Below are positions 1 through 64,000 of a stretch of 64,000 nt of DNA, piece after piece (within the stretch, counting starts at the first letter, position 1; each line of letters begins with the position of its first letter). The DNA is taken from the NCBI RefSeq assembly GCF_964204865.1, contig NC_135259.1:18734974-18798973 (forward strand), read 5' to 3'. Under the pieces are notes generated by a model. That model saw only the letters and a program-made list of their open reading frames with translations, made no database searches and had not been told where the DNA came from. The position numbers and the translations under genes were made by a program. The stretch is from Styela clava (Eukaryota; Chordata; Ascidiacea; Stolidobranchia; Styelidae).

Positions 1-32
1 AGGCGGCCCGGGTTCGATTCCCGGTCTGGGAA
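1..32 (+). tRNA. tRNA-Glu-TTC: tRNA-Glu(TTC), 3' part only
   Basis: The last 32 nt of the Glu unit (part of the anticodon stem, variable loop, T arm, acceptor and discriminator A) match consensus. The 5' part lies outside the window. Confidence 0.85.
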
Positions 33-345
33 ACTTTTCTTCAAGCAAAGATCAGGTCAGTTTTAGTTTTGAAACGTCAGAAAGATAATGGTGAAGCTTT
101 ACACTTTGGGCTGTATTTCTCGAGTGACTAAAGAATATATTACCTTAACAAAAACTTTCCAGTATGTGATTAGTGGGGCTTAACCTGATAATTTATCGAT
201 TTGACTGTTGTATTTGTTGAGGAGGATGATCATAAAGATGCATGCAACCATGGCAATGTCACTAGTACAATAATATAACAGCACAACACTTTCACCTAAC
301 TTCAAGTCACGTGTCATTCTTTCAGATTAACGGTTAAAAAGACAC

Positions 346-419
346 CGGCCAGTACGGGGATCGAACCCGCGACATTCGTGTTATTAGCACGACGCTCTAA
401 CCAACTGAGCTAACCGGCC
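346..419 (-). tRNA. tRNA-Ile-AAT: tRNA-Ile(AAT) variant
   Basis: 74 nt, anticodon AAT. The discriminator is G instead of A. One anticodon-stem wobble has become a Watson-Crick pair. Confidence 0.75.
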
Positions 420-694
420 ATATGTCCTATTGAATATAGTCAGCTAATTTCATTGAGACATTTCATTTGATATTTTAGTCACCATCTAATAATTGTGTGA
501 AGAAACATTAGAGGAACGAGATAGCATCTTTCAGTTACGAAGTACTAAATTCTGTCAGCGACATTTGTTTTTGTAGTATCTGTATGACTCTAGGAAACAG
601 AAATTAAAGATAGACTTGCTATTCCTTAATATTAAATGGATTACATCCGGGGAACACACAGATAGAAAGAATTCAATTTTTAAATAATAGACAG

Positions 695-711
695 CGTCCC
701 TGGGTGGGCTT
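695..711 (-). pseudogene. 17-nt remnant of tRNA-Asn
   Basis: Only the 3' end of Asn survives (acceptor and half of the T arm). It then joins ctgccaaagtaatcg, the flank of the next Glu. Further remnants are at 1464..1480, 7527..7543 and 8296..8312. Confidence 0.8.
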
Positions 712-729
712 CTGCCAAAGTAATCGTAT

Positions 730-801
730 TCCCAGATGGTCTAGGGGTTAGGATTCCTGGCTTTCACCCAGGCGGCCCGGGTTCGATTCCCGGTCTGGGA
801 A
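730..801 (+). tRNA. tRNA-Glu-TTC: tRNA-Glu(TTC), consensus
   Basis: 72 nt including discriminator A. The acceptor stem TCCCAGA/TCTGGGA is fully paired. The anticodon arm CCTGG-CTTTCAC-CCAGG gives anticodon TTC, decoding glutamate GAA codons. The B box is GGTTCGATTCC. The T4 stop is at 804..807. No CCA and no intron. This is the reference copy for the array. Confidence 0.95.
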
Positions 802-1114
802 ACTTTTCTTCAAGCAAAGATCAGGTCAGTTTTAGTTTTGAAACGTCAGAAAGACAATGGTGAAGCTTTACACTTTAGGCTGTATTTCTAGAGTGACTAA
901 AGATTATATTACCTTAACAAAAACTTTCCAGAATGTTATTAATGGGGTTTAACCTGATAATTAATCGATTTAACTGTTGTATTTGTTGAGGAGGATGATC
1001 ATAAAGATGCATGCAACCATGGCAATGTAACTAGTACAATAATATAACAGCACAACACTTTCACCTAACTTCAAGTCACGTGTCATTCTTTGAGATTAAC
1101 GGTTAAAAAGACAC

Positions 1115-1188
1115 TGGCCAGTACGGGGATCGAACCCGCGACATTCGCGTTATTAGCACGACGCTCTAACCAACTGAGCTAACCGGCC
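1115..1188 (-). tRNA. tRNA-Ile-AAT: tRNA-Ile(AAT), consensus
   Basis: 74 nt. The acceptor GGCCGGT/ACTGGCC has one G-T wobble, the D arm holds the A box TAGCTCAGTTGG, the anticodon loop CTAATAA gives AAT (read as inosine for Ile codons), and the B box is GGTTCGATCCC. It ends before gtgtcttttt. Reference Ile copy. Confidence 0.95.
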
Positions 1189-1463
1189 ATATGTCCTATC
1201 GAATATACTCAGCTAATTTCATTGAGACATTTCATTTGATATTTTAGTCACCATCTATTAATTGTGTGAAGAAACAGTAGAGGAACGAGATAGCATCTTT
1301 CAGTTACGAAGTACTAAATTCTGTCAGCGACATTTGTTTTTGTAGTATCTGTATGACTCTAGGAAACAGAAATTAAAGATAGACTTGCTATTCCTTAATA
1401 TTAAATGGATTTCATCCGGGGAACACACAGATAGAAAGGATTCAATTTTTAAATAATAGACAG

Positions 1464-1480
1464 CGTCCCTGGGTGGGCTT
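1464..1480 (-). pseudogene. 17-nt remnant of tRNA-Asn
   Basis: Same deletion junction as at 695..711. Confidence 0.75.
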
Positions 1481-1498
1481 CTGCCAAAGTAATCGTAT

Positions 1499-1570
1499 TC
1501 CCAGATGGTCTAAGGGTTAGGATTCCTGGCTTTCACCCAGGCGGCCCGGGTTCGATTCCCGGTCTGGGAA
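1499..1570 (+). tRNA. tRNA-Glu-TTC: tRNA-Glu(TTC), D-loop variant
   Basis: One change from consensus: taaggg for tagggg in the D loop. All stems paired. Confidence 0.88.
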
Positions 1571-1883
1571 ACTTTTCTTCAAACAAAGATCAGGTCAGTT
1601 TTAGTTTTGAAACGTCAGAAAGATAATGGTGAAGCTTTACACTTTGGGCTGTATTTCTCGAGTGACTAAAGAATATATTACCTTAACAAAAACTTTCCAG
1701 AATGTGATTAGTGGGGTTTAACCTGATAATTTATCGATTTAACTGTTGTAGTTATTAAGGAGGATGATCGTAAAGATGCATGCAAATATGGGAAAGTCAC
1801 GAGTACAATAATATAACAGCACAACACTTTCACCTAACTTCAAGTCACGTGTCATTCTTTGAGAATAACGGTTAAAAGGACAC

Positions 1884-1968
1884 TGGTCAGTACGGGGATC
1901 GAACCCGCGACATTCGCGTTATTAGCACGACGCTCTAACGGTAGTCTACCCAACTGAGCTAACCGCTA
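1884..1968 (-). pseudogene. tRNA-Ile(AAT)-like with 11-nt D-loop palindrome
   Basis: 85 nt. GGTAGTCTACC (near-perfect palindrome) is inserted in the D loop. The 5' acceptor strand reads TAGCGGT, leaving the three outer pairs mismatched against ACTGACC. Anticodon AAT and B box are intact, so it may be transcribed but is unlikely to mature. Confidence 0.8.
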
Positions 1969-2016
1969 ACCGCTGAGCTAATTTATTAGATAATACTTTT
2001 GCCAAAATAATCGTAT

Positions 2017-2088
2017 TCCCAGATGGTCTAGGGGTTAGTATTACTGGCTTTCACCCAGGCGGCCCGGGTTCGATTCCCGCTCTGGGAA
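2017..2088 (+). pseudogene. tRNA-Glu(TTC)-like, degenerate
   Basis: D stem and anticodon stem are damaged (ttagtattactgg) and the outer T-stem pair is lost (cccgc). The anticodon is still TTC. Confidence 0.75.
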
Positions 2089-2372
2089 ACTTTTCTTCAA
2101 GCAAAGATCAGGTCAGTTTTTGTTTTGAAACGTCAGAAAGATAACGGTGAAGCTTTACGGTTTGTTAATTTGTTTTTATAAAAGATTCGAAATGCCAATA
2201 TTTTTTGGTAATCTGCATTAAATTACATTGGTTTTAAATGATTTTCTCAACACAACAAAACACATAATTTATACATTTAAGAAAGAATTACATGAGTGTA
2301 CTACATTTAAGAAAGAATTACATGAAGTATTTAAAATACTGACCTCGAAGACAGCATGGATATTAGTTCAGT

Positions 2373-2444
2373 AGAGAGATGGACTAGGCGTTACGATTTC
2401 AGGCTCTCACCCATGCGGCCCGTGTTCTATTCCCGGTCAGGGAA
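2373..2444 (+). pseudogene. CTC Glu-like unit, 5' acceptor lost
   Basis: The 5' acceptor is replaced by tagaga after a deletion upstream. T stem cgtgttctattcccgg and acceptor tcaggga are also altered. Confidence 0.8.
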
Positions 2445-2800
2445 ACTCTTTATACCAAATATTATAAATTTTTGATTTCTTTCAGAAGGATCATTAGTGA
2501 GGTTTAATATGTCAAATCATTGATTGTTACAGTTGTAAAAGCGACAGTGAATGCGTAGGTTGTTCGTGAAGAACCATGTGGCCATTACAGTGTCAGCTTT
2601 ATATTAAATTAATTTTGGATAGCAATAGTTTTTCAGTGATATTTCCAACATAAAACAATGACATCAACTGTATACAGAAGACAGAAGTACATGAAGTATT
2701 GTAAATACTGACGAAGAAAACTACGCGGATATTACTTCAGTAGCGCTACATTGAGGTAACACCAATTTATTAGATAATACTTCTGCCAAAGTAATCGTAT

Positions 2801-2872
2801 TCCCAGATGGTCTAGGGGTTAGGATTCCTGGCTTTCACCCAGGCGGCCCTGGTTCGATTCCCGGTCTGGGAA
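2801..2872 (+). tRNA. tRNA-Glu-TTC: tRNA-Glu(TTC), T-stem variant
   Basis: One change, ggccctggttcg, gives a T-stem mismatch. Otherwise consensus. Confidence 0.75.
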
Positions 2873-3185
2873 ACTCTTCTTCAAACAAAGATCAGGTCAG
2901 TTTTAGTTTTGAAACGTCAGAAAGATAATGGTGAAGCTTTACACTTTAGGCTGTATTTCTAAAGTGACTAAAGAATATATTACCTTAAAAAAAACTTTCC
3001 AGAATGTGATTAATGGGGTTTAACCTGATAATTGGTCGATTTAACTGTTGTAGTTGTTAAGGAGGATGATCATAAAGATGCATGCAACCATGGCAATGTC
3101 ACGAGTACAATAATATAACAGCACAACACTTTCACCAAACTTCAAGTCACGTGTCATTGTTTGAGATTAACGGTTAAAAAGACAC
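2873..3185. repeat. Spacer type 1 (Glu to Ile), representative copy
   Basis: This ~313-bp spacer separates convergent Glu and Ile genes in every module. It begins with the Glu terminator, carries a conserved CACGTG (3148..3153), and ends with an AAAAA run that is the Ile terminator on the minus strand. Two alleles alternate: one with atgcatgcaaccatgg (nested palindromes) and one with atgcatgcaaatatggg. The second goes with the Ile copies that carry the D-loop insertion. No coding potential seen. Confidence 0.8.
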
Positions 3186-3259
3186 TGGCCAGTACGGGGA
3201 TCGAACCCGCGACATTCGCGTTATTAGCACGACGCTCTAACCAACTGAGCTAACCGGCC
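3186..3259 (-). tRNA. tRNA-Ile-AAT: tRNA-Ile(AAT), consensus
   Basis: Identical to the reference copy. It lies 276 bp downstream (minus strand) of Asn 3536..3627 with no TTTT between. Confidence 0.93.
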
Positions 3260-3535
3260 ATATGTCCTATTGAATATACTCAGCCAATTTCATTGCGACA
3301 TTTCATTTGATATTTTAGTCACCATCTATTAATTGTGTGAAGAAACTGAAGGGGAACGAGATAGCATCTTTCAGTTACAAAGTACTAAATTCTGTCAGCG
3401 ACATTTGTTTTTGTAGTATCTGTTTGTTTCTAGGAAACAGAAGTTAAAGATAGACTTGCTATTCCTTAATATTAAATGGATTTCATCCGAGGGAACACAC
3501 AGATAGAAAGGATTAATTTTTTAAATAATAGACAG
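3260..3535. repeat. Spacer type 2 (Ile to Asn), representative copy
   Basis: A ~276-bp spacer between the two minus-strand genes, with Asn upstream and Ile downstream. This copy has no run of four A on the plus strand, so no TTTT on the transcribed strand between Asn and Ile. In some other copies a single change (tctagaaaacag for tctaggaaacag) creates one. Confidence 0.8.
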
Positions 3536-3627
3536 CGTCCCTGGGTGGGCTTGAACCACCAACCTTTCGGTACCCATCAGTATAAGAGGTAACAGCCGAA
3601 CGCGCTGACCGATTGCGCGACAGAGAC
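3536..3627 (-). tRNA. tRNA-Asn-GTT: tRNA-Asn(GTT) with 18-nt intron
   Basis: 92 nt as DNA, 74 after removing cctcttatactgatgggt, which sits one base 3' of anticodon GTT. Acceptor GTCTCTG/CAGGGAC and anticodon stem TTCGG/CCGAA pair fully. This is one of four copies with an unbroken GCGC/GCGC D stem, but base 9 is C instead of G. The mature form closely resembles animal tRNA-Asn. No T4 stop follows closely. Confidence 0.88.
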
Positions 3628-3852
3628 CGACACGGACTATGGTTTGTTAATTTGTATTTATAAAAGGTTCGAAATGTCCAATATTTTCTGGTAATCTGCA
3701 TTAAATTACATTGGTTTTAAATGATTTTCTCAACACAACAAAACACATAATTTATACATTTAAGAAAGAATTACATGAAGTATTTAAAATACTGATCTCG
3801 AAGACATCATGGATATTATTTCAGTGGAGAGAGTAGGTCATTTCTGCCGATA
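3628..3852. repeat. Spacer type 3 (Asn to CTC Glu-like), representative copy
   Basis: A ~225-bp AT-rich spacer between the divergently oriented Asn and CTC units. It is the presumed 5' flank of both. No gene seen. Confidence 0.75.
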
Positions 3853-3924
3853 TCCCAGATGGACTAGGCGTTAGGATTTCAGGCTCTCACCCATGCGGCC
3901 CGGGTTCTATTCTCGGTCTGGGAA
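3853..3924 (+). pseudogene. CTC Glu-like unit
   Basis: 72 nt aligned to Glu. Acceptor paired, anticodon loop CTCTCAC. Three defects are shared by the whole CTC family: D stem A11 instead of T, anticodon stem TCAGG/CCATG with two mismatches, and T loop TTCTATT lacking the purine at 57. This copy also has tctcgg in the T stem. No T4 stop directly after it; the first lies ~20 nt downstream. Confidence 0.8.
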
Positions 3925-4280
3925 ACTCATTATACCAAATATTTTAAATTTTTGATTTCTTTTAGAAGGATCGTTAGTGAGGTTTTATATGTCAAATCAT
4001 TGATTGTTACAGTTGTAAAAGCGACAGTGACTGAGTAGGTTGTTCGTGAAGAACCATGTGGCCATTACAGTGTCTGCTTTATAATAAATTAATTTTGGAT
4101 AGGAATAGTTTTTCAGTGATATTTCCAACATAAAACAAAGACATCAGCTGTATACAGAAGAGAGAAATACATGAAGTATTTCAAATACTGACGAAGAAAA
4201 CTACGCGGATATTACTTCAGTAGCGCTACATTGAGGTAACACCAATTTATTAGATAATACTTCTGCCAAAGTAATCGTAT
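3925..4280. repeat. Spacer type 4 (CTC Glu-like to Glu), representative copy
   Basis: A ~356-bp spacer that is the 5' flank of the full-module Glu gene. It ends with a block shared by almost every Glu copy (accaatttattagataata, then gccaaagtaatcgtatt), which abuts the mature 5' end and is a candidate upstream element. No gene seen. Confidence 0.75.
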
Positions 4281-4351
4281 TCCCAGATGGTCTAGGGGTT
4301 AGGATTCCTGGCTTTCACCAGGCGGCCCGGGTTCGATTCCCGGTCTGGGAA
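4281..4351 (+). pseudogene. tRNA-Glu(TTC)-like, 1-nt deletion
   Basis: 71 nt. One C is missing after the anticodon (ctttcaccagg), which shifts the 3' anticodon stem. Confidence 0.75.
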
Positions 4352-4663
4352 ACTTTTCTTCAACAAAGATCAGGTCAGTTTTAGTTTTGAAACGTCAGAA
4401 AGATAATGGTGAAGCTTTACACTTTGGGCTGTATTTCTCGAGTGACTAAAGAATATATTACCTTAACAAAAACTTTCCAGAATGTGATTAGTGGGGTTTA
4501 ACCTGATAAATAATCGATTTAACTGTTGTAGTTATTAAGGAGGATGATAGTAAAGATGCATGCAAATATGGGAAAGTCACGAGTACAATAATATAACAGC
4601 ACAACACTTTCACCAAACTTCAAGTCACGTGTCATTCTTTGAGATTAACGGTTAAAAAGACAC

Positions 4664-4748
4664 TGGTCAGTACGGGGATCGAACCCGCGACATTCGCGTT
4701 ATTAGCACGACGCTCTAACGGTAGTCTACCCAACTGAGCTAATCGCTA
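4664..4748 (-). pseudogene. tRNA-Ile-like with D-loop palindrome
   Basis: Same layout as 1884..1968, with aatcgcta at the 5' acceptor. Confidence 0.8.
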
Positions 4749-4796
4749 ACCGCTGAGCTAATTTATTAGATAATACTTCTGCAAAAGTAATCGTAT

Positions 4797-4868
4797 TCCC
4801 AGATGGTCTAGGGGTCAGGATTCCTGGCTTTCACCCAGGCGGCCCGGGTTAGATTCCCGGTCTGGGAA
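4797..4868 (+). pseudogene. tRNA-Glu(TTC)-like, T-loop C56 lost
   Basis: The T loop reads TTAGATT, so the invariant C56 is A and the B box is hit. D loop has ggtcagga. Confidence 0.7.
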
Positions 4869-5181
4869 ACTTTTCTTCAAGCAAAGATCAGGTCAGTTTT
4901 AGTTTTGAAACGTCAGAAAGATAATGGTGAAGCTTTACACTTTAGGCTGTATTTCTAGAGTGACTAAAGATTATATTACCTTAACAAAAACTTTCCAGAA
5001 TGTTATTAATGGGGTTTAACCTGATAATTTATCGATTTAACTGTTGTATTTGTTAAGGAGGATGATCATAAAGATGCATGCAACCATGGCAATGTCACGA
5101 GTACAATAATATAACAGCACAACACTTTCACCTAACTTCAAGTCACGTGTCATTGTTTGAGATTAACGGGTAAAAAGGCAC

Positions 5182-5255
5182 TGGCCAGTACGGGGATCGA
5201 ACCCGCGACATTCGCGTTATTAGCACGACGCTCTAACCAACTGAGCTAACCGGCC
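5182..5255 (-). tRNA. tRNA-Ile-AAT: tRNA-Ile(AAT), consensus
   Basis: Matches the reference. No TTTT between it and Asn 5532..5623 upstream on the minus strand. Confidence 0.93.
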
Positions 5256-5531
5256 ATATGTCCTATTGAATATACTCAGCCAATTTCATTGAGACATTTC
5301 ATTTGATATTTTAGTCACCATCTATTAATTGTGTGAAGAAACTGAAGGGGAACGAGATAGCATCTTTCAGTTACGAAGTACTAAATTCTGTCGGCGACAT
5401 TTGTTTTTGTAGTATCTGTTTGTTTCTAGGAAACAGAAATTAAAGATAGACTTGCTATTCCTTAATATTAAATGGATTTCATCCGAGGGAACACACAGAT
5501 AGAAAGGATTCATTTTTTAAATAATAGACAG

Positions 5532-5623
5532 CGTCCCTGGGTGGGCTTGAACCACCAACCTTTCGGTACCCATCAGTATAAGAGGTAACAGACGAACGCG
5601 CTGACCGATTGCGCCACAGAGAC
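5532..5623 (-). tRNA. tRNA-Asn-GTT: tRNA-Asn(GTT) with intron, stem defect
   Basis: D stem intact (GCGC). Base 31 is T instead of G, breaking the pair that closes the anticodon loop. Intron unchanged. Confidence 0.75.
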
Positions 5624-5848
5624 CGACACGGACTATGGTTTGTTAATTTGTATTTATAAAAGGTTCGAAATGTCCAATATTTTTTGGTAATCTGCATTAA
5701 ATTACATTGGTTTTAAATGATTTTCTCAACACAACAAAACACATAATTTATACATTTAAGAAAGAATTACATGAAGTATTTAAAATACTGACCTCGAAGA
5801 CAGCATCGATATTAGTTCAGTGGAGAGAGTAGGTCCTTTCTGCCGATA

Positions 5849-5920
5849 TCCCAGATGGACTAGGCGTTAGGATTTCAGGCTCTCACCCATGCGGCCCGGG
5901 TTCTATTCCCGGTCTGGGAA
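5849..5920 (+). pseudogene. CTC Glu-like unit
   Basis: Family consensus with the full acceptor and a paired T stem (cccgg). Confidence 0.8.
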
Positions 5921-6275
5921 ACTCTTTATACCAAATATTTTAAATTTTTGATTTCTTTCAGAAGGATCATTAGTGAGGTTTTATATGTCAAATCATTGAT
6001 TGTTACAGTTGTAAAAGCAACAGTGACTGGGTAGGTTGTTCGTGAAGAACCATGTGGACATTACAGTGTCAGCTTTATAATAAATTAATTTTGGATAGGA
6101 ATAGTTTTTCAGTGATATTTCCAACATAAAAAAAGACATCAGCTGTATACAGAAGACAGAAGTACATGAAGTATTTAAAATACTGACGAAGAAAACTACG
6201 CGGATATTACTTCAGTAGCGCTACATTGAGGTAACACCAATTTATTAGATAATACTTCTGCCAAAGTAATCGGAT

Positions 6276-6347
6276 TCCCAGATGGTCTAGGCGTTAGGAT
6301 TCCTGGCTTTCACCCAGGCGGCCCGGGTTCGATTCCCGGTCTGGGAA
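6276..6347 (+). tRNA. tRNA-Glu-TTC: tRNA-Glu(TTC), D-loop variant
   Basis: Single change taggcgtt in the D loop, as in the CTC family. All stems paired. Confidence 0.88.
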
Positions 6348-6660
6348 ACTTTTCTTCAAACAAAGATCAGGTCAGTTTTAGTTTTGAAACGTCAGAAAGA
6401 TAATGGTGAAGCTTTACACTTTGGGCTGTATTTCTCGAGTAAATAAAGAATATATTACCTTAACAAAAACTTTCCAGAATGTGATTAGTGGGGTTTAACC
6501 TGATAATTTATCGATTTAACTGTTGTAGTTATTAAGGAGGATGATAGTAAAGATGCATGCAAATATGGGAAAGTCACGAGTACAATAATATAACAGCACA
6601 ACACTTTCACCTAACTTCAAGACACGTGTCATTCTTTGAGATTAACGGTTAAAAGGACAC

Positions 6661-6745
6661 TGGTCAGTACGGGGATCGAACCCGCGACGTTCGCGTTATT
6701 AGCACGACGCTCTAACGGTAGTCTACCCAACTGAGCTAACCGCTA
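6661..6745 (-). pseudogene. tRNA-Ile-like with D-loop palindrome
   Basis: As 1884..1968, plus gacgttcg in the variable region. Confidence 0.8.
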
Positions 6746-6793
6746 ACCGCTGAGCTAATTTATTAGATAATACTTCTGCCAAAGTAATCGTAT

Positions 6794-6865
6794 TCCCAGA
6801 TGGTCTAGGGGTTAGGATTCCTGGCTTTCACCCAGGCGGCCCGGGTTCGATTCCCGGTCTGGGAA
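6794..6865 (+). tRNA. tRNA-Glu-TTC: tRNA-Glu(TTC), consensus
   Basis: Identical to the reference Glu copy. Confidence 0.95.
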
Positions 6866-7178
6866 ACTTTTCTTCAAGCAAAGATCAGGTCAGTTTTAGT
6901 TTTGAAACGTCAGAAAGATAATGGTGAAGCTTTACACTTTAGGCTGTATTTCTAGAGTGACTAAAGATTATATTACCTTAACAAAAACTTTCCAGAATGT
7001 TATTAATGGGGTTTAACCTGATAATTTATCGATTTAACTGTTGTATTTGTTAAGGAGGATGATCATAAAGATGCATGCAACCATGGCAATGTCACGAGTA
7101 CAATAATATAACAGCACAACACTTTCACCTAACTTCAAGTCACGTGTCATTCTTTGAGATTAACGGTTAAAAAGACAC

Positions 7179-7251
7179 TGGCCAGTACGGGGATGGACCC
7201 GCGACATTCGCGTTATTAGCACGACGCTCTAACCAACTGAGCTAACCGGCC
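7179..7251 (-). pseudogene. tRNA-Ile-like, T-loop deletion
   Basis: 73 nt. ggatggaccc for ggatcgaaccc shortens the T loop and breaks the B box. The rest is consensus. Confidence 0.8.
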
Positions 7252-7526
7252 ATATGTCCTATTGAATATAGTCAGCTAATTTCATTGAGACATTTCATTT
7301 GATATTTTAGTCACCATCTAATAATTGTGTGAAGAAACAGTAGAGGAACGAGATAGCATCTTTCAGTTACGAAGTACTAAATTCTGTCAGCGACATTTGT
7401 TTTTGTAGTATCTGTATGACTCTAGGAAACAGAAATTAAAGATAGACTTGCTATTCCTTAATATTAAATGGATTTCATCCGGGGAACACACAGATAGAAA
7501 GGATTCAATTTTTAAATAATAGACAG

Positions 7527-7543
7527 CGTCCCTGGGTGGGCTT
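7527..7543 (-). pseudogene. 17-nt remnant of tRNA-Asn
   Basis: Same junction as at 695..711. Confidence 0.75.
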
Positions 7544-7561
7544 CTGCCAAAGTAATCGTAT

Positions 7562-7633
7562 TCCCAGATGGTCTAGGGGTTAGGATTCCTGGCTTTCACC
7601 CAGGCGGCCCGGGTTCGATTCCCGGTCTGGGAA
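7562..7633 (+). tRNA. tRNA-Glu-TTC: tRNA-Glu(TTC), consensus
   Basis: Identical to the reference copy, which is its duplicate at -6832 bp. Confidence 0.95.
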
Positions 7634-7946
7634 ACTTTTCTTCAAGCAAAGATCAGGTCAGTTTTAGTTTTGAAACGTCAGAAAGACAATGGTGAAGCTT
7701 TACACTTTAGGCTGTATTTCTAGAGTGACTAAAGATTATATTACCTTAACAAAAACTTTCCAGAATGTTATTAATGGGGTTTAACCTGATAATTAATCGA
7801 TTTAACTATTGTATTTGTTGAGGAGGATGATCATAAAGATGCATGCAACCATGGCAATGTAACTAGTATAATAATATAACAGCACAACACTTTCACCTAA
7901 CTTCAAGTCACGTGTCATTCTTTGAGATTAACGGTTAAAAAGACAC

Positions 7947-8020
7947 TGGCCAGTACGGGGATCGAACCCGCGACATTCGCGTTATTAGCACGACGCTCTA
8001 ACCAACTGAGCTAACCGGCC
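7947..8020 (-). tRNA. tRNA-Ile-AAT: tRNA-Ile(AAT), consensus
   Basis: Identical to the reference Ile copy. Confidence 0.94.
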
Positions 8021-8295
8021 ATATGTCCTATCGAATATACTCAGCTAATTTCATTGAGACATTTCATTTGATATTTTAGTCACCATCTATTAATTGTGTG
8101 AAGAAACAGTAGAGGAACGAGATAGCATCTTTCAGTTACGAAGTACTAAATTCTTCCAGCGACATTTGTTTTTGTAGTATCTGTATGACTCTAGGAAACA
8201 GAAATTAAAGATAGACTTGCTATTCCTTAATATTAAATGGATTTCATCCGGGGAACACACAGATAGAAAGGATTCAATTTTTAAATAATAGACAG

Positions 8296-8312
8296 CGTCC
8301 CTGGGTGGGCTT
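8296..8312 (-). pseudogene. 17-nt remnant of tRNA-Asn
   Basis: Same junction as at 695..711. Confidence 0.75.
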
Positions 8313-8330
8313 CTGCCAAAGTAATCGTAT

Positions 8331-8402
8331 TCCCAGATGGTCTAAGGGCTAGGATTCCTGGCTTTCACCCAGGCGGCCCGGGTTCGATTCCCGGTCTGGG
8401 AA
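8331..8402 (+). tRNA. tRNA-Glu-TTC: tRNA-Glu(TTC), D-loop variant
   Basis: D loop taagggctagg, two changes. Other arms consensus. Confidence 0.75.
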
Positions 8403-8715
8403 ACTTTTCTTCAAACAAAGATCAGGTCAGTTTTAGTTTTGAAACGTCAGAAAGATAATGGTGAAGCTTTACACTTTGGGCTGTATTTCTCGAGTGACTA
8501 AAGAATATATTACCTTAACAAAAACTTTCCAGAATGTGATTAGTGGGGTTTAACCTGATAATTTATCGATTTAACTGTTGTAGTTATTAAGGAGGATGAT
8601 CGTAAAGATGCATGCAAATATGGGAAAGTCACGAGTACAATAATATAACAGCACAACACTTTCACCTAACTTCAAGTCACGTGTCATTCTTTGAGAATAA
8701 CGGTTAAAAGGACAC

Positions 8716-8800
8716 TGGTCAGTACGGGGATCGAACCCGCGACATTCGCGTTATTAGCACGACGCTCTAACGGTAGTCTACCCAACTGAGCTAACCGCTA
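8716..8800 (-). pseudogene. tRNA-Ile-like with D-loop palindrome
   Basis: Matches 1884..1968, its duplicate at -6832 bp. Confidence 0.8.
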
Positions 8801-8848
8801 ACCGCTGAGCTAATTTATTAGATAATACTTCTGCCAAAATAATCGTAT

Positions 8849-8920
8849 TCCCAGATGGTCTAGGGGTTAGTATTCCTGGCTTTCACCCAGGCGGCCCGAG
8901 TTCGATTCCCGGTCTGGGAA
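8849..8920 (+). pseudogene. tRNA-Glu(TTC)-like, degenerate
   Basis: D stem broken (gttagtatt) and T stem broken (cccgagttcg). Anticodon TTC kept. Confidence 0.7.
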
Positions 8921-9233
8921 ACTTTTCTTCAAGCAAAGATCAGGTCAGTTTTAGTTTTGAAACGTCAGAAAGATAATGGTGAAGCTTTACACTTTGGGCT
9001 GTATTTCTCGAGTGACTAAAGAATATATTACCTTAACAAAAACTTTCCAGTATGTGATTAGTGGGGTTTAACCTGATAATTTATCGATTTAACTGTTGTA
9101 TTTGTTGAGGAGGATGATCATAAAGATGCATGCAACCATGGCAATGTCACTAGTACAATAATATAACAGCACAACACTTTCATCTAACTTCAAGTCACGT
9201 GTCATTCTTTGAGATTAACGGTTAAAAAGACAC

Positions 9234-9307
9234 TGGCCAGTACGGGGATCGAACCCGCGACATTCGCGTTATTAGCACGACGCTCTAACCAACTGAGCTA
9301 ACCGGTC
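9234..9307 (-). tRNA. tRNA-Ile-AAT: tRNA-Ile(AAT), acceptor mismatch
   Basis: Base 2 is A instead of G (accggtc on +), a mismatch with C71. Otherwise consensus. Confidence 0.7.
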
Positions 9308-9583
9308 ATATGTCCTATTGAATATACTCAGCTAATTTCATTGAGACATTTCATTTGATATTTTAGTCACCATCTAATAATTGTGTGACGAAACAGTAGA
9401 GGAACGAGATAGCATCTTTCAGTTACGAAGTACTAAATTCTGTCAGCGACATTTGTTTTTGTAGTATCTGTTTGACTCTAGGAAACAGAAATTAAATATA
9501 GACTTGCTATTCCTTAATATTAAATGGATTTCATCCGGGGGAACACACAGATAGAGAGGATTCAATTTTTAAATAATAGACAG

Positions 9584-9675
9584 CGTCCCTGGGTGGGCTT
9601 GAACCACCAACCTTTCGGTACCCATCAGTATAAGAGGTAACAGCCGAACGCGCTGACCGATTGTGCCACAGAGAC
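9584..9675 (-). tRNA. tRNA-Asn-GTT: tRNA-Asn(GTT) with intron, commonest form
   Basis: The commonest Asn form in the array. All stems pair except position 12, where A faces C23 in the D stem (gtgcc on + instead of gcgcc). No TTTT between it and Ile 9234..9307. Confidence 0.8.
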
Positions 9676-9899
9676 CGACACGCACGATGGTTTGTTAATT
9701 TGTTTTTATAAAAGATTCGAAATTTCTAATATTTTTTGGTAATCTGCATTAAATTACATTGGTTTTAAATGATTTTCTCAACACAACAAAACACATAATT
9801 TATACATTTAAGAAAGAATTACATGAAGTATTTAAAATACTGACCTCGAAGACATCATTATATTATTTCAGTGGAGAGAGTAGGTCATTTCTGCCGATA

Positions 9900-9971
9900 T
9901 CCCAGATGGACTAGGCGTTAGGATTTCAGGCTCTCACCCATGCGGCCCGGGTTCTATTCTCGGTCTGGGGA
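9900..9971 (+). pseudogene. CTC Glu-like unit
   Basis: Outer acceptor pair is T1-G72 (tctgggga) and the T stem is tctcgg. Confidence 0.75.
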
Positions 9972-10327
9972 ACTCATTATACCAAATATTTTAAATTTTT
10001 GATTTCTTTCAGAAGGATCGTTAGTGAGGTTTTATATGTCAAATCATTGATTGTTACAGTTGTAAAAGCGACAGTGACTGAGTAGGTTGTTCGTGAAGAA
10101 CCATGTGGCCATTACAGTGTCAGCTTTATAATAAATTAATTTTGGATAGGAATAGTTTTTCAGTGATATTTCCAACATAAAACAAAGACATCAGCTGTAT
10201 AAAGAAGACAGAAATACATGAAGTATTTCAAATACCGACGAAGAAAACTACGCGGATATTACTTCAGTAGCGCTACATTGAGGTAACACCAATTTATTAG
10301 ATAATACTTCTGCCAAAGTAATCGTAT

Positions 10328-10399
10328 TCCCAGATGGTCTAGGGGTTAGGATTCCTGGCTTTCACCCAGGCGGCCCGGGTTCGATTCCCGGTCTGGGAA
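10328..10399 (+). tRNA. tRNA-Glu-TTC: tRNA-Glu(TTC), consensus
   Basis: Identical to the reference copy. Confidence 0.95.
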
Positions 10400-10669
10400 A
10401 CTTTTCTTCAAACAAAGATCAGGTCAGTTTTAGTTTTGAAACGTCAGAAAGATAATGGTGAAGCTTTACACTTTGGGCTGAATTTCTCGAGTGACTAAAG
10501 AATATATTACCTTAACAAAAACTTTCCAGAATGTGATTAGTGGGGTTTAACCTGATAATTTATCGATTTAACTGTTGTATTTGTTGAGGAGGATGATCAT
10601 AAAGATGCAACACTTTCACCTAACTTCAAGTCACGTGTCATTCTTTGAGATTAACGGTTAAAAAGACAC

Positions 10670-10739
10670 TGGCCAGTACGGGGATCGAACCCGCGACATT
10701 AGCGTTATTAGCAAGACGCTCTAACCAACTGAGCTAACC
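10670..10739 (-). pseudogene. tRNA-Ile-like, 5' end deleted
   Basis: Plus-strand ggcca is missing after taacc, removing the 5' acceptor bases. The anticodon stem is also altered (gacattagcg and gcaagacg). Confidence 0.8.
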
Positions 10740-11014
10740 TATGCCCTATGGAATATACTCAGCTAATTTCATTGAGACATTTCATTTGATATTTTAGTCA
10801 CCATCTATTAATTGTGTGAAGAAACAGTAGAGGAACGAGACAGCATCTTTCAGTTACGAAGTACTAAATTCTGTCAGCGACATTTGTTTTTGTAGTATCT
10901 GTTTGACTCTAGAAAACAGAAATTAAAGATAGACTTGCTATTCCTTAATATTAAATGGATTTCATCCGAGGGAACACACAGATAGAAAGGATTAATTTTT
11001 TAAATAATAGACAG

Positions 11015-11106
11015 CGTCTCTGGGTGGGCTTGAACCACCAACCTTTCGGTACCCATCAGTATAAGAGGTAACAGCCCAACGCGCTGACCGATTGTGCCAC
11101 AGAGAG
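11015..11106 (-). pseudogene. tRNA-Asn(GTT)-like, degenerate
   Basis: Outer acceptor pair lost (G1 to C), acceptor 3' side cgtctctggg, anticodon stem agcccaac, D-stem A12-C23. Intron kept. Confidence 0.75.
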
Positions 11107-11331
11107 CGACACGGACTATGGTTTGTTAATTTGTTTTTATAAAAGATTCGAAATTTCCAATATTTTTTGGTAATCTGCATTAAATTACATTGGTTTTAAA
11201 TGATTTTCTCAACACAACAAAACACATAATTTATACATTTAAGAAAGAATTAAATGAAGGATTCAAAATACTGACCTCGAATACAGCATGGATATTAGTT
11301 CAGTGGAGAGAGTAGGTCATTTCTGCCGATA

Positions 11332-11403
11332 TCCCAGATGGACTAGGCGTTAGGATTTCAGGCTCTCACCCATGCGGCCCGGGTTCTATTCCCGGTCTGG
11401 GAA
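11332..11403 (+). pseudogene. CTC Glu-like unit
   Basis: Family consensus, T stem paired. Confidence 0.78.
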
Positions 11404-11759
11404 ACTCTTTATACCAAATATTTTAAATTTTTGATTTCTTTCAGAAGGATAGTTAGTGAGGTTTTATATGTCAAATCATTGATTGTTACAGTTGTAAAAG
11501 CGACAGTGACTGGGTAGGTCATTCGTGAAGAACCATGTGGCCATTACAGTGTCAGCTTTATAATAAATTAATTTTGAATAGCAATAGTTTTTCAGTGATA
11601 TTTCCAACATAAAACAAAGACATCAACTGTATACAGAAGACAGAATTACATGAAGTATTTCAAATACTGACAAAGAAAACTACGCGGATATTACTTCAGT
11701 AGCGCTACATTGAGGTAACACCAATTTATTAGATAATACTTCTGCCAAAGTAATCGTAT

Positions 11760-11831
11760 TCCCAGATGGTCTAGGGGTTACGATTCCTGCCTTTTACCCA
11801 GACGGCCCGGGTTCGATTCCCGATCTGGGAA
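11760..11831 (+). pseudogene. Glu-derived unit with anticodon TTT
   Basis: The anticodon loop is CTTTTAC, so the triplet is TTT (Lys). Stem CCTGC/CCAGA has two mismatches. The T stem (cccga) and D stem (ttacgatt) are altered. Probably inactive. Confidence 0.75.
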
Positions 11832-12144
11832 AATTTTCTTCAAGCAAAGATCAGGTCAGTTTTAGTTTTGAAACGTCAGAAAGATAATGGTGAAGCTTTA
11901 CACTTTAGGCTGTATTTCTAGAGTGACTAAAGAATATATTACCTTAACAAAAACTTTCCAGAATGTTATTAATGGGGTTTAACCTGATAATTTATTGATT
12001 TAACTGTTGTAGTTGTTAAGGAGGATGATCATAAAGATGCATTCAACCATGGCAATGTCACGAGTACAATAATATAACAGAACAACACTTTCACCTAACT
12101 TCAAGTCACGTGTCATTCTTTGAGATTAACGGTTAAAAAGACAC

Positions 12145-12176
12145 TGGCCAGTACGGTTCTAATCCCGGTCTGGGAA
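12145..12176 (-). pseudogene. Ile/CTC-Glu fusion remnant
   Basis: The first 14 nt on + are the Ile 3' end (tggccagtacgg), joined to ttctaatcccgg and the CTC acceptor. The two tRNA 3' ends now face each other in 32 nt. Confidence 0.8.
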
Positions 12177-12533
12177 ACTCTTTAATACCAAATGTTATGA
12201 TTTTTTGATTTCTTTCAGAAGGATAGTTAGTGAGGTTTTATATGTCAAATCATTGATTGTTACAGTTGTAAAAGCGACAGTGACTGGGTAGGTCATTCGT
12301 GAAGAACCATGTGGCCATTACAGTGTCAGCTTTATAATAAATTAATTTTGAATAGCAATAGTTTTTCAGTGATATTTCCAACATAAAACAAAGACATCAA
12401 CTGTATACAGAAGACAGAATTACATGAAGTATTTCAAATACTGACAAAGAAAACTACGCGGATATTACTTCAGTAGCGCTACATTGAGGTAACACCAATT
12501 TATTAGATAATACTTCTGCCAAAGTAATCGTAT

Positions 12534-12605
12534 TCCCAGATGGTCTAGGGGTTAGGATTCCTGCCTTTTACCCAGACGGCCCGGGTTCGATTCCCGATCT
12601 GGGAA
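12534..12605 (+). pseudogene. Glu-derived unit with anticodon TTT, duplicate
   Basis: 774-bp duplicate of 11760..11831, with the D stem restored (ttaggatt). Confidence 0.75.
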
Positions 12606-12918
12606 AATTTTCTTCAAGCAAAGATCAGGTCAGTTTTAGTTTTGAAACGTCAGAAAGATAATGGTGAAGCTTTACACTTTAGGCTGTATTTCTAGAGTGA
12701 CTAAAGAATATATTACCTTAACAAAAACTTTCCAGAATGTTATTAATGGGGTTTAACCTGATAATTTATTGATTTAACTGTTGTAGTTGTTAAGGAGGAT
12801 GATCATAAAGATGCATTCAACCATGGCAATGTCACGAGTACAATAATATAACAGAACAACACTTTCACCTAACTTCAAGTCACGTGTCATTCTTTGAGAT
12901 TAACGGTTAAAAAGACAC

Positions 12919-12950
12919 TGGCCAGTACGGTTCTAATCCCGGTCTGGGAA
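12919..12950 (-). pseudogene. Ile/CTC-Glu fusion remnant, duplicate
   Basis: 774-bp duplicate of 12145..12176. Confidence 0.8.
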
Positions 12951-13307
12951 ACTCTTTAATACCAAATGTTATGAATTTTTGATTTCTTTCAGAAGGATCA
13001 TTTTTGAGGTTTTATATGTCAAATCATTGATTGTTACAGTTGTAAAAGCGACAGTGACTGGGTAGGTTGTTCGTGAAGAACCATGTGGCCATTACAGTGT
13101 CAGCTTTATAATAAATTAATTTTGAATAGCAATAGTTTTTCAGTGATATTTCCAACATAAAACAAAGACATCAACTGTATACAGAAGACAGAAGTACATG
13201 AAGTATTTCAAATACTGACGAAGAAAACTACGCGGATATTACTTCAGTAGCGCTACATTGAGGTAACACCAATTTATTAGATAATACTTCTGCCAAAGTA
13301 ATCGTAT

Positions 13308-13379
13308 TCCCAGATGGTCTAGGGGTTAGGATTCCTGGCTTTCACCCAGTCAGCCCGGGTTCGATTCCCGGTCTGGGAA
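13308..13379 (+). tRNA. tRNA-Glu-TTC: tRNA-Glu(TTC), stem variant
   Basis: cccagtcagcccggg: the outer anticodon-stem pair (27-43) is lost and one variable-loop base changed. Confidence 0.6.
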
Positions 13380-13692
13380 ACTTTTCTTCAAGCAGAGATC
13401 AGGTCAGTTTTAGTTTTGAAACGTCAGAAAGATAATGGTGAAGCTTTACACTTTAGGCTGTATTTTTAGAGTGACTAAAGATTATATTACCTTAACAAAA
13501 ACTTTCCTGAATGTTATTAATGGGGTTTAACCTGATAATTTATCGATTTAACTGTTGTATTTGTTGAGGAGGATGGTCATAAAGATGCATGCAACCATGG
13601 CAATGTCACGAGTACAATAATATAACAGCACAACACTTTTACCTAACTTCAAGTCACGTGTCATTCTTTGAGATTAACGGTTAAAATGACAC

Positions 13693-13766
13693 TGGCCAGT
13701 ACGGGGATCGAACCCGCGACATTCGCGTTATTAGCACGACGCTCTAACCAACTGAGCTAACCGGCC
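13693..13766 (-). tRNA. tRNA-Ile-AAT: tRNA-Ile(AAT), consensus
   Basis: Identical to the reference Ile copy. Here a TTTT does lie between it and the upstream Asn (tctagaaaacag on +). Confidence 0.93.
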
Positions 13767-14042
13767 ATATGCCCTATGGAATATACTCAGCTAATTTCAT
13801 TGAGACATTTCATTTGATATTTTAGTCACCATCTATTAATTGTGTGAAGAAACAGTAGAGGAACGAGATAGCATCTTTCAGTTACGAAGTACTAAATTCT
13901 GTCAGCGACATTTGTTTTTGTAGTATCTGTTTGACTCTAGAAAACAGAAATTAAAGATAGACTTGCTATTCCTTAATATTAAATGGATTTCATCCGGGGG
14001 AACACACAGATAGAAAGGATTCAATTTTTAAATAATAGACAG

Positions 14043-14134
14043 CGTCCCTGGGTGGGCTTGAACCACCAACCTTTCGGTACCCATCAGTATAAGAGGTAAC
14101 AGCCGAACGCGCTGACCGATTGTGCCACAGAGAC
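14043..14134 (-). tRNA. tRNA-Asn-GTT: tRNA-Asn(GTT) with intron
   Basis: Same form as 9584..9675 (A12-C23 only). Confidence 0.8.
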
Positions 14135-14359
14135 CGATACGCACGATGGTTTGTTAATTTGTTTTTATAAAAGATTCGAAATTTCCAATATTTTTTGGTA
14201 ATCTGCATTAAATTACATTGGTTTTAAATGATTTTCTCAACACAACAAAACACATAATTTATACATTTAAGAAAGAATTACATGAAGTATTTAAAATACT
14301 GACCTCGAAGACATCATGAATATTATTTCAGTGGAGAGAGTAGGTCATTTCTGCCGATA

Positions 14360-14431
14360 TCCCAGATGGACTAGGCGTTAGGATTTCAGGCTCTCACCCA
14401 TGCGGCCCGGGTTCTATTCTCGGTCTGGGAA
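14360..14431 (+). pseudogene. CTC Glu-like unit
   Basis: Same as 3853..3924, with tctcgg in the T stem. Confidence 0.78.
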
Positions 14432-14787
14432 ACTCATTATACCAAATATTTTAAATTTTTGATTTCTTTTAGAAGGATCGTTAGTGAGGTTTTATATGTC
14501 AAATCATTGATTGTTACAGTTGTAAAAGCGACAGTGACTGAGTAGGTTGTTCGTGAAGAACCATGTGGCCATTACAGTGTCAGCTTTATAATAAATTAAT
14601 TTTGGATAGGAATAGTTTTTCAGTGATATTTCCAACATAAAACAAAGATATCAGCTGTATACAGAAGACAGAAATACATGAAGTATTTCAAATACTGACG
14701 AAGAAAACTACGCGGATATTACTTCAGTAGCGCTACATTGAGGTGACACCAATTTATTAGATAATACTTCTGCCAAAGTAATCGTAT

Positions 14788-14859
14788 TCCCAGATGGTCT
14801 AGGGGTTAGGATTCCTGGCTTTCACCCAGGCGGCCCGGGTTCGATTCCCGGTCTGGGAA
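14788..14859 (+). tRNA. tRNA-Glu-TTC: tRNA-Glu(TTC), consensus
   Basis: Identical to the reference copy. Confidence 0.95.
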
Positions 14860-15172
14860 ACTTTTCTTCAAACAAAGATCAGGTCAGTTTTAGTTTTGAA
14901 ACGTCAGAAAGATAATGGCGAAGCTTTACACTTTGGGCTGTATTTCTCGAGTGACTAAAGAATATATTACCTTAACAAAAACTTTCCAGAATGTGATTAG
15001 TGGGGTTTAACCTGATAATTTATCGATTTAACTGTTGTAGTTATTAAGGAGGATGATAGTAAAGATGCATGCAAATATGGGAAAGTCACGAGTACAATAA
15101 TATAACAGCACAACACTTTCACCTAACTTCAAGTCACGTGTCATTCTTTGAGATTAACGGTTAAAAAGACAC

Positions 15173-15257
15173 TGGTCAGTACGGGGATCGAACCCGCGAC
15201 ATTCGCGTTATTAGCACGACGCTCTAACGGTAGTCTACCCAACTGAGCTAACCGCTA
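15173..15257 (-). pseudogene. tRNA-Ile-like with D-loop palindrome
   Basis: As 1884..1968. Confidence 0.8.
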
Positions 15258-15305
15258 ACCGCTGAGCTAATTTATTAGATAATACTTCTGCCAAAGTAAT
15301 CGTAT

Positions 15306-15377
15306 TCCCAGATGGTCTAGGGGTTAGGATTCCTGGCTTTCACACAGGCGGCCCGGGTTCGATTCCCGGTCTGGGAA
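15306..15377 (+). tRNA. tRNA-Glu-TTC: tRNA-Glu(TTC), stem variant
   Basis: ttcacacagg: base 39 is A, so the pair next to the anticodon loop is lost. Otherwise consensus. Confidence 0.6.
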
Positions 15378-15690
15378 ACTTTTCTTCAATCAAAGATCAG
15401 GTCAGTTTTAGTTTTGAAACGTCACAAAGATAATGGTGAAGCTTTACACTTTAGGCTGTATTTCTAGAGTGACTAAAGATTATATTACCTTAACAAAAAC
15501 TTTCCAGAATGTTATTAATGGGGTTTAACCTGATAATTTATCGATTTAACTGTTGTATTTGTTAAGGAGGATGATCATAAAGATGCATGCAACCATGGCA
15601 ATGTCACGAGTACAATAATATAACAGCACAACACTTTCACCTAACTTCAAGTCACGTGTCATTCTTTGAGATTAACGGTTAAAAAGACAC

Positions 15691-15764
15691 TGGCCAGTAC
15701 GGGGATCGAACCCGCGACATTCGCGTTATTAGCACGACGCTCTAACCAACTGAGCTAACCGGAC
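15691..15764 (-). tRNA. tRNA-Ile-AAT: tRNA-Ile(AAT), acceptor mismatch
   Basis: Base 2 is T instead of G (ccggac on +). Otherwise consensus. Confidence 0.7.
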
Positions 15765-16041
15765 ATATGTCCTATTGAATATACTCAGCTAATTTCATTG
15801 AGACATTTCATTTTATATTTTAGTCACCATCTATTAATTGTGTGAAGAAACAGTAGAGGAACGAGATGGCATCTTTCAGTTACGAAGTACTAAATTTTGT
15901 CAGCAACATTTGTTTTCTGTAGCATCTGTTTGACTCTAGGAAACAGAAATCAAAGATAGACTTGCTATTCCTCAATATTAAATGGATTTCATCCGAGGGA
16001 ACACATAGATTGAAAGGATTCATTTTTTAAATAATAGACAG

Positions 16042-16133
16042 CGTCCCTGGGTGGGCTTCAACCACCAACCTTTCGGTACCCATCAGTATAAGAGGTAACA
16101 GCCGAACGCGCTGACCGATTGTGCCACAGAGAC
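16042..16133 (-). pseudogene. tRNA-Asn(GTT)-like, T-loop C56 lost
   Basis: ggcttcaacc on + changes invariant C56 to G in the B box, in addition to A12-C23. It is shared with 18535, 23659, 29423 and 33438, marking one subfamily. Confidence 0.75.
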
Positions 16134-16358
16134 CGACACGGACTATGGTTTGTTAATTTGTTTTTATAAAAGATTCGAAATGTCCAATATTTTTTGTTAA
16201 TCTGCATTAAATTACATTGGTTTTAAATGATTTTCTCAACACAACAAAACACATAATTTATACATTTAAGAAATAATTACATGAAGTATTTAAAATACTG
16301 ACCTCGAAGACATCATGGATATTATTTCAGTGGAGAGAATAGGTCATTTTTGCCGATA

Positions 16359-16430
16359 TCCCAGATGGACTAGGTGTTAGGATTTCAGGCTCTCACCCAT
16401 GCGGCCCGGTTTCTATTCTCGGTCTGGGAA
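16359..16430 (+). pseudogene. CTC Glu-like unit
   Basis: D loop aggtgtt. T stem further damaged (ccggtttctattctcgg). Confidence 0.78.
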
Positions 16431-16786
16431 ACTCTTTATACCAAATATTTTAAATTTTTGATTTCTTTCAGAAGGATCGTTAGTGAGGTTTTATATGTCA
16501 AATCATTGATTGTTACAGTTGTAAAAGCGACAGTGACTGAGTAGGTTGTTCGTGAAGAACCATTTGGCCATTAAAGTGTCAGCTTTATAATAAATTAATT
16601 TTGGATAGGAATAGTTTTTCAGTGATATTTCCAACATAAAACAAAGACATCAGCTGTATACAGAAGACAGAAATACATGGAGTATTTCAAATACTGACGA
16701 AGAAAACTACGCGGATATTACTTCAGTAGCGCTACACTGAGGTAACACCAATTTATTAGATAATACTTCTGCCAAAGCAATCGTAT

Positions 16787-16858
16787 TCCCAGATGGTCTA
16801 GGGGTTAGAATTCCTGCCTTTCACCCAGACGGCCCGGGTTTGATTCCCGGTCTGGCAA
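16787..16858 (+). pseudogene. tRNA-Glu(TTC)-like, degenerate
   Basis: Stem CCTGC/CCAGA as in the TTT copies but anticodon TTC, so it is their likely relative. C56 is T and the acceptor is tctggca. Confidence 0.78.
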
Positions 16859-17171
16859 ACTTTTCTTCAAGCAAAGATCAGGTCAGTTTTAGTTTTGAAA
16901 CGTCAGAAAGATAATGGTGAAGCTTTACACTTTAGGCTGTATTTCTAGAGTGACTAAAGAATTTATTACCTTAACAAAAACTTTCCAGAATGTTATTAAT
17001 GGGGTTTAACCTGATAATTTATCGATTTAACTGTTGTAGTTGTTAAGGAGGATGATCATAAAGATGCATTCAACCATGGCAATGTCACGAGTACAATAAT
17101 ATAACAGCACAACACTTTTACCTAACTTCAAGTCACGTGTCATTCTTTGAGATTAACGGTTAAAAAAACAC

Positions 17172-17245
17172 TGGCCAGTACGGGGATCGAACCCGCGACA
17201 TTCGCGTTATTAGCACGACGCTCTAACCAACTGAGCTAACCGCTA
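17172..17245 (-). pseudogene. tRNA-Ile(AAT)-like, 5' acceptor replaced
   Basis: No palindrome, but the 5' acceptor reads TAGCGGT as in the inserted copies. It looks like a recombinant of the two Ile types. Confidence 0.75.
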
Positions 17246-17293
17246 ACCGCTGAGCTAATTTATTAGATAATACTTCTGCCAAAGTAATCGGAT

Positions 17294-17365
17294 TCCCAGA
17301 TGGTCTAGGGGTTAGGATTCCTGGCTTTCACCCAGTCGGCCCGGGTTCGATTCCCGGTCTGGGAA
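17294..17365 (+). tRNA. tRNA-Glu-TTC: tRNA-Glu(TTC), stem variant
   Basis: Single change G43 to T (cccagtcgg). Confidence 0.7.
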
Positions 17366-17678
17366 ACTTTTCTTCAAACAAAGATCAGGTCAGTTTTAGT
17401 TTTGAAACGTCAGAAAGATAATGGTGAAGCTTTACACTTTGGGCTGTATTTCTAGAGTGACTAAAGAATATATTACCTTAACAAAAACTTTCCAGAATGT
17501 TATTAATGGGGTTTAACCTGATAATTTATCGATTTAACTATTGTAGTTGTTATGGAGGATGATCATAAAGATGCATGCAACCATGGCAATGTCATGAGTA
17601 CAATAATATAACAGCACAACACTTTCACCTAACTTCAAGTCACGTGTCATTCTTTGAGATTAACGGTTAAAAAGACAC

Positions 17679-17752
17679 TGGCCAGTACGGGGATCGAACC
17701 CGCGACATTCGCGTTATTAGCACGACGCTCTAACCAACTGAGCTAACCGCTA
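17679..17752 (-). pseudogene. tRNA-Ile(AAT)-like, 5' acceptor replaced
   Basis: Same recombinant form as 17172..17245, one 507-bp unit away. Confidence 0.75.
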
Positions 17753-17800
17753 ACCGCTGAGCTAATTTATTAGATAATACTTCTGCCAAAGTAATCGGAT

Positions 17801-17871
17801 TCCCAGATGGTCTAGGGGTTAGGATTCCGGCTTTCACCCAGTCGGCCCGGGTTCGATTCCCGGTCTGGGAA
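17801..17871 (+). pseudogene. tRNA-Glu(TTC)-like, 1-nt deletion
   Basis: ggattccggc lacks one T in the 5' anticodon stem. G43 is T. Confidence 0.78.
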
Positions 17872-18184
17872 ACTTTTCTCCAAACAAAGATCAGGTCAGT
17901 TTTAATTTTGAAACGTCAGAAAGATAATGGTGAAGTTTTACACTTTAGTCTGTATTTCTAGAGTGACTAAAGAATATATTACCTTAACAAAAACTTTCCA
18001 GAATGTTATTAATGGGGTTTAACCTGATAATTTATCGATTTAACTATTGTAGTTGTTATGGAGGATGATCATAAAGATGCATGCAACCATGGCAATGTCA
18101 TGAGTACAATAATATAACAGCACAACACTTTCACCTAACTTCAAGTCACGTGTCATTCTTTGAGATTAACGGTTAAAAAGACAC

Positions 18185-18258
18185 TGGCCAGTACGGGGAT
18201 CGAACCCGCGACATTCGCGTTATTAGCACGACGCTCTAACCAACTGAGCTAACCGGCC
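18185..18258 (-). tRNA. tRNA-Ile-AAT: tRNA-Ile(AAT), consensus
   Basis: Identical to the reference Ile copy. Confidence 0.94.
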
Positions 18259-18534
18259 ATATGTCCTATTGAATATACTCAGCTAATTTCATTGAGACAT
18301 TTCATTTTATATTTTAGCTTTCATTTATTAATTGTGTGAAGAAACAGTAGAGGAACGAGATAGCATCTTTCAGTTACGAAGTACTAAATTCTGTCAGCGA
18401 CATTTGTTTTTGTAGTATCTGTTTGACTCTAGGAAACAGAAATTAAAGATAGACTTGCTATTCCTTAATATTAAATGGATTTCATCCGAGGGAACACACA
18501 GATAGAAAGGATTCATTTTTTAAATAATAGACAG

Positions 18535-18626
18535 CGTCCCTGGGTGGGCTTCAACCACCAACCTTCCGGTACCCATCGGTATAAGAGGTAACAGCCGAAC
18601 GCGCTGACCGATTGTGCCACAGAGAC
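18535..18626 (-). pseudogene. tRNA-Asn(GTT)-like, T-loop C56 lost
   Basis: ggcttcaacc plus A12-C23. The intron has one change (atcggtataag) and the anticodon stem region reads ccttccgg. Confidence 0.72.
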
Positions 18627-18851
18627 CGACACGGACTATGGTTTGTTAATTTGTTTTTATAAAAGATTCGAAATGTCCAATATTTTTTGGTAATCTGCAT
18701 TAAATTACATTGGTTTTAAATGATTTTCTCAACACAACAAAACACATAATTTATACATTTAAGAAAGAATTACATGAAGTATTTAAAATACTGACCTCGA
18801 AGACAGCATCGATATTAGTTCAGTGGAGAGAGTAGGTCCTTTCTGCCGATA

Positions 18852-18923
18852 TCCCAGATGGACTAGGCGTTAGGATTTCAGGCTCTCACCCATGCGGCCC
18901 GGGTTCTATTCCCGGTCTGCGAA
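18852..18923 (+). pseudogene. CTC Glu-like unit
   Basis: Acceptor altered to tctgcga. Confidence 0.78.
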
Positions 18924-19278
18924 ACTCTTTATACCAAATATTTTAAATTTCTGATTTCTTTCAGAAGGATCATTAGTGAGGTTTTATATGTCCAATCATT
19001 GATTGTTACAGTTGTAAAAGCGACAGTGACTGGGTAGGTTGTTCGTGAAGAACCATGTGGACATTACAGTGTCAGCTTCATAATAAATTGATTTCGGATA
19101 GGAATAGTTTTTCAGTGATATTTTCAACATAAAAAAAGACATCAGCTGTATACAGAAGACAGAAGTACACGAAGTATTTCAAATACTGACGAAGAAAACT
19201 ACGCGGATATTACTTCAGTAGCGCTACATTGAGGTAACACCAATTTATTAGATAATACTTCTGCCAAAGTAATCGGAT

Positions 19279-19350
19279 TCCCAGATGGTGTAGGGGTTAG
19301 GATTCCTGGCTTTCACCCAGGCGGCCCGGGTTCGGTTCCCGGTCTGGAAA
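19279..19350 (+). pseudogene. tRNA-Glu(TTC)-like, degenerate
   Basis: D stem ggtgtagg, T loop ttcggttcc, acceptor tctggaa mismatching base 2. Confidence 0.78.
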
Positions 19351-19658
19351 ACTTTTCTCCAAACAAAGATCAGGTCAGTTTTAGTTTTGAAACGTCAGAA
19401 AGATAATGGAGAAGTTTTACACTTTAGGCTGTATTTCTCGAGTGACTAAAGAATTACCTTAACAAAAACTTTCCAGAATGTGATTAGTGGGGTTTAACCT
19501 GATATTTTATCGATTTAACTGTTGTAGTTGTTAAGGAGGATGATCGTAAAGATGCATGCAAATATGGGAATGTCACGAGTACAATAATATAACAGCACAA
19601 CACTTTCACCTAACTTCAAGTCACGTGTCATTCTTTGAGATTAAGGTTAAAAAGACAC

Positions 19659-19732
19659 TGGCCAGTACGGGGATCGAACCCGCGACATTCGCGTTATTAG
19701 CACGACGCTATAACCAACTGAGCTAACCGGCC
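19659..19732 (-). tRNA. tRNA-Ile-AAT: tRNA-Ile(AAT), D-stem mismatch
   Basis: gacgctataacc on + changes G22 to T, breaking the last D-stem pair. Confidence 0.65.
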
Positions 19733-19767
19733 ATATGTTCTATTGAATATACTCAGCCAATTTCATT

Positions 19768-19846
19768 AAGACTCTTACAGTAATTGTCTTCAAGAAGGAA
19801 GTTGTGAAATGTTATTTTTTTAACTAAGAGAGTACTTTTTTCACTC
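19768..19846. repeat. Insertion remnant replacing an Asn gene
   Basis: Left part of the unknown insertion seen whole at 39321. It runs to ttttttcac and then joins sequence normally found downstream of Asn, so this module has no Asn gene. The same junction occurs at 24870..24947, 26061..26138, 32062..32140 and 34642..34720. Confidence 0.7.
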
Positions 19847-19979
19847 AATCTGCATTAAATTACATTGGTTTTAAATGATTTTCTCAACACAACAAAACAC
19901 TTAATTTATACATTTAAGAAAGAATTACATGAAGTATTTAAAATACTGACCTCGAAAACAGCATGGATATTAGTTCAGT

Positions 19980-20051
19980 AGAGAGATGGACTAGGCGTTA
20001 GGATTTCAGGCTCTCACCCATGCGGCCCGGGTTCTAATCCCGGTCTGGGAA
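19980..20051 (+). pseudogene. CTC Glu-like unit, 5' acceptor lost
   Basis: 5' acceptor replaced by tagaga. T loop ttctaatcc. This short form follows the Asn-less junction. Confidence 0.8.
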
Positions 20052-20408
20052 ACTCTTTAACACCAAATATTATAAATTTTTGATTTCTTTCAGAAGGATC
20101 ATTAGTGAGGTTTTATATGTCAAATCATTGATTGTTACAGTTGTAAAAGCGACAGTGACTGGGTAGGTCGTTCGTGAAGAACCATGTGGCCATTACAGTG
20201 TCAGCTTTATAATAAATTAATTTTGAATAGCAATAGTTTTTCAGTGATATTTCTAACATAAAACAAAGACATCAACTTTATACAGAAGACAGAATTACAT
20301 GAAGTATTTCAAATACTGACAAAGAAAACTACGCGGATATTACTTCAGTAGCGCTACATTGAGGTAACACCAATTTATTAGATAATACTTCTGCCAAAGT
20401 AATCGTAT

Positions 20409-20480
20409 TCCCAGATGGTCTAGGGGTTAGGATTCCTGGCTTTCACCCAGGCGGCCCGGGTTCGATTCCAGGTCTGGGAA
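20409..20480 (+). tRNA. tRNA-Glu-TTC: tRNA-Glu(TTC), T-stem variant
   Basis: gattccagg gives one T-stem mismatch. Otherwise consensus. Confidence 0.7.
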
Positions 20481-20793
20481 ACTTTTCTTCAAGCAAAGAT
20501 CAGGTCAGTTTTAGTTTTGAAACGTCAGAAAGATAATGGTGAAGCTTTACACTTTAGGCTGTATTTCTAGAGTGACTAAAGAATATATTACCTTAACAAA
20601 AACTTTCCAGAATGTGATTAGTGGGTTTTAACCTGATAATTTATCGATTTAACTGTTGTAGTTGTTAAGGAGGATGATCGTAAAGATGCATGCAAATATG
20701 GGAAAATCACGAGTACATTAATATAACAGCACAACACTTTCACCTAACTTCAAGTCACGTGTCATTCTTTGAGATTAACGGTTAAAAAGACCC

Positions 20794-20878
20794 TGGTCAA
20801 TACGGGGATCGAACCCGCGACATTCGCGTTATTAGCACGACGCTCTAACGGTAGTCTAACCAACTGAGCTAACAGCTA
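20794..20878 (-). pseudogene. tRNA-Ile-like with D-loop insertion
   Basis: The insertion reads ggtagtctaac, with the palindrome decayed by one base. Acceptor tggtcaata and aacagcta. Confidence 0.8.
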
Positions 20879-20926
20879 TCCGCTGATCTAATTTATTAGA
20901 TAATACTTCTGCCAAAGTAATCGGAT

Positions 20927-20998
20927 TCCCAGATGGTCTAGGGGTTAGGATTCCTGGCTTTCACCCAGGCGGCCCGGGTTCAATTCCCGGTCTGGGAA
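20927..20998 (+). tRNA. tRNA-Glu-TTC: tRNA-Glu(TTC), T-loop A57
   Basis: T loop TTCAATT, still a purine at 57. All stems paired. Confidence 0.88.
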
Positions 20999-21311
20999 AC
21001 TTTTCTCCAAACAAAGATCAGGTCAGTTTTAGTTTTGAAACGTCAGAAAGATAATGGTGAAGTTTTACACTATAGGCTCTATTTCTAGAGTGACTAAAGA
21101 ATATATTACCTTAACAAAAACTTTCCAGAATGTTATTAATGGGGTTTAACCTGATAATTTATCGATTCAACTATTGTAGTTGTTATGGAGGATGATCATA
21201 AAGATGCATGCAACCATGGCAATGTCATGAGTACAATAATATAACAGCACAACACTTTCACCTAACTTCAAGTCACGTGTCATTCTTTGAGATTAACGGT
21301 TAAAAAGACAC

Positions 21312-21385
21312 TGGCCAGTACGGGGATCGAACCCGCGACATTCGCGTTATTAGCACGACGCTCTAACCAACTGAGCTAACCGGCT
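21312..21385 (-). tRNA. tRNA-Ile-AAT: tRNA-Ile(AAT), acceptor mismatch
   Basis: G1 is A, mismatching C72. Otherwise consensus. Confidence 0.7.
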
Positions 21386-21661
21386 ATATGTCCTAATGAA
21401 TATACTCAGCTAATTTCATTGAGACATTTCATTCGATATTTTAGTCACCATCTATTGATTGTGTGAAGAAACAGTAGAGGAACGAGATAGCATCTTTCAG
21501 TTACGAAGTACTAAATTCTGTCAGCGACATTTGTTTTTGTAGTATCTGTTTGACTCTAGGAAACAGAAATTAAAGATAGACTTGCTATTCCTTAATATTA
21601 AATGGATTTCATCCGGGGGAACACACAGATAGAAATGATTCAATTTTTAAATAATAGACAG

Positions 21662-21753
21662 CGTCCCTGGGTGGGCTTGAACCACCAACCTTTCGGTACC
21701 CATCAGTATAAGAGGTAACAGCCGAACGCGCTGACCAATTGTGCCACAGAGAC
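21662..21753 (-). tRNA. tRNA-Asn-GTT: tRNA-Asn(GTT) with intron
   Basis: A12-C23 plus one D-loop change (ctgaccaattg). Confidence 0.75.
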
Positions 21754-21978
21754 CGACACGGACTAAGGTTTGTTAATTTGTTTTTATAAAAGATTCGAAA
21801 TGTCCAATATTTTTTGGTAATCTGCATTAAATTACATTGGTTTTAAATGATTTTGTCAACACAACAAAACACATAATTTATACATTTAAGAAAGAATTAC
21901 ATGAAGTATTTAAAATACTGACATCGAAGACATCATGGATATTATTTCAATGGAGAGAGTAGGTCATTTCTGCCGATA

Positions 21979-22050
21979 TCCCAGATGGACTAGGCGTTAG
22001 GGTTTCAGGCTCTCACCCATGCGGCCCGGGTTCCATTCTCGGTCTGGGAA
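21979..22050 (+). pseudogene. CTC Glu-like unit
   Basis: T loop ttccattctc and agggtttcagg in the D/anticodon region. Confidence 0.78.
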
Positions 22051-22406
22051 ACTCATTATACCAAATATTTTAAATTTTTGATTTCTTTCAGAAGGATCGT
22101 TAGTGATTTTTTATATGTCAAATCATTGATTGTTACAGTTGTAAAAGCGACAGTGACTGAGTAGGTTGTTTGTGAAGAACCATGTGGCCATTACAGTGTC
22201 AGCTTTATAATAAATTAATTTTGGATAGGAATAGTTTTTCAGTGATATTTCCAACATAAAACAAAGACATCAGCTGTATACAGAAGACAGAAATACATGA
22301 AGTATTTCAAATACTGACGAAGAAAATTACGCGGATATTACTTCAGTAGCGCTACATTGAGGTAACACCAATTTATTAGATAATACTTCTGCCAAAGTAA
22401 TCGTAT

Positions 22407-22478
22407 TCCCAGATGGTCTAGGGGTTAGGATTCCTGGCTTTCACCCAGTCGGCCCGGGTTCGATTCCCGGTCTGGGAA
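22407..22478 (+). tRNA. tRNA-Glu-TTC: tRNA-Glu(TTC), stem variant
   Basis: G43 to T only, as in 17294..17365. Confidence 0.7.
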
Positions 22479-22791
22479 ACTTTTCTTCAAACAAAGATCA
22501 GGTCAGTTTTAGTTTTGAAACGTCAGAAAGATAATGGTGAAGCTTTACACTTTGGGCTGTATTTCTCGAGTGACTAAAGAATATATTACCTTAACAAAAA
22601 CTTTCCAGAATGTGATTAGTGGGGTTTAACCTGATAATTTATCGATTTAACTGTTGTAGTTGTTAAGGAGGATGATCGTAAAGATGCATGCAAATATGGG
22701 AAAGTCACGAGTACAATAATATATCACCACAACACTTTCACCTAACTTCAAGTCACGTGTCATTCTTTGAGATTAACGGTTAAAAAGACAC

Positions 22792-22876
22792 TGGTCAGTA
22801 CGGGGATCGAACCCGCGACATTCGCGCTATTAGCACGACGCTCTAACGGTAGTCTAACCGACTGAGCTAACCGCTA
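22792..22876 (-). pseudogene. tRNA-Ile-like with D-loop insertion
   Basis: Insertion ggtagtctaac. Anticodon loop CTAATAG. Confidence 0.8.
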
Positions 22877-22924
22877 ACCGCTAAGCTAATTTAATAGATA
22901 ATACTTCTGCCAAAGTAATCGGAT

Positions 22925-22995
22925 TCCCAGATGGTCTAGGGGTTAGGATTCGCGGCATTCACCCAGGGGCCCGAGTTCGATTCCCGGTCTGGGAA
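22925..22995 (+). pseudogene. tRNA-Glu(TTC)-like, degenerate
   Basis: cgcggcattcaccc changes invariant T33 to A. One base is deleted in aggggccc, and the T stem is cccgag. Confidence 0.8.
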
Positions 22996-23308
22996 ACTTT
23001 TCTCCAAACAAAGATCAGGTCAGTTTTAGTTTTTAAACGTCAGAAAGATAATGGTGAAGTTTTACACTTTAGGCTCTATTACTAGAGTGACTAAAGAATA
23101 TATTACCTTAACAAAAACTTTCCAGAATGTTATTAATGGGGTTTAACCTGATAATTTATCGATTTAACTATTGTAGTTGTTATGGAGGATGATCATAAAG
23201 ATGCATGCAACCATGGCAATGTCATGAGTACAATAATATAACAGCACAACACTTTCACCTAACTTCAAGTCACGTGTCATTCTTTGAGATTAACGGTTAA
23301 AAAGACAC

Positions 23309-23382
23309 TGGCCAGTACGGGGATCGAACCCGCGACATTCGCGTTATTAGCACGACGCTCTAACCAACTGAGCTAACCGGCC
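23309..23382 (-). tRNA. tRNA-Ile-AAT: tRNA-Ile(AAT), consensus
   Basis: Identical to the reference Ile copy. Confidence 0.94.
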
Positions 23383-23658
23383 ATATGTCCTATTGAATAT
23401 ACTCAGCTAATTTCATTGAGACATTTCATTTTATATTTTAGTCACCATCTATTAATTGTGTGAAGAAACAGTAGAGGAACGAGATGGCATCTTTCAGTTA
23501 CGAAGTACTAAATTTTGTCAGCAACATTTGTTTTTGTAGTATCTGTTTGACTCTAGGAAACAGAAATCAAAGATAGACTTGCTATTCCTCAATATTAAAT
23601 GGATTTCATCCGAGGGAACACATAGATTGAAAGGATTCATTTTTTAAATAATAGACAG

Positions 23659-23750
23659 CGTCCCTGGGTGGGCTTCAACCACCAACCTTTCGGTACCCAT
23701 CAGTATAAGAGGTAACAGCCGAACGCGCTGACCGATTGTGCCACAGAGAC
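23659..23750 (-). pseudogene. tRNA-Asn(GTT)-like, T-loop C56 lost
   Basis: Same variants and flanks (cacatagattgaaagg) as 16042..16133, so the ~7.6-kb offset pair is a duplication. Confidence 0.75.
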
Positions 23751-23948
23751 CGACACGGACTATGGTTTGTTAATTTGTTTTTATAAAAGATTCGAAATGT
23801 CCAATATTTTTTGTTAATCTGCATTAAATTACATTGGTTTTAAATGATTTTCTCAACACAACAAAACTCATAATTTATACATTTAAGAAAGTATTACATG
23901 AAGTATTTAAAATACTGACCTCGAAAACAGCATGGATATTAGTTCAGT

Positions 23949-24020
23949 AGAGAGATGGACTAGGCGTTAGGATTTCAGGCTCTCACCCATGCGGCCCGGG
24001 TTCTAATCCCGGTCTGGGAA
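23949..24020 (+). pseudogene. CTC Glu-like unit, 5' acceptor lost
   Basis: Same short form as 19980..20051. Confidence 0.8.
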
Positions 24021-24377
24021 ACTCTTTAACACCAAATATTATAAATTTTTGAATTCTTTCAGAAGGATCATTAGTGAGGTTTTATATGTCAAATCATTGA
24101 TTGTTACAGTTGTAAAAGCGACAGTGACTGGGTAGGTCGTTCGAGAAGAACCATGTGGCCATTACAGTGTCAGCTTTATAATAAATTAATTTTGAATAGC
24201 AATAGTTTTTCAGTGATATTTCCAACATAAAACAAAGACATCAACTGTATACAGAAGACAGAATTACATGAAGTATTTCAAATACTGACAAAGAAAACTA
24301 CGCGGATATTACTTCAGTAGCGCTACATTGAGGTAACACCAATTTATTAGATAATACTTCTGCCAAAGTAATCGTAT

Positions 24378-24449
24378 TCCCAGATGGTCTAGGGGTAAGG
24401 ATTCCTGGCTTTCACCCAGGCGGCCCGGGTACGATATCCGGTCTGGGAA
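24378..24449 (+). pseudogene. tRNA-Glu(TTC)-like, T arm broken
   Basis: gggtacgatatccgg: T55 is A and the T stem is interrupted. D loop ggtaagg. Confidence 0.78.
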
Positions 24450-24762
24450 ACTTTTCTTCAAGCAAAGATCAGGTCAGTTTTAGTTTTGAAACGTCAGAAA
24501 TATAATGGTGAAGCTTTACACTTTAGGCTGTATTTCTAGAGTGACTAAAGAATATATTACCTTAACAAAAACTTTCCAGAATGTGATTAGTGGGGTTTAA
24601 CCTGATAATTTATCGATTTAACTGTTGTAGTTGTTAAGGAGGATGATCGTAAAGGTGCATGCAAATATGGGAAAGTCACGAGTACAATAATATAACAGCA
24701 CAACACTTTCACCTAACTTCAAGTCACGTGTCATTCTTTGAGATTAACGGTTAAAAAGACAC

Positions 24763-24834
24763 TGGTCAGTACGGGGATCGAACCCGCGACATTCGCGTTA
24801 TTAGCACGACGCTCTAACCAAGAGCTAACCGGCC
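24763..24834 (-). pseudogene. tRNA-Ile(AAT)-like, D-loop deletion
   Basis: 72 nt. Two bases missing in ccaagagc. Acceptor C3-A70 mismatch (tggtcag). Confidence 0.7.
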
Positions 24835-25108
24835 ATATGTTCTATTGAATATACTCAGCCAATTTCATTAAGACTCTTACAGTAATTGTCTTCAAGAAGG
24901 AAGTTGTGAAATGTTATTTTTTTAACTAAGAGAGTACTTTTTTCACTCAATCTGCATTAAATTACATTGGTTTTAAATGATTTTCTCAACACAACAAAAC
25001 ACATAATTTATACATTTAAAAAAGAATTACATGAAGTATTTAAAATACTTACCTCGAAGACATCATGGATATTATTTCAGTGGAGAGAATAGGTCATTTT
25101 TGCCGATA

Positions 25109-25180
25109 TCCCAGATGGACTAGGTGTTAGGATTTCAGGCTCTCACCCATGCGGCCCGGGTTCTATTCTCGGTCTGGGAA
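25109..25180 (+). pseudogene. CTC Glu-like unit
   Basis: D loop aggtgtt, T stem tctcgg. No Asn gene precedes it. Confidence 0.78.
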
Positions 25181-25432
25181 ACTCTTTATACCAAATATTT
25201 TAAATTTTTGATTTCTTTCAGAAGGATCGTTAGTGAGGTTTTATATGTCAAATCATTGATTGTTACAGTTGTAAAAGCGACAGTGACTGAGTAGGTTGTT
25301 CGTGAAGAACCATGTGGCCATTAAAGTGTCAGCTTTACAATAAATTAATATAAATTAATATATAACAGCACAACACTTTCACCTAACTTCAAGTCACGTG
25401 TCATTCTTTGAGATTAACGGTTAAAAAGACAC

Positions 25433-25517
25433 TGGTCAGTACGGGGATCAAACCCGCGACATTCGCGTTATTAGCTCGACGCTCTAACGGTAGTCTAACC
25501 AACTGAGCTAACCGCTA
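25433..25517 (-). pseudogene. tRNA-Ile-like with D-loop insertion
   Basis: The preceding Glu is missing: a deletion joins caataaattaata to tataacagcac at about 25350..25365. C56 is T (ggatcaaaccc on +). Confidence 0.8.
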
Positions 25518-25565
25518 ACCGCTGAGCTAATTTATTAGATAATACTTCTGCCAAAGTAATCGGAT

Positions 25566-25637
25566 TCCCAGATGGTCTAGGGGTTAGGATTCCTGGCTTT
25601 CACCCAGGCGGCCCGGGATCGATTCCCGGTTTGGGAA
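25566..25637 (+). pseudogene. tRNA-Glu(TTC)-like, T54 lost
   Basis: gggatcgattccc changes T54 to A in the B box. Acceptor tttggga has one wobble. Confidence 0.6.
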
Positions 25638-25951
25638 ACTTTTCTCCAAACAAAGATTAGGTCAGTTTTAGTTTTGAAACGTCAGAAAGATAATGGTGAA
25701 GTTTTACACTTTAGGCTGTATTTCTAGAGTGACTAAAAAATAAATTTACCTTAACAAAAACTTTCCAGAATGTTATTAATGGGGTTTAACCTGATAATTT
25801 ATTGATTCAACTATTGTAGTTGTTAAGGAGGATGATCATAAAGATGCATGCAACCATGGCAATGTCATGAGTACAATAATATAACAGCACAACACTTTCA
25901 CCTAACTTTAAGTCACGTGTCATTCTTTGAGATTAACGGTTAAAAAGACAC

Positions 25952-26025
25952 TGGTCAGTACGGGGATCGAACCCGCGACATTCGCGTTATTAGCACGACT
26001 CTCTAACCAACTGAGCTAACCGGCC
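25952..26025 (-). tRNA. tRNA-Ile-AAT: tRNA-Ile(AAT), two mismatches
   Basis: C3-A70 in the acceptor, and cacgactctc on + breaks the first D-stem pair. Confidence 0.55.
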
Positions 26026-26272
26026 ATATGTTATATTGAATATACTCAGCCAATTTCATTAAGACTCTTACAGTAATTGTCTTCAAGAAGGAAGTTGTGA
26101 AATGTTATTTTTTTAACTAAGAGAGTACTTTTTTCACTCAATCTGCATTAAATTACATTGGTTTTAAATGATTTTCTCAACACAACAAAACACATAATTT
26201 ATACATTTAAGAAAAAATTACATGAAGTATTTAAAATACTGACCTCGAAGACAGCACGGATATTAGTTCAGT

Positions 26273-26344
26273 AGAGAGATGGACTAGGCGTTAGGATTTC
26301 AGGCTCTCCCCCATGCGTTCCGGGTTCTAATCCCGGTCTGGGAA
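26273..26344 (+). pseudogene. CTC Glu-like unit, 5' acceptor lost
   Basis: Short form with further changes: ggctctcccccatgcgttccggg. Confidence 0.78.
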
Positions 26345-26701
26345 ACTCTTTAACACCAACTAATATAAATTTTTGACTTCTTGCAGAAGGATCATTAGTG
26401 AGGTTTTATATGTCAAATCATTGATTGTTACAGTTGTAAAAGCGACAGTGACTGAGTAGGTTGTTCGTGAAGAACCATGTGGCCATTACAGTGTCAGCTT
26501 TATAATAAATTAATTTTGGATAGGAATAGTTTTTCAGTGATATTTCCAACATAAAACAAAGACATCAGCTGTGTACAGAAGACAGAAATACATGAAGTAT
26601 TTCAAATACTGACGAAGAAAACTACGCGGATATTACTTCAGTAGCGCTACATTGAGTTAACACCAATTTATTAGATAATACTTCTGCCAAAGTAATCGTA
26701 T

Positions 26702-26773
26702 TCCCAGATGGTCTAGGGGTTAGGATTCCTGGCTTTCACCCAGGCGGCCCGGGTTCTATTCCAGGTCTGGGAA
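26702..26773 (+). pseudogene. tRNA-Glu(TTC)-like, T arm damaged
   Basis: T loop TTCTATT as in the CTC family, and T stem ccagg. Anticodon arm is consensus TTC. Confidence 0.65.
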
Positions 26774-27086
26774 ACTTTTCTTCAAACAATGATCAGGTCA
26801 GTTTTAGTTTTGAAACGTCAGAAAGATAATGGTGAAGCTTTACACTTTGGGCTGTACTTCTCGAGTGACTAAAGAATATATTACCTTAACAAAAACTTTC
26901 CAGAATGTGATTAGTGGGGTTTAACCTGATAATTTATCGATTTAACTGTTGTAGTTGTTAAGGAGGATGATCGTAAAGATGCATGCAAATATAGGAAAGT
27001 CACGAGTACAATAATACAACAGCACAACACTTTCACCTAACTTCAAGTCACGTGTCATTCTTTGAGATTAAAGGTTAAAAAGACAC

Positions 27087-27160
27087 TGGTCAGTACGGGG
27101 ATCGAACCCGCGACATTCGCGTTATTAGCACGACGCTCTAACCAACTGAGCTAACCGCTA
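27087..27160 (-). pseudogene. tRNA-Ile(AAT)-like, 5' acceptor replaced
   Basis: TAGCGGT 5' acceptor without the palindrome, plus C3/A70 region changes. Confidence 0.75.
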
Positions 27161-27208
27161 ACCGCTAAGCTAATTTATTAGATAATACTTCTGCCAAAGA
27201 AATCGGAT

Positions 27209-27280
27209 TCCCAGATGGTCTAGGGGTTAGGATTCCTGGCTTTCACCCAGGCGGCCCGGGTTCGATTCCCGGTCTGGGAA
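27209..27280 (+). tRNA. tRNA-Glu-TTC: tRNA-Glu(TTC), consensus
   Basis: Identical to the reference copy. The upstream base block is aatcggatt instead of aatcgtatt. Confidence 0.95.
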
Positions 27281-27593
27281 ACTTTTCTCCAAACAAAGAT
27301 CAGGTCAGTTTTAGTTTTGAAACGTCAGAAAGATAATGGTGAAGTTTTACACTATAGGCACTATTTCTAGAGTGACTAAAGAATATATTACCTTAACAAA
27401 AACTTTCCAGAATGTTATTAATGGGGTTTAACCTGATAATTTATTGATTCAACTATTGTAGTTGTTAAGGAGGATGATCATAAAGATGCATGCAACCATG
27501 GCAATGTCATGAGTACAATAATATAACAGCACAACACTTTCACCTAACTTCAAGTCACGTGTCATTCTTTGAGATTAACGGTTAAAAAGACAC

Positions 27594-27667
27594 TGGCCAG
27601 TACGGGGATCGAACCCGCGACATTCGCGTTATTAGCACGACGCTCTAACCAACTGAGCTAACCGGCC
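27594..27667 (-). tRNA. tRNA-Ile-AAT: tRNA-Ile(AAT), consensus
   Basis: Identical to the reference Ile copy. Confidence 0.94.
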
Positions 27668-27943
27668 ATATGTCCTATTGAATATATTCAGCTAATTTCA
27701 TTGAGACATTTCATTTGATATTTTAGTCACCATCTATTAATTGTGTGAAGAAACAGTAGAGTAACGAGATAGCATCTTTCAGTTACGAAGTACTAAATTC
27801 TGTCAGAGACATTTGTTTTTGTAGTATCTGTTTGACTCTAGGAAACAGAAATTAAAGATAGACTTGCTATTCCTTAATATTAAATGGACTTCATTCGAGG
27901 GAACACACAGATAGAAAGGATTCAATTTTTAAATAATAGACAG

Positions 27944-28035
27944 CGTCCCTGTGTGGGCTTGAACCACCAACCTTTCGGTACCCATCAGTATAAGAGGTAA
28001 CAGCCGAACGCGCTGACCGATTGTGCCACAGAGAC
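27944..28035 (-). tRNA. tRNA-Asn-GTT: tRNA-Asn(GTT) with intron
   Basis: A12-C23 plus one T-stem change (ccctgtgtgggc). Confidence 0.7.
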
Positions 28036-28260
28036 CGACACGGACTATGGTTTGTTAATTTTTTTTTATAAAAGATTCGAAATTTCCAATATTTTTTGGT
28101 AATCTGCATTAAATTACATTGGTTTTAAATGATTTTCTCAACACAACAAAACACATAATTTATACATTTAAGAAAGAATTACATGAAGTATTTAAAATAC
28201 TGACCTCGAAGACATCATGGATATTATTTCAGTGGAGAGAATAGGTCATTTTTGCCGATA

Positions 28261-28332
28261 TCCCAGATGGACTAGGTGTTAGGATTTCAGGCTCTCACCC
28301 ATGCGGCCCGGGTTCTATTCTCGGTCTGGGAA
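28261..28332 (+). pseudogene. CTC Glu-like unit
   Basis: D loop aggtgtt, T stem tctcgg. Confidence 0.78.
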
Positions 28333-28688
28333 ACTCTTTATACCAAATATTTTAAATTTTTGATTTCTTTCAGAAGGATCGTTAGTGAGGTTTTATATGT
28401 CAAATCATTGATTGTTACAGTTGTAAAAGCGACAGTGACTGAGTAGGTTGTTCGTGAAGAACCATGTGGCCATTAAAGTGTCAGCTTTATAATAAATTAA
28501 TTTTGGATAGGAATAGTTTTTCAGTGATATTTCCAACATAAAACAAAGACATCAGCTGTATACAGAAGACAGAAATACATGAAGTATTTCAAATACTGAC
28601 GAAGAAAACTACGCGGATATTACTTCAGTAGCGCTACATTGAGGTAACACCAATTTATTAGATAATACTTCTGCCAAAGTAATCGTAT

Positions 28689-28760
28689 TCCCAGATGGTC
28701 TAGGGGTTAGGATTCCTGGCTTTCACCCTGGCGGCCCGGGTTCGATTACCGGTCTGGGAA
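28689..28760 (+). pseudogene. tRNA-Glu(TTC)-like, degenerate
   Basis: caccctggcgg breaks the anticodon stem. gattaccgg breaks the T stem. Confidence 0.7.
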
Positions 28761-29072
28761 ACTTTACTTCAAGCAGAGATCAGGTCAGTTTTAGTTTTGA
28801 AACGTCAGAAAGATAATGGTGAAGCTTTACACTTTAGGCTGTATTTCTAGAGTGACTAAAGATTATATTACCTTAACCAAAACTTTCCAGAATGTTATTA
28901 ATGTGGTTTAACCTGATAATTTATCGATTTAACTGTTGTATTTGTTGAGGAGGATGATCATAAAGATGCATGCAACCATGGCAATGTCACGAGTACAATA
29001 ATATAACAGCACAACACTTTCACCTAACTTCAAGTCACGTGTCATTCTTTGAGATTAAGATTAAAAAGACAC

Positions 29073-29146
29073 TGGTCAGTACGGGGATCGAACCCGCGAC
29101 ATTCGCGTTATTAGCACGACGCTCTAACCAACTGAGCTAACCGGCC
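29073..29146 (-). tRNA. tRNA-Ile-AAT: tRNA-Ile(AAT), acceptor mismatch
   Basis: C3-A70 mismatch only. Confidence 0.68.
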
Positions 29147-29422
29147 ATATGTCGTATTGAATATACTCAGCTAATTTCGTTGAGACATTTCATTTGATAT
29201 TTTAGTCACCATCTATTAATTGTGTGAAGAAACAGTAGAGGAACGAGATAGCATCTTTCAGTTACGAAGTACTAAATTCTGTCAGCGACATTTGTTTTTG
29301 TAGTATCTGTTTGACTCTAGGAAACAAAAATTAAAGATAGACTTGCTATTCCTTAATATTAAATGGATTTCATCCGAGGGAACACACAGATAGAAAGGAT
29401 TCACTTTTTAAATAATAGACAG

Positions 29423-29516
29423 CGTCCCTGGGTGGGCTTCAACCACCAACCTTTCGGTACCCACCAGTATAAGAGGGTAACAGCCGAACGCGCTGACCGA
29501 TTGTTTCCACAGAGAC
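29423..29516 (-). pseudogene. tRNA-Asn(GTT)-like, degenerate
   Basis: 94 nt. The D stem is destroyed (gattgtttccac on +), one extra base lies at the intron edge (gagggtaac), and C56 is lost. Confidence 0.82.
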
Positions 29517-29662
29517 CGACACGGACTATGGTTTGTTAATTTGTTTTTATAAAAGATTCGAAATGTCTAATATTTTTTGGTAATCTGCATTAAATTACAT
29601 TGGTTTTAAATGATTTTCTCAACACAACAAAACACATATTTTGTACATTTAAGAAAGAATTA

Positions 29663-29734
29663 CATGAGATGAACTAGGCGTTAGGATTTCAGGCTCTCAC
29701 CCATGCGGCCCGGGTTCTAATCCCGGTCTGGGAA
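29663..29734 (+). pseudogene. CTC Glu-like unit, 5' acceptor lost
   Basis: The upstream deletion is larger here: aattacatgagat runs straight into the D arm (gaactaggcg). Confidence 0.8.
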
Positions 29735-30091
29735 ACTCTTTAATGCCAACTATTATAAATTTTTGATTTCTTTCAGAAGTATCATTAGTGAGGTTTTATA
29801 TGTCAAATCATTGATTGTTACAGTTGTAAAAGCGACAGTGACTGGGTAGGTCGTTCGTGAAGAACCATGTGGCCATTACAGTGTCAGCTTTATAATAAAT
29901 TAATTTTGAATAGCAATAGTTTTTTAGTGATATTTCCAACATAAAACAAAGACATCAACTGTATACAAAAGACAGAATTACATGAAGTATTTCAAATACT
30001 GACAAAGAAAACTACGCGGATATTACTTCAGTAGCGCTACATTGAAGTAACACCAATTTATTAGATAATACTTCTGCCAAAGTAATCGGAT

Positions 30092-30161
30092 TCCCAGATG
30101 GTCTAGGGGCTAGGATTCCTGGCTTTCACCCATGGGCCCGGGTTCATTCCCGGTCTGGGAA
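30092..30161 (+). pseudogene. tRNA-Glu(TTC)-like, two deletions
   Basis: 70 nt. One base is lost in catgggccc and one in the T loop (ggttcattcc). The D loop has ggggctagg. 32705 and 35295 share the T-loop deletion. Confidence 0.82.
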
Positions 30162-30474
30162 TCTTTTCTCCAAACAAAGATCAGGTCAGTTTTAGTTTTG
30201 AAACGACAGAAAGATAATGGTGAAGCTTTACACTTTAGGCTGTATTTCTAGAGTGACTAAAGATTATATTACCTTAACAAAAACTTTCCAGAATGTTAAT
30301 AATGGGGTTTAACCTGATAATTTATCGATTTAACTGTTGTATTTGTTAAGGAGGATGATCATAAAGATGCATGCAACCATGGCAATGTCACGAGTACAAT
30401 AATATAACAGCACAACACTTTCACCTAACTTCAAGTCCCGTGTCATTCTTTGAGATTAACGGTTAAAAAGACAC

Positions 30475-30548
30475 TGGCCAGTACGGGGATCGAACCCGCG
30501 TCATTCGCGTTATTAGCACGACGCTCTAACCAACTGAGCTAACCGGCC
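30475..30548 (-). tRNA. tRNA-Ile-AAT: tRNA-Ile(AAT), near consensus
   Basis: One change at the variable loop/T-stem edge (gcgtcattcg). Confidence 0.82.
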
Positions 30549-30824
30549 ATATGTCCTATTGAATATACTCGGCTAATTTCATTGAGACATTTCATTTGAT
30601 ATTTTAGACACCATCTATTAATTGTGTGAAGAAACAGTAGAGGAACGAGATAGCATCTTTCAGTTACGAAGTACTAAATTCTGTCAGCGACATTTGTTTT
30701 TGTAGTATCTGTTTGACTCTAGAAAACAGAAATTAAAGATAGACTCGCTATTCCTTAATATTAAATGGATTTCATTCGAGGGAACACACAGATAGAAAGG
30801 ATTCATTTTTTAAATAATAGACAG

Positions 30825-30916
30825 CGTCCCAGGGTGGGCTTGAACCACCAACCTTTCGGTACCAATCAGTATAAGAGGTAACAGCCGAAAGCGCTGACCG
30901 ATTGTGCCACAGAGAC
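30825..30916 (-). tRNA. tRNA-Asn-GTT: tRNA-Asn(GTT) with intron, several changes
   Basis: cgtcccaggg in the acceptor, a changed intron base (accaatcag), ccgaaagcgc near the D arm, and A12-C23. Probably weak or inactive. Confidence 0.6.
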
Positions 30917-31141
30917 CGACACGGACTATTGTTTGTTAATTTGTTTTTATAAAAGATTCGAAATTTCCAATATTTTTTGGTAATCTGCATTAAATTACAT
31001 TGGTTTTAAATGATTTTCTCAACACAACAAAACACATTATTTATACATTTAAGAAAGAATTACATGAAGTATTTAAATTACTGACCTCGAAGACACCATG
31101 GATATTAGTTCAGTGGAGAGAGTAGGTCATTTCTGCCGATA

Positions 31142-31213
31142 TCCCAGATGGACTAGGCGTTAGGATTTCAGGCTCTCACCCATGCGGCCCGGGTTCTATT
31201 CCCGGTCTGGGAA
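31142..31213 (+). pseudogene. CTC Glu-like unit
   Basis: Family consensus, T stem paired. Confidence 0.78.
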
Positions 31214-31569
31214 ACTCTTTATACCAAATATTTTAATTTTTTGATTTCTTTCAGAAGGATCGTTAGTGAGGTTTTATATGTCAAATCATTGATTGTTACA
31301 GTTGTAAAAGCGACGGTGACTGAGTAGGTTGTTCGTGAAGAACCATGTGGCCATTACAGTGTCAGCTTTATAATAAATTAATTTTGGATAGGAATAGTAC
31401 TTCAGTGATGTTTCCTACATAAAACAAAGACATCAGCTGTATACAGATGACAGAAATACATGAAGTATTTCAAATACTGACGAAGAAAATTACGCGGATA
31501 TTACTTCAGTAGCGCTACATTGAGGTAACACCAATTTATTAGATAATACTTCTGCCAAAGTAATCGTAT

Positions 31570-31641
31570 TCCCAGATGGTCTAGGGGTTAAGATTCCTGG
31601 CTTTCACCCAGGCGGCCCGCGTTCGATTCCCGGTCTGGGGA
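31570..31641 (+). tRNA. tRNA-Glu-TTC: tRNA-Glu(TTC), several changes
   Basis: D stem wobble becomes a pair (ttaagatt), the T stem has one mismatch (cccgcg), and the outer acceptor pair is T-G. Confidence 0.55.
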
Positions 31642-31954
31642 ACTTTTCTTCAAACAAAGATCAGGTCAGTTTTAGTTTTTAAACGTCAGAAAGATAATGG
31701 TGAAGCTTTACACTTTGGGCTGTATTTCTCGAGTGACTAAAGAATATATTACCCTAACAAAAACTTTCCAGAATGTGATTAGTGGGGTTTAACCTGATAA
31801 TTTATCGATTTAACTGTTGTAGTTGTTAAGGAGGATGATCGTAAAGATGCATGCAAATATGGGAAAGTCACGAGTACAATAATATAACAGCACAACACTT
31901 TCTCCTAACTTCAAGTCACGTGTCATTCTTTGAGATTAACGGTTAAAAAGACAC

Positions 31955-32028
31955 TGGTAAGTACGGGGATCGAACCCGCGACATTCGCGTTATTAGCACG
32001 ACGCTCTAACCAACTGAGCTAACCGGCC
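31955..32028 (-). pseudogene. tRNA-Ile(AAT)-like, acceptor broken
   Basis: tggtaagt on + leaves two acceptor mismatches. Confidence 0.6.
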
Positions 32029-32275
32029 ATATGTTCTATTGAATATACTCAGCCAATTTCATTAAGACTCTTACAGTAATTGTCTTCAAGAAGGAAGTTG
32101 TGAAATGTTATTTTTTTAACTAAGAGAGTACTTTTTTCACTCAATCTGCATTAAATTACATTGGTTTTAAATGATTTTCTCAACACAACAAAACACATAA
32201 TTTATACATTTAAGAAAGAATTACATGAAGTATTTAAAATACTGACCTCGAAGACAGCATGGATATTAGTTCAGT

Positions 32276-32347
32276 AAAGAGATGGACTAGGCGTTAGGAT
32301 TTCAGGCTCTCACCCATGCGGCCCGGGTTCTAATCCCGGTCTGGGAA
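32276..32347 (+). pseudogene. CTC Glu-like unit, 5' acceptor lost
   Basis: Short form. Upstream reads tcagtaaagagatgg. Confidence 0.8.
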
Positions 32348-32704
32348 ACTCTTTAATACCAAATATTATAAATTTTTGATTTCTTTCAGAAGGATCATTA
32401 GTGAGGTTTTATATGTCAAATCATTGATTGTTACAGTTGTTAAAGCGACAGTGACTGGGTAGGTTGTTCGTGAAGAACCATGTGGCCATTACAGTGTCAG
32501 CTTTATAATAAATTAATTTTGAATAGCAATAGTTTTTCAGTGATATTTTCAACATAAAACAAAGACATCAACTGTATACAGAAGACAGAAGTACATGAAG
32601 TATTTCAAATACTGACGAAGAAAACTACGCAGATATTACTTCAGTAGCGCTACATTGAGGTAACACCAATTTATTAGATAATACTTCTGCCAAAGTAATC
32701 GGAT

Positions 32705-32774
32705 TCCCAGATGGTCTAGGGGTTAGGATTCCTGGCTTTCACCCAGAGGCCCGGGTTCATTCCCGGTCTGGGAA
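32705..32774 (+). pseudogene. tRNA-Glu(TTC)-like, two deletions
   Basis: 70 nt: cagaggccc and ggttcattcc. Confidence 0.82.
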
Positions 32775-33087
32775 TCTTTTCTCCAAACAAAGATCAGGTC
32801 AGTTTTAGTTTTGAAACGACAGAAAGATAATGGTGAAGCTTTACACTTTAGGCTGTATTTCTAGAGTGACTAAAGGTTATATTACCTTAACAAAAACTTT
32901 CCAGAATGTTAATAATGGGGTTTAACCTGATGATTTATCGATTTAACTATTGTTGTTGTTATGGAGGATGATCATAAAGATGCATGCAACCATGGCAATG
33001 TCATGAGTACAATAATATAACAGCACAACACTTTCACCTAACTTCAAGTCACGTGTCATTCTTTGAGATTAACGGTTAAAAAGACAC

Positions 33088-33161
33088 TGGCCAGTACGGG
33101 GATCGAACCCGCGACATTCGCGTTATTAGCACGACGCTCTAACCAACTGAGCTAACCGGCC
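33088..33161 (-). tRNA. tRNA-Ile-AAT: tRNA-Ile(AAT), consensus
   Basis: Identical to the reference Ile copy. Confidence 0.94.
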
Positions 33162-33437
33162 ATATGTCCTATTGAATATACTCAGCTAATTTCATTGAGA
33201 CATTTCATTTTATATTTTAGCTTTCATTTATTAATTGTGTGAAGAAACAGTAGAGGAACGAGATAGCATCTTTCAGTTACGAAGTACTAAATTCTGTCAG
33301 CGACATTTGTTTTTGTAGTATCTGTTTGACTCTAGGAAACAGAAATTAAAGATAGACTTGCTATTCCTTAATATTAAATGGATTTCATCCGAGAGAACAC
33401 ACAGATAGAAAGGATTCATTTTTTAAATAATAGACAG

Positions 33438-33529
33438 CGTCCCTGGGTGGGCTTCAACCACCAACCTTCCGGTACCCATCAGTATAAGAAGTAACAGCCG
33501 AACGCGCTGACCGATTGTGCCACAGAGAC
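33438..33529 (-). pseudogene. tRNA-Asn(GTT)-like, T-loop C56 lost
   Basis: ggcttcaacc on +, A12-C23, intron change (agaagtaac). Relative of 18535..18626. Confidence 0.72.
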
Positions 33530-33675
33530 CGACACGGACTATGGTTTGTTAATTTGTTTTTATAAAAGATTCGAAATGTCAAATATTTTTTGGTAATCTG
33601 CATTAAATTACATTGGTTTTAATTGATTTTCTCAACACAACAAAACACATATTTTATACATTTAAGAAAGAATTA

Positions 33676-33747
33676 CATGAGATGGTCTAGGCGTTAGGAT
33701 TTCAGGCTCTCACCCATGTGGCCCGGGTTCTAATCCCGGTCTGGGAA
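33676..33747 (+). pseudogene. CTC Glu-like unit, 5' acceptor lost
   Basis: As 29663 but with gatggtctag, so the D-stem base T11 matches true Glu. catgtggccc in the variable region. Confidence 0.8.
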
Positions 33748-34104
33748 ACTCTTTAATACCAACTATTATAAATTTTTGATTTCTTTCAGAAGGATCATTA
33801 GTGAGGTTTTATATGTCAAATCATTGATTGTTACAGTTGTAAAAGCGACAGTGACTGGGTAGGTCGTTCGTGAAGAACCATGTGGCCATTACAGTGTCAG
33901 CTTTATAATGAATTATTTTTGAATAGCAATAGTTTTTTAGTGATATTTCCAACATAAAACAAAGACATCAACTGTATACAAAAGACAGAATTACATGAAG
34001 TATTTCAAATACTGACAAAGAAAACTACGCGGATATTACTTCAGTAGCGCTACATTGAGGTAACACCAATTTATTAGATAATACTTCTGCCGAAGTAATC
34101 GTAT

Positions 34105-34176
34105 TCCCAGATGGTCTAGGGGTTAGGATAGCTGGCTTTCACCCAGGCGGCCCGGGTTAGATTCCCGGTCTGGAAA
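34105..34176 (+). pseudogene. tRNA-Glu(TTC)-like, degenerate
   Basis: ggatagctgg breaks the anticodon stem. T loop TTAGATT lacks C56. Acceptor tctggaa mismatches base 2. Confidence 0.8.
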
Positions 34177-34237
34177 TCTTTTCTTCAGTCAAAGATCAGG
34201 TCAGTTTTAGTTTTGAAACGTCAGAAAGAGAATGGTG

Positions 34238-34259
34238 AAAAAAAAATAAAGATAAAAAG

Positions 34260-34297
<38 letters not shown>
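34238..34297. repeat. A-rich tract inserted in spacer type 1
   Basis: The usual ggtgaagctttacac is replaced by ggtga, about 60 nearly pure A with a few t and g, then tttacac. Only this copy in the array has it. Confidence 0.9.
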
Positions 34298-34299
<2 letters not shown>

Positions 34300-34544
34300 A
34301 CACTTTGGGCTGTATTTCTCGAGTGACTAAAGAATATATTACCTTAACAAAAACTTTCCAGAATGTGATTATTGGGGTTTAACCTGATAAGGTATCGATT
34401 TAACTGTTGTAGTTGTTAAGGAGGATGATCGTAAAGATGCATGCAAATATGGGAAAGTCACGAGTACAATAATATAACAGCACAACACTTTCACCTAACT
34501 TCAAGTCACGTGTCATTCTTTGAGATTAACGGTTAAAAAGACAC

Positions 34545-34618
34545 TGGTCAGTACGGGGATCGAACCCGCGACATTCGCGTTATTAGCACGAAGATCTAAC
34601 CAACTGAGCTAACCGGCC
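34545..34618 (-). pseudogene. tRNA-Ile(AAT)-like, D stem broken
   Basis: cacgaagatctaac on + disrupts the D and anticodon stems. C3-A70 too. Confidence 0.65.
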
Positions 34619-34865
34619 ATATGTTCTATTGAATATACTCAGCCAATTTCATTAAGACTCTTACAGTAATTGTCTTTAAGAAGGAAGTTGTGAAATGTTA
34701 TTTTTTTAACTAAGAGAGTACTTTTTTCACTCAATCTGCATTAAATTACATTGGTTTTAAATGATTTTCTCAACACAACAAAACACATAATTTATACATT
34801 TAAGAAAGAATTACATGAAGTATTTAAAATACTGACCTCGAAGACAGCATGGATATTAGTTCAGT

Positions 34866-34937
34866 AGAGAGATGGACTAGGCGTTAGGATTTCAGGCTCT
34901 CACCCATGCGGCCCGGGTTCTAATCCCGTTCTGGGAA
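34866..34937 (+). pseudogene. CTC Glu-like unit, 5' acceptor lost
   Basis: Short form, with cccgttctggg in the T stem. Confidence 0.8.
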
Positions 34938-35294
34938 ACTCTTTAATACCAAATATTATAAATTTTCGATTTCTTTCAGAAGGATCATTAGTGAGGTTTT
35001 ATATGTCAAATCATTGATTGTTACAGTTGTAAAAGCGACAGTGACTGGGTAGGTTGTTCGTGAAGAACCATGTGGCCATTACAGTGTCAGCTTTATAATA
35101 AATTAATTTTGAATAGCAATAGTTTTTCAGTGATATTTTCAACATAAAACAAAGACATCAACTGTATACAGAAGACAGAAGTACATGAAGTATTTCAAAT
35201 ATTGACGAAGAAAACTACGCAGATATTACTTCAGTAGCGCTACATTGAGGTAACACCAATTTATTAGATAATACTTCTGCCAAAGTAATCGGAT

Positions 35295-35364
35295 TCCCAG
35301 ATGGTCTAGGGGTTAGGATTCCTGGCTTTCACCCAGGGGCCCGGGTTCATTCCCGGTCTGGGAA
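35295..35364 (+). pseudogene. tRNA-Glu(TTC)-like, two deletions
   Basis: 70 nt: caggggccc and ggttcattcc, as in 32705. Confidence 0.82.
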
Positions 35365-35677
35365 TCTTTTCTCCAAACAAAGATCAGGTCAGTTTTAGTT
35401 TTGAAACGACAGAAAGATAATGGTGAAGCTTTACACTTTAGGCTGTATTTCTAGAGTGACTAAAGATTATATTACCTTAACAAAAACTTTCCAGAATGTG
35501 ATTAGTGGGGTTTAACCTGATAATTTATCGATTTAACTGTTGTAGTTGTTAAGGAGGATGATCGTAAAGATGCATGCAAATATGGGAAAGTCACGAGTAC
35601 AATAATATAACAGCACAACACTTTCACCTAACTTCAAGTCACGTGTCATTCTTTGAGATTAACGTATAAAAAGACAC

Positions 35678-35762
35678 TGCTCAGTACGGGGATCGAACCC
35701 GCGACATTCGCGTTACTAGCACGACGCTCTAACGGTAGTCTACCCAACTGAGCTAACCGCTA
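35678..35762 (-). pseudogene. Ile-derived unit with D-loop palindrome and anticodon AGT
   Basis: Anticodon loop CTAGTAA, so the triplet is AGT (Thr). Acceptor ACTGAGC. GGTAGTCTACC insertion intact. Confidence 0.78.
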
Positions 35763-35810
35763 ACCGCTTAGCTAATTTATTAGTTAATACTTTTGCAAAA
35801 GTAATCGGAT

Positions 35811-35882
35811 TCCCAGATGGTCTAGGGGTTAGGATTCCTGGCTTTCACCCAGGCGGCCCGGGTTCGATTCCCGGTCTGGGAA
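35811..35882 (+). tRNA. tRNA-Glu-TTC: tRNA-Glu(TTC), consensus
   Basis: Identical to the reference copy. Confidence 0.95.
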
Positions 35883-36195
35883 ACTTTTCTCCAAACAAAG
35901 AGCAGGTCAGTTTTAGTTTTGAAACGTCAGAAAGATAATGGTGAAGTTTTACACTTTAGGCTCTATTTCTAGAGTGACTAAAGAATATATTACCTTAACA
36001 AAAACTTTCCAGAATGTTATTAATGGGGTTTAATCTGATAATTTATCAATTTAACTATTGTAGTTGTTATGGAGGATGATCATGAAGATGCATGCAACCA
36101 TGGCAATGTCATGAGTACAATAATATAACAGCACAACACTTTCACCTAACTTCAAGTCACGTGTCATTCTTTGAGATTAACGGTTAAAAAGACAC

Positions 36196-36269
36196 TGGCC
36201 AGTACGGGGATCGAACCCGCGACATTCGCGTTATTAGCACGACGCTCTAACCAACTGAGCTAACCGGCC
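36196..36269 (-). tRNA. tRNA-Ile-AAT: tRNA-Ile(AAT), consensus
   Basis: Identical to the reference Ile copy. Confidence 0.94.
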
Positions 36270-36545
36270 ATATGTCCTATTGAATATACTCAGCTAATTT
36301 CATTGAGACATTTCATTTTATATTTTAGTCACCATCTATTACTTGTGTGAAGAAACAGTAGAGGAACGAGATAGCATCTTTCAGTTACGAAGTACTAAAT
36401 TCTGTCAGCGACATTTGTTTTTGTAGTATCTGTTTGACTCTGGGAAACAGAAATTAAAGATAGACTTGCTATTCCTTAATAATAAATGGACTTCATCCGA
36501 GGGAACACACAGATAGAAAGGATTCAATTTTTAAATAATAGACAG

Positions 36546-36637
36546 CGTCCCTGGGTGGGCTTGAACCACCAACCTTTCGTTACCCATCAGTATAAGAGGT
36601 AACAGCCGAACGCGCTGACCGATTGTGCCACAGAGAC
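36546..36637 (-). tRNA. tRNA-Asn-GTT: tRNA-Asn(GTT) with intron, stem defect
   Basis: tttcgttaccc on + breaks the anticodon stem on its 3' side. A12-C23. Confidence 0.65.
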
Positions 36638-36835
36638 CGACACGGACTATGGTTTGTTAATTTGTTTTTATAAAAGATTCAAAATTTCCAATATTTTTTG
36701 GTAATCTGCATTAAATTACATTGGTTTTAAATGATTTTCTCAACACAACAAAACACATAATTTATACATTTAAGAAAGAATTACATGAAGTATTTAAAAT
36801 ACTGACCTCGAAAAAGGGATGGATATTAGTTCAGT

Positions 36836-36907
36836 AGAGAGATGGACTAGGCGTTAGGATTTCAGGCTCTCACCCATGCGGCCCGGGTTCTAATCCCGGT
36901 CTGGGAA
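36836..36907 (+). pseudogene. CTC Glu-like unit, 5' acceptor lost
   Basis: Short form, following cctcgaaaaagggatgg. Confidence 0.8.
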
Positions 36908-37263
36908 ACTCTTTAATACCAAATATTATAAATTTTTGATTTCTTCAGAAGGATCATTAGTGAGGTTTTATATGTCAAATCATTGATTTTTACAGTTGTA
37001 AAAGCGACAGTGACTGGGTAGGTTGTTCGTGAAGAACCATGTGGCCATTACAGTGTCAGCTTTATAATAAATTAATTTTGAATAGCAATAGTTTTTCAGT
37101 GATATTTCCAACATAAAACAAAGACATCAACTGTATACAGAAGACAGAAGTACATGAAGTATTTCAACTACTGACGAAGAAAACTACGCGGATATTACTT
37201 CAGTAGCGCTACATTGAGGTAACACCAATTTATTAGATAATACTTCTGCCAAAGTAATCGTGT

Positions 37264-37335
37264 TCCCAGATGGTCTAGGGGTTAGGATTCCTGGCTTTCA
37301 CCCAGGCGGCCCGGGTTCGATTCCCGGTCTGGGAA
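37264..37335 (+). tRNA. tRNA-Glu-TTC: tRNA-Glu(TTC), consensus
   Basis: Identical to the reference copy. 5' flank aatcgtgt. Confidence 0.95.
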
Positions 37336-37648
37336 ACTTTTCTTCAAGCAAAGATCAGGTCAGTTTTAGTTTTGAAACGTCAGAAAGATAATGGTGAAGC
37401 TTTACACTTTAGGCTGTATTTCTAGAGTGACTAAAGATTATATTACCTTAACAAAAACTTTCCAGAATGCTATTAATGGGGTTTAACCTGATAATTTATC
37501 GATTTAACTGTTGTAGTTGTTAAGGAGGATGATCATAAAGATGCATGCAACCATGGCAATGTCACGAGTACAATAATATAACAGCACAACACTTTCACCT
37601 AACTTCAAGTCACGTGTCATTCTTTGAGATTAACGGTTAAAAAGACAC

Positions 37649-37722
37649 TGGCCAGTACGGGGATCGAACCCGCGACATTCGCGTTATTAGCACGACGCTC
37701 TAACCAACTGAGCTAACCGGCC
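37649..37722 (-). tRNA. tRNA-Ile-AAT: tRNA-Ile(AAT), consensus
   Basis: Identical to the reference Ile copy. Confidence 0.94.
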
Positions 37723-37997
37723 ATAATTCCTATTAAATATACTCAGCAAATTTCATTGCGACATTTCATTTAATATTTTAGTCACCATCTATTAATGGTG
37801 TGAAGAAACAGTAGAGGAACGAGATAGCATCTTTCAGTTACGAAGTACTAAATTCGGTCAGCGACATTTGTTTTTGTGGTATCTGTTTGACTCTAGGAAA
37901 CAGAAATTAAAGATAGACTTGCTATTCCTTAATATTAAATGGATTTCATCCGAGGGAACACACAGATAGAAAGGATTCATTTGTAAATAATAGACAG

Positions 37998-38089
37998 CGT
38001 CCCTGGGTGGGATTGAACCACCAACCTTTAGGTACCCATCAGTATAGTAGGTAACAGCCGAACGCGCTGATCGATTGCGCCACAGAGAC
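37998..38089 (-). tRNA. tRNA-Asn-GTT: tRNA-Asn(GTT) with intron, variant
   Basis: D stem intact (gcgcc on +). One anticodon-stem mismatch (tttaggtaccc), D-loop G19 changed (ctgatcg), and a changed intron (agtatagtagg). Confidence 0.68.
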
Positions 38090-38288
38090 CGACACGGAAT
38101 ATGGTTTGTTAAATTGTTTTCATAAAAGATTCAAAATGTCCAATATTTTTGGGTAATCGGCATTAAATTACATTGGTTTTAAATGATTATCTCAACACAA
38201 CAAAACACATAATTTATACATTTAGGAAAGAATTACATGGAAGTATTTAAAATACTGACCTCGAAGACAGCATGGATATTAGTTCAGT

Positions 38289-38353
38289 AGAGAGATGGAC
38301 TAGGCGTTAGGATTTCAGGCTCTCACCCATGCGGCCCGGGTTCTATCTGGGAA
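38289..38353 (+). pseudogene. CTC Glu-like unit, doubly truncated
   Basis: 5' acceptor lost, and seven bases deleted in the T arm (ttctatctggg). Confidence 0.82.
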
Positions 38354-38709
38354 ACTTTTTATACCAAATATTATAAATTTTTGATTTCTTTCAGAAGGAT
38401 CATTAGTGAGGTTTTATATGTCAAATCATTGATTGTTACAGTTGTAAAAGCGACAGTGACTGGGTAGGTTGTTCGTGAAGAACCATGTGGCCATTACAGT
38501 GTCAGCTTTATAATATATTAATTTTGTATAGCAATAGTTTTTCAGTGATATTTCCAACATAAAACAAAGACATCAACTGTATACGGAAGACAGAAGTACA
38601 TGAAGTATTTCAACTACTGACGAAGAAAACTACGCGGATATTACTTCAGTAGCGCTACATTGAGGTAACACCAATTTATTAGATAATACTTCTGCCAAAG
38701 TAATCGTGT

Positions 38710-38781
38710 TCCCAGATGGTCTAGGGGTTAGGATTCCTGGCTTTCACCCAGGCGGCCCGGGTTCGTTTCCCGGTCTGGGAA
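38710..38781 (+). tRNA. tRNA-Glu-TTC: tRNA-Glu(TTC), A58 lost
   Basis: T loop TTCGTTT: the near-invariant A58 is T, hitting the B box. Rest consensus. Confidence 0.55.
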
Positions 38782-38926
38782 ACTTTTCTTCAAGCAAAGA
38801 TCAGGTCAGTTTTAGTTTTGAAACGTCAGAAAGCTAATGGTGAAGCTTCACACTTTAGGCTGTATTTCTCGAGTGACTAAAGAATATATTACCTCAACAA
38901 AAACTTTCCAGAATGTGATTAGTGGG

Positions 38927-39162
38927 GTTTAACCTGATAATTTATCGATTTAACTGTTGTAGTTGTTAAGGAGGATGATCATAAAGATGCATGCAATCAT
39001 GGCAATGTCACGAGTACAATAATATAACAGCACAACACTTTCACGTTTAACCTGAAAATTTATCGATTTAACTGTTGTAGTAGTTAAGGAGGATGATCGT
39101 AAAGATGCATGCAACCATGGCAATGTCACGAGTACAATAATACAACAGCACAACACTTTCAC
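38927..39162. repeat. 118-bp spacer tandem duplication
   Basis: gtttaacctga begins at 38927 and again at 39045. The two 118-bp halves of spacer type 1 differ by a few bases. The duplication makes a 70-codon minus-strand frame that I do not regard as a gene. Confidence 0.85.
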
Positions 39163-39213
39163 CTAACTTCAAGTCAGGTGTCATTCTTTGAGATTAACGG
39201 TTAAAAAAGACAC

Positions 39214-39287
39214 TGGCCAGTACGGGGATCGAACCCGCGACATTCGCGTTATTAGCACGACGCTCTAACCAACTGAGTTAACCGGCC
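39214..39287 (-). tRNA. tRNA-Ile-AAT: tRNA-Ile(AAT), D-stem mismatch
   Basis: gagttaacc on + changes G10 to A. The 5187-bp duplicate at 44401 is consensus here. Confidence 0.65.
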
Positions 39288-39320
39288 ATATGTTCTATTG
39301 AATATACTCAGCCAATTTCA

Positions 39321-39501
39321 TTAAGACTCTTACAGTAATTGTCTTCAAGAAGGAAGTTGTTTAAATGTTATTTTTTTAACTAAGAAAGTACTTTTTTCAC
39401 ACGAGTCAAAAGCGCTGATAGGAGAGTGCTAAAATCGCCGTTGGGCTATTCCTTATGGAAAAGTGGAATCCGTCAAAGCATATAGAGTGAGGGAGAAGTT
39501 T
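39321..39501. repeat. ~180-bp unrelated insertion in spacer type 2
   Basis: Sequence from aagactcttacag to gagggagaagtt interrupts spacer type 2 between ttcatt and tttcatttgat. I do not recognise it. Its left ~80 bp also occurs at 19768, 24870, 26061, 32062 and 34642, where it joins directly to tcaatctgcatt downstream of the missing Asn gene. Confidence 0.7.
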
Positions 39502-39735
39502 TTCATTTGATATTTTAGTCACCATGGATTATTTGTGTGAAGAAACAGTAGAGGAACGAGATAGCATCTTTCAGTTACAAAGTACTAAATTCTGTCAGCA
39601 ACATTTGTTTTTGTAGTATCTGTTTGACTCTAGGTAACAGAAATTAAAGATAGACTTGCTATTCCTTAATATTAAATGGATTTCATCCAAGGGAACACAC
39701 AGATAGAAAGGATTCATTTTTTAAATAATAGACAG

Positions 39736-39827
39736 CGTCCCTGGGTGGGCTTGAACTACCAACCTTTTGGTACCAATCAGTATAAGAGGTAACAGCCGAA
39801 CGCGCTGACCGATTGTGCCACAGAGAC
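39736..39827 (-). tRNA. tRNA-Asn-GTT: tRNA-Asn(GTT) with intron, several changes
   Basis: gaactaccaa in the T stem, ccttttggtaccaatcag over anticodon stem and intron, A12-C23. Confidence 0.6.
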
Positions 39828-40052
39828 CGACACGGACTGTGGTTTGTTAATTTGTTTTTATAAAAGATTCGAAATTTCCAATATTTTTTGGTAATCTGCA
39901 TTAAATTACATTGGTTTTAAATGATTTTCTCAACACAACAAAACACATAATTTATACATTTAAGAAAGAATTACATGAAGTATTTAAAATACTGACCTCG
40001 AAGACATCATGGATATTAGTTCAGTGGAGAGAGTAGGTCATTTCTGCCGATA

Positions 40053-40124
40053 TCCCAGATGGACTAGGCGTTAGGATTTCAGGCTCTCACCCATGCGGCC
40101 CGGGTTCTATTCCCGGCCTGGGAA
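40053..40124 (+). pseudogene. CTC Glu-like unit
   Basis: Full acceptor with one change (cccggcctggga). Confidence 0.76.
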
Positions 40125-40479
40125 ACTCTTTATACCAAATATTTTAAATTTTTGATTTCTTTCAGAAGGATCTTTAGTGAGGTTTTATATGTCAAATCAT
40201 TGATTGTTACAATTGCAAAAGCGACAGTGACTGAGTAGGTTGTTCGTGAAGAACCATGTGGCCATTACAGTGTCGCTTTATAATAAATTAATTTTGGATA
40301 GGAATAGTTTTTCAGTGATATTTCCAACATAAAACAAAGACATCAGCCGTATACAGAAGACAGAAATACATGAAGTATTTCAAATACTGACGAAGAAAAC
40401 TACGCGGATATTACTTCAGTAGCGCTACATTGAGGTAACACCAATTTATTAGATAATACTTCTGCCAAAGTAATCGTAT

Positions 40480-40551
40480 TTCCAGGTGGTCTAGGGGTTA
40501 GGATTCCTGGCTTTCACCCGGGCGGCCCGGGTTCGATTCCCGGTCTGGAAA
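40480..40551 (+). tRNA. tRNA-Glu-TTC: tRNA-Glu(TTC) with compensated acceptor change
   Basis: 5' strand TTCCAGG and 3' strand TCTGGAA: the C2-G71 pair has become T2-A71 on both sides. A7 to G gives a G-T wobble. Anticodon stem CCTGG/CCGGG keeps pairing through T-G. Despite five changes all stems still form. Confidence 0.8.
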
Positions 40552-40864
40552 AGTTTTCTTCAAACAAAGATCAGGTCAGTTTTAGTTTTGAAACCTCAGA
40601 AAGATAATGGCGAAGCTTTACACTTTGGGCTGTATTTCTCGAGTGACTAAAGAATATATTACCTTAACAAAAACTTTCCAGAATGTGATTAGTGGGGTTT
40701 AACCTGATAATTTATCGATTTAACTGTTGTAGTTGTTAAGGAGGATGATCGTAAAGATGCATGCAAATATGGGAAAGTCACGAGTACAATAATATAACAG
40801 CACAACACTTTCACCTAACTTCAAGTCACGTGTCATTCTTTGAGATTAACGTATAAAAAGACAC

Positions 40865-40949
40865 TGCTCAGTACGGGGATCGAACCCGCGACATTCGCGT
40901 TACTAGCACGACGCTCTAACGGTAGTCTACCCAACTGAGCTAACCGCTA
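40865..40949 (-). pseudogene. Ile-derived unit with palindrome and anticodon AGT, duplicate
   Basis: 5187-bp duplicate of 35678..35762. Confidence 0.78.
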
Positions 40950-40997
40950 ACCGCTTAGCTAATTTATTAGTTAATACTTTTGCAAAAGTAATCGGAT

Positions 40998-41069
40998 TCC
41001 CAGATGGTCTAGGGGTTAGGATTCCTGGCTTTCACCCAGGCGGCCCGGGTTCGATTCCCGGTCTGGGAA
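40998..41069 (+). tRNA. tRNA-Glu-TTC: tRNA-Glu(TTC), consensus
   Basis: Identical to the reference copy. Confidence 0.95.
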
Positions 41070-41382
41070 ACTTTTCTCCAAACAAAGAGCAGGTCAGTTT
41101 TAGTTTTGAAACGTCAGAAAGATAATGGTGAAGTTTTACACTTTAGGCTCTATTTCTAGAGTGACTAAAGAATATATTACCTTAACAAAAACTTTCCAGA
41201 ATGTTATTAATGGGGTTTAATCTGATAATTTATCAATTTAACTATTGTAGTTGTTATGGAGGATGATCATGAAGATGCATGCAACCATGGCAATGTCATG
41301 AGTACAATAATATAACAGCACAACACTTTCACCTAACTTCAAGTCACGTGTCATTCTTTGAGATTAACGGTTAAAAAGACAC

Positions 41383-41456
41383 TGGCCAGTACGGGGATCG
41401 AACCCGCGACATTCGCGTTATTAGCACGACGCTCTAACCAACTGAGCTAACCGGCC
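41383..41456 (-). tRNA. tRNA-Ile-AAT: tRNA-Ile(AAT), consensus
   Basis: Identical to the reference Ile copy. Confidence 0.94.
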
Positions 41457-41732
41457 ATATGTCCTATTGAATATACTCAGCTAATTTCATTGAGACATTT
41501 CATTTTATATTTTAGTCACCATCTATTACTTGTGTGAAGAAACAGTAGAGGAACGAGATAGCATCTTTCAGTTACGAAGTACTAAATTCTGTCAGCGACA
41601 TTTGTTTTTGTAGTATCTGTTTGACTCTGGGAAACAGAAATGAAAGATAGACTTGCTATTCCTTAATAATAAATGGACTTCATCCGAGGGAACACACAGA
41701 TAGAAAGGATTCAATTTTTAAATAATAGACAG

Positions 41733-41824
41733 CGTCCCTGGGTGGGCTTGAACCACCAACCTTTCGTTACCCATCAGTATAAGAGGTAACAGCCGAACGC
41801 GCTGACCGATTGTGCCACAGAGAC
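41733..41824 (-). tRNA. tRNA-Asn-GTT: tRNA-Asn(GTT) with intron, stem defect
   Basis: Duplicate of 36546..36637 with the same tttcgttaccc change. Confidence 0.65.
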
Positions 41825-42022
41825 CGACACGGACTATGGTTTGTTAATTTGTTTTTATAAAAGATTCAAAATTTCCAATATTTTTTGGTAATCTGCATTA
41901 AATTACATTGGTTTTAAATGATTTTCTCAACACAACAAAACACATAATTTATACATTTAAGAAAGAATTACATGAAGTATTTAAAATACTGACCTCGAAA
42001 AAGGGATGGATATTAGTTCAGT

Positions 42023-42094
42023 AGAGAGATGGACTAGGCGTTAGGATTTCAGGCTCTCACCCATGCGGCCCGGGTTCTAATCCCGGTCTGGGAA
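42023..42094 (+). pseudogene. CTC Glu-like unit, 5' acceptor lost
   Basis: Duplicate of 36836..36907. Confidence 0.8.
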
Positions 42095-42450
42095 ACTCTT
42101 TAATACCAAATATTATAAATTTTTGATTTCTTCAGAAGGATCATTAGTGAGGTTTTATATGTCAAATCATTGATTTTTACAGTTGTAAAAGCGACAGTGA
42201 CTGGGTAGGTTGTTCGTGAAGAACCATGTGGCCATTACAGTGTCAGCTTTATAATAAATTAATTTTGAATAGCAATAGTTTTTCAGTGATATTTCCAACA
42301 TAAAACAAAGACATCAACTGTATACAGAAGACAGAAGTACATGAAGTATTTCAACTACTGACGAAGAAAACTACGCGGATATTACTTCAGTAGCGCTACA
42401 TTGAGGTAACACCAATTTATTAGATAATACTTCTACCAAAGTAATCGTGT

Positions 42451-42522
42451 TCCCAGATGGTCTAGGGGTTAGGATTCCTGGCTTTCACCCAGGCGGCCCG
42501 GGTTCGATTCCCGGTCTGGGAA
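42451..42522 (+). tRNA. tRNA-Glu-TTC: tRNA-Glu(TTC), consensus
   Basis: Identical to the reference copy. 5' flank has cttctaccaaag. Confidence 0.95.
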
Positions 42523-42835
42523 ACTTTTCTTCAAGCAAAGATCAGGTCAGTTTTAGTTTTGAAACGTCAGAAAGATAATGGTGAAGCTTTACACTTTAGG
42601 CTGTATTTCTAGAGTGACTAAAGATTATATTACCTTAACAAAAACTTTCCAGAATGCTATTAATGGGGTTTAACCTGATAATTTATCGATTTAACTGTTG
42701 TAGTTGTTAAGGAGGATGATCATAGAGATGCATGCAACCATGGCAATGTCACGAGTACAATAATATAACAGCACAACACTTTCACCTAACTTCAAGTCAC
42801 GTGTCATTCTTTGAGATTAACGGTTAAAAAGACAC

Positions 42836-42909
42836 TGGCCAGTACGGGGATCGAACCCGCGACATTCGCGTTATTAGCACGACGCTCTAACCAACTGAGC
42901 TAACCGGCC
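42836..42909 (-). tRNA. tRNA-Ile-AAT: tRNA-Ile(AAT), consensus
   Basis: Identical to the reference Ile copy. Confidence 0.94.
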
Positions 42910-43184
42910 ATAATTCCTATTAAATATACTCAGCAAATTTCATTGCGACATTTCATTTGATATTTTAGTCACCATCTATTAATGGTGTGAAGAAACAGTA
43001 GAGGAACGAGATAGCATCTTTCAGTTACGAAGTACTAAATTCGGTCAGCGACATTTGTTTTTGTGGTATCTGTTTGACTCTAGGAAACAGAAATTAAAGA
43101 TAGACTTGCTATTCCTTAATATTAAATGGATTTCATCCGAGGGAACACACAGATAGAAAGGATTCATTTGTAAATAATAGACAG

Positions 43185-43276
43185 CGTCCCTGGGTGGGAT
43201 TGAACCACCAACCTTTAGGTACCCATCAGTATAGTAGGTAACAGCCGAACGCGCTGATCGATTGCGCCACAGAGAC
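43185..43276 (-). tRNA. tRNA-Asn-GTT: tRNA-Asn(GTT) with intron, variant
   Basis: Duplicate of 37998..38089 with the same variants. Confidence 0.68.
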
Positions 43277-43475
43277 CGACACGGAATATGGTTTGTTAAA
43301 TTGTTTTCATAAAAGATTCAAAATGTCCAATATTTTTGGGTAATCGGCATTAAATTACATTGGTTTTAAATGATTTTCTCAACACAACAAAACACATAAT
43401 TTATACATTTAAGAAAGAATTACATGGAAGTATTTAAAATACTGACCTCGAAGACAGCATGGATATTAGTTCAGT

Positions 43476-43540
43476 AGAGAGATGGACTAGGCGTTAGGAT
43501 TTCAGGCTCTCACCCATGCGGCCCGGGTTCTATCTGGGAA
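43476..43540 (+). pseudogene. CTC Glu-like unit, doubly truncated
   Basis: Duplicate of 38289..38353. Confidence 0.82.
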
Positions 43541-43896
43541 ACTTTTTATACCAAATATTATAAATTTTTGATTTCTTTCAGAAGGATCATTAGTGAGGTT
43601 TTATATGTCAAATCATTGATTGTTACAGTTGTAAAAGCGACAGTGACTGGGTAGGTTGTTCGTGAAGAACCATGTGGCCATTACAGTGTCAGCTTTATAA
43701 TATATTAATTTTGTATAGCAATAGTTTTTCAGTGATATTTCCAACATAAAACAAAGACATCAACTGTATACGGAAGACAGAAGTACATGAAGTATTTCAA
43801 CTACTGACGAAGAAAACTACGCGGATATTACTTCAGTAGCGCTACATTGAGGTAACACCAATTTATTAGATAATACTTCTGCCAAAGTAATCGTGT

Positions 43897-43968
43897 TCCC
43901 AGATGGTCTAGGGGTTAGGATTCCTGGCTTTCACCCAGGCGGCCCGGGTTCGTTTCCCGGTCTGGGAA
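43897..43968 (+). tRNA. tRNA-Glu-TTC: tRNA-Glu(TTC), A58 lost
   Basis: Duplicate of 38710..38781 (TTCGTTT). Confidence 0.55.
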
Positions 43969-44113
43969 ACTTTTCTTCAAGCAAAGATCAGGTCAGTTTT
44001 AGTTTTGAAACGTCAGAAAGCTAATGATGAAGCTTCACACTTTAGGCTGTATTTCTCGAGTGACTAAAGAATATATTACCTCAACAAAAACTTTCCAGAA
44101 TGTGATTAGTGGG

Positions 44114-44349
44114 GTTTAACCTGATAATTTATCGATTTAACTGTTGTAGTTGTTAAGGAGGATGATCATAAAGATGCATGCAATCATGGCAATGTCACGA
44201 GTACAATAATATAACAGCACAACACTTTCACGTTTAACCTGAAAATTTATCGATTTAACTGTTGTAGTTGTTAAGGAGGATGATCGTAAAGATGCATGCA
44301 ACCATGGCAATGTCACGAGTACAATAATACAACAGCACAACACTTTCAC
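44114..44349. repeat. 118-bp spacer tandem duplication, second copy
   Basis: Counterpart of 38927..39162 at +5187 bp. It has gttgttaag where the first copy reads gtagttaag. Confidence 0.85.
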
Positions 44350-44400
44350 CTAACTTCAAGTCAGGTGTCATTCTTTGAGAGTAACGGTTAAAAAAGACAC

Positions 44401-44474
44401 TGGCCAGTACGGGGATCGAACCCGCGACATTCGCGTTATTAGCACGACGCTCTAACCAACTGAGCTAACCGGCC
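44401..44474 (-). tRNA. tRNA-Ile-AAT: tRNA-Ile(AAT), consensus; last complete tRNA of the array
   Basis: Identical to the reference Ile copy. Confidence 0.94.
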
Positions 44475-44507
44475 ATATGTTCTATTGAATATACTCAGCC
44501 AATTTCA

Positions 44508-44688
44508 TTAAGACTCTTACAGTAATTGTCTTCAAGAAGGAAGTTGTTTAAATGTTATTTTTTTAACTAAGAAAGTACTTTTTTCACACGAGTCAAAAGC
44601 GCTGATAGGAGAGTGCTAAAATCGCCGTTGGGCTATTCCTTATGGAAAAGTGGAATCCGTCAAAGCATATAGAGTGAGGGAGAAGTTT
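44508..44688. repeat. ~180-bp unrelated insertion, duplicate copy
   Basis: The +5187-bp counterpart of 39321..39501, essentially identical. Confidence 0.7.
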
Positions 44689-44922
44689 TTCATTTGATAT
44701 TTTAGTCACCATGGATTATTTGTGTGAAGAAACAGTAGAGGAACGAGATAGCATCTTTCAGTTACAAAGTACTAAATTCTGTCAGCGACATTTGTTTTTG
44801 TAGTATCTGTTTGACTCTAGGTAACAGAAATTAAAGATAGACTTGCTATTCCTTAATATTAAATGGATTTCATCCGAGGGAACACACAGATAGAAAAGAT
44901 TCATTTTGTAAATAATAGACAG

Positions 44923-44951
44923 CGTCCCTGGGTGGGCTTGAACCCCCAACC
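44923..44951 (-). pseudogene. tRNA-Asn 3' end cut by the array boundary
   Basis: 29 nt from the discriminator to the variable loop, then an abrupt change to unrelated AT-rich sequence. It marks the right edge of the array. Confidence 0.88.
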
Positions 44952-44957
44952 AAATTA

Positions 44958-45060
44958 TTTTTTTCACTTCATTAGTGAATAATTATCAGTCAAATCAGCT
45001 CATGTCAAATGTGTGTGTGGCGCCTATGAAGCCTCATATTGAATATCCAAGCGACACAAT
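44958..45060 (+). repeat. Interspersed repeat R1, partial copy
   Basis: cattagtgaat ... gcctcata is a diverged direct copy of ~58211..58308. It abuts the broken end of the tRNA array. Unknown family. Confidence 0.6.
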
Positions 45061-45317
45061 TTAGCAAAACGATGCCTATGTTGTTTTTGCTTAACAACGG
45101 AGTTTGAGATTGTTTGGACAATTTAAATTTTTAACATAAAATCAAAATTTGAACAAAATTTTTATTTATATCAAGGCGGGACTTAGTCAGAAATACTTAT
45201 ATCATTGAAGTATATTTTCGTGCAAATAAACTGGACCAAATACTGCAATATAATCATCAAGATATGATTAGAATAATAAACAGAGAATAAAAAATTTAAT
45301 CATTCCGAGAAGAAATG
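45061..45317. other. AT-rich sequence, nothing recognised
   Basis: No tRNA, long open frame or repeat pair found. Confidence 0.6.
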
Positions 45318-45600
45318 CGCTTCAGGTAATTATGTTTCAACACCTGTTAATTAATTTAAATGAGTTTCTGTTACCGCATTAAAAATTCATAGAATCTAGT
45401 TTTATTTCACTTGCGTCATAGACATAGATTACCGCGACATATCGGGAGTTTACCAACGGTATCAGAGTACACGTCGTATATGTAAACAAGGAGCTCCTCA
45501 CTCACCTTACTCCTTACTGTATAATACGCCTAAACATAATGTAGCGGACGCTGGTATGTCCAGATTCTCATACTGTTGAACTGTACAGTATAACTTCATA
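45318..45600 (+). repeat. Interspersed repeat R2, copy 1
   Basis: Matches 55727..55950 in inverted orientation (shared ggtaattatgtttcaac, cttgcgtcatagac, accttact, ggacgctgg, tgtccagattctcata). This copy has an extra ~40 bp in the middle. Confidence 0.7.
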
Positions 45601-45754
45601 TTTCATTCATGTTGACTATTATATGATCATATGCATCAAAGGTAAAACATATCTGTGAAGAAATTTTATAACATGCAACTGGAAGAAAGATAACTCACAA
45701 TCAAGTGATTAACACCTTGTAGTGGCCTTATTATTCACTCAATCATTTGTGAAA

Positions 45755-46114
45755 TGATTGTTTATTTACGCCGATGCTGCGTTTTGGTGCACCATTGTAC
45801 ATCACCCATTCAGTCGCACCTAGTAAACCAATATGAAGAAACTCGTATCCAGACGAACTAAATAGCGCAAAATGGTTTTATTCAAATATCGTTAACGATT
45901 TAATATAAGAATCAAATGTAGTTCGTCTAGATACGCGTTCCTTTAACACAACATTTCAATCAATCAATCAAACTGTTTTTTATTAGCCGTCCTGGCAAAC
46001 CGGCACAAAAAAATTGAAGCAAAATTGAAAGTATATACATGCCTTTGCCCAGAACGGAAAGGATGACCGCAAAATGACCATTCGGTCTACTTGTCAGCGG
46101 CTACCTTGCAATAG
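45755..46114. repeat. Interspersed repeat R3, uninterrupted copy
   Basis: Runs from tgattgtttattt to ctaccttgcaatag. An internal hairpin has 17-bp arms at 45844..45860 and 45919..45935 (one mismatch). The second copy (48577..48829 plus 54257..54374) is split by the hAT nest, so gccgtcctggcaaac here is the paralogous empty site. Confidence 0.8.
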
Positions 46115-46142
46115 CTATAGTACTTAAAATTTAAGAATCGAA

Positions 46143-47321
46143 CACAGGTAAACGCTTTTATACGAGAACAACATTGCCTCGAGATGGCGCTACAAAACAA
46201 TAAGTTGCTATGGGTTTTTTTTAAATTTGGAATTTCCCCTCTATATTATTTTGATGCAATGCTGTTCTAGCAGTAAGACATTTTCGAAAGAGAATTTAGA
46301 GAAGAAGTTTAGTATTATAAAATGTACTTATGATAGACTTATTAATGTACTTATACTTACTTTTCAGGTCACAATTGACAATCAACTTCTTGAAAGAGTA
46401 GAATATTACAAATACCTAGGCATATATATTGATGAAAACCTAAGCTGGAATAAACATATTTCAGATTTGTTAAGGAAATTATCACATGCTGTAGGGATTT
46501 TGAGTAAAATTCGTAAGCTCTTCCCCACTCGAGTTCTACGTATTGATATACTTTGCCCTCTTTCAGTCTCATATACAGTATGGTTTGGTGGCATGGGGAT
46601 ACTCGGTTACTAGCAAATTGTCAAAAAGGATAGAAGTTCTACAAAATAAAGCTTTGAGAATATTATCTAATTCTCCACCTCGCTCTAGTTGTACCCCTTT
46701 ATTTGCTAAACTAAAAATACTCAAATTCAAAGACTTGTGTCTTTTTGAAGTTGCAAAAGTATTTATTACCAAGAGCTTTTGATAATTATTCCACCGCACA
46801 GTCTCATGTGCATAGCCACCACACTCGATCATCAGCCCAAGGATCTTTTTTTGTTCCAAGATGTAAATCAAAGCGGACACAAAGCACTCTGAGATACACC
46901 GGGGTAAAAATCTGGAATGACTTACCTTCTAGCATTAAAGCCTCAACATATCCAAATTTCAAAACTCAGTTACGCAACTATTTACTATCCTTATATTCTT
47001 CATAAATGTCTATGATTCTGTGATTGTTGGTCTTTAATATTTCTTCATGTACCGTACATTGAGATATTTTACTGTCATGCAGACGTCTTTTCTCGTTTCA
47101 GTACTGTTATTTATTCCTTATGTATCGTACTTTTTCTAATCTTTACTTAATATGTATTGTTCAACTTTTTCCCAGAAACGCTAACCAAAATGTGCCTGAA
47201 CAGCACCGCTTCGAAATAATATACGGGGAAATCCCAATTCTATAAACAACAAGGCTTATTATTGCCTTGCAGCGCCATCTTGGGGCGATGCTGTTCTCGC
47301 ATAAAAACGTTTCACGCTGTG
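46143..47321. mobile_element. Fold-back unit: ~125-bp inverted arms around a reverse-transcriptase relic
   Basis: Left arm 46143..46267 and right arm 47198..47321 are diverged inverted copies (tatacgagaaca, gagatggcgct, ggaatttcccc, tatattattt pair with their complements). Between them lies the RT relic. No clear target duplication. It could be a DNA element that captured RT sequence, or two opposed copies of a short repeat. Confidence 0.7.
46369..47005 (+). pseudogene. Non-LTR retrotransposon reverse transcriptase, C-terminal relic
   Basis: The conceptual reading needs three frames: YYKYLGIYIDENLSWNKHI up to about 46535, then HIQYGLVAWG to LFEVAKVF up to about 46780, then YTGVKIWNDLPSSIK ending at a stop at 47005. 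These are the thumb and post-RT motifs typical of CR1/Jockey-like elements. The palm and endonuclease are absent. Two frameshifts make it dead. ttttcag directly before the first homologous codon resembles a splice acceptor, perhaps by chance. Confidence 0.8.
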
Positions 47322-48039
47322 CTAATTACTAATATGGAGAACAAATTGTGGTAGTTATACCCAATGAGCGTATTTGGATAATTATTAAGGTAAATGAAAA
47401 GAAATGTAAATGAAAAAAAATTAAAAATTAAAATATTGGATTTACGAAGATAGGATTAACTTTGGTTTATGAAAAACCAATATAACACAATGTAAATATT
47501 AAATCAATTTAAAGGACTACTGAAAGGGATTTTTCAGAGTACAAGAAGGGGGTTTGTAATCAAATTTATAAATAACTAATATCATTAATTAACAAAGGAT
47601 GAAAAATAGAACTCTGAAACCAATCGGGGTCTGTAGAGATCTAAGTTCTAGTGTCTACAGGGGGTGTACTGTGGAACGGGTGTACCCATTTAAAACATTT
47701 TTATCAAACAACAAAAATCTCTAAAGGTAATTGAATATATCCAATATAAAGGAAACTTCAAACAATATTGAATTTTCAAATAGTTCAAATATCTATAGCA
47801 GTGCTATTGATAGGAAGTGGAGCTAATGTATTTGTGGTAATTTGCCAAAATATAGTAAAAATTTTACAATCAGGGATGTAGAGGGATGAATATTTAAACT
47901 CAAACTTCACTTACTATATTGTGAATAGAATACTAGTTTGAGTTTGAAAATTGTCTAATAATTCGAAGGGGACAAAGAATTGCGCTTTACTTAATAGAAC
48001 AAAATAGATGAATTTCAATATTATGCTAATCCAGCCACT
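47322..48039. other. AT-rich intergenic sequence
   Basis: No gene or clear repeat recognised. Confidence 0.6.
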
Positions 48040-48515
48040 TTATGGAAAAATTATTTCGGAGTATGCAAGTTCAAAGTTGGGTCATACATGAAAGGAGAAT
48101 TATATATATGTAATCGAATATTACAACATTATATAGAATATCCACATAACTGATTTGGTTGATTATATTTTTGCAATATTATACCTGCAGAATTAATCAG
48201 TTTACAAATTTTGAGTTGTTGCATTAATATTCAGCCAAGAATAAACTACATCATATACAACTAATTTCAAAACAAGTTATTCAGTTGACACTTTCTGAAA
48301 AACGAATTCAGAGGATACAAGTTCAAAGTGCGATCATACATGAAATGAGAGTTATATACAGTATATATATTCAAATATTACAATATTATGCAGACTGTCA
48401 GCAGAAATGATTTGATTGAAATTTATTCCTGCAATGTAGGACCATCGGAAATACTCTTGTGGCAGATTTACAAATTGTTAAATTAATATTTGATCATGAT
48501 TCCACTACAAGGAGA
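48040..48515. repeat. Diverged ~255-bp tandem duplication
   Basis: 48040..48255 and 48296..48515 share gaaaaa, acaagttcaaagt, catacatgaaa, atattacaa and ttacaaatt in the same order. Confidence 0.55.
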
Positions 48516-48576
48516 ACAGCTAGTTACAATACTGATTATATTGTTTAAAGTTCCCATCACCACCATGAGTATACTG

Positions 48577-48829
48577 ATGATTGTTTATTAACGCCGATGC
48601 TGCGTTTTGGTGCACTATTGTACATCAACCAATCAGCACCTAGAAAACCAATATTTTGTATCCTAATCTTTTGAGTTTGTTGTTGTAATGAAGAAACGCG
48701 TATCTAGACGAACTAAATAGCGCAAAATGATTTTATTCAAATATTATAAGAATCAAATGTAGTTCGTCTAGATACGCGTTCTTTTATCACAACATTTCAA
48801 TCAATCAATCAAATAGTCTTTTATTAGCC
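48577..48829. repeat. Repeat R3 copy 2, left part, with perfect 20-bp hairpin arms
   Basis: Arms at 48696..48715 and 48760..48779 are exact complements (ACGCGTATCTAGACGAACTA and its reverse complement) around a ~44-nt AT-rich loop. The right part resumes at 54257. Confidence 0.8.
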
Positions 48830-49113
48830 GTCTAGGCCAGGGGTGGGCAACCCCTGGCACGCGTGCCAAACTTGGCACGCGAGCCCTTTTATTTGGCACG
48901 CGAGCAAGGTCTCGGAAACGAGATCATTTTCCTTCAGATAAAAAGTTTCAAGGTTCTACAACAGTGCTTCTCTAACTTTTTTAGTCCCAGAGCCTCATTT
49001 CAAACCTCAAAGTTATCAAGAGCCGCACGCAAACAACGTAAGGTAAAATAGAAACAAACCTTGAGCGCGTATCTAAAATACCAAGTCTTCGTAACAACAA
49101 CATGCGTAACAAC

Positions 49114-50745
49114 TAGGGCTGGGCAAAATATTGGAATATAATAAAATATTCAAATGAGATTTTACTATTCGAATATCCGGTACAACGTGACCTGCACCGC
49201 TCTGCTTGGACACCGAAATCGCTCGTCTCCAACTCAACGTGAATTGTGTGATTTTTCCCAACGGCGGTCGCTGTCACGAAAAATCGACAAATTTAAAAAG
49301 TCGTTGTCTTTGCGTTATGGTGTTATATGCTTATCTTTGCAATTAACGTATCGTTTCAATTCCATATTTTGACCGTTCCGTAAATTTAGAAACGTCAAAC
49401 CAGATTAGGTATTTAAAATAAATTTCTCAGATTTTGAACTCCGCATGCTTGGTGACATGTCATTAGCCATTTCTTGCATTACCGAACATAAAGTTGATTG
49501 AAATTAAATGTTAAAATGTCTTTTCGGCGTTCCATTGTGAAAGAGGCGATTTAAGGTTATTAGAAAACCCTAGTTATATAAATAACATGGTTTTAAAAAT
49601 GATCAAAAGTTTTTCCAAAAGCTGGTATGAGTTACTGGTATGAAAAACACTCATTAAATTGTAACCAGATAAGAAATGTCATGTCCTACTCCATTTAAAG
49701 CACTTTGTATTAGCTATTTAGTGATTCCTTCCATCCTTGGCCAAGTAATGTTTTGAATATGTAAACACTTTACTCGGCCATGCATGGCCGTTGAGCCAAG
49801 AGTAGAACGTAAAATCAATCGTGAATTTCGTTGTAACAATGCACACTGACTCGTTCACGAGTTGTTAAATTTTGAAGCATTTGGGCAGTAATAATTACGG
49901 TAAGCCATGACATAATCAAAATCATTAAGTGAAGTGCTGAATTTGCAAATTCCGTAAACAAAATTGAGCATTACTCAGTAAGTATTTTAGCTATAATAAC
50001 CATCGGGTTTTGTTGAAAAAAAAAGTTAAAACTCGAAGGAATTAGTTATAATTAGCGTTTGACCTTCTATTAGGCACAAAGGCCTAGGAATGCTTTTAAT
50101 GCCAATTTATTCAATCGCTATTTTAAAGCAACATTCAGAATTCACGCAATCGTAAATTGGCTAGGTTTATCTATCTAATACTAAAATAACACGAACACCA
50201 TAGAAAAGCATGAGAAACTTAATTATCATTTTCATAAATATCTGCATCTCGGTTACCGTTAACTTCAAACAGTCACGGTTAATTTACAAGTGGTGATAAG
50301 GAAAATCAAATCCAAGGCAGATGATAAAACTCAGAATAAAATTAATTTGGTTTTGAAATCAGCCCTTAATGTATTCAACAGCTGTCGCTGATGTGAACGC
50401 AAGGGTATACTAGAAATATGAAACTTCGATATCCGGCGACACCTTATTCTTGCAAAAATCGAGAAAAGGGCGGGAATATCAAATACCAACTTTAGGATAT
50501 CGCCGCCGAAACGATTGCGGTGATAAAGACAATCAGCGATTATGATGAAATTAACCATTAACCAGTAAAAAACGCTTTATTGCCGACTTTTCAATGTTTC
50601 TATGAATTTCCAAATGGAGTATCGACCTCCGTCGTTCTGGACCCCTGCTATGTATAAAAAATATTTATTATGCGACTATTCGGTATTTGTTAAAAATATT
50701 CAAATTATTCGATTCGAAAAAAGATTCGATTTTGCCCACCCGAGA
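49114..50745. mobile_element. Third hAT-like element, nested in the second
   Basis: Left end TAGGGCTGGGCAAAAT, right end ATTTTGCCCACCCGAGA, so the inner ten terminal bases complement. Flanks GTAACAAC and CTAACAAC match at seven of eight. Both ends carry attcgaatat-like AT motifs. Non-autonomous, 1632 bp. Confidence 0.7.
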
Positions 50746-51004
50746 CTAACAACCATTTAATTTAGCTTTGATTAGTAATAATTTTTTCAAAGAAGGTCAT
50801 AATCGTGGAGGATGCAAGGTGCAGTAGCTGCTTGAGATAGTCGCCAGATATTTCGGGACTATTTTCGATTACTGGAACAAAATTGAAATGGTCTAAAAAT
50901 TAGAATAATCATTGAGGTATTTGATAATTTTTCCAAATGAAAAGTGTCTCAGTGGCCGCAAAAACGCTTACTGTTGCGTCATTATTGCCTCTTGTAGATT
51001 AGTC

Positions 51005-53112
51005 CAGTGGTTCCCAAACTTTTTTGACCATCGCCCCCCTAAAGTAGTTTATGCAACTTCATCGCCCCCCTGCACTACAAAAAAATATAAAGTCATAAAT
51101 GAATATATTACAGACCAAATAAGAAGACAAATAATAGTTTATGGTGTTTTTTAATAAAATAGATGAGCTTGGTGTTCTTCAGCGAGTTATTTATTATATC
51201 TAAAATTACCCCGTTTACTGATGGAAAGGTGATTTCGTTGTTTTAATAGCAATAGTAGCACGGCTGAAAACCCCTTTTTCACCATATATTAGATCGAAAA
51301 TGAAAGAATCCAGGGTTCTACCACCTCAAAAACCGCCGTGTACTCTTGCCTTATAGCATTTCACTTTCTAAATTCACCCCATTTCACATTAAAATAATAA
51401 AAACAAAGTTAATTTTCTCAAACTTATAATAATGATTTTCGTACATCTCATTCATTCGTACAGCCTGATGACCTGCACCAAAATATTTCGGAAAAATTCA
51501 TCCCTGATTCCTCATTCTATCACGGCCTCCAGTCCGATCACCATTCCACAATTAACCAGCCATTTGTTTTTGATTCATTGACTCGGATGTGGAAGAAGCC
51601 GTGACTGACTATCGGCTACGGTCCAGGGGACGGCAAATTTTATGTCGCTCGCAGGACAAAATTCAGGGTTGCTATTCTTTTGCGGGTCGCATATATTTTT
51701 TGGAAGTTAAAAACGGAACAGCACGCAAAAACTGCGACAATTCGTGAACTCAACTCAGTCGTCTCATTAAAAAAATATTACAATGATATTTAATGTGACA
51801 CTGTCTCGTTGCTGCATCACGCTAGATAGCTTTACGACGCCAAGATTGAAACATTTTCTAAATGGGCATCACCAAACCCACTTCTTTGCTTGTTCTTTGT
51901 AATGTTCATTTTCGAAAATAATGATTTGCACAAATATGTACTTCCAAACATCGAAGTGAATATTTTCGCATGATTTGTGAAATTTTGATAAATATTTTCT
52001 CCCTAAGAAGATACATTCTTACAAAAATTAAGCAGTGATGAATCTCTCGATTAGAATATGAATTTTATTTTCCTATTGCTTCGCAATATATTCGAATATT
52101 TACTGCGCTATTGAACCCCTGCACTCAGCATCAACTTTTCTGCGTGTTTTCATTTGTCTAATTATAATTACATTGTAGGCTCGTTAAACGAGTGGATGTT
52201 CACTAGATTGTTAGGATATAGTATAATTTAGTCTAAACGTGTCTCATGATAAATTCTGTTACGTAAAAAAATGTAATTTACTCCTCGAGCGTAGATTATA
52301 AATAAAAAAATTTTATCGTCAAAACCGCCGTTTGGATATTTCCCCGGGCATAGACTTCCTTGTTTACTTCGTGACATTGGCCAATCAGCAAGATGCAAAA
52401 AAAGGGAACAATGCCCCCTTTCGCATCCGCTCAAGCGCTCAGACACTCTCACTCAGACAGATTTTCAGGCGTGGTCGTGAACACTACCTCATTTTCGCAT
52501 TTTTGAATTATATTCGTTAGTTTTTAGTTGTTTTTCGGAAATTTAAATATAAATCAAATAAGTCAATGATTACTTTGCCTTTCCATGAGTTTCAGTTTAA
52601 ATACAGCAATCAAAAATTAGTGTAGAAATAGCTGTGATAGACTAGGCTAAAATTCTTTATCGGTACTTTAAAAAACAGATTGTTGAATGGTGTGTATTAG
52701 AATGATAGTTTGAAACAAATACCCCATTTTAAAGGCAACAACTCGCGAAACCACTCTTAAAATAAGCCCCGAAACTTTTAAAATGGTAAAGTATGGGAAG
52801 AATTTTCCACAGTCAAAGGTCGGGAAAAGGTCCATTCAGTGAATCGTCCAGGGCCAGATTATTTTACTCCGGCCGTATTTTGCCGACCACTGGGATACGC
52901 AAACTACCTTACCTTGCGAAGACGAGACCAGAAATCCATTCGCGTGTGAATATCGCCCACATGATTCAAGCCTGCCAATGCACACAGAGTACAGAATTAA
53001 GTGCGCCGAACATAAAACAGGTTTCGCGAAATCGCCCCCTTAGACTTTTTCGCCCCCCTCTGTATCGTTTTCGTCCACTGGGGGGCGATATCGCCCACTT
53101 TAGGAATCACTG
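51005..53112. mobile_element. Fourth hAT-like element, nested in the second
   Basis: Left end CAGTGGTTCCCAAACTTT. Right end, as complement, CAGTGATTCCTAAAGT. Exact target duplication GATTAGTC at 50997..51004 and 53113..53120. Subterminal cgcccccc repeats near both ends. 2108 bp, no transposase recognised. Confidence 0.85.
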
Positions 53113-53635
53113 GATTAGTCAACGCTACGCAAATAAACACGGGGGAATCCATTCGTCTAACGAATAGACTTACTCATTTTAATTTCAAGTCAATGATTAG
53201 TTTTCAATGAAAATTTTTCGTTGAAAGTAGTTAATTTTTAAAGCATTAAAGAGAGCGGCAGGAAAGGTTGTTGAGAGCCGCATGCGGCTCTCAAACCCTA
53301 GTTTGAGAATCACTGCTCTACATTATCTGATGAAACTAGTTGTTCGTTTATTCATTATCGTTTGTTGACAATTCTTTATTTATTTAAAATCTTTTTGTTC
53401 TTTCATGACATATGGCTACAAAGACATATATTATGACGTAACAGATGAGTGAGCTCACGAGAAATTTTGTCGAAAAGAGCGCATCATTCATTTGGCTACA
53501 TTCTTACGCAATATAGTTCGTCTGCGCCATCACTTTTTACATTTCTGTTCGATTTATGAAGTTGTACAGCTCATGCTGGTTAGAGTAACTTGATAACTTA
53601 CTGTAATGAATTGATTTCGAAAGAAATATGAGCGA

Positions 53636-53881
53636 TTGGGGAAGGGAATACAAGAGAGAATGGCAGAAAACAAACTGTTGCATGATTGGGATGTCATTCC
53701 CCAAAATGTTTTGTGTCTGAAAAACTTTGTAACTGCATTACTTTTCAAGTTTTCATCTTGTGAATCTCTGTTTTCAGTTATGAACTTTATTAAGTCCTGT
53801 AACAGGAGTAGGCCAAAAGATGAAACCAGTAGTTCGTGTATCTCTTTGAAAGTTACAAAATATAAACCCCCCAAAAAATAA
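53636..53881 (+). pseudogene. hAT transposase C-terminal (dimerisation) relic
   Basis: The frame reads HDWDVIPQNVLCLKNFVTALL, then CESLFSVMNFIKSCNRSR and a short tail to a stop. The CE-LFS-MN-IKS pattern followed by an R-DE stretch is the usual end of hAT-superfamily transposases. A few residues before CES are missing and no catalytic part remains. It lies in the outer element on the right of the nested insertions, the position expected for a transposase 3' end. Confidence 0.72.
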
Positions 53882-54256
53882 AGAAGACTCAATATTTAAA
53901 AACAACCTAATGATAAAGGGAAACACCCTTTCATAAACCCAAAAAATTCACGCTTCACATTACCTTATTTACCAAATGTAAAATCTCTATAAGCGGTAAT
54001 ACATCAGCTAAAGTCTCACTGATATAAAATGAGAAAATAATCAAATGAAGTAATTAAATCTATTTGTCCGACTGATATTTCCCCGGATGGTGAATCTGTC
54101 CGAACATTCTTAAAAGATTTGTGATTGTGTATTTTAGCTATGAAGTTAGCAAAGCATTGTTTTTCAAATTTGGTCGGCACGCGGAGGAATTTTGTCATTA
54201 AATTCAGCCGATTTTGGCTCGCGAGCAGAAAAAGGTTGCCCACCCCTGGTCTAGGC

Positions 54257-54374
54257 AAACGGGCTCAAAAAAATTGAAGCAAAATTTAAAATATATACAT
54301 GCCTTTGCCCAGAACAGAAAGGAAGACCGCGAAATGACCGTTTGGTCTACTTGTCATCGGCTACCTTGCAATAG
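54257..54374. repeat. Repeat R3 copy 2, right part
   Basis: aaacgggctcaaaaaaattg to ctaccttgcaatag continues R3 after the hAT target duplication. Confidence 0.8.
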
Positions 54375-55084
54375 GCAACATTGTCTCAGAAAATATATAA
54401 TAGTCGGGCAATGCGTTGGAAAACGGGGTAACCTCGAAAATTTGATAACACATGGCATCATATGAAAACCAGGGTATAAAAAGGTCCTAGATCAGAATTA
54501 TAACGGTTCTTTGGCAAAACATAGAGGAACTTGATAAAATGTGATAAATTATAAGGAAGCGTACAATACTTGGGAAATAGTGAGATTGCATCTAAATATA
54601 CATCAATTTAAAATCTTATTTAGTATATTCCAACAGTGTCTTTTTATTTTTAGTTCAATTTTAACTTATCACAGATTTCTCTATTAATAATTCAAAAGTA
54701 GAACAGAGCATGAAAGTAAAGTAGGAAAAAGCGTGTACGGAATTTCATCATTTAAGTGCGTTTTATTATGCTAAAACTTGTTGTTGTTTTGTATTTAACT
54801 GCTCGAAACTCTTCGAAATTATGTATGTATAAAACGTTGAATACGTAATATTGCAATGGGTCGAAGTGGATAAAACACGTAGCCTACTCGTAGATTTCAG
54901 TCACATGCGCGAATTAACGAACCGATTTCACAAATTATCGAAACCTGAAGTGTAAATAAAATCAATACCATACTTGTCAAACACCTATTTAAGGGCCAAT
55001 CGCCAAGTACACTGGTACAAAAGAACAAACAAACATAATTTATCTTGGCAAAAATCCGGTTCGAGCACCAGTTAAGCCTGCAGT

Positions 55085-55085
<1 letters not shown>
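54375..55085. other. AT-rich intergenic sequence
   Basis: No gene or repeat recognised. Confidence 0.6.

Positions 55086-55142
<57 letters not shown>
55086..55142. repeat. (AG)n microsatellite
   Basis: An uninterrupted AG dinucleotide tract of ~57 bp. Confidence 0.97.
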
Positions 55143-55146
<4 letters not shown>

Positions 55147-55559
55147 TTTTTTCGTCAACCAAACTAAAATAATAGTCATCGTAATAATTAAAATAATACG
55201 AAGTAATAAATTAGTTTGGTATAGACAGGAGGGTGTGATGTGACCAGGCGGTCAGCAAAGTCAACTAACCCTCCAGGCTATTATATTTAAGATTCACAAT
55301 TTTAACTCCCAACCATTACTCATTACTCAAATTAACCATGAATGAAAAGATAATGACTACGGTCAACTACCCATTCGTATGTAACATAATTAAAAATACT
55401 ATCAAAAGGGGAATATTATTGGCGCTCGTAACGCTCTCACTCAATTGCATTTACTAATACCGATACCTGCCCACCAGCTGGGAAGGTTAAGTACTATATG
55501 AATGATATACCGACAAATTTTGGCGCCGTTAGGAAAATAAGTGGTCGAGTTTAAGCTAA

Positions 55560-55669
55560 AAACAAGACTATTTTGTCCGAAGTTGGTCATTTTTCGGGTG
55601 CCTGAAATGTTTGACAGAAATAAGGCGACACCTGAAAATCTTTACACGGCCACAGTTTGGAAAACACTG
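55560..55669. mobile_element. Solitary hAT-like right end
   Basis: ggccacagtttggaaaacactg reads in complement as a typical CAGTGTTTTCCAAACTGTGG terminus. No matching left end was found. Confidence 0.5.
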
Positions 55670-55726
55670 ATTTAATGCATATAATTATATATATATTAGT
55701 CAACACCAATGATATATGGAGATATA

Positions 55727-55950
55727 ATTGTACAGTTTCTCCGTATGAGATTCTGGACATCCCAGCGTCCGTTCCAATATGTTTAGCCCTTTGATACAGT
55801 AAGAAGTAAGGTAAGTAAGGGGGTCGCTCAATATGTCGCGGGAATCCAAGTCTATGACGCAAGTAGAATCCAACTACATCCTATGAATTTTTAATGCATA
55901 ACAGAAACATGTTGAAATTAATTTACAGCAGTTGAAACATAATTACCCAA
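55727..55950 (-). repeat. Interspersed repeat R2, copy 2 (inverted)
   Basis: Inverted match of 45318..45600. It abuts the breakpoint of the receptor pseudogene. Confidence 0.7.
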
Positions 55951-55968
55951 AGCGCTAATTCATTTGAT

Positions 55969-56862
55969 TGTGAGGTTGGCAGTAAGAACTGCTTGTGAGT
56001 CATATTCTATTGTTTTCAGGGATAGTATTATCACTGCAGAAAATATTGTAACTGCGAAAAATGCAATAGATACACGAATGGAGCGCTTTATTAAAGAAAT
56101 GCTTTTGCACCGTAACTTTCTTTTTCAGTATTTTAATCTCTTCTGTGCTTTATCAGTGGATAGGTAAACAAAGATACAAAAACGAGATTCTCCATAATTC
56201 GTACAGTCAAAGGACTGAGCAAAATTTGATCATGTTCCGACGGCACGCGGATTTTCGAGCATTCCTTGGATATTTTTAGTAATCTATAACCAGAAATTGG
56301 GTATAATGGGATAAAAAGTACACTGGCCTTGCTCAGAAACTGCATTATCCAATTTGTTAACTGTCTAATGAAAGGATTGCTATATACAGTTCGTTGGGTA
56401 CACCCCATCGAAAATATAGACGTCGTATTGGTCATAATGGAAAAACTAATGTAAATATATTCAGGAATCCAGCAATTTTTCCATCGAAAATAATTAAACA
56501 GACTTAGGACTGAACTTACTATAATCATGCTCGCTTATTCCAGTCTGTTAAACTGATGTTGTTCATTGCTTCTTAGCGATGTCGTTCCTGATTCCTTGTG
56601 TAGAATCGCGTGAATACGAAAAAAAAGTAACCGCACGCGATATCATCTCAATTGACAGACTAGTGAATAATTTCCAAGGATTCCGCTCATTATATTGAAC
56701 ATTGGTAGGCTCTGTGACGGACATTTCTGTCGTCATATTCTCAGTCGTGTTGAACTTAAAAATGTTACTCAAGTTCTGTCTTTCCATTTCCAAATTGCTT
56801 GAACCACAATAAATTCCCAAAAAAGTTGCTCCCAATGTCAATATCGTAGAAATAATATTTCT
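55969..56862 (-). pseudogene. Seven-transmembrane receptor pseudogene, 5' and middle part
   Basis: The minus strand is highly similar to the gene at 62984..63853. It extends further upstream: a hydrophobic start (TLGATFLGIYCG), an N-glycosylation-rich stretch (NTTENMTTEMS), then NERNPWKLF leading into TM1. A ~40-bp deletion removes most of TM2, and small indels shift the frame before it, so the receptor cannot be made. Similarity stops at tgtgaggttggc (55969..55980), corresponding to codon ~242 of the intact copy. A tag just upstream (minus strand) of 56862 could be an exon acceptor. Confidence 0.8.
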
Positions 56863-57629
56863 CTATAGATCTACACTTAGTGCTGAACAGAAAGCTTTTC
56901 CGCAAATGATACAATACCACATTAACTCAAACTCACTGCGATTTGCAGTAGGGTTCTTATGTTTATTTGATGAGTCTAATAGTGGGAAATATGTAATTGT
57001 TTGCGGATTAGTATTTTTTTTGCCAGATGCAAATATCTTAGAGGTGAATCCTTCTTACATTTTCAATCAATAGGAATGCAAACAAAAATTATAATCAGTT
57101 TTCTATGGCCCGATATTGGTAATTTTAATGTGGAATGATCATTCACACTGTAGTCAACGTATTCCATTGTGTCTAAATTTGGTGATTATCTTACTTTATA
57201 TATATATAGACAAAGTATTCTCAATCTTACCTCATAACATAAACCGGGGAAGTAAGTTTAGAAATATAAAAACTGAGAAGAAAAAAAATGTGATCAATAC
57301 AATGATCAAAAAACTTTGCTTATTTATCAAAGTGATATTTACAGAATACTTTGTGAAATTCATTTTCAAAACGAAACCTCATTCCAGAATAAGCGTGGAA
57401 TGGTCTAAACATTGTGTCCGCTGTTAAAAAATTTTCTTCAAATATGATTTTGAGATTACGCACAATTCAGAGACCAGTGCCTCCATTCGATCACTTTGAT
57501 CGATTTCACATGTTGGTATGTTTATGTATATTTATGAATCGACAGCTAAAACGAATCGTTGCTAGTGCAAGTAGAATACATTGATATAATGGAAGTCGCA
57601 ATGTATCTGCTATAACTGATTAACTAATG
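56863..57629. other. AT-rich sequence upstream of the receptor pseudogene
   Basis: May hold intron or first-exon sequence of the pseudogene on the minus strand. Nothing specific recognised. A 103-codon plus-strand frame at 57116..57427 is low-complexity and unconvincing. Confidence 0.5.
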
Positions 57630-57715
57630 AGGTGGAGAAAGTAATATTTATTCAGATTGTGATTTACGTTTATTTGTTGGAGGAAAATATTACAAGTGAG
57701 ATGGTAAACAAAAAA
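57630..57715. repeat. Inverted copy of a block at ~58130..58215
   Basis: gaaagtaatatt, gattgtgatttac and caagtgaga recur in complement at ~58130..58215. Confidence 0.5.
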
Positions 57716-57789
57716 CAAAACAAAAAAAACGATGAAGTACAACATTGATCTACAGAATATTTAAATAATTATGACTTTCACTAGTTTTC

Positions 57790-58075
57790 AATGTCAACCT
57801 CACAGTCGAAATTTTTTTAACCGTTCTCTACTTTTCAAATTGAGGATTGATATTGTTACCGCGGCGAATACCAGATATGGTGGTTCCTTTATGTGAAAAT
57901 GTTGCAATGGGATGAGAGGGATAAACTGATTTCTGAATTTTGAGGTGTCTCAAGATAGCAAATTAAAAACAATGTTTTTTTTCGGAAAACTTAAATAGTT
58001 GATTTATTCTTAATATTCAAAGCCACGCCTATTTAAATAAAGTTTCGCTTCGGTTAACTTTTGGAAATCCTTTGG
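57790..58075 (+). pseudogene. Receptor pseudogene, 3' fragment in opposite orientation
   Basis: From gtcaacctcacagtc it matches the intact gene's last ~45 codons and 3' UTR (63710 onward), including the AATAAA at 58036..58041. Frameshifted. It overlaps the other piece by a short stretch of the same gene sequence. Confidence 0.8.
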
Positions 58076-58129
58076 AATATTTTGTGAGGCACATTATCCA
58101 ATAGCCAAAAGTCTTGCTGTTCATGTAAG

Positions 58130-58530
58130 ATTTCTTCGTTTATTCTCTCACTTGCAATATTTTTTTCAAACAATTAAATGTAAATCACAATCTTAATAAT
58201 ATTACTTTCTTCGACTCATTAGTGAATCAGGTATAATCAGCTCTGTAGCTTTTGTAAAATGTCTGTGTAGCGTATGTTAAGCCTCATAGTGAATAATTAA
58301 ACGATACTTTTGAGTAGTCCGCATACGGCTTCATATTCCTTTTTACACAGTAATTCCATATATCTGAGATGTAGGTGAGCCTAATTTTTGAACAGTGAAA
58401 TGAAAAAAAATGAAACTCGATTAAATGAAATCTTATGAATAAATCTTCAATTGATGATCAGAGATCAACCTATAGAGCACTACTAAAATAAATGATTAGG
58501 AAAAGGTCAAATGTCATACGGAGGTGGGTT
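58130..58530 (-). repeat. Interspersed repeat R1, longest copy
   Basis: Inverted match of 62690..62945 (tgatcatcaattgaag, ggctcacctacatctcag, attcactatgaggct) and extends beyond it. Confidence 0.75.
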
Positions 58531-58645
58531 AATACGTCTTAGAAACATGTTCCTTGAAACAGCAAAATTGCATATAGAATATCTTTCAGGGTCTTACAGA
58601 AATCAAAGAATATATAATAAATATTAAAGTAACATTCGTCTATGG

Positions 58646-58700
58646 CAGGGGTGGGAAGGTTTTGCGATAAGGGGCCAAAATATTCGACCCTGGTTTTTGA
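58646..58700. mobile_element. Solitary hAT-like left end
   Basis: CAGGGGTGGGAAGG followed by ggggccaaaat resembles a hAT terminus. No partner end found. Confidence 0.45.
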
Positions 58701-60408
58701 CGAGCTTTTGTGTATGATTTCATTTCATAGAATTTGTATGCTGTTCTAATGAATACTAGTTTCAGCTTTTTCATTCATTCAAACCGCGTGTTGAAAGTAA
58801 GTTTTGTAGTATTGGGTGTTGGTTTCCAACAAATTAAATCGGTGATGCCAGTAAATCTTTAATACAAAAAGATCAGTACCATCTGCAATAAAAACAGCAG
58901 TACCCACTCAAATGACAGCTGGGGGATGGATACTCCTAGTATCTGCTTCATCGCGTGCCTCTTACAGTCTTACCAGTTTACATGAGTGCAAATTGATATC
59001 TAAGCTCAGCCAGAGACAATAAGTTCCGGACTGCAGTTGGCGTGACGAAATGTTATTAAATATACATTCTACAATAAGATTATTTGATTGCATACTACTA
59101 AAAGTTCCGCCTTATATGTGTTTTCCCATTGCACTATTTCTTTACTGATATTCGATAATATGACGCTCATCTGACATAGTTCCTAAAGTGTGTAGATGGG
59201 TATAATCTTTTCCACGCTGTTCAGATAGGAATGCGCGAATATATATAAGAATTGCTAATATTGGTTTGCAATGCGATGAAATCCCATCTTGGCATTTCTG
59301 CCTCTCGCAATTGCTGCGTATACTTATCGGGGAGGTTCTGTGGCGTGGTTATCAAATGAAAAAAAAACATGGGAGTATTTTTCTACTTCTTTACTACTAT
59401 CAAACCTTGACATTTTGTTGAAAAAAATTTTCCATGCAACTTTTTTGTAAAACATTCTCAACAACCACAATTCTGTTATTAAACTTCCGAAACAAACACA
59501 TAAAATCATCAACAGATGCATGTCACCAAGTAGATATTGCTGAATTTTTCTTTATTTTACCATTTTTCATGTAATTCTTTTTGGTAAACCTGTTATCTAT
59601 CGTAACTACAGCACATTTGACAATGTTGTAGTGTGACTATTTTGGCCTCACATTTTTGATATTTGTAGTTAGAGCTCTTGGGGCTCTGTCAAACAAAGTT
59701 ACATACAAAATATTGGTTGTAAATTGCGAAACATGATCATGTTGTTGGAATAACTTGGCATTTTACCACCCGTATATCATTCATTGAGAATATTAATAAA
59801 ATCATAAAATTTAAAAATCCGTTTTCGTAAAATTTTCGTTGTAGCTGAATTCCAGGGACATCATGACAACAGGCAAGAGTAGCACGGTCGCCTCTTTTAG
59901 CTTATGACAGGGTTTCTTAAAAGGTCACTCCGTTCTCCTTGGAGGCCGCTCGGTTATCGGCCGATCGGTTATCTGGGAGCACGAACAAACAGATTGAAAT
60001 GCGAATATATAATAACAATGTATTTTTATAGAAGAGAAGAAGCAAAAGTGTTGAGAGTCTTTGTGGTAGTTTGAAAAGCATAAGAATGGAACATAAGAAT
60101 GAACTACATTCTTTCCCAGGGATATACTCTAAAATGTAGCAATTTTCTCATTCTTGTTCTCGTGATATCATTATCTTTCACTGTGTCGTCGTGATCATCC
60201 CGCTGCATAACAATTCTCGCTAACAAATAATTGACTGTTCTCCACCGGGTGTATATCCACTTGAACCACTGGCGACTGCATTAGCAGGCTTGTATTGTTA
60301 ATTGCAACAAAAACGGGTATTTTGAAATAGTACTCTTTATTTTACGCATATGTTTTGACAGTATTTACATATACTGTATATGGGTTGCGACCCAAAGCTG
60401 GGCTCAAC
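58701..60408. other. Intergenic sequence, nothing recognised
   Basis: AT-rich, with only short frames on either strand. Confidence 0.6.
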
Positions 60409-60745
60409 AAATACCTAATAGTTATGGTTTTTATTTCCTATAGGAAATTTGGTGCTTGCGTAGTTTGTGCACCAAGATTGCGCACAACCTGAACATAGTA
60501 TTGTAACAGGTCATGGTTCAGGTTGTGCGTCATTATGATGCACATGTTTGACGAAAAACACTAATACAAATATCTCAATAAATACCTAAAAGTTATTGAT
60601 TTTATTTCTTCGTAAATTTGGTGCTTGCGTAGTTTGTGCACCAAGATTGCGCACAACCTGAACATAGTATTGTAACAGGTTATGGTTCAGGTTGTGCGTC
60701 ATTATAATGCACCAGTTTGACGAAAAACACTAATACAAATATCGA
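60409..60745. repeat. Two-copy ~169-bp tandem repeat with a hairpin in each copy
   Basis: Each unit holds gcacaacctgaac and its complement gttcaggttgtgc. Arms are 60481..60494 with 60516..60529, and 60650..60663 with 60685..60698, around ~21-nt loops. Units start near 60409 and 60580. Confidence 0.85.
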
Positions 60746-61299
60746 GCCGTAAAATTGCTCATGGCTGCAAACTCCACACCCATGTAGAAATGATGGGCAA
60801 TGACCCCAAGATGAATAATCACAAATAAAAAAAGCTTTATGTCTGAAATCAAACTTGGGCCAAAAAGGTCCCCCTATCTGCCGGACTAATGCTTTCCATT
60901 GCCTTTTCAGCGAAAGGATTGCACGCAATAAACTCGATTTAAAAGAGGTATTGATGAGGTTTCACATTGGGTTGATCCAAAACATGTTTAATTTTTACGC
61001 GAATCAAAAACTCAAAAATATTGCAATAACACATATTTTATTGTGTACCACATGAATAGGATAGATAGTTTGAAGGCGACTGGCTCAACATCCATCATTG
61101 TTATAAGCGATCAATAGTTTTTAACTTGCGGTATATTATCTGGATATTTTTATTAGGCGTGTTTATAATGCAAACGAGGGATATTGTTACAGATCTAACC
61201 TTGAATTTTAACTAGTTAAGGTATGTAGTGGGATTTATAGAGGCATAAGTACAAACATAGGCGTAAATTAGTAAAAACAGAATTGATTATGGACTAGGT
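60746..61299. other. Intergenic sequence
   Basis: Nothing recognised beyond short frames. Confidence 0.55.
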
Positions 61300-61395
61300 A
61301 AAAATGACGTGGAATCGAAATCGAATCCGAGTCAAAAAAATGCCTGGATTCGAATCGAATCCGAGTTCGGATCCGAATCCCGGCCCATCCCTAGT
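61300..61395. mobile_element. hAT-like right end with cgaatccga motifs
   Basis: Repeated tcgaatccga-type motifs lead to ggcccatccctag, whose complement CTAGGGATGGGCC is a common hAT end. No left end found. Confidence 0.45.
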
Positions 61396-61659
61396 ACTTA
61401 CTCTCGATCAATATCTGGTATCTACATACTTTGAACATCGTGTGACTATGGTGCAACAATAGCGTTCTTGTTAGTTGCATAACAATGAATAAAGTGATGC
61501 AACAACCGAAAGTATTTCTAAATTGTCTACTAACTGCACTGTGACTAAACTACCTGTTCAACGAACTGGCCTACATGGAGTTTGAATGAGACACGGAGGT
61601 CTAAGAATAATTATAATTACGCATCAACATTCTGAAGCAAGAAATGATTTCCCTTGATA

Positions 61660-61764
61660 AAAAAAAAAACGCGGAACCCCTGAGGAACCCAATACTCTCA
61701 CGGAACCCCACTGTATGTATTGCGGAACCCTAGAGTTCCGCAGAACCCCTGTTGAAGAGCACTG
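61660..61764. mobile_element. hAT-like right end
   Basis: ggaaccc repeats lead to gaacccctgttgaagagcactg, in complement CAGTGCTCTTCAACAGGGG. No left end found. Confidence 0.5.
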
Positions 61765-61859
61765 ATGTATAATACATCAATTTTTATTGTACTGAATAAA
61801 TTTTACTTCGTGAGATTTTACAGCAGATTTACGGCTTTTTGGAACAGTTTTATCTCAAA

Positions 61860-62570
61860 AACAATCCGAGTGGCAGCATTGCGATTGAGCGGAGTCAGCG
61901 TTGCTGCAAAGTACAGCTCAGATTTGTCGTATTTGCGAAATTGCAAAACTACGGCTGAAAACAAGATATAATCAGGCAGTTTACCATACATTTTTTGGGC
62001 CAGCGGATTGTCGTGGTATTCTAGAGTGTGGATGCTTTTATTTTGTCCACGCAACTGCAGGTCAAATTGAAGACAATTGAATTAATAAAGCAAGACATTT
62101 TAAATATGCCCGTATCGCTCATGGATTGATTACTTTGCACGACAGAAAATTCATTTTTCGTTGAAAACGTCGGCTCTTTTAACAAGTGGGTAATCGCCGA
62201 CTTTTCCGCGTGGATTTCGAGGCGATGGTTATGTATTTTTGATGGAAATTTTGATTTTTAATTTTTATGTATTTTTGATGTATTTCCACTGTATGAAATA
62301 AAGTTTCACTTTACGCGATTAGGTTTTTCTAACGGCAATAACGATCTTGCAAGATTGCAAAAATACGTACCAAAACTAAATACATTGGGCAGTTTATCTC
62401 TAATTTTTTGTATCGCCGTTGTATTTTAGAGCAGTAATGTTTTTATTTTGTCGTAAGAAGATGCAACCGTGAGTTACGTTGGACACAATTAAATTAATAC
62501 AGGACATTTTAGAATCTCGGTTTTGTCATGTATTGAATATTTAGCGCGACAGCAAAATCATTGCTAGTTT
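61860..62570. repeat. Diverged direct duplication
   Basis: 61860..62160 and 62325..62570 share gcagttta, a ttttattttgtc block, caattgaattaata/caattaaattaata and gacattttaaa/gacattttagaa in order. Confidence 0.55.
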
Positions 62571-62689
62571 GATTAATGATAAAAAAAATAAGATTTAATA
62601 CCATTGAAAGAAAATTGAATACGATTGAACTGAAGACAAAAAAATAGCTCTAAGTCTGAAATATCTGGTTTAAAATATGCATCTTCCTT

Positions 62690-62945
62690 AACCCACTTTC
62701 GTATGACATTTGACCTTACAAATCATTTATTTTAGTTGTGCTCTATAGTTTGATCTCTGATCATCAATTGAAGATTTATTCATAAGATTTCATTTAATCG
62801 AGCTTTATTTTTTTTTAAATTTACTATTTAAAAATTAGGCTCACCTACATCTCAGATATATGGAATTACTGTGAAAAAAGGAATATGAAGTCGTATGCGC
62901 ACTACTTAAAAGTATCGTTTAATTATTCACTATGAGGCTTTACAT
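62690..62945 (+). repeat. Interspersed repeat R1 at the 5' edge of the receptor gene
   Basis: Inverted copy of 58235..58530. Similarity ends at actatgaggctttaca, exactly where receptor similarity begins (tggaatccttgg). Confidence 0.75.
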
Positions 62946-62983
62946 GGAATCCTTGGAAATTATTCGCTAGTATTTCACTTGAG

Positions 62984-63853
62984 ATGATATCGCTTATCGC
63001 GTGCTGTTACTTTCTTTTCGTAATCTCTCGATTCTACGGGAGGAATCAGGAACGACATCGCTTAGAAGCAATGAACAGCATCAGTTTAACAGACTGGAAT
63101 AAGCGAGCAAGATTTTTTATTCTCGTGGCAATTGTTTTCCAGTCTTTCACGATTATTGTAAGTTCAATCCAAAGTTTGTTCAATTATTTTCGATGGGAAA
63201 ATTGCTGGATTCCTAAATATATTTACATTAGTTTTTCAATTTTGACCAATACGACGTCCATCCTTTCGATGTGGTGTACTCAACGAACTGTATATAGCAA
63301 TCCTTTCATTAGACAGCTAACAAATGGAGTAATGCAGTTCCTGAGCAAGGCCAGCGTAGTTTTTATCCCATTATACCCAGTTTCTGGTTATGGATTTCTT
63401 AGAACATCCAACCAATGCTCGAAAATCCTCCTGCCATCGGAACCTGCTCAAATTTTGCTCAGTCCTTTGACTGTACGACTTATGGAAAATCTCGTTTTTG
63501 TATCTTTGTTTACCTATCCACTGATAAAGCACAGAAGAGATGAAAATACTGAAAGAGAAAGTTACGGTGCTAGAGCTCAAAGCATTTCTTTAATAAAGCG
63601 CTCCATCGGTGTATCTATTGCATTTCTCGCAGTTACAATATTTTCTGCAATCCTAATACAATCCCTGAATACAGTGGATTATGATTCACAAGCCGTTCTT
63701 AATGCCAACCTCACAGTCAAAATTCTTTCAACCGTTTTCTACTTTCCAAATTGGAGATTTATATTGTTACCGTGGCGAAAACCTGATCAGGTGGTTCCAT
63801 TGAGTGAAAATGTTGAAAGTGATGGGATGGAAGAACTGGTTTCTGAAATGTGA
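62984..63853 (+). CDS. Seven-transmembrane receptor-like protein (GPCR-like), N-terminus uncertain
   Basis: 289 codons in one exon. Hydrophobic segments fit seven membrane helices at about 2-17, 43-67, 79-97, 119-139, 160-181, 207-227 and 243-263. Cys74 just before helix 3 and Cys145 in the second outer loop sit where class A GPCRs have their disulfide. WCTQR follows helix 3 at the DRY position. The loop 182-206 is basic and the tail acidic. FPNWRF in helix 7 replaces the usual NPxxY. The Met used opens helix 1. An in-frame TGA lies 45 bp upstream, and the pseudogene at 55969..56862 shows that relatives encode a glycosylated N-terminal domain before this point. So this copy either uses an unseen upstream exon or lost its N-terminus. 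Ligand unknown. A divergent receptor is likely; the exact family is not recognised. Confidence 0.7.
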   Translation: MISLIACCYFLFVISRFYGRNQERHRLEAMNSISLTDWNKRARFFILVAIVFQSFTIIVSSIQSLFNYFRWENCWIPKYIYISFSILTNTTSILSMWCTQRTVYSNPFIRQLTNGVMQFLSKASVVFIPLYPVSGYGFLRTSNQCSKILLPSEPAQILLSPLTVRLMENLVFVSLFTYPLIKHRRDENTERESYGARAQSISLIKRSIGVSIAFLAVTIFSAILIQSLNTVDYDSQAVLNANLTVKILSTVFYFPNWRFILLPWRKPDQVVPLSENVESDGMEELVSEM

Positions 63854-63946
63854 ACTATCTCAAGATTACAATCAGAAACATTGTTTCGTATCAGACAACT
63901 TGAACAGTTGATTTATGCATGACATTTAAAGCTACGCCTATTGAGC

Positions 63947-63952
63947 AATAAA
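63947..63952 (+). promoter_or_regulatory. Polyadenylation signal AATAAA
   Basis: It lies 94 bp after the receptor stop codon, and the matching AATAAA is kept in the broken copy at 58036..58041. Confidence 0.7.
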
Positions 63953-64000
63953 GTTTTGCTTCTGTTAGTTTTTGGAAATCTGCCCACTTCAAAAAATATA

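Follow-up and report, generated by a model that had tools for sequence, protein, structure and literature searches.

Tandem arrays of tRNA genes are already known from Entamoeba, zebrafish, Xenopus, humans, and Arabidopsis. In Entamoeba, multi-gene tRNA units form long tandem arrays, thought to be homogenized by concerted evolution; some tRNA genes are dispersed, and an intron-bearing tRNA-Leu is arrayed in some species (PMC2652664). Almost all tRNA genes of E. histolytica are arrayed, with short tandem repeats between them, and no clear pseudogenes were seen there. The tandem arrays of Xenopus are oocyte specific (PMC11500080), zebrafish Chr4R combines a strong local concentration of tRNA genes with the target-specific mobile elements Dewa and Dada (PMC11075544, PMC3706591, and PMC2888827), and the human 1q23.3 tRNA VNTR is a homogeneous tandem repeat (PMC4041453). 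The Ser-Tyr-Tyr and Cys clusters of Arabidopsis consist of tandem multi-gene units, 27 in almost 40 kb (PMC10701932).

Since arrays as such are known from these organisms, the array described here, on chromosome C13 of the tunicate Styela clava, is a new variant. A GH6 exon on C9 (35.4 bits; cutoff, 27) points to tunicates, among animals the group marked by a fusion of cellulose synthase and GH6; the assembly gave no COX1 match. The literature searched, with subscription papers outside its scope, included no title dealing with a tRNA array in tunicates. Unlike those of E. histolytica, the C13 array has genes in mixed orientation, separated by complex spacers a few hundred bases long, as well as a pseudogene within the module and many decayed copies. 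It resembles the Xenopus arrays as a tandem array in an animal, but the Glu and Ile consensus genes it carries have the same sequence as dispersed genes. The local gene excess and target-specific mobile elements of zebrafish have counterparts here, but zebrafish concentrates its tRNA genes on one chromosome arm, whereas separate isoacceptor arrays lie on C2, C9, C10, and C13 of this genome. The human repeat is similarly homogeneous but has a GC-rich, CTCF-bound unit of 7.3 kb in 9 to 43 copies (PMC4041453), and the Arabidopsis clusters, similar in their tandem multi-gene units, are about 10-fold shorter and reported to be largely silent (PMC10701932).

We propose that the locus is probably a tandem array organized like rDNA, which serves as a source of tRNA-Glu(UUC), tRNA-Ile(AAU), and intron-containing tRNA-Asn(GUU) and is under concerted evolution, with the 64,000-nucleotide stretch analyzed (the window) covering its decaying edge. 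An invertebrate chordate would then have its tRNA genes arranged in the manner of rDNA, at least four of its chromosomes bearing arrays that differ in isoacceptor.

Features of the window at the right-hand edge of the array (positions are those of the window)
Feature	Position	Strand	Remarks
Right-hand edge of C13 Glu/Ile/Asn tRNA array	1..44951	.	Array matches run from C13:18334596 to 18779924
tRNA-Ile-AAT unit, near-consensus	345..420	-	ARAGORN, Rfam, BLAST
tRNA-Glu-TTC, exact consensus	729..803	+	TTTT within next 20 nt
769-bp Glu-Ile module	729..1497	+	Class without core 504-675 and 928-1634
tRNA-Ile pseudogene, 11-nt D-loop insertion	1885..1965	-	Amplified
tRNA-Asn-GTT	3535..3626	-	18-nt intron at canonical 37/38 site
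Fourth unit, Glu-like (CTC)	3853..3924	+	Anticodon-stem mismatches
Higher-order repeat	4796..6792	+	1479-bp Glu-Ile-Asn-GluC module + 518-bp Glu-Ile* module
118-bp tandem duplication in Glu-Ile spacer	44114..44349	.	Second instance 38927-39162
Truncated tRNA-Asn, end point of array	44922..44951	-	
Flanking DNA without tRNA genes	44952..64000	.	

ARAGORN called 82 tRNA genes, of which the last ends at 44475, leaving 44476-64000 free of calls, and all 81 matches to the Rfam tRNA model above the gathering score in the window fall before 44475. BLAST with four seed units found 129 places, including a 34-nt stub at position 1; the 128 further units, close to the 126 counted in the first-pass annotation, comprise 44 Glu-TTC (+), 41 Ile-AAT (-), 24 broken Glu-like (+), and 19 intron-containing Asn-GTT (-) units, and about 80% or more of the seed is covered in 120 of them. 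The annotation's three isoacceptors plus a degenerate fourth stand, with the third type now identified as intron-bearing tRNA-Asn. Its claim of about 24 perfect Glu or Ile copies was right, as 10 of 44 Glu and 14 of 41 Ile units match the consensus exactly (Asn, 0 of 19). Each unit type keeps one strand throughout the window, as had been claimed. The fixed order that was also claimed amounts to no more than a restricted repertoire of permitted transitions (nine kinds of neighbor step, against a mean of 15.9 and a minimum of 15 in 2,000 shuffles of unit order), with many deletion variants. Nor do the units fill 45 kb: they occupy 21% of the 44951 bases, the remainder being shared spacer. Outside the window, one Asn unit elsewhere in the array lies on the plus strand.

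Of 71 Glu-like units, 69 share the same altered anticodon arm, among them 23 of the 24 within the window, and the Ile pseudogene with the D-loop insertion recurs seven times in the window and 14 times in a 184-kb stretch. Two further members of the 769-bp module class were examined. Minimum-energy folds of the Glu, spliced Asn, and Glu-like units, computed for single-unit RNAs, were not clean cloverleaves.

An array of more than 45 kb was correctly recognized, and it ends sharply on the right, but position 1 is not its start, as matches run about 400 kb further left. In all it spans ∼445 kb rightwards from C13:18.335 Mb, its left border being defined by the first Asn match only; it was read continuously over 145 kb at the right end and otherwise through the loci L055, L056, L069, L077, and L084 and search matches. 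To the left of the window the organization is a regular module of 1.60 or 1.65 kb (Glu forward, Ile and Asn reversed, broken Glu forward), which is repeated head to tail in c13 28720-73035 (1.60/1.654 kb) with intact genes of several isoacceptors. Core modules (n = 28) have a mean pairwise identity of 97.95% (98.3% between neighbors), compared with 96.7% among 13 edge modules of 1.48 kb. Over >90% of their length, 59 of 62 edge modules are collinear, with deletions, with the 1654-bp core consensus; of the exceptions, two have an internal duplication and one has a single backward jump. Edge modules probably arose from the core module by deletion, although the 172 bp missing from the edge could alternatively be a gain in the core.

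Almost all exact copies of the consensus genes in the genome lie in this array: 97 of 98 Glu matches, the remaining one being isolated on C3 with unrelated flanks, and 58 of 63 Ile matches, with five elsewhere. For Asn, a pattern that fixes the exon letters beforehand placed 117 of 124 matches in the array and 3 elsewhere among the matches listed, the remaining 4 being on the plus strand. Because they were counted by exact patterns, these totals are lower bounds. A comparable array of Lys genes on C2 packs 73 of 83 exact copies into 121 kb, and others carry Ser/Ala on C9 and Cys on C10. The few dispersed genes may serve ordinary cells, with the arrays as an extra supply at high demand; that the demand arises in the oocyte and early embryo is a guess by analogy with Xenopus.

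Potentially functional genes might also be held epigenetically off in a silent heterochromatic array, which we consider unlikely but a serious alternative. Long homogeneous repeats are the usual targets of silencing. The Arabidopsis tRNA clusters provide a precedent (PMC10701932). However, germline CpG methylation, the one mark examined, left no clear sign: the CpG observed/expected ratio is 0.89 to 0.91 in the array (right flank, 0.98; consensus spacer, 0.80), and CpG sites are little more mutable than other C/G sites (transitions at 9 of 104 versus 39 of 515; transversions at 12 of 104 versus 38 of 515).

The first-pass annotation likened the locus to a satellite with a tRNA module as its monomer, and the structure fits: the array is long and tandem, with 1.6-kb modules 98% alike, recurring deletion variants and other signatures of unequal exchange, a worn edge, and nearly neutral polymorphism within a domain. 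Strong constraint on gene bodies was expected within the core and was not found there (non-CpG π, 0.0128 in the three genes versus 0.0209 in the rest, with 52 of 1,653 circular shifts equally low); by this measure, copies within one domain drift almost freely. Such weak per-copy constraint would suit a selfish or inert satellite of tRNA-shaped monomers, amplified neutrally and with genes that are not needed, as would the almost uniformly broken fourth unit, the Asn units that lack a terminator, and the existence of dispersed copies of all three genes.

Comparison between domains argues against this reading, which we regard as improbable. Full-length left-domain Glu bodies (n = 6) are 90 to 99% identical to the core, whereas their flanks, at 58 to 73%, are at or modestly above the level of shuffled sequence (mean, 56%; maximum, 69%; 50 shuffles of one flank); in the single left-domain Asn gene compared, the exons reach 97%, the intron 61%, and the flanks 60 to 64%. 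These genes (one for Asn and, of the 12 Glu matches in the left domain, the 6 that are full length) were found by similarity, and decayed copies are therefore underrepresented; six partial L055/L056 matches of 37 to 64 nt, 92 to 97% identical over the matched part, were left out of the Glu count. The contrast in the sampled sequences between 97.95% within the core and 58 to 73% in flanks between domains is that expected of concerted evolution.

Signals for processing and termination bear on the same question. Array Asn genes carry two different 18-nt introns, both at the canonical site, and the two families sort by domain with one exception among the matches listed, at 18520399. Both introns, and that of a C3 gene, have G at -3, which could pair with C32. 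Array Asn exons differ at one or more positions from the intron-less dispersed genes. Of 98 right-part Glu units, 93 have TTTT in the 20 nt downstream, as do 8 of 9 left-domain 3′ ends. In the right domain, 58 of 59 Asn units have no TTTT within 60 nt, so that many may be poorly made; TTTT is present in 3 of 3 dispersed Asn genes and in both L055 copies. The two intron families and the terminator-less lineage are natural markers by which expression of the array could be measured directly. The Glu and Ile consensus genes are identical to dispersed genes, Glu and Asn bodies are conserved across domains, and both the intron site and the terminators of Glu are retained. The monomer therefore resembles a functional unit of several genes and is more like rDNA than a selfish satellite, and the satellite description is incomplete without the core, the domains, and the dispersed genes.

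An assembly artefact, in which a few units were inflated or scrambled by the assembler, is very improbable: tandem repeats are error prone and an 11.27-kb block is duplicated almost without change, but the array is embedded in a contig of 22.5 Mb, is divided into distinct domains, shows insertions, private variants, and a graded edge, and has counterparts on three other chromosomes. SINE-like retro-amplification is extremely improbable: although animal genomes often owe their large tRNA-like families to tRNA-derived SINEs, the spacers here are collinear up to the next gene, strands are fixed across modules, and A-tails are absent from the 3′ flanks most common for each of the four unit types.

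Under the rDNA-like reading, the module would be copied by unequal crossing-over and gene conversion, so that mutant units (the Glu-like pseudogene, the D-loop-insert Ile, and the terminator-less Asn) would be amplified alongside intact ones, with selection keeping just enough good copies per array. The arrays offer a natural test of how selection maintains a multicopy gene while single copies decay almost freely.

The most novel by-product is a LINE inserted in tRNA anticodon arms within the arrays. Its 17 copies of ≥99% identity represent eight independent insertion sites, seven in tRNA genes and one in tRNA-array spacer, as expected of a target-specific non-LTR retrotransposon with young copies in one kind of target; Pfam identifies reverse transcriptase and endonuclease/exonuclease/phosphatase-family domains. 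One copy interrupts a tRNA-Ser-GCT gene in the C9 array; in front of it stand the flank proper to that array and the 5′ half of the interrupted gene, TAATCC is repeated on both sides, and 60 flank bases are identical to those of a normal unit. At their 5′ ends, the copies on C13 and C4, whose neighbors are Glu/Ile and Val genes, have this same tRNA-Ser 5′ half together with a tRNA-Lys-like piece. We give an even chance to the idea that the tRNA arrays are a counterpart of rDNA with an "R2" of their own, which would enter anticodon arms of many isoacceptors, survive in redundant arrays, and be copied from transcripts starting in the disrupted host tRNA gene. Alongside R1/R2 in rDNA, the arrays and a tRNA-targeting LINE would provide a second model system for the parasites that exploit multicopy genes. 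In the right flank, the frames at 46227 and 62984 matched no Pfam family over the cutoff; by eye, that at 46227 resembles a piece of LINE reverse transcriptase. A LINE also lies in the 11.27-kb block that is present twice, almost identical.

Units shaped like tRNA genes fill positions 1 to 44951 of the window, and ARAGORN and Rfam find no tRNA gene in the remaining 19 kb. BLAST with four seeds recovered 128 units in addition to a stub at position 1. On the plus strand are 44 Glu-TTC and 24 Glu-like units, on the minus strand 41 Ile-AAT and 19 Asn-GTT units, and no unit of any of the four types is reversed among the 128. Nine kinds of neighbor step were observed, against ∼16 in shuffled orders. 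The first-pass annotation, which described a satellite-like 45-kb array of 126 units of three isoacceptors and a degenerate fourth, was accurate in substance. The Glu and Ile units score well as tRNAs (ARAGORN, Rfam) and are ordinary genes; the Asn-GTT unit carries an 18-nt insertion that falls precisely at the canonical intron site, between positions 37 and 38. The fourth unit is Glu-like, with anticodon CTC and two mismatches in the anticodon stem; across the 145 kb read, its altered anticodon arm is common to 69 of 71 such units and its altered T loop to 66 of 71, which marks it as a pseudogene copied along with the module.

The array is real, and it is larger and more orderly than is visible in the window (C13:18734974-18798973 in a genome of 376.6 Mb). 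The exact 71-nt Glu gene has 98 genome matches, of which 97 lie on a single strand of C13 between 18345233 and 18777494, the remaining copy being an isolated gene on C3 with flanks unrelated to the array. The exact 73-nt Ile gene has 63 matches, 58 on a single strand at C13:18455964-18779447 and 5 elsewhere. A genome-wide search with an Asn pattern that left the length of the intron gap free gave 124 matches; among those listed, 117 fall in the array from C13:18334596 on (1 on the plus strand), and those outside are two intron-less genes (C3:18387044 and C4:23707793) and one C3 gene with a different intron, an outside tally that is a lower bound, as 4 further plus-strand matches lie beyond those listed. 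From the first and last Glu, Ile, or Asn match, the array length is estimated at ∼445 kb, of which the right-hand 145 kb was read continuously and the remainder as small samples.

Left of the window, the regular module is Glu> <Ile <Asn GluC> (GluC being the Glu-like unit), Glu-to-Glu spacing is mostly 1.60 or 1.65 kb, and 28 modules of this core have a mean identity of 97.95%. Module lengths range from 507 to 1770 bp in the window and the adjoining 16 kb to the left; 59 of these 62 edge modules are collinear with the 1654-bp core consensus and bear deletions, and the other three comprise two with an internal duplication and one with a single jump back. Thirteen modules of a 1.48-kb kind share 96.7% identity. 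A 172-bp difference from the core, common to edge modules, may be a loss in the edge or a gain in the core. Exact consensus copies drop toward the edge for Glu (17/36 in the core and 10/44 in the window) and Asn (19/36 and 0/19) but not for Ile (14/38 and 14/41), and the 10 Glu and 14 Ile copies account for the ∼24 perfect copies reported initially. This pattern, a homogenized middle and a decaying border, is usual for a tandem array. The array left of the window also holds a LINE, duplicated together with its surroundings.

Coordinates of features in the window and elsewhere in the assembly (C, numbered contigs; L, stretches read from them)
Feature	Position	Strand	Remarks
LINE in C13 array, 5.65 kb	L009:2255-7905 (C13:18637228-18642878)		Relatives L061-L071, L077, L081-L084
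Gypsy-like LTR element inserted in tRNA array	About C13:18708500-18716100 (L016-L017)		Identified by eye
289-aa hydrophobic open frame	Window 62984-63853		Multi-pass-membrane-protein-like
Lys-TTT array	C2:15882721-16004088		73/83 exact copies inside; strand switch near 15.99-16.00 Mb
Cys-GCA array	C10:6887900-6926000		8 Cys genes within 4.6 kb
Ser-GCT/Ala-TGC/Ser-CGA array	C9:21065749-21188998		At least 32 Ser-half matches; one 1.5-kb piece read
tRNA with anticodon TCA in Cys array	L051:2202-2275	+	ARAGORN call tRNA-SeC
Dispersed tRNA-Asn	C3:2415999-2416047 (L057)		Third intron, 16 nt

Within the core, the three genes show slightly lower variability than the remainder of the module (non-CpG π of 0.0128 versus 0.0209; when the annotation was shifted circularly, 52 of 1653 shifts gave π as low), and any single copy is therefore hardly protected. 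The longer-term picture differs, in that gene bodies appear conserved between domains while flanks diverge. Six full-length Glu genes of the left domain (samples L055 and L056) are 90 to 99% identical to the core consensus, whereas their flanks reach 67 to 73% (3′) and 58 to 66% (5′), against a baseline of 56% on average and 69% at most in 50 shuffles of one 3′ flank. Six partial matches in these samples (92 to 97% over 37 to 64 nt) were left out of this comparison, and decayed left-domain copies are undercounted because copies were found by similarity. In one left-domain Asn gene, 3% of exon positions but 39% of intron positions depart from the right-domain consensus.

In the right part, 93 of 98 Glu units have TTTT within the next 20 nt, as do, despite different flanks, 8 of 9 left-domain Glu 3′ ends; TTTT follows 56 of 91 Ile units. 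Among right-domain Asn units, 58 of 59 lack TTTT within 60 nt, whereas T runs follow all three dispersed Asn genes and both L055 Asn genes, so that an impaired Asn lineage has probably been amplified in the right domain. Intron differences among the dispersed genes suggest intron gain or turnover within one tRNA family. All three Asn introns (left domain, right domain, and C3 gene) have a G at −3 that can pair with C32, the positions of the A-I pair. The A-I pair is described as a feature of eukaryotic pre-tRNA (PMC4090602).

The best-supported reading of the C13 array is an rDNA-like supply array, in which recombination would copy the module, and selection acting on overall output would keep the consensus functional even as many copies drift. 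That the Glu and Ile consensus sequences are identical to dispersed genes argues that the products would be ordinary tRNAs. The main functional rival is a silent array, for which Arabidopsis provides a described case (PMC10701932), but CpG mutation patterns in the C13 array give it no clear support. For a supply array, an oocyte or maternal role is a guess by analogy with oocyte-specific tandem tRNA arrays in Xenopus (PMC11500080) and the maternal role proposed for zebrafish Chr4R tRNA genes (PMC11075544). The array is a variant of the tandem tRNA gene arrays already described, and together with the LINE it may form a new host-parasite pair.

ORF1 of this non-LTR element has a zinc-knuckle match below the Pfam cutoff, and ORF2 has endonuclease-family and reverse transcriptase domains. 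Its 3′ end matches at least 43 places, 17 of them at ≥99% identity, a lower bound from 40 scored of 176 candidates. The 3′ flanks of all 17 young copies were read and compared by eye with tRNA genes: an A-rich tail is followed by tRNA-Ser-GCT, two tRNA-Val, tRNA-Lys-CTT, tRNA-Cys, and tRNA-Lys-TTT, with junctions in or beside the anticodon arm. The tRNA-Cys and tRNA-Lys-TTT insertions are represented by 4 and 5 copies, respectively, of one event each, and three copies are one amplified insertion in a Glu-Ile spacer on C13. In one further C13 copy the 3′ junction is rearranged and lacks an A-tail, but the 5′ end, 5.5 kb away, lies in the anticodon arm of a Glu gene. Among the matches listed, 7 of 8 independent young sites are within tRNA genes. 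Of 9 older relatives (83 to 90%) checked among the other 26, one lies within a tRNA-Ile gene and eight have no tRNA gene within about 700 bp.

In front of the copy in the C9 Ser array stand the native flank of that array and the 5′ half of the interrupted tRNA gene itself, and an identical tRNA-Ser 5′ half is found at the 5′ end of the C13 and C4 copies. This is expected if the LINE is copied from transcripts begun in the host tRNA gene; alternatively, the tRNA piece may have been joined to the LINE during insertion. Zebrafish Dewa is described as targeting a tRNA-Leu spacer and Dada DNA transposons as inserting into tRNA genes in the anticodon-loop region (PMC3706591, PMC8869645). Young copies of the LINE here lie in anticodon arms of Ser, Val, Lys, Cys, and Glu genes, and no LINE across anticodon arms of many isoacceptors appeared among the literature matches listed.

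The TCA tRNA of the Cys array resembles a Trp tRNA; its anticodon would read UGA, and it is perhaps a drifted pseudogene. Several small contigs carry tRNA matches (C54, C98, C125, C131, C137, C138, C154, C191, C216, C276, C296, C318, C340, and C360), spaced 44 to 46 kb apart on those with more than one; in the two read, C216 and C318 (L052 and L053), the tRNA is tRNA-Gly-TCC with CCA encoded, and the contigs resemble concatenated copies of an organellar or symbiont genome. The hydrophobic frame in the right flank of the array matched no Pfam family above the cutoff, and a related piece was seen by eye at 56133 to 56528. C9 also carries an exon of the GH6 family, which suggests a tunicate, GH6 being known among animals as a tunicate feature.
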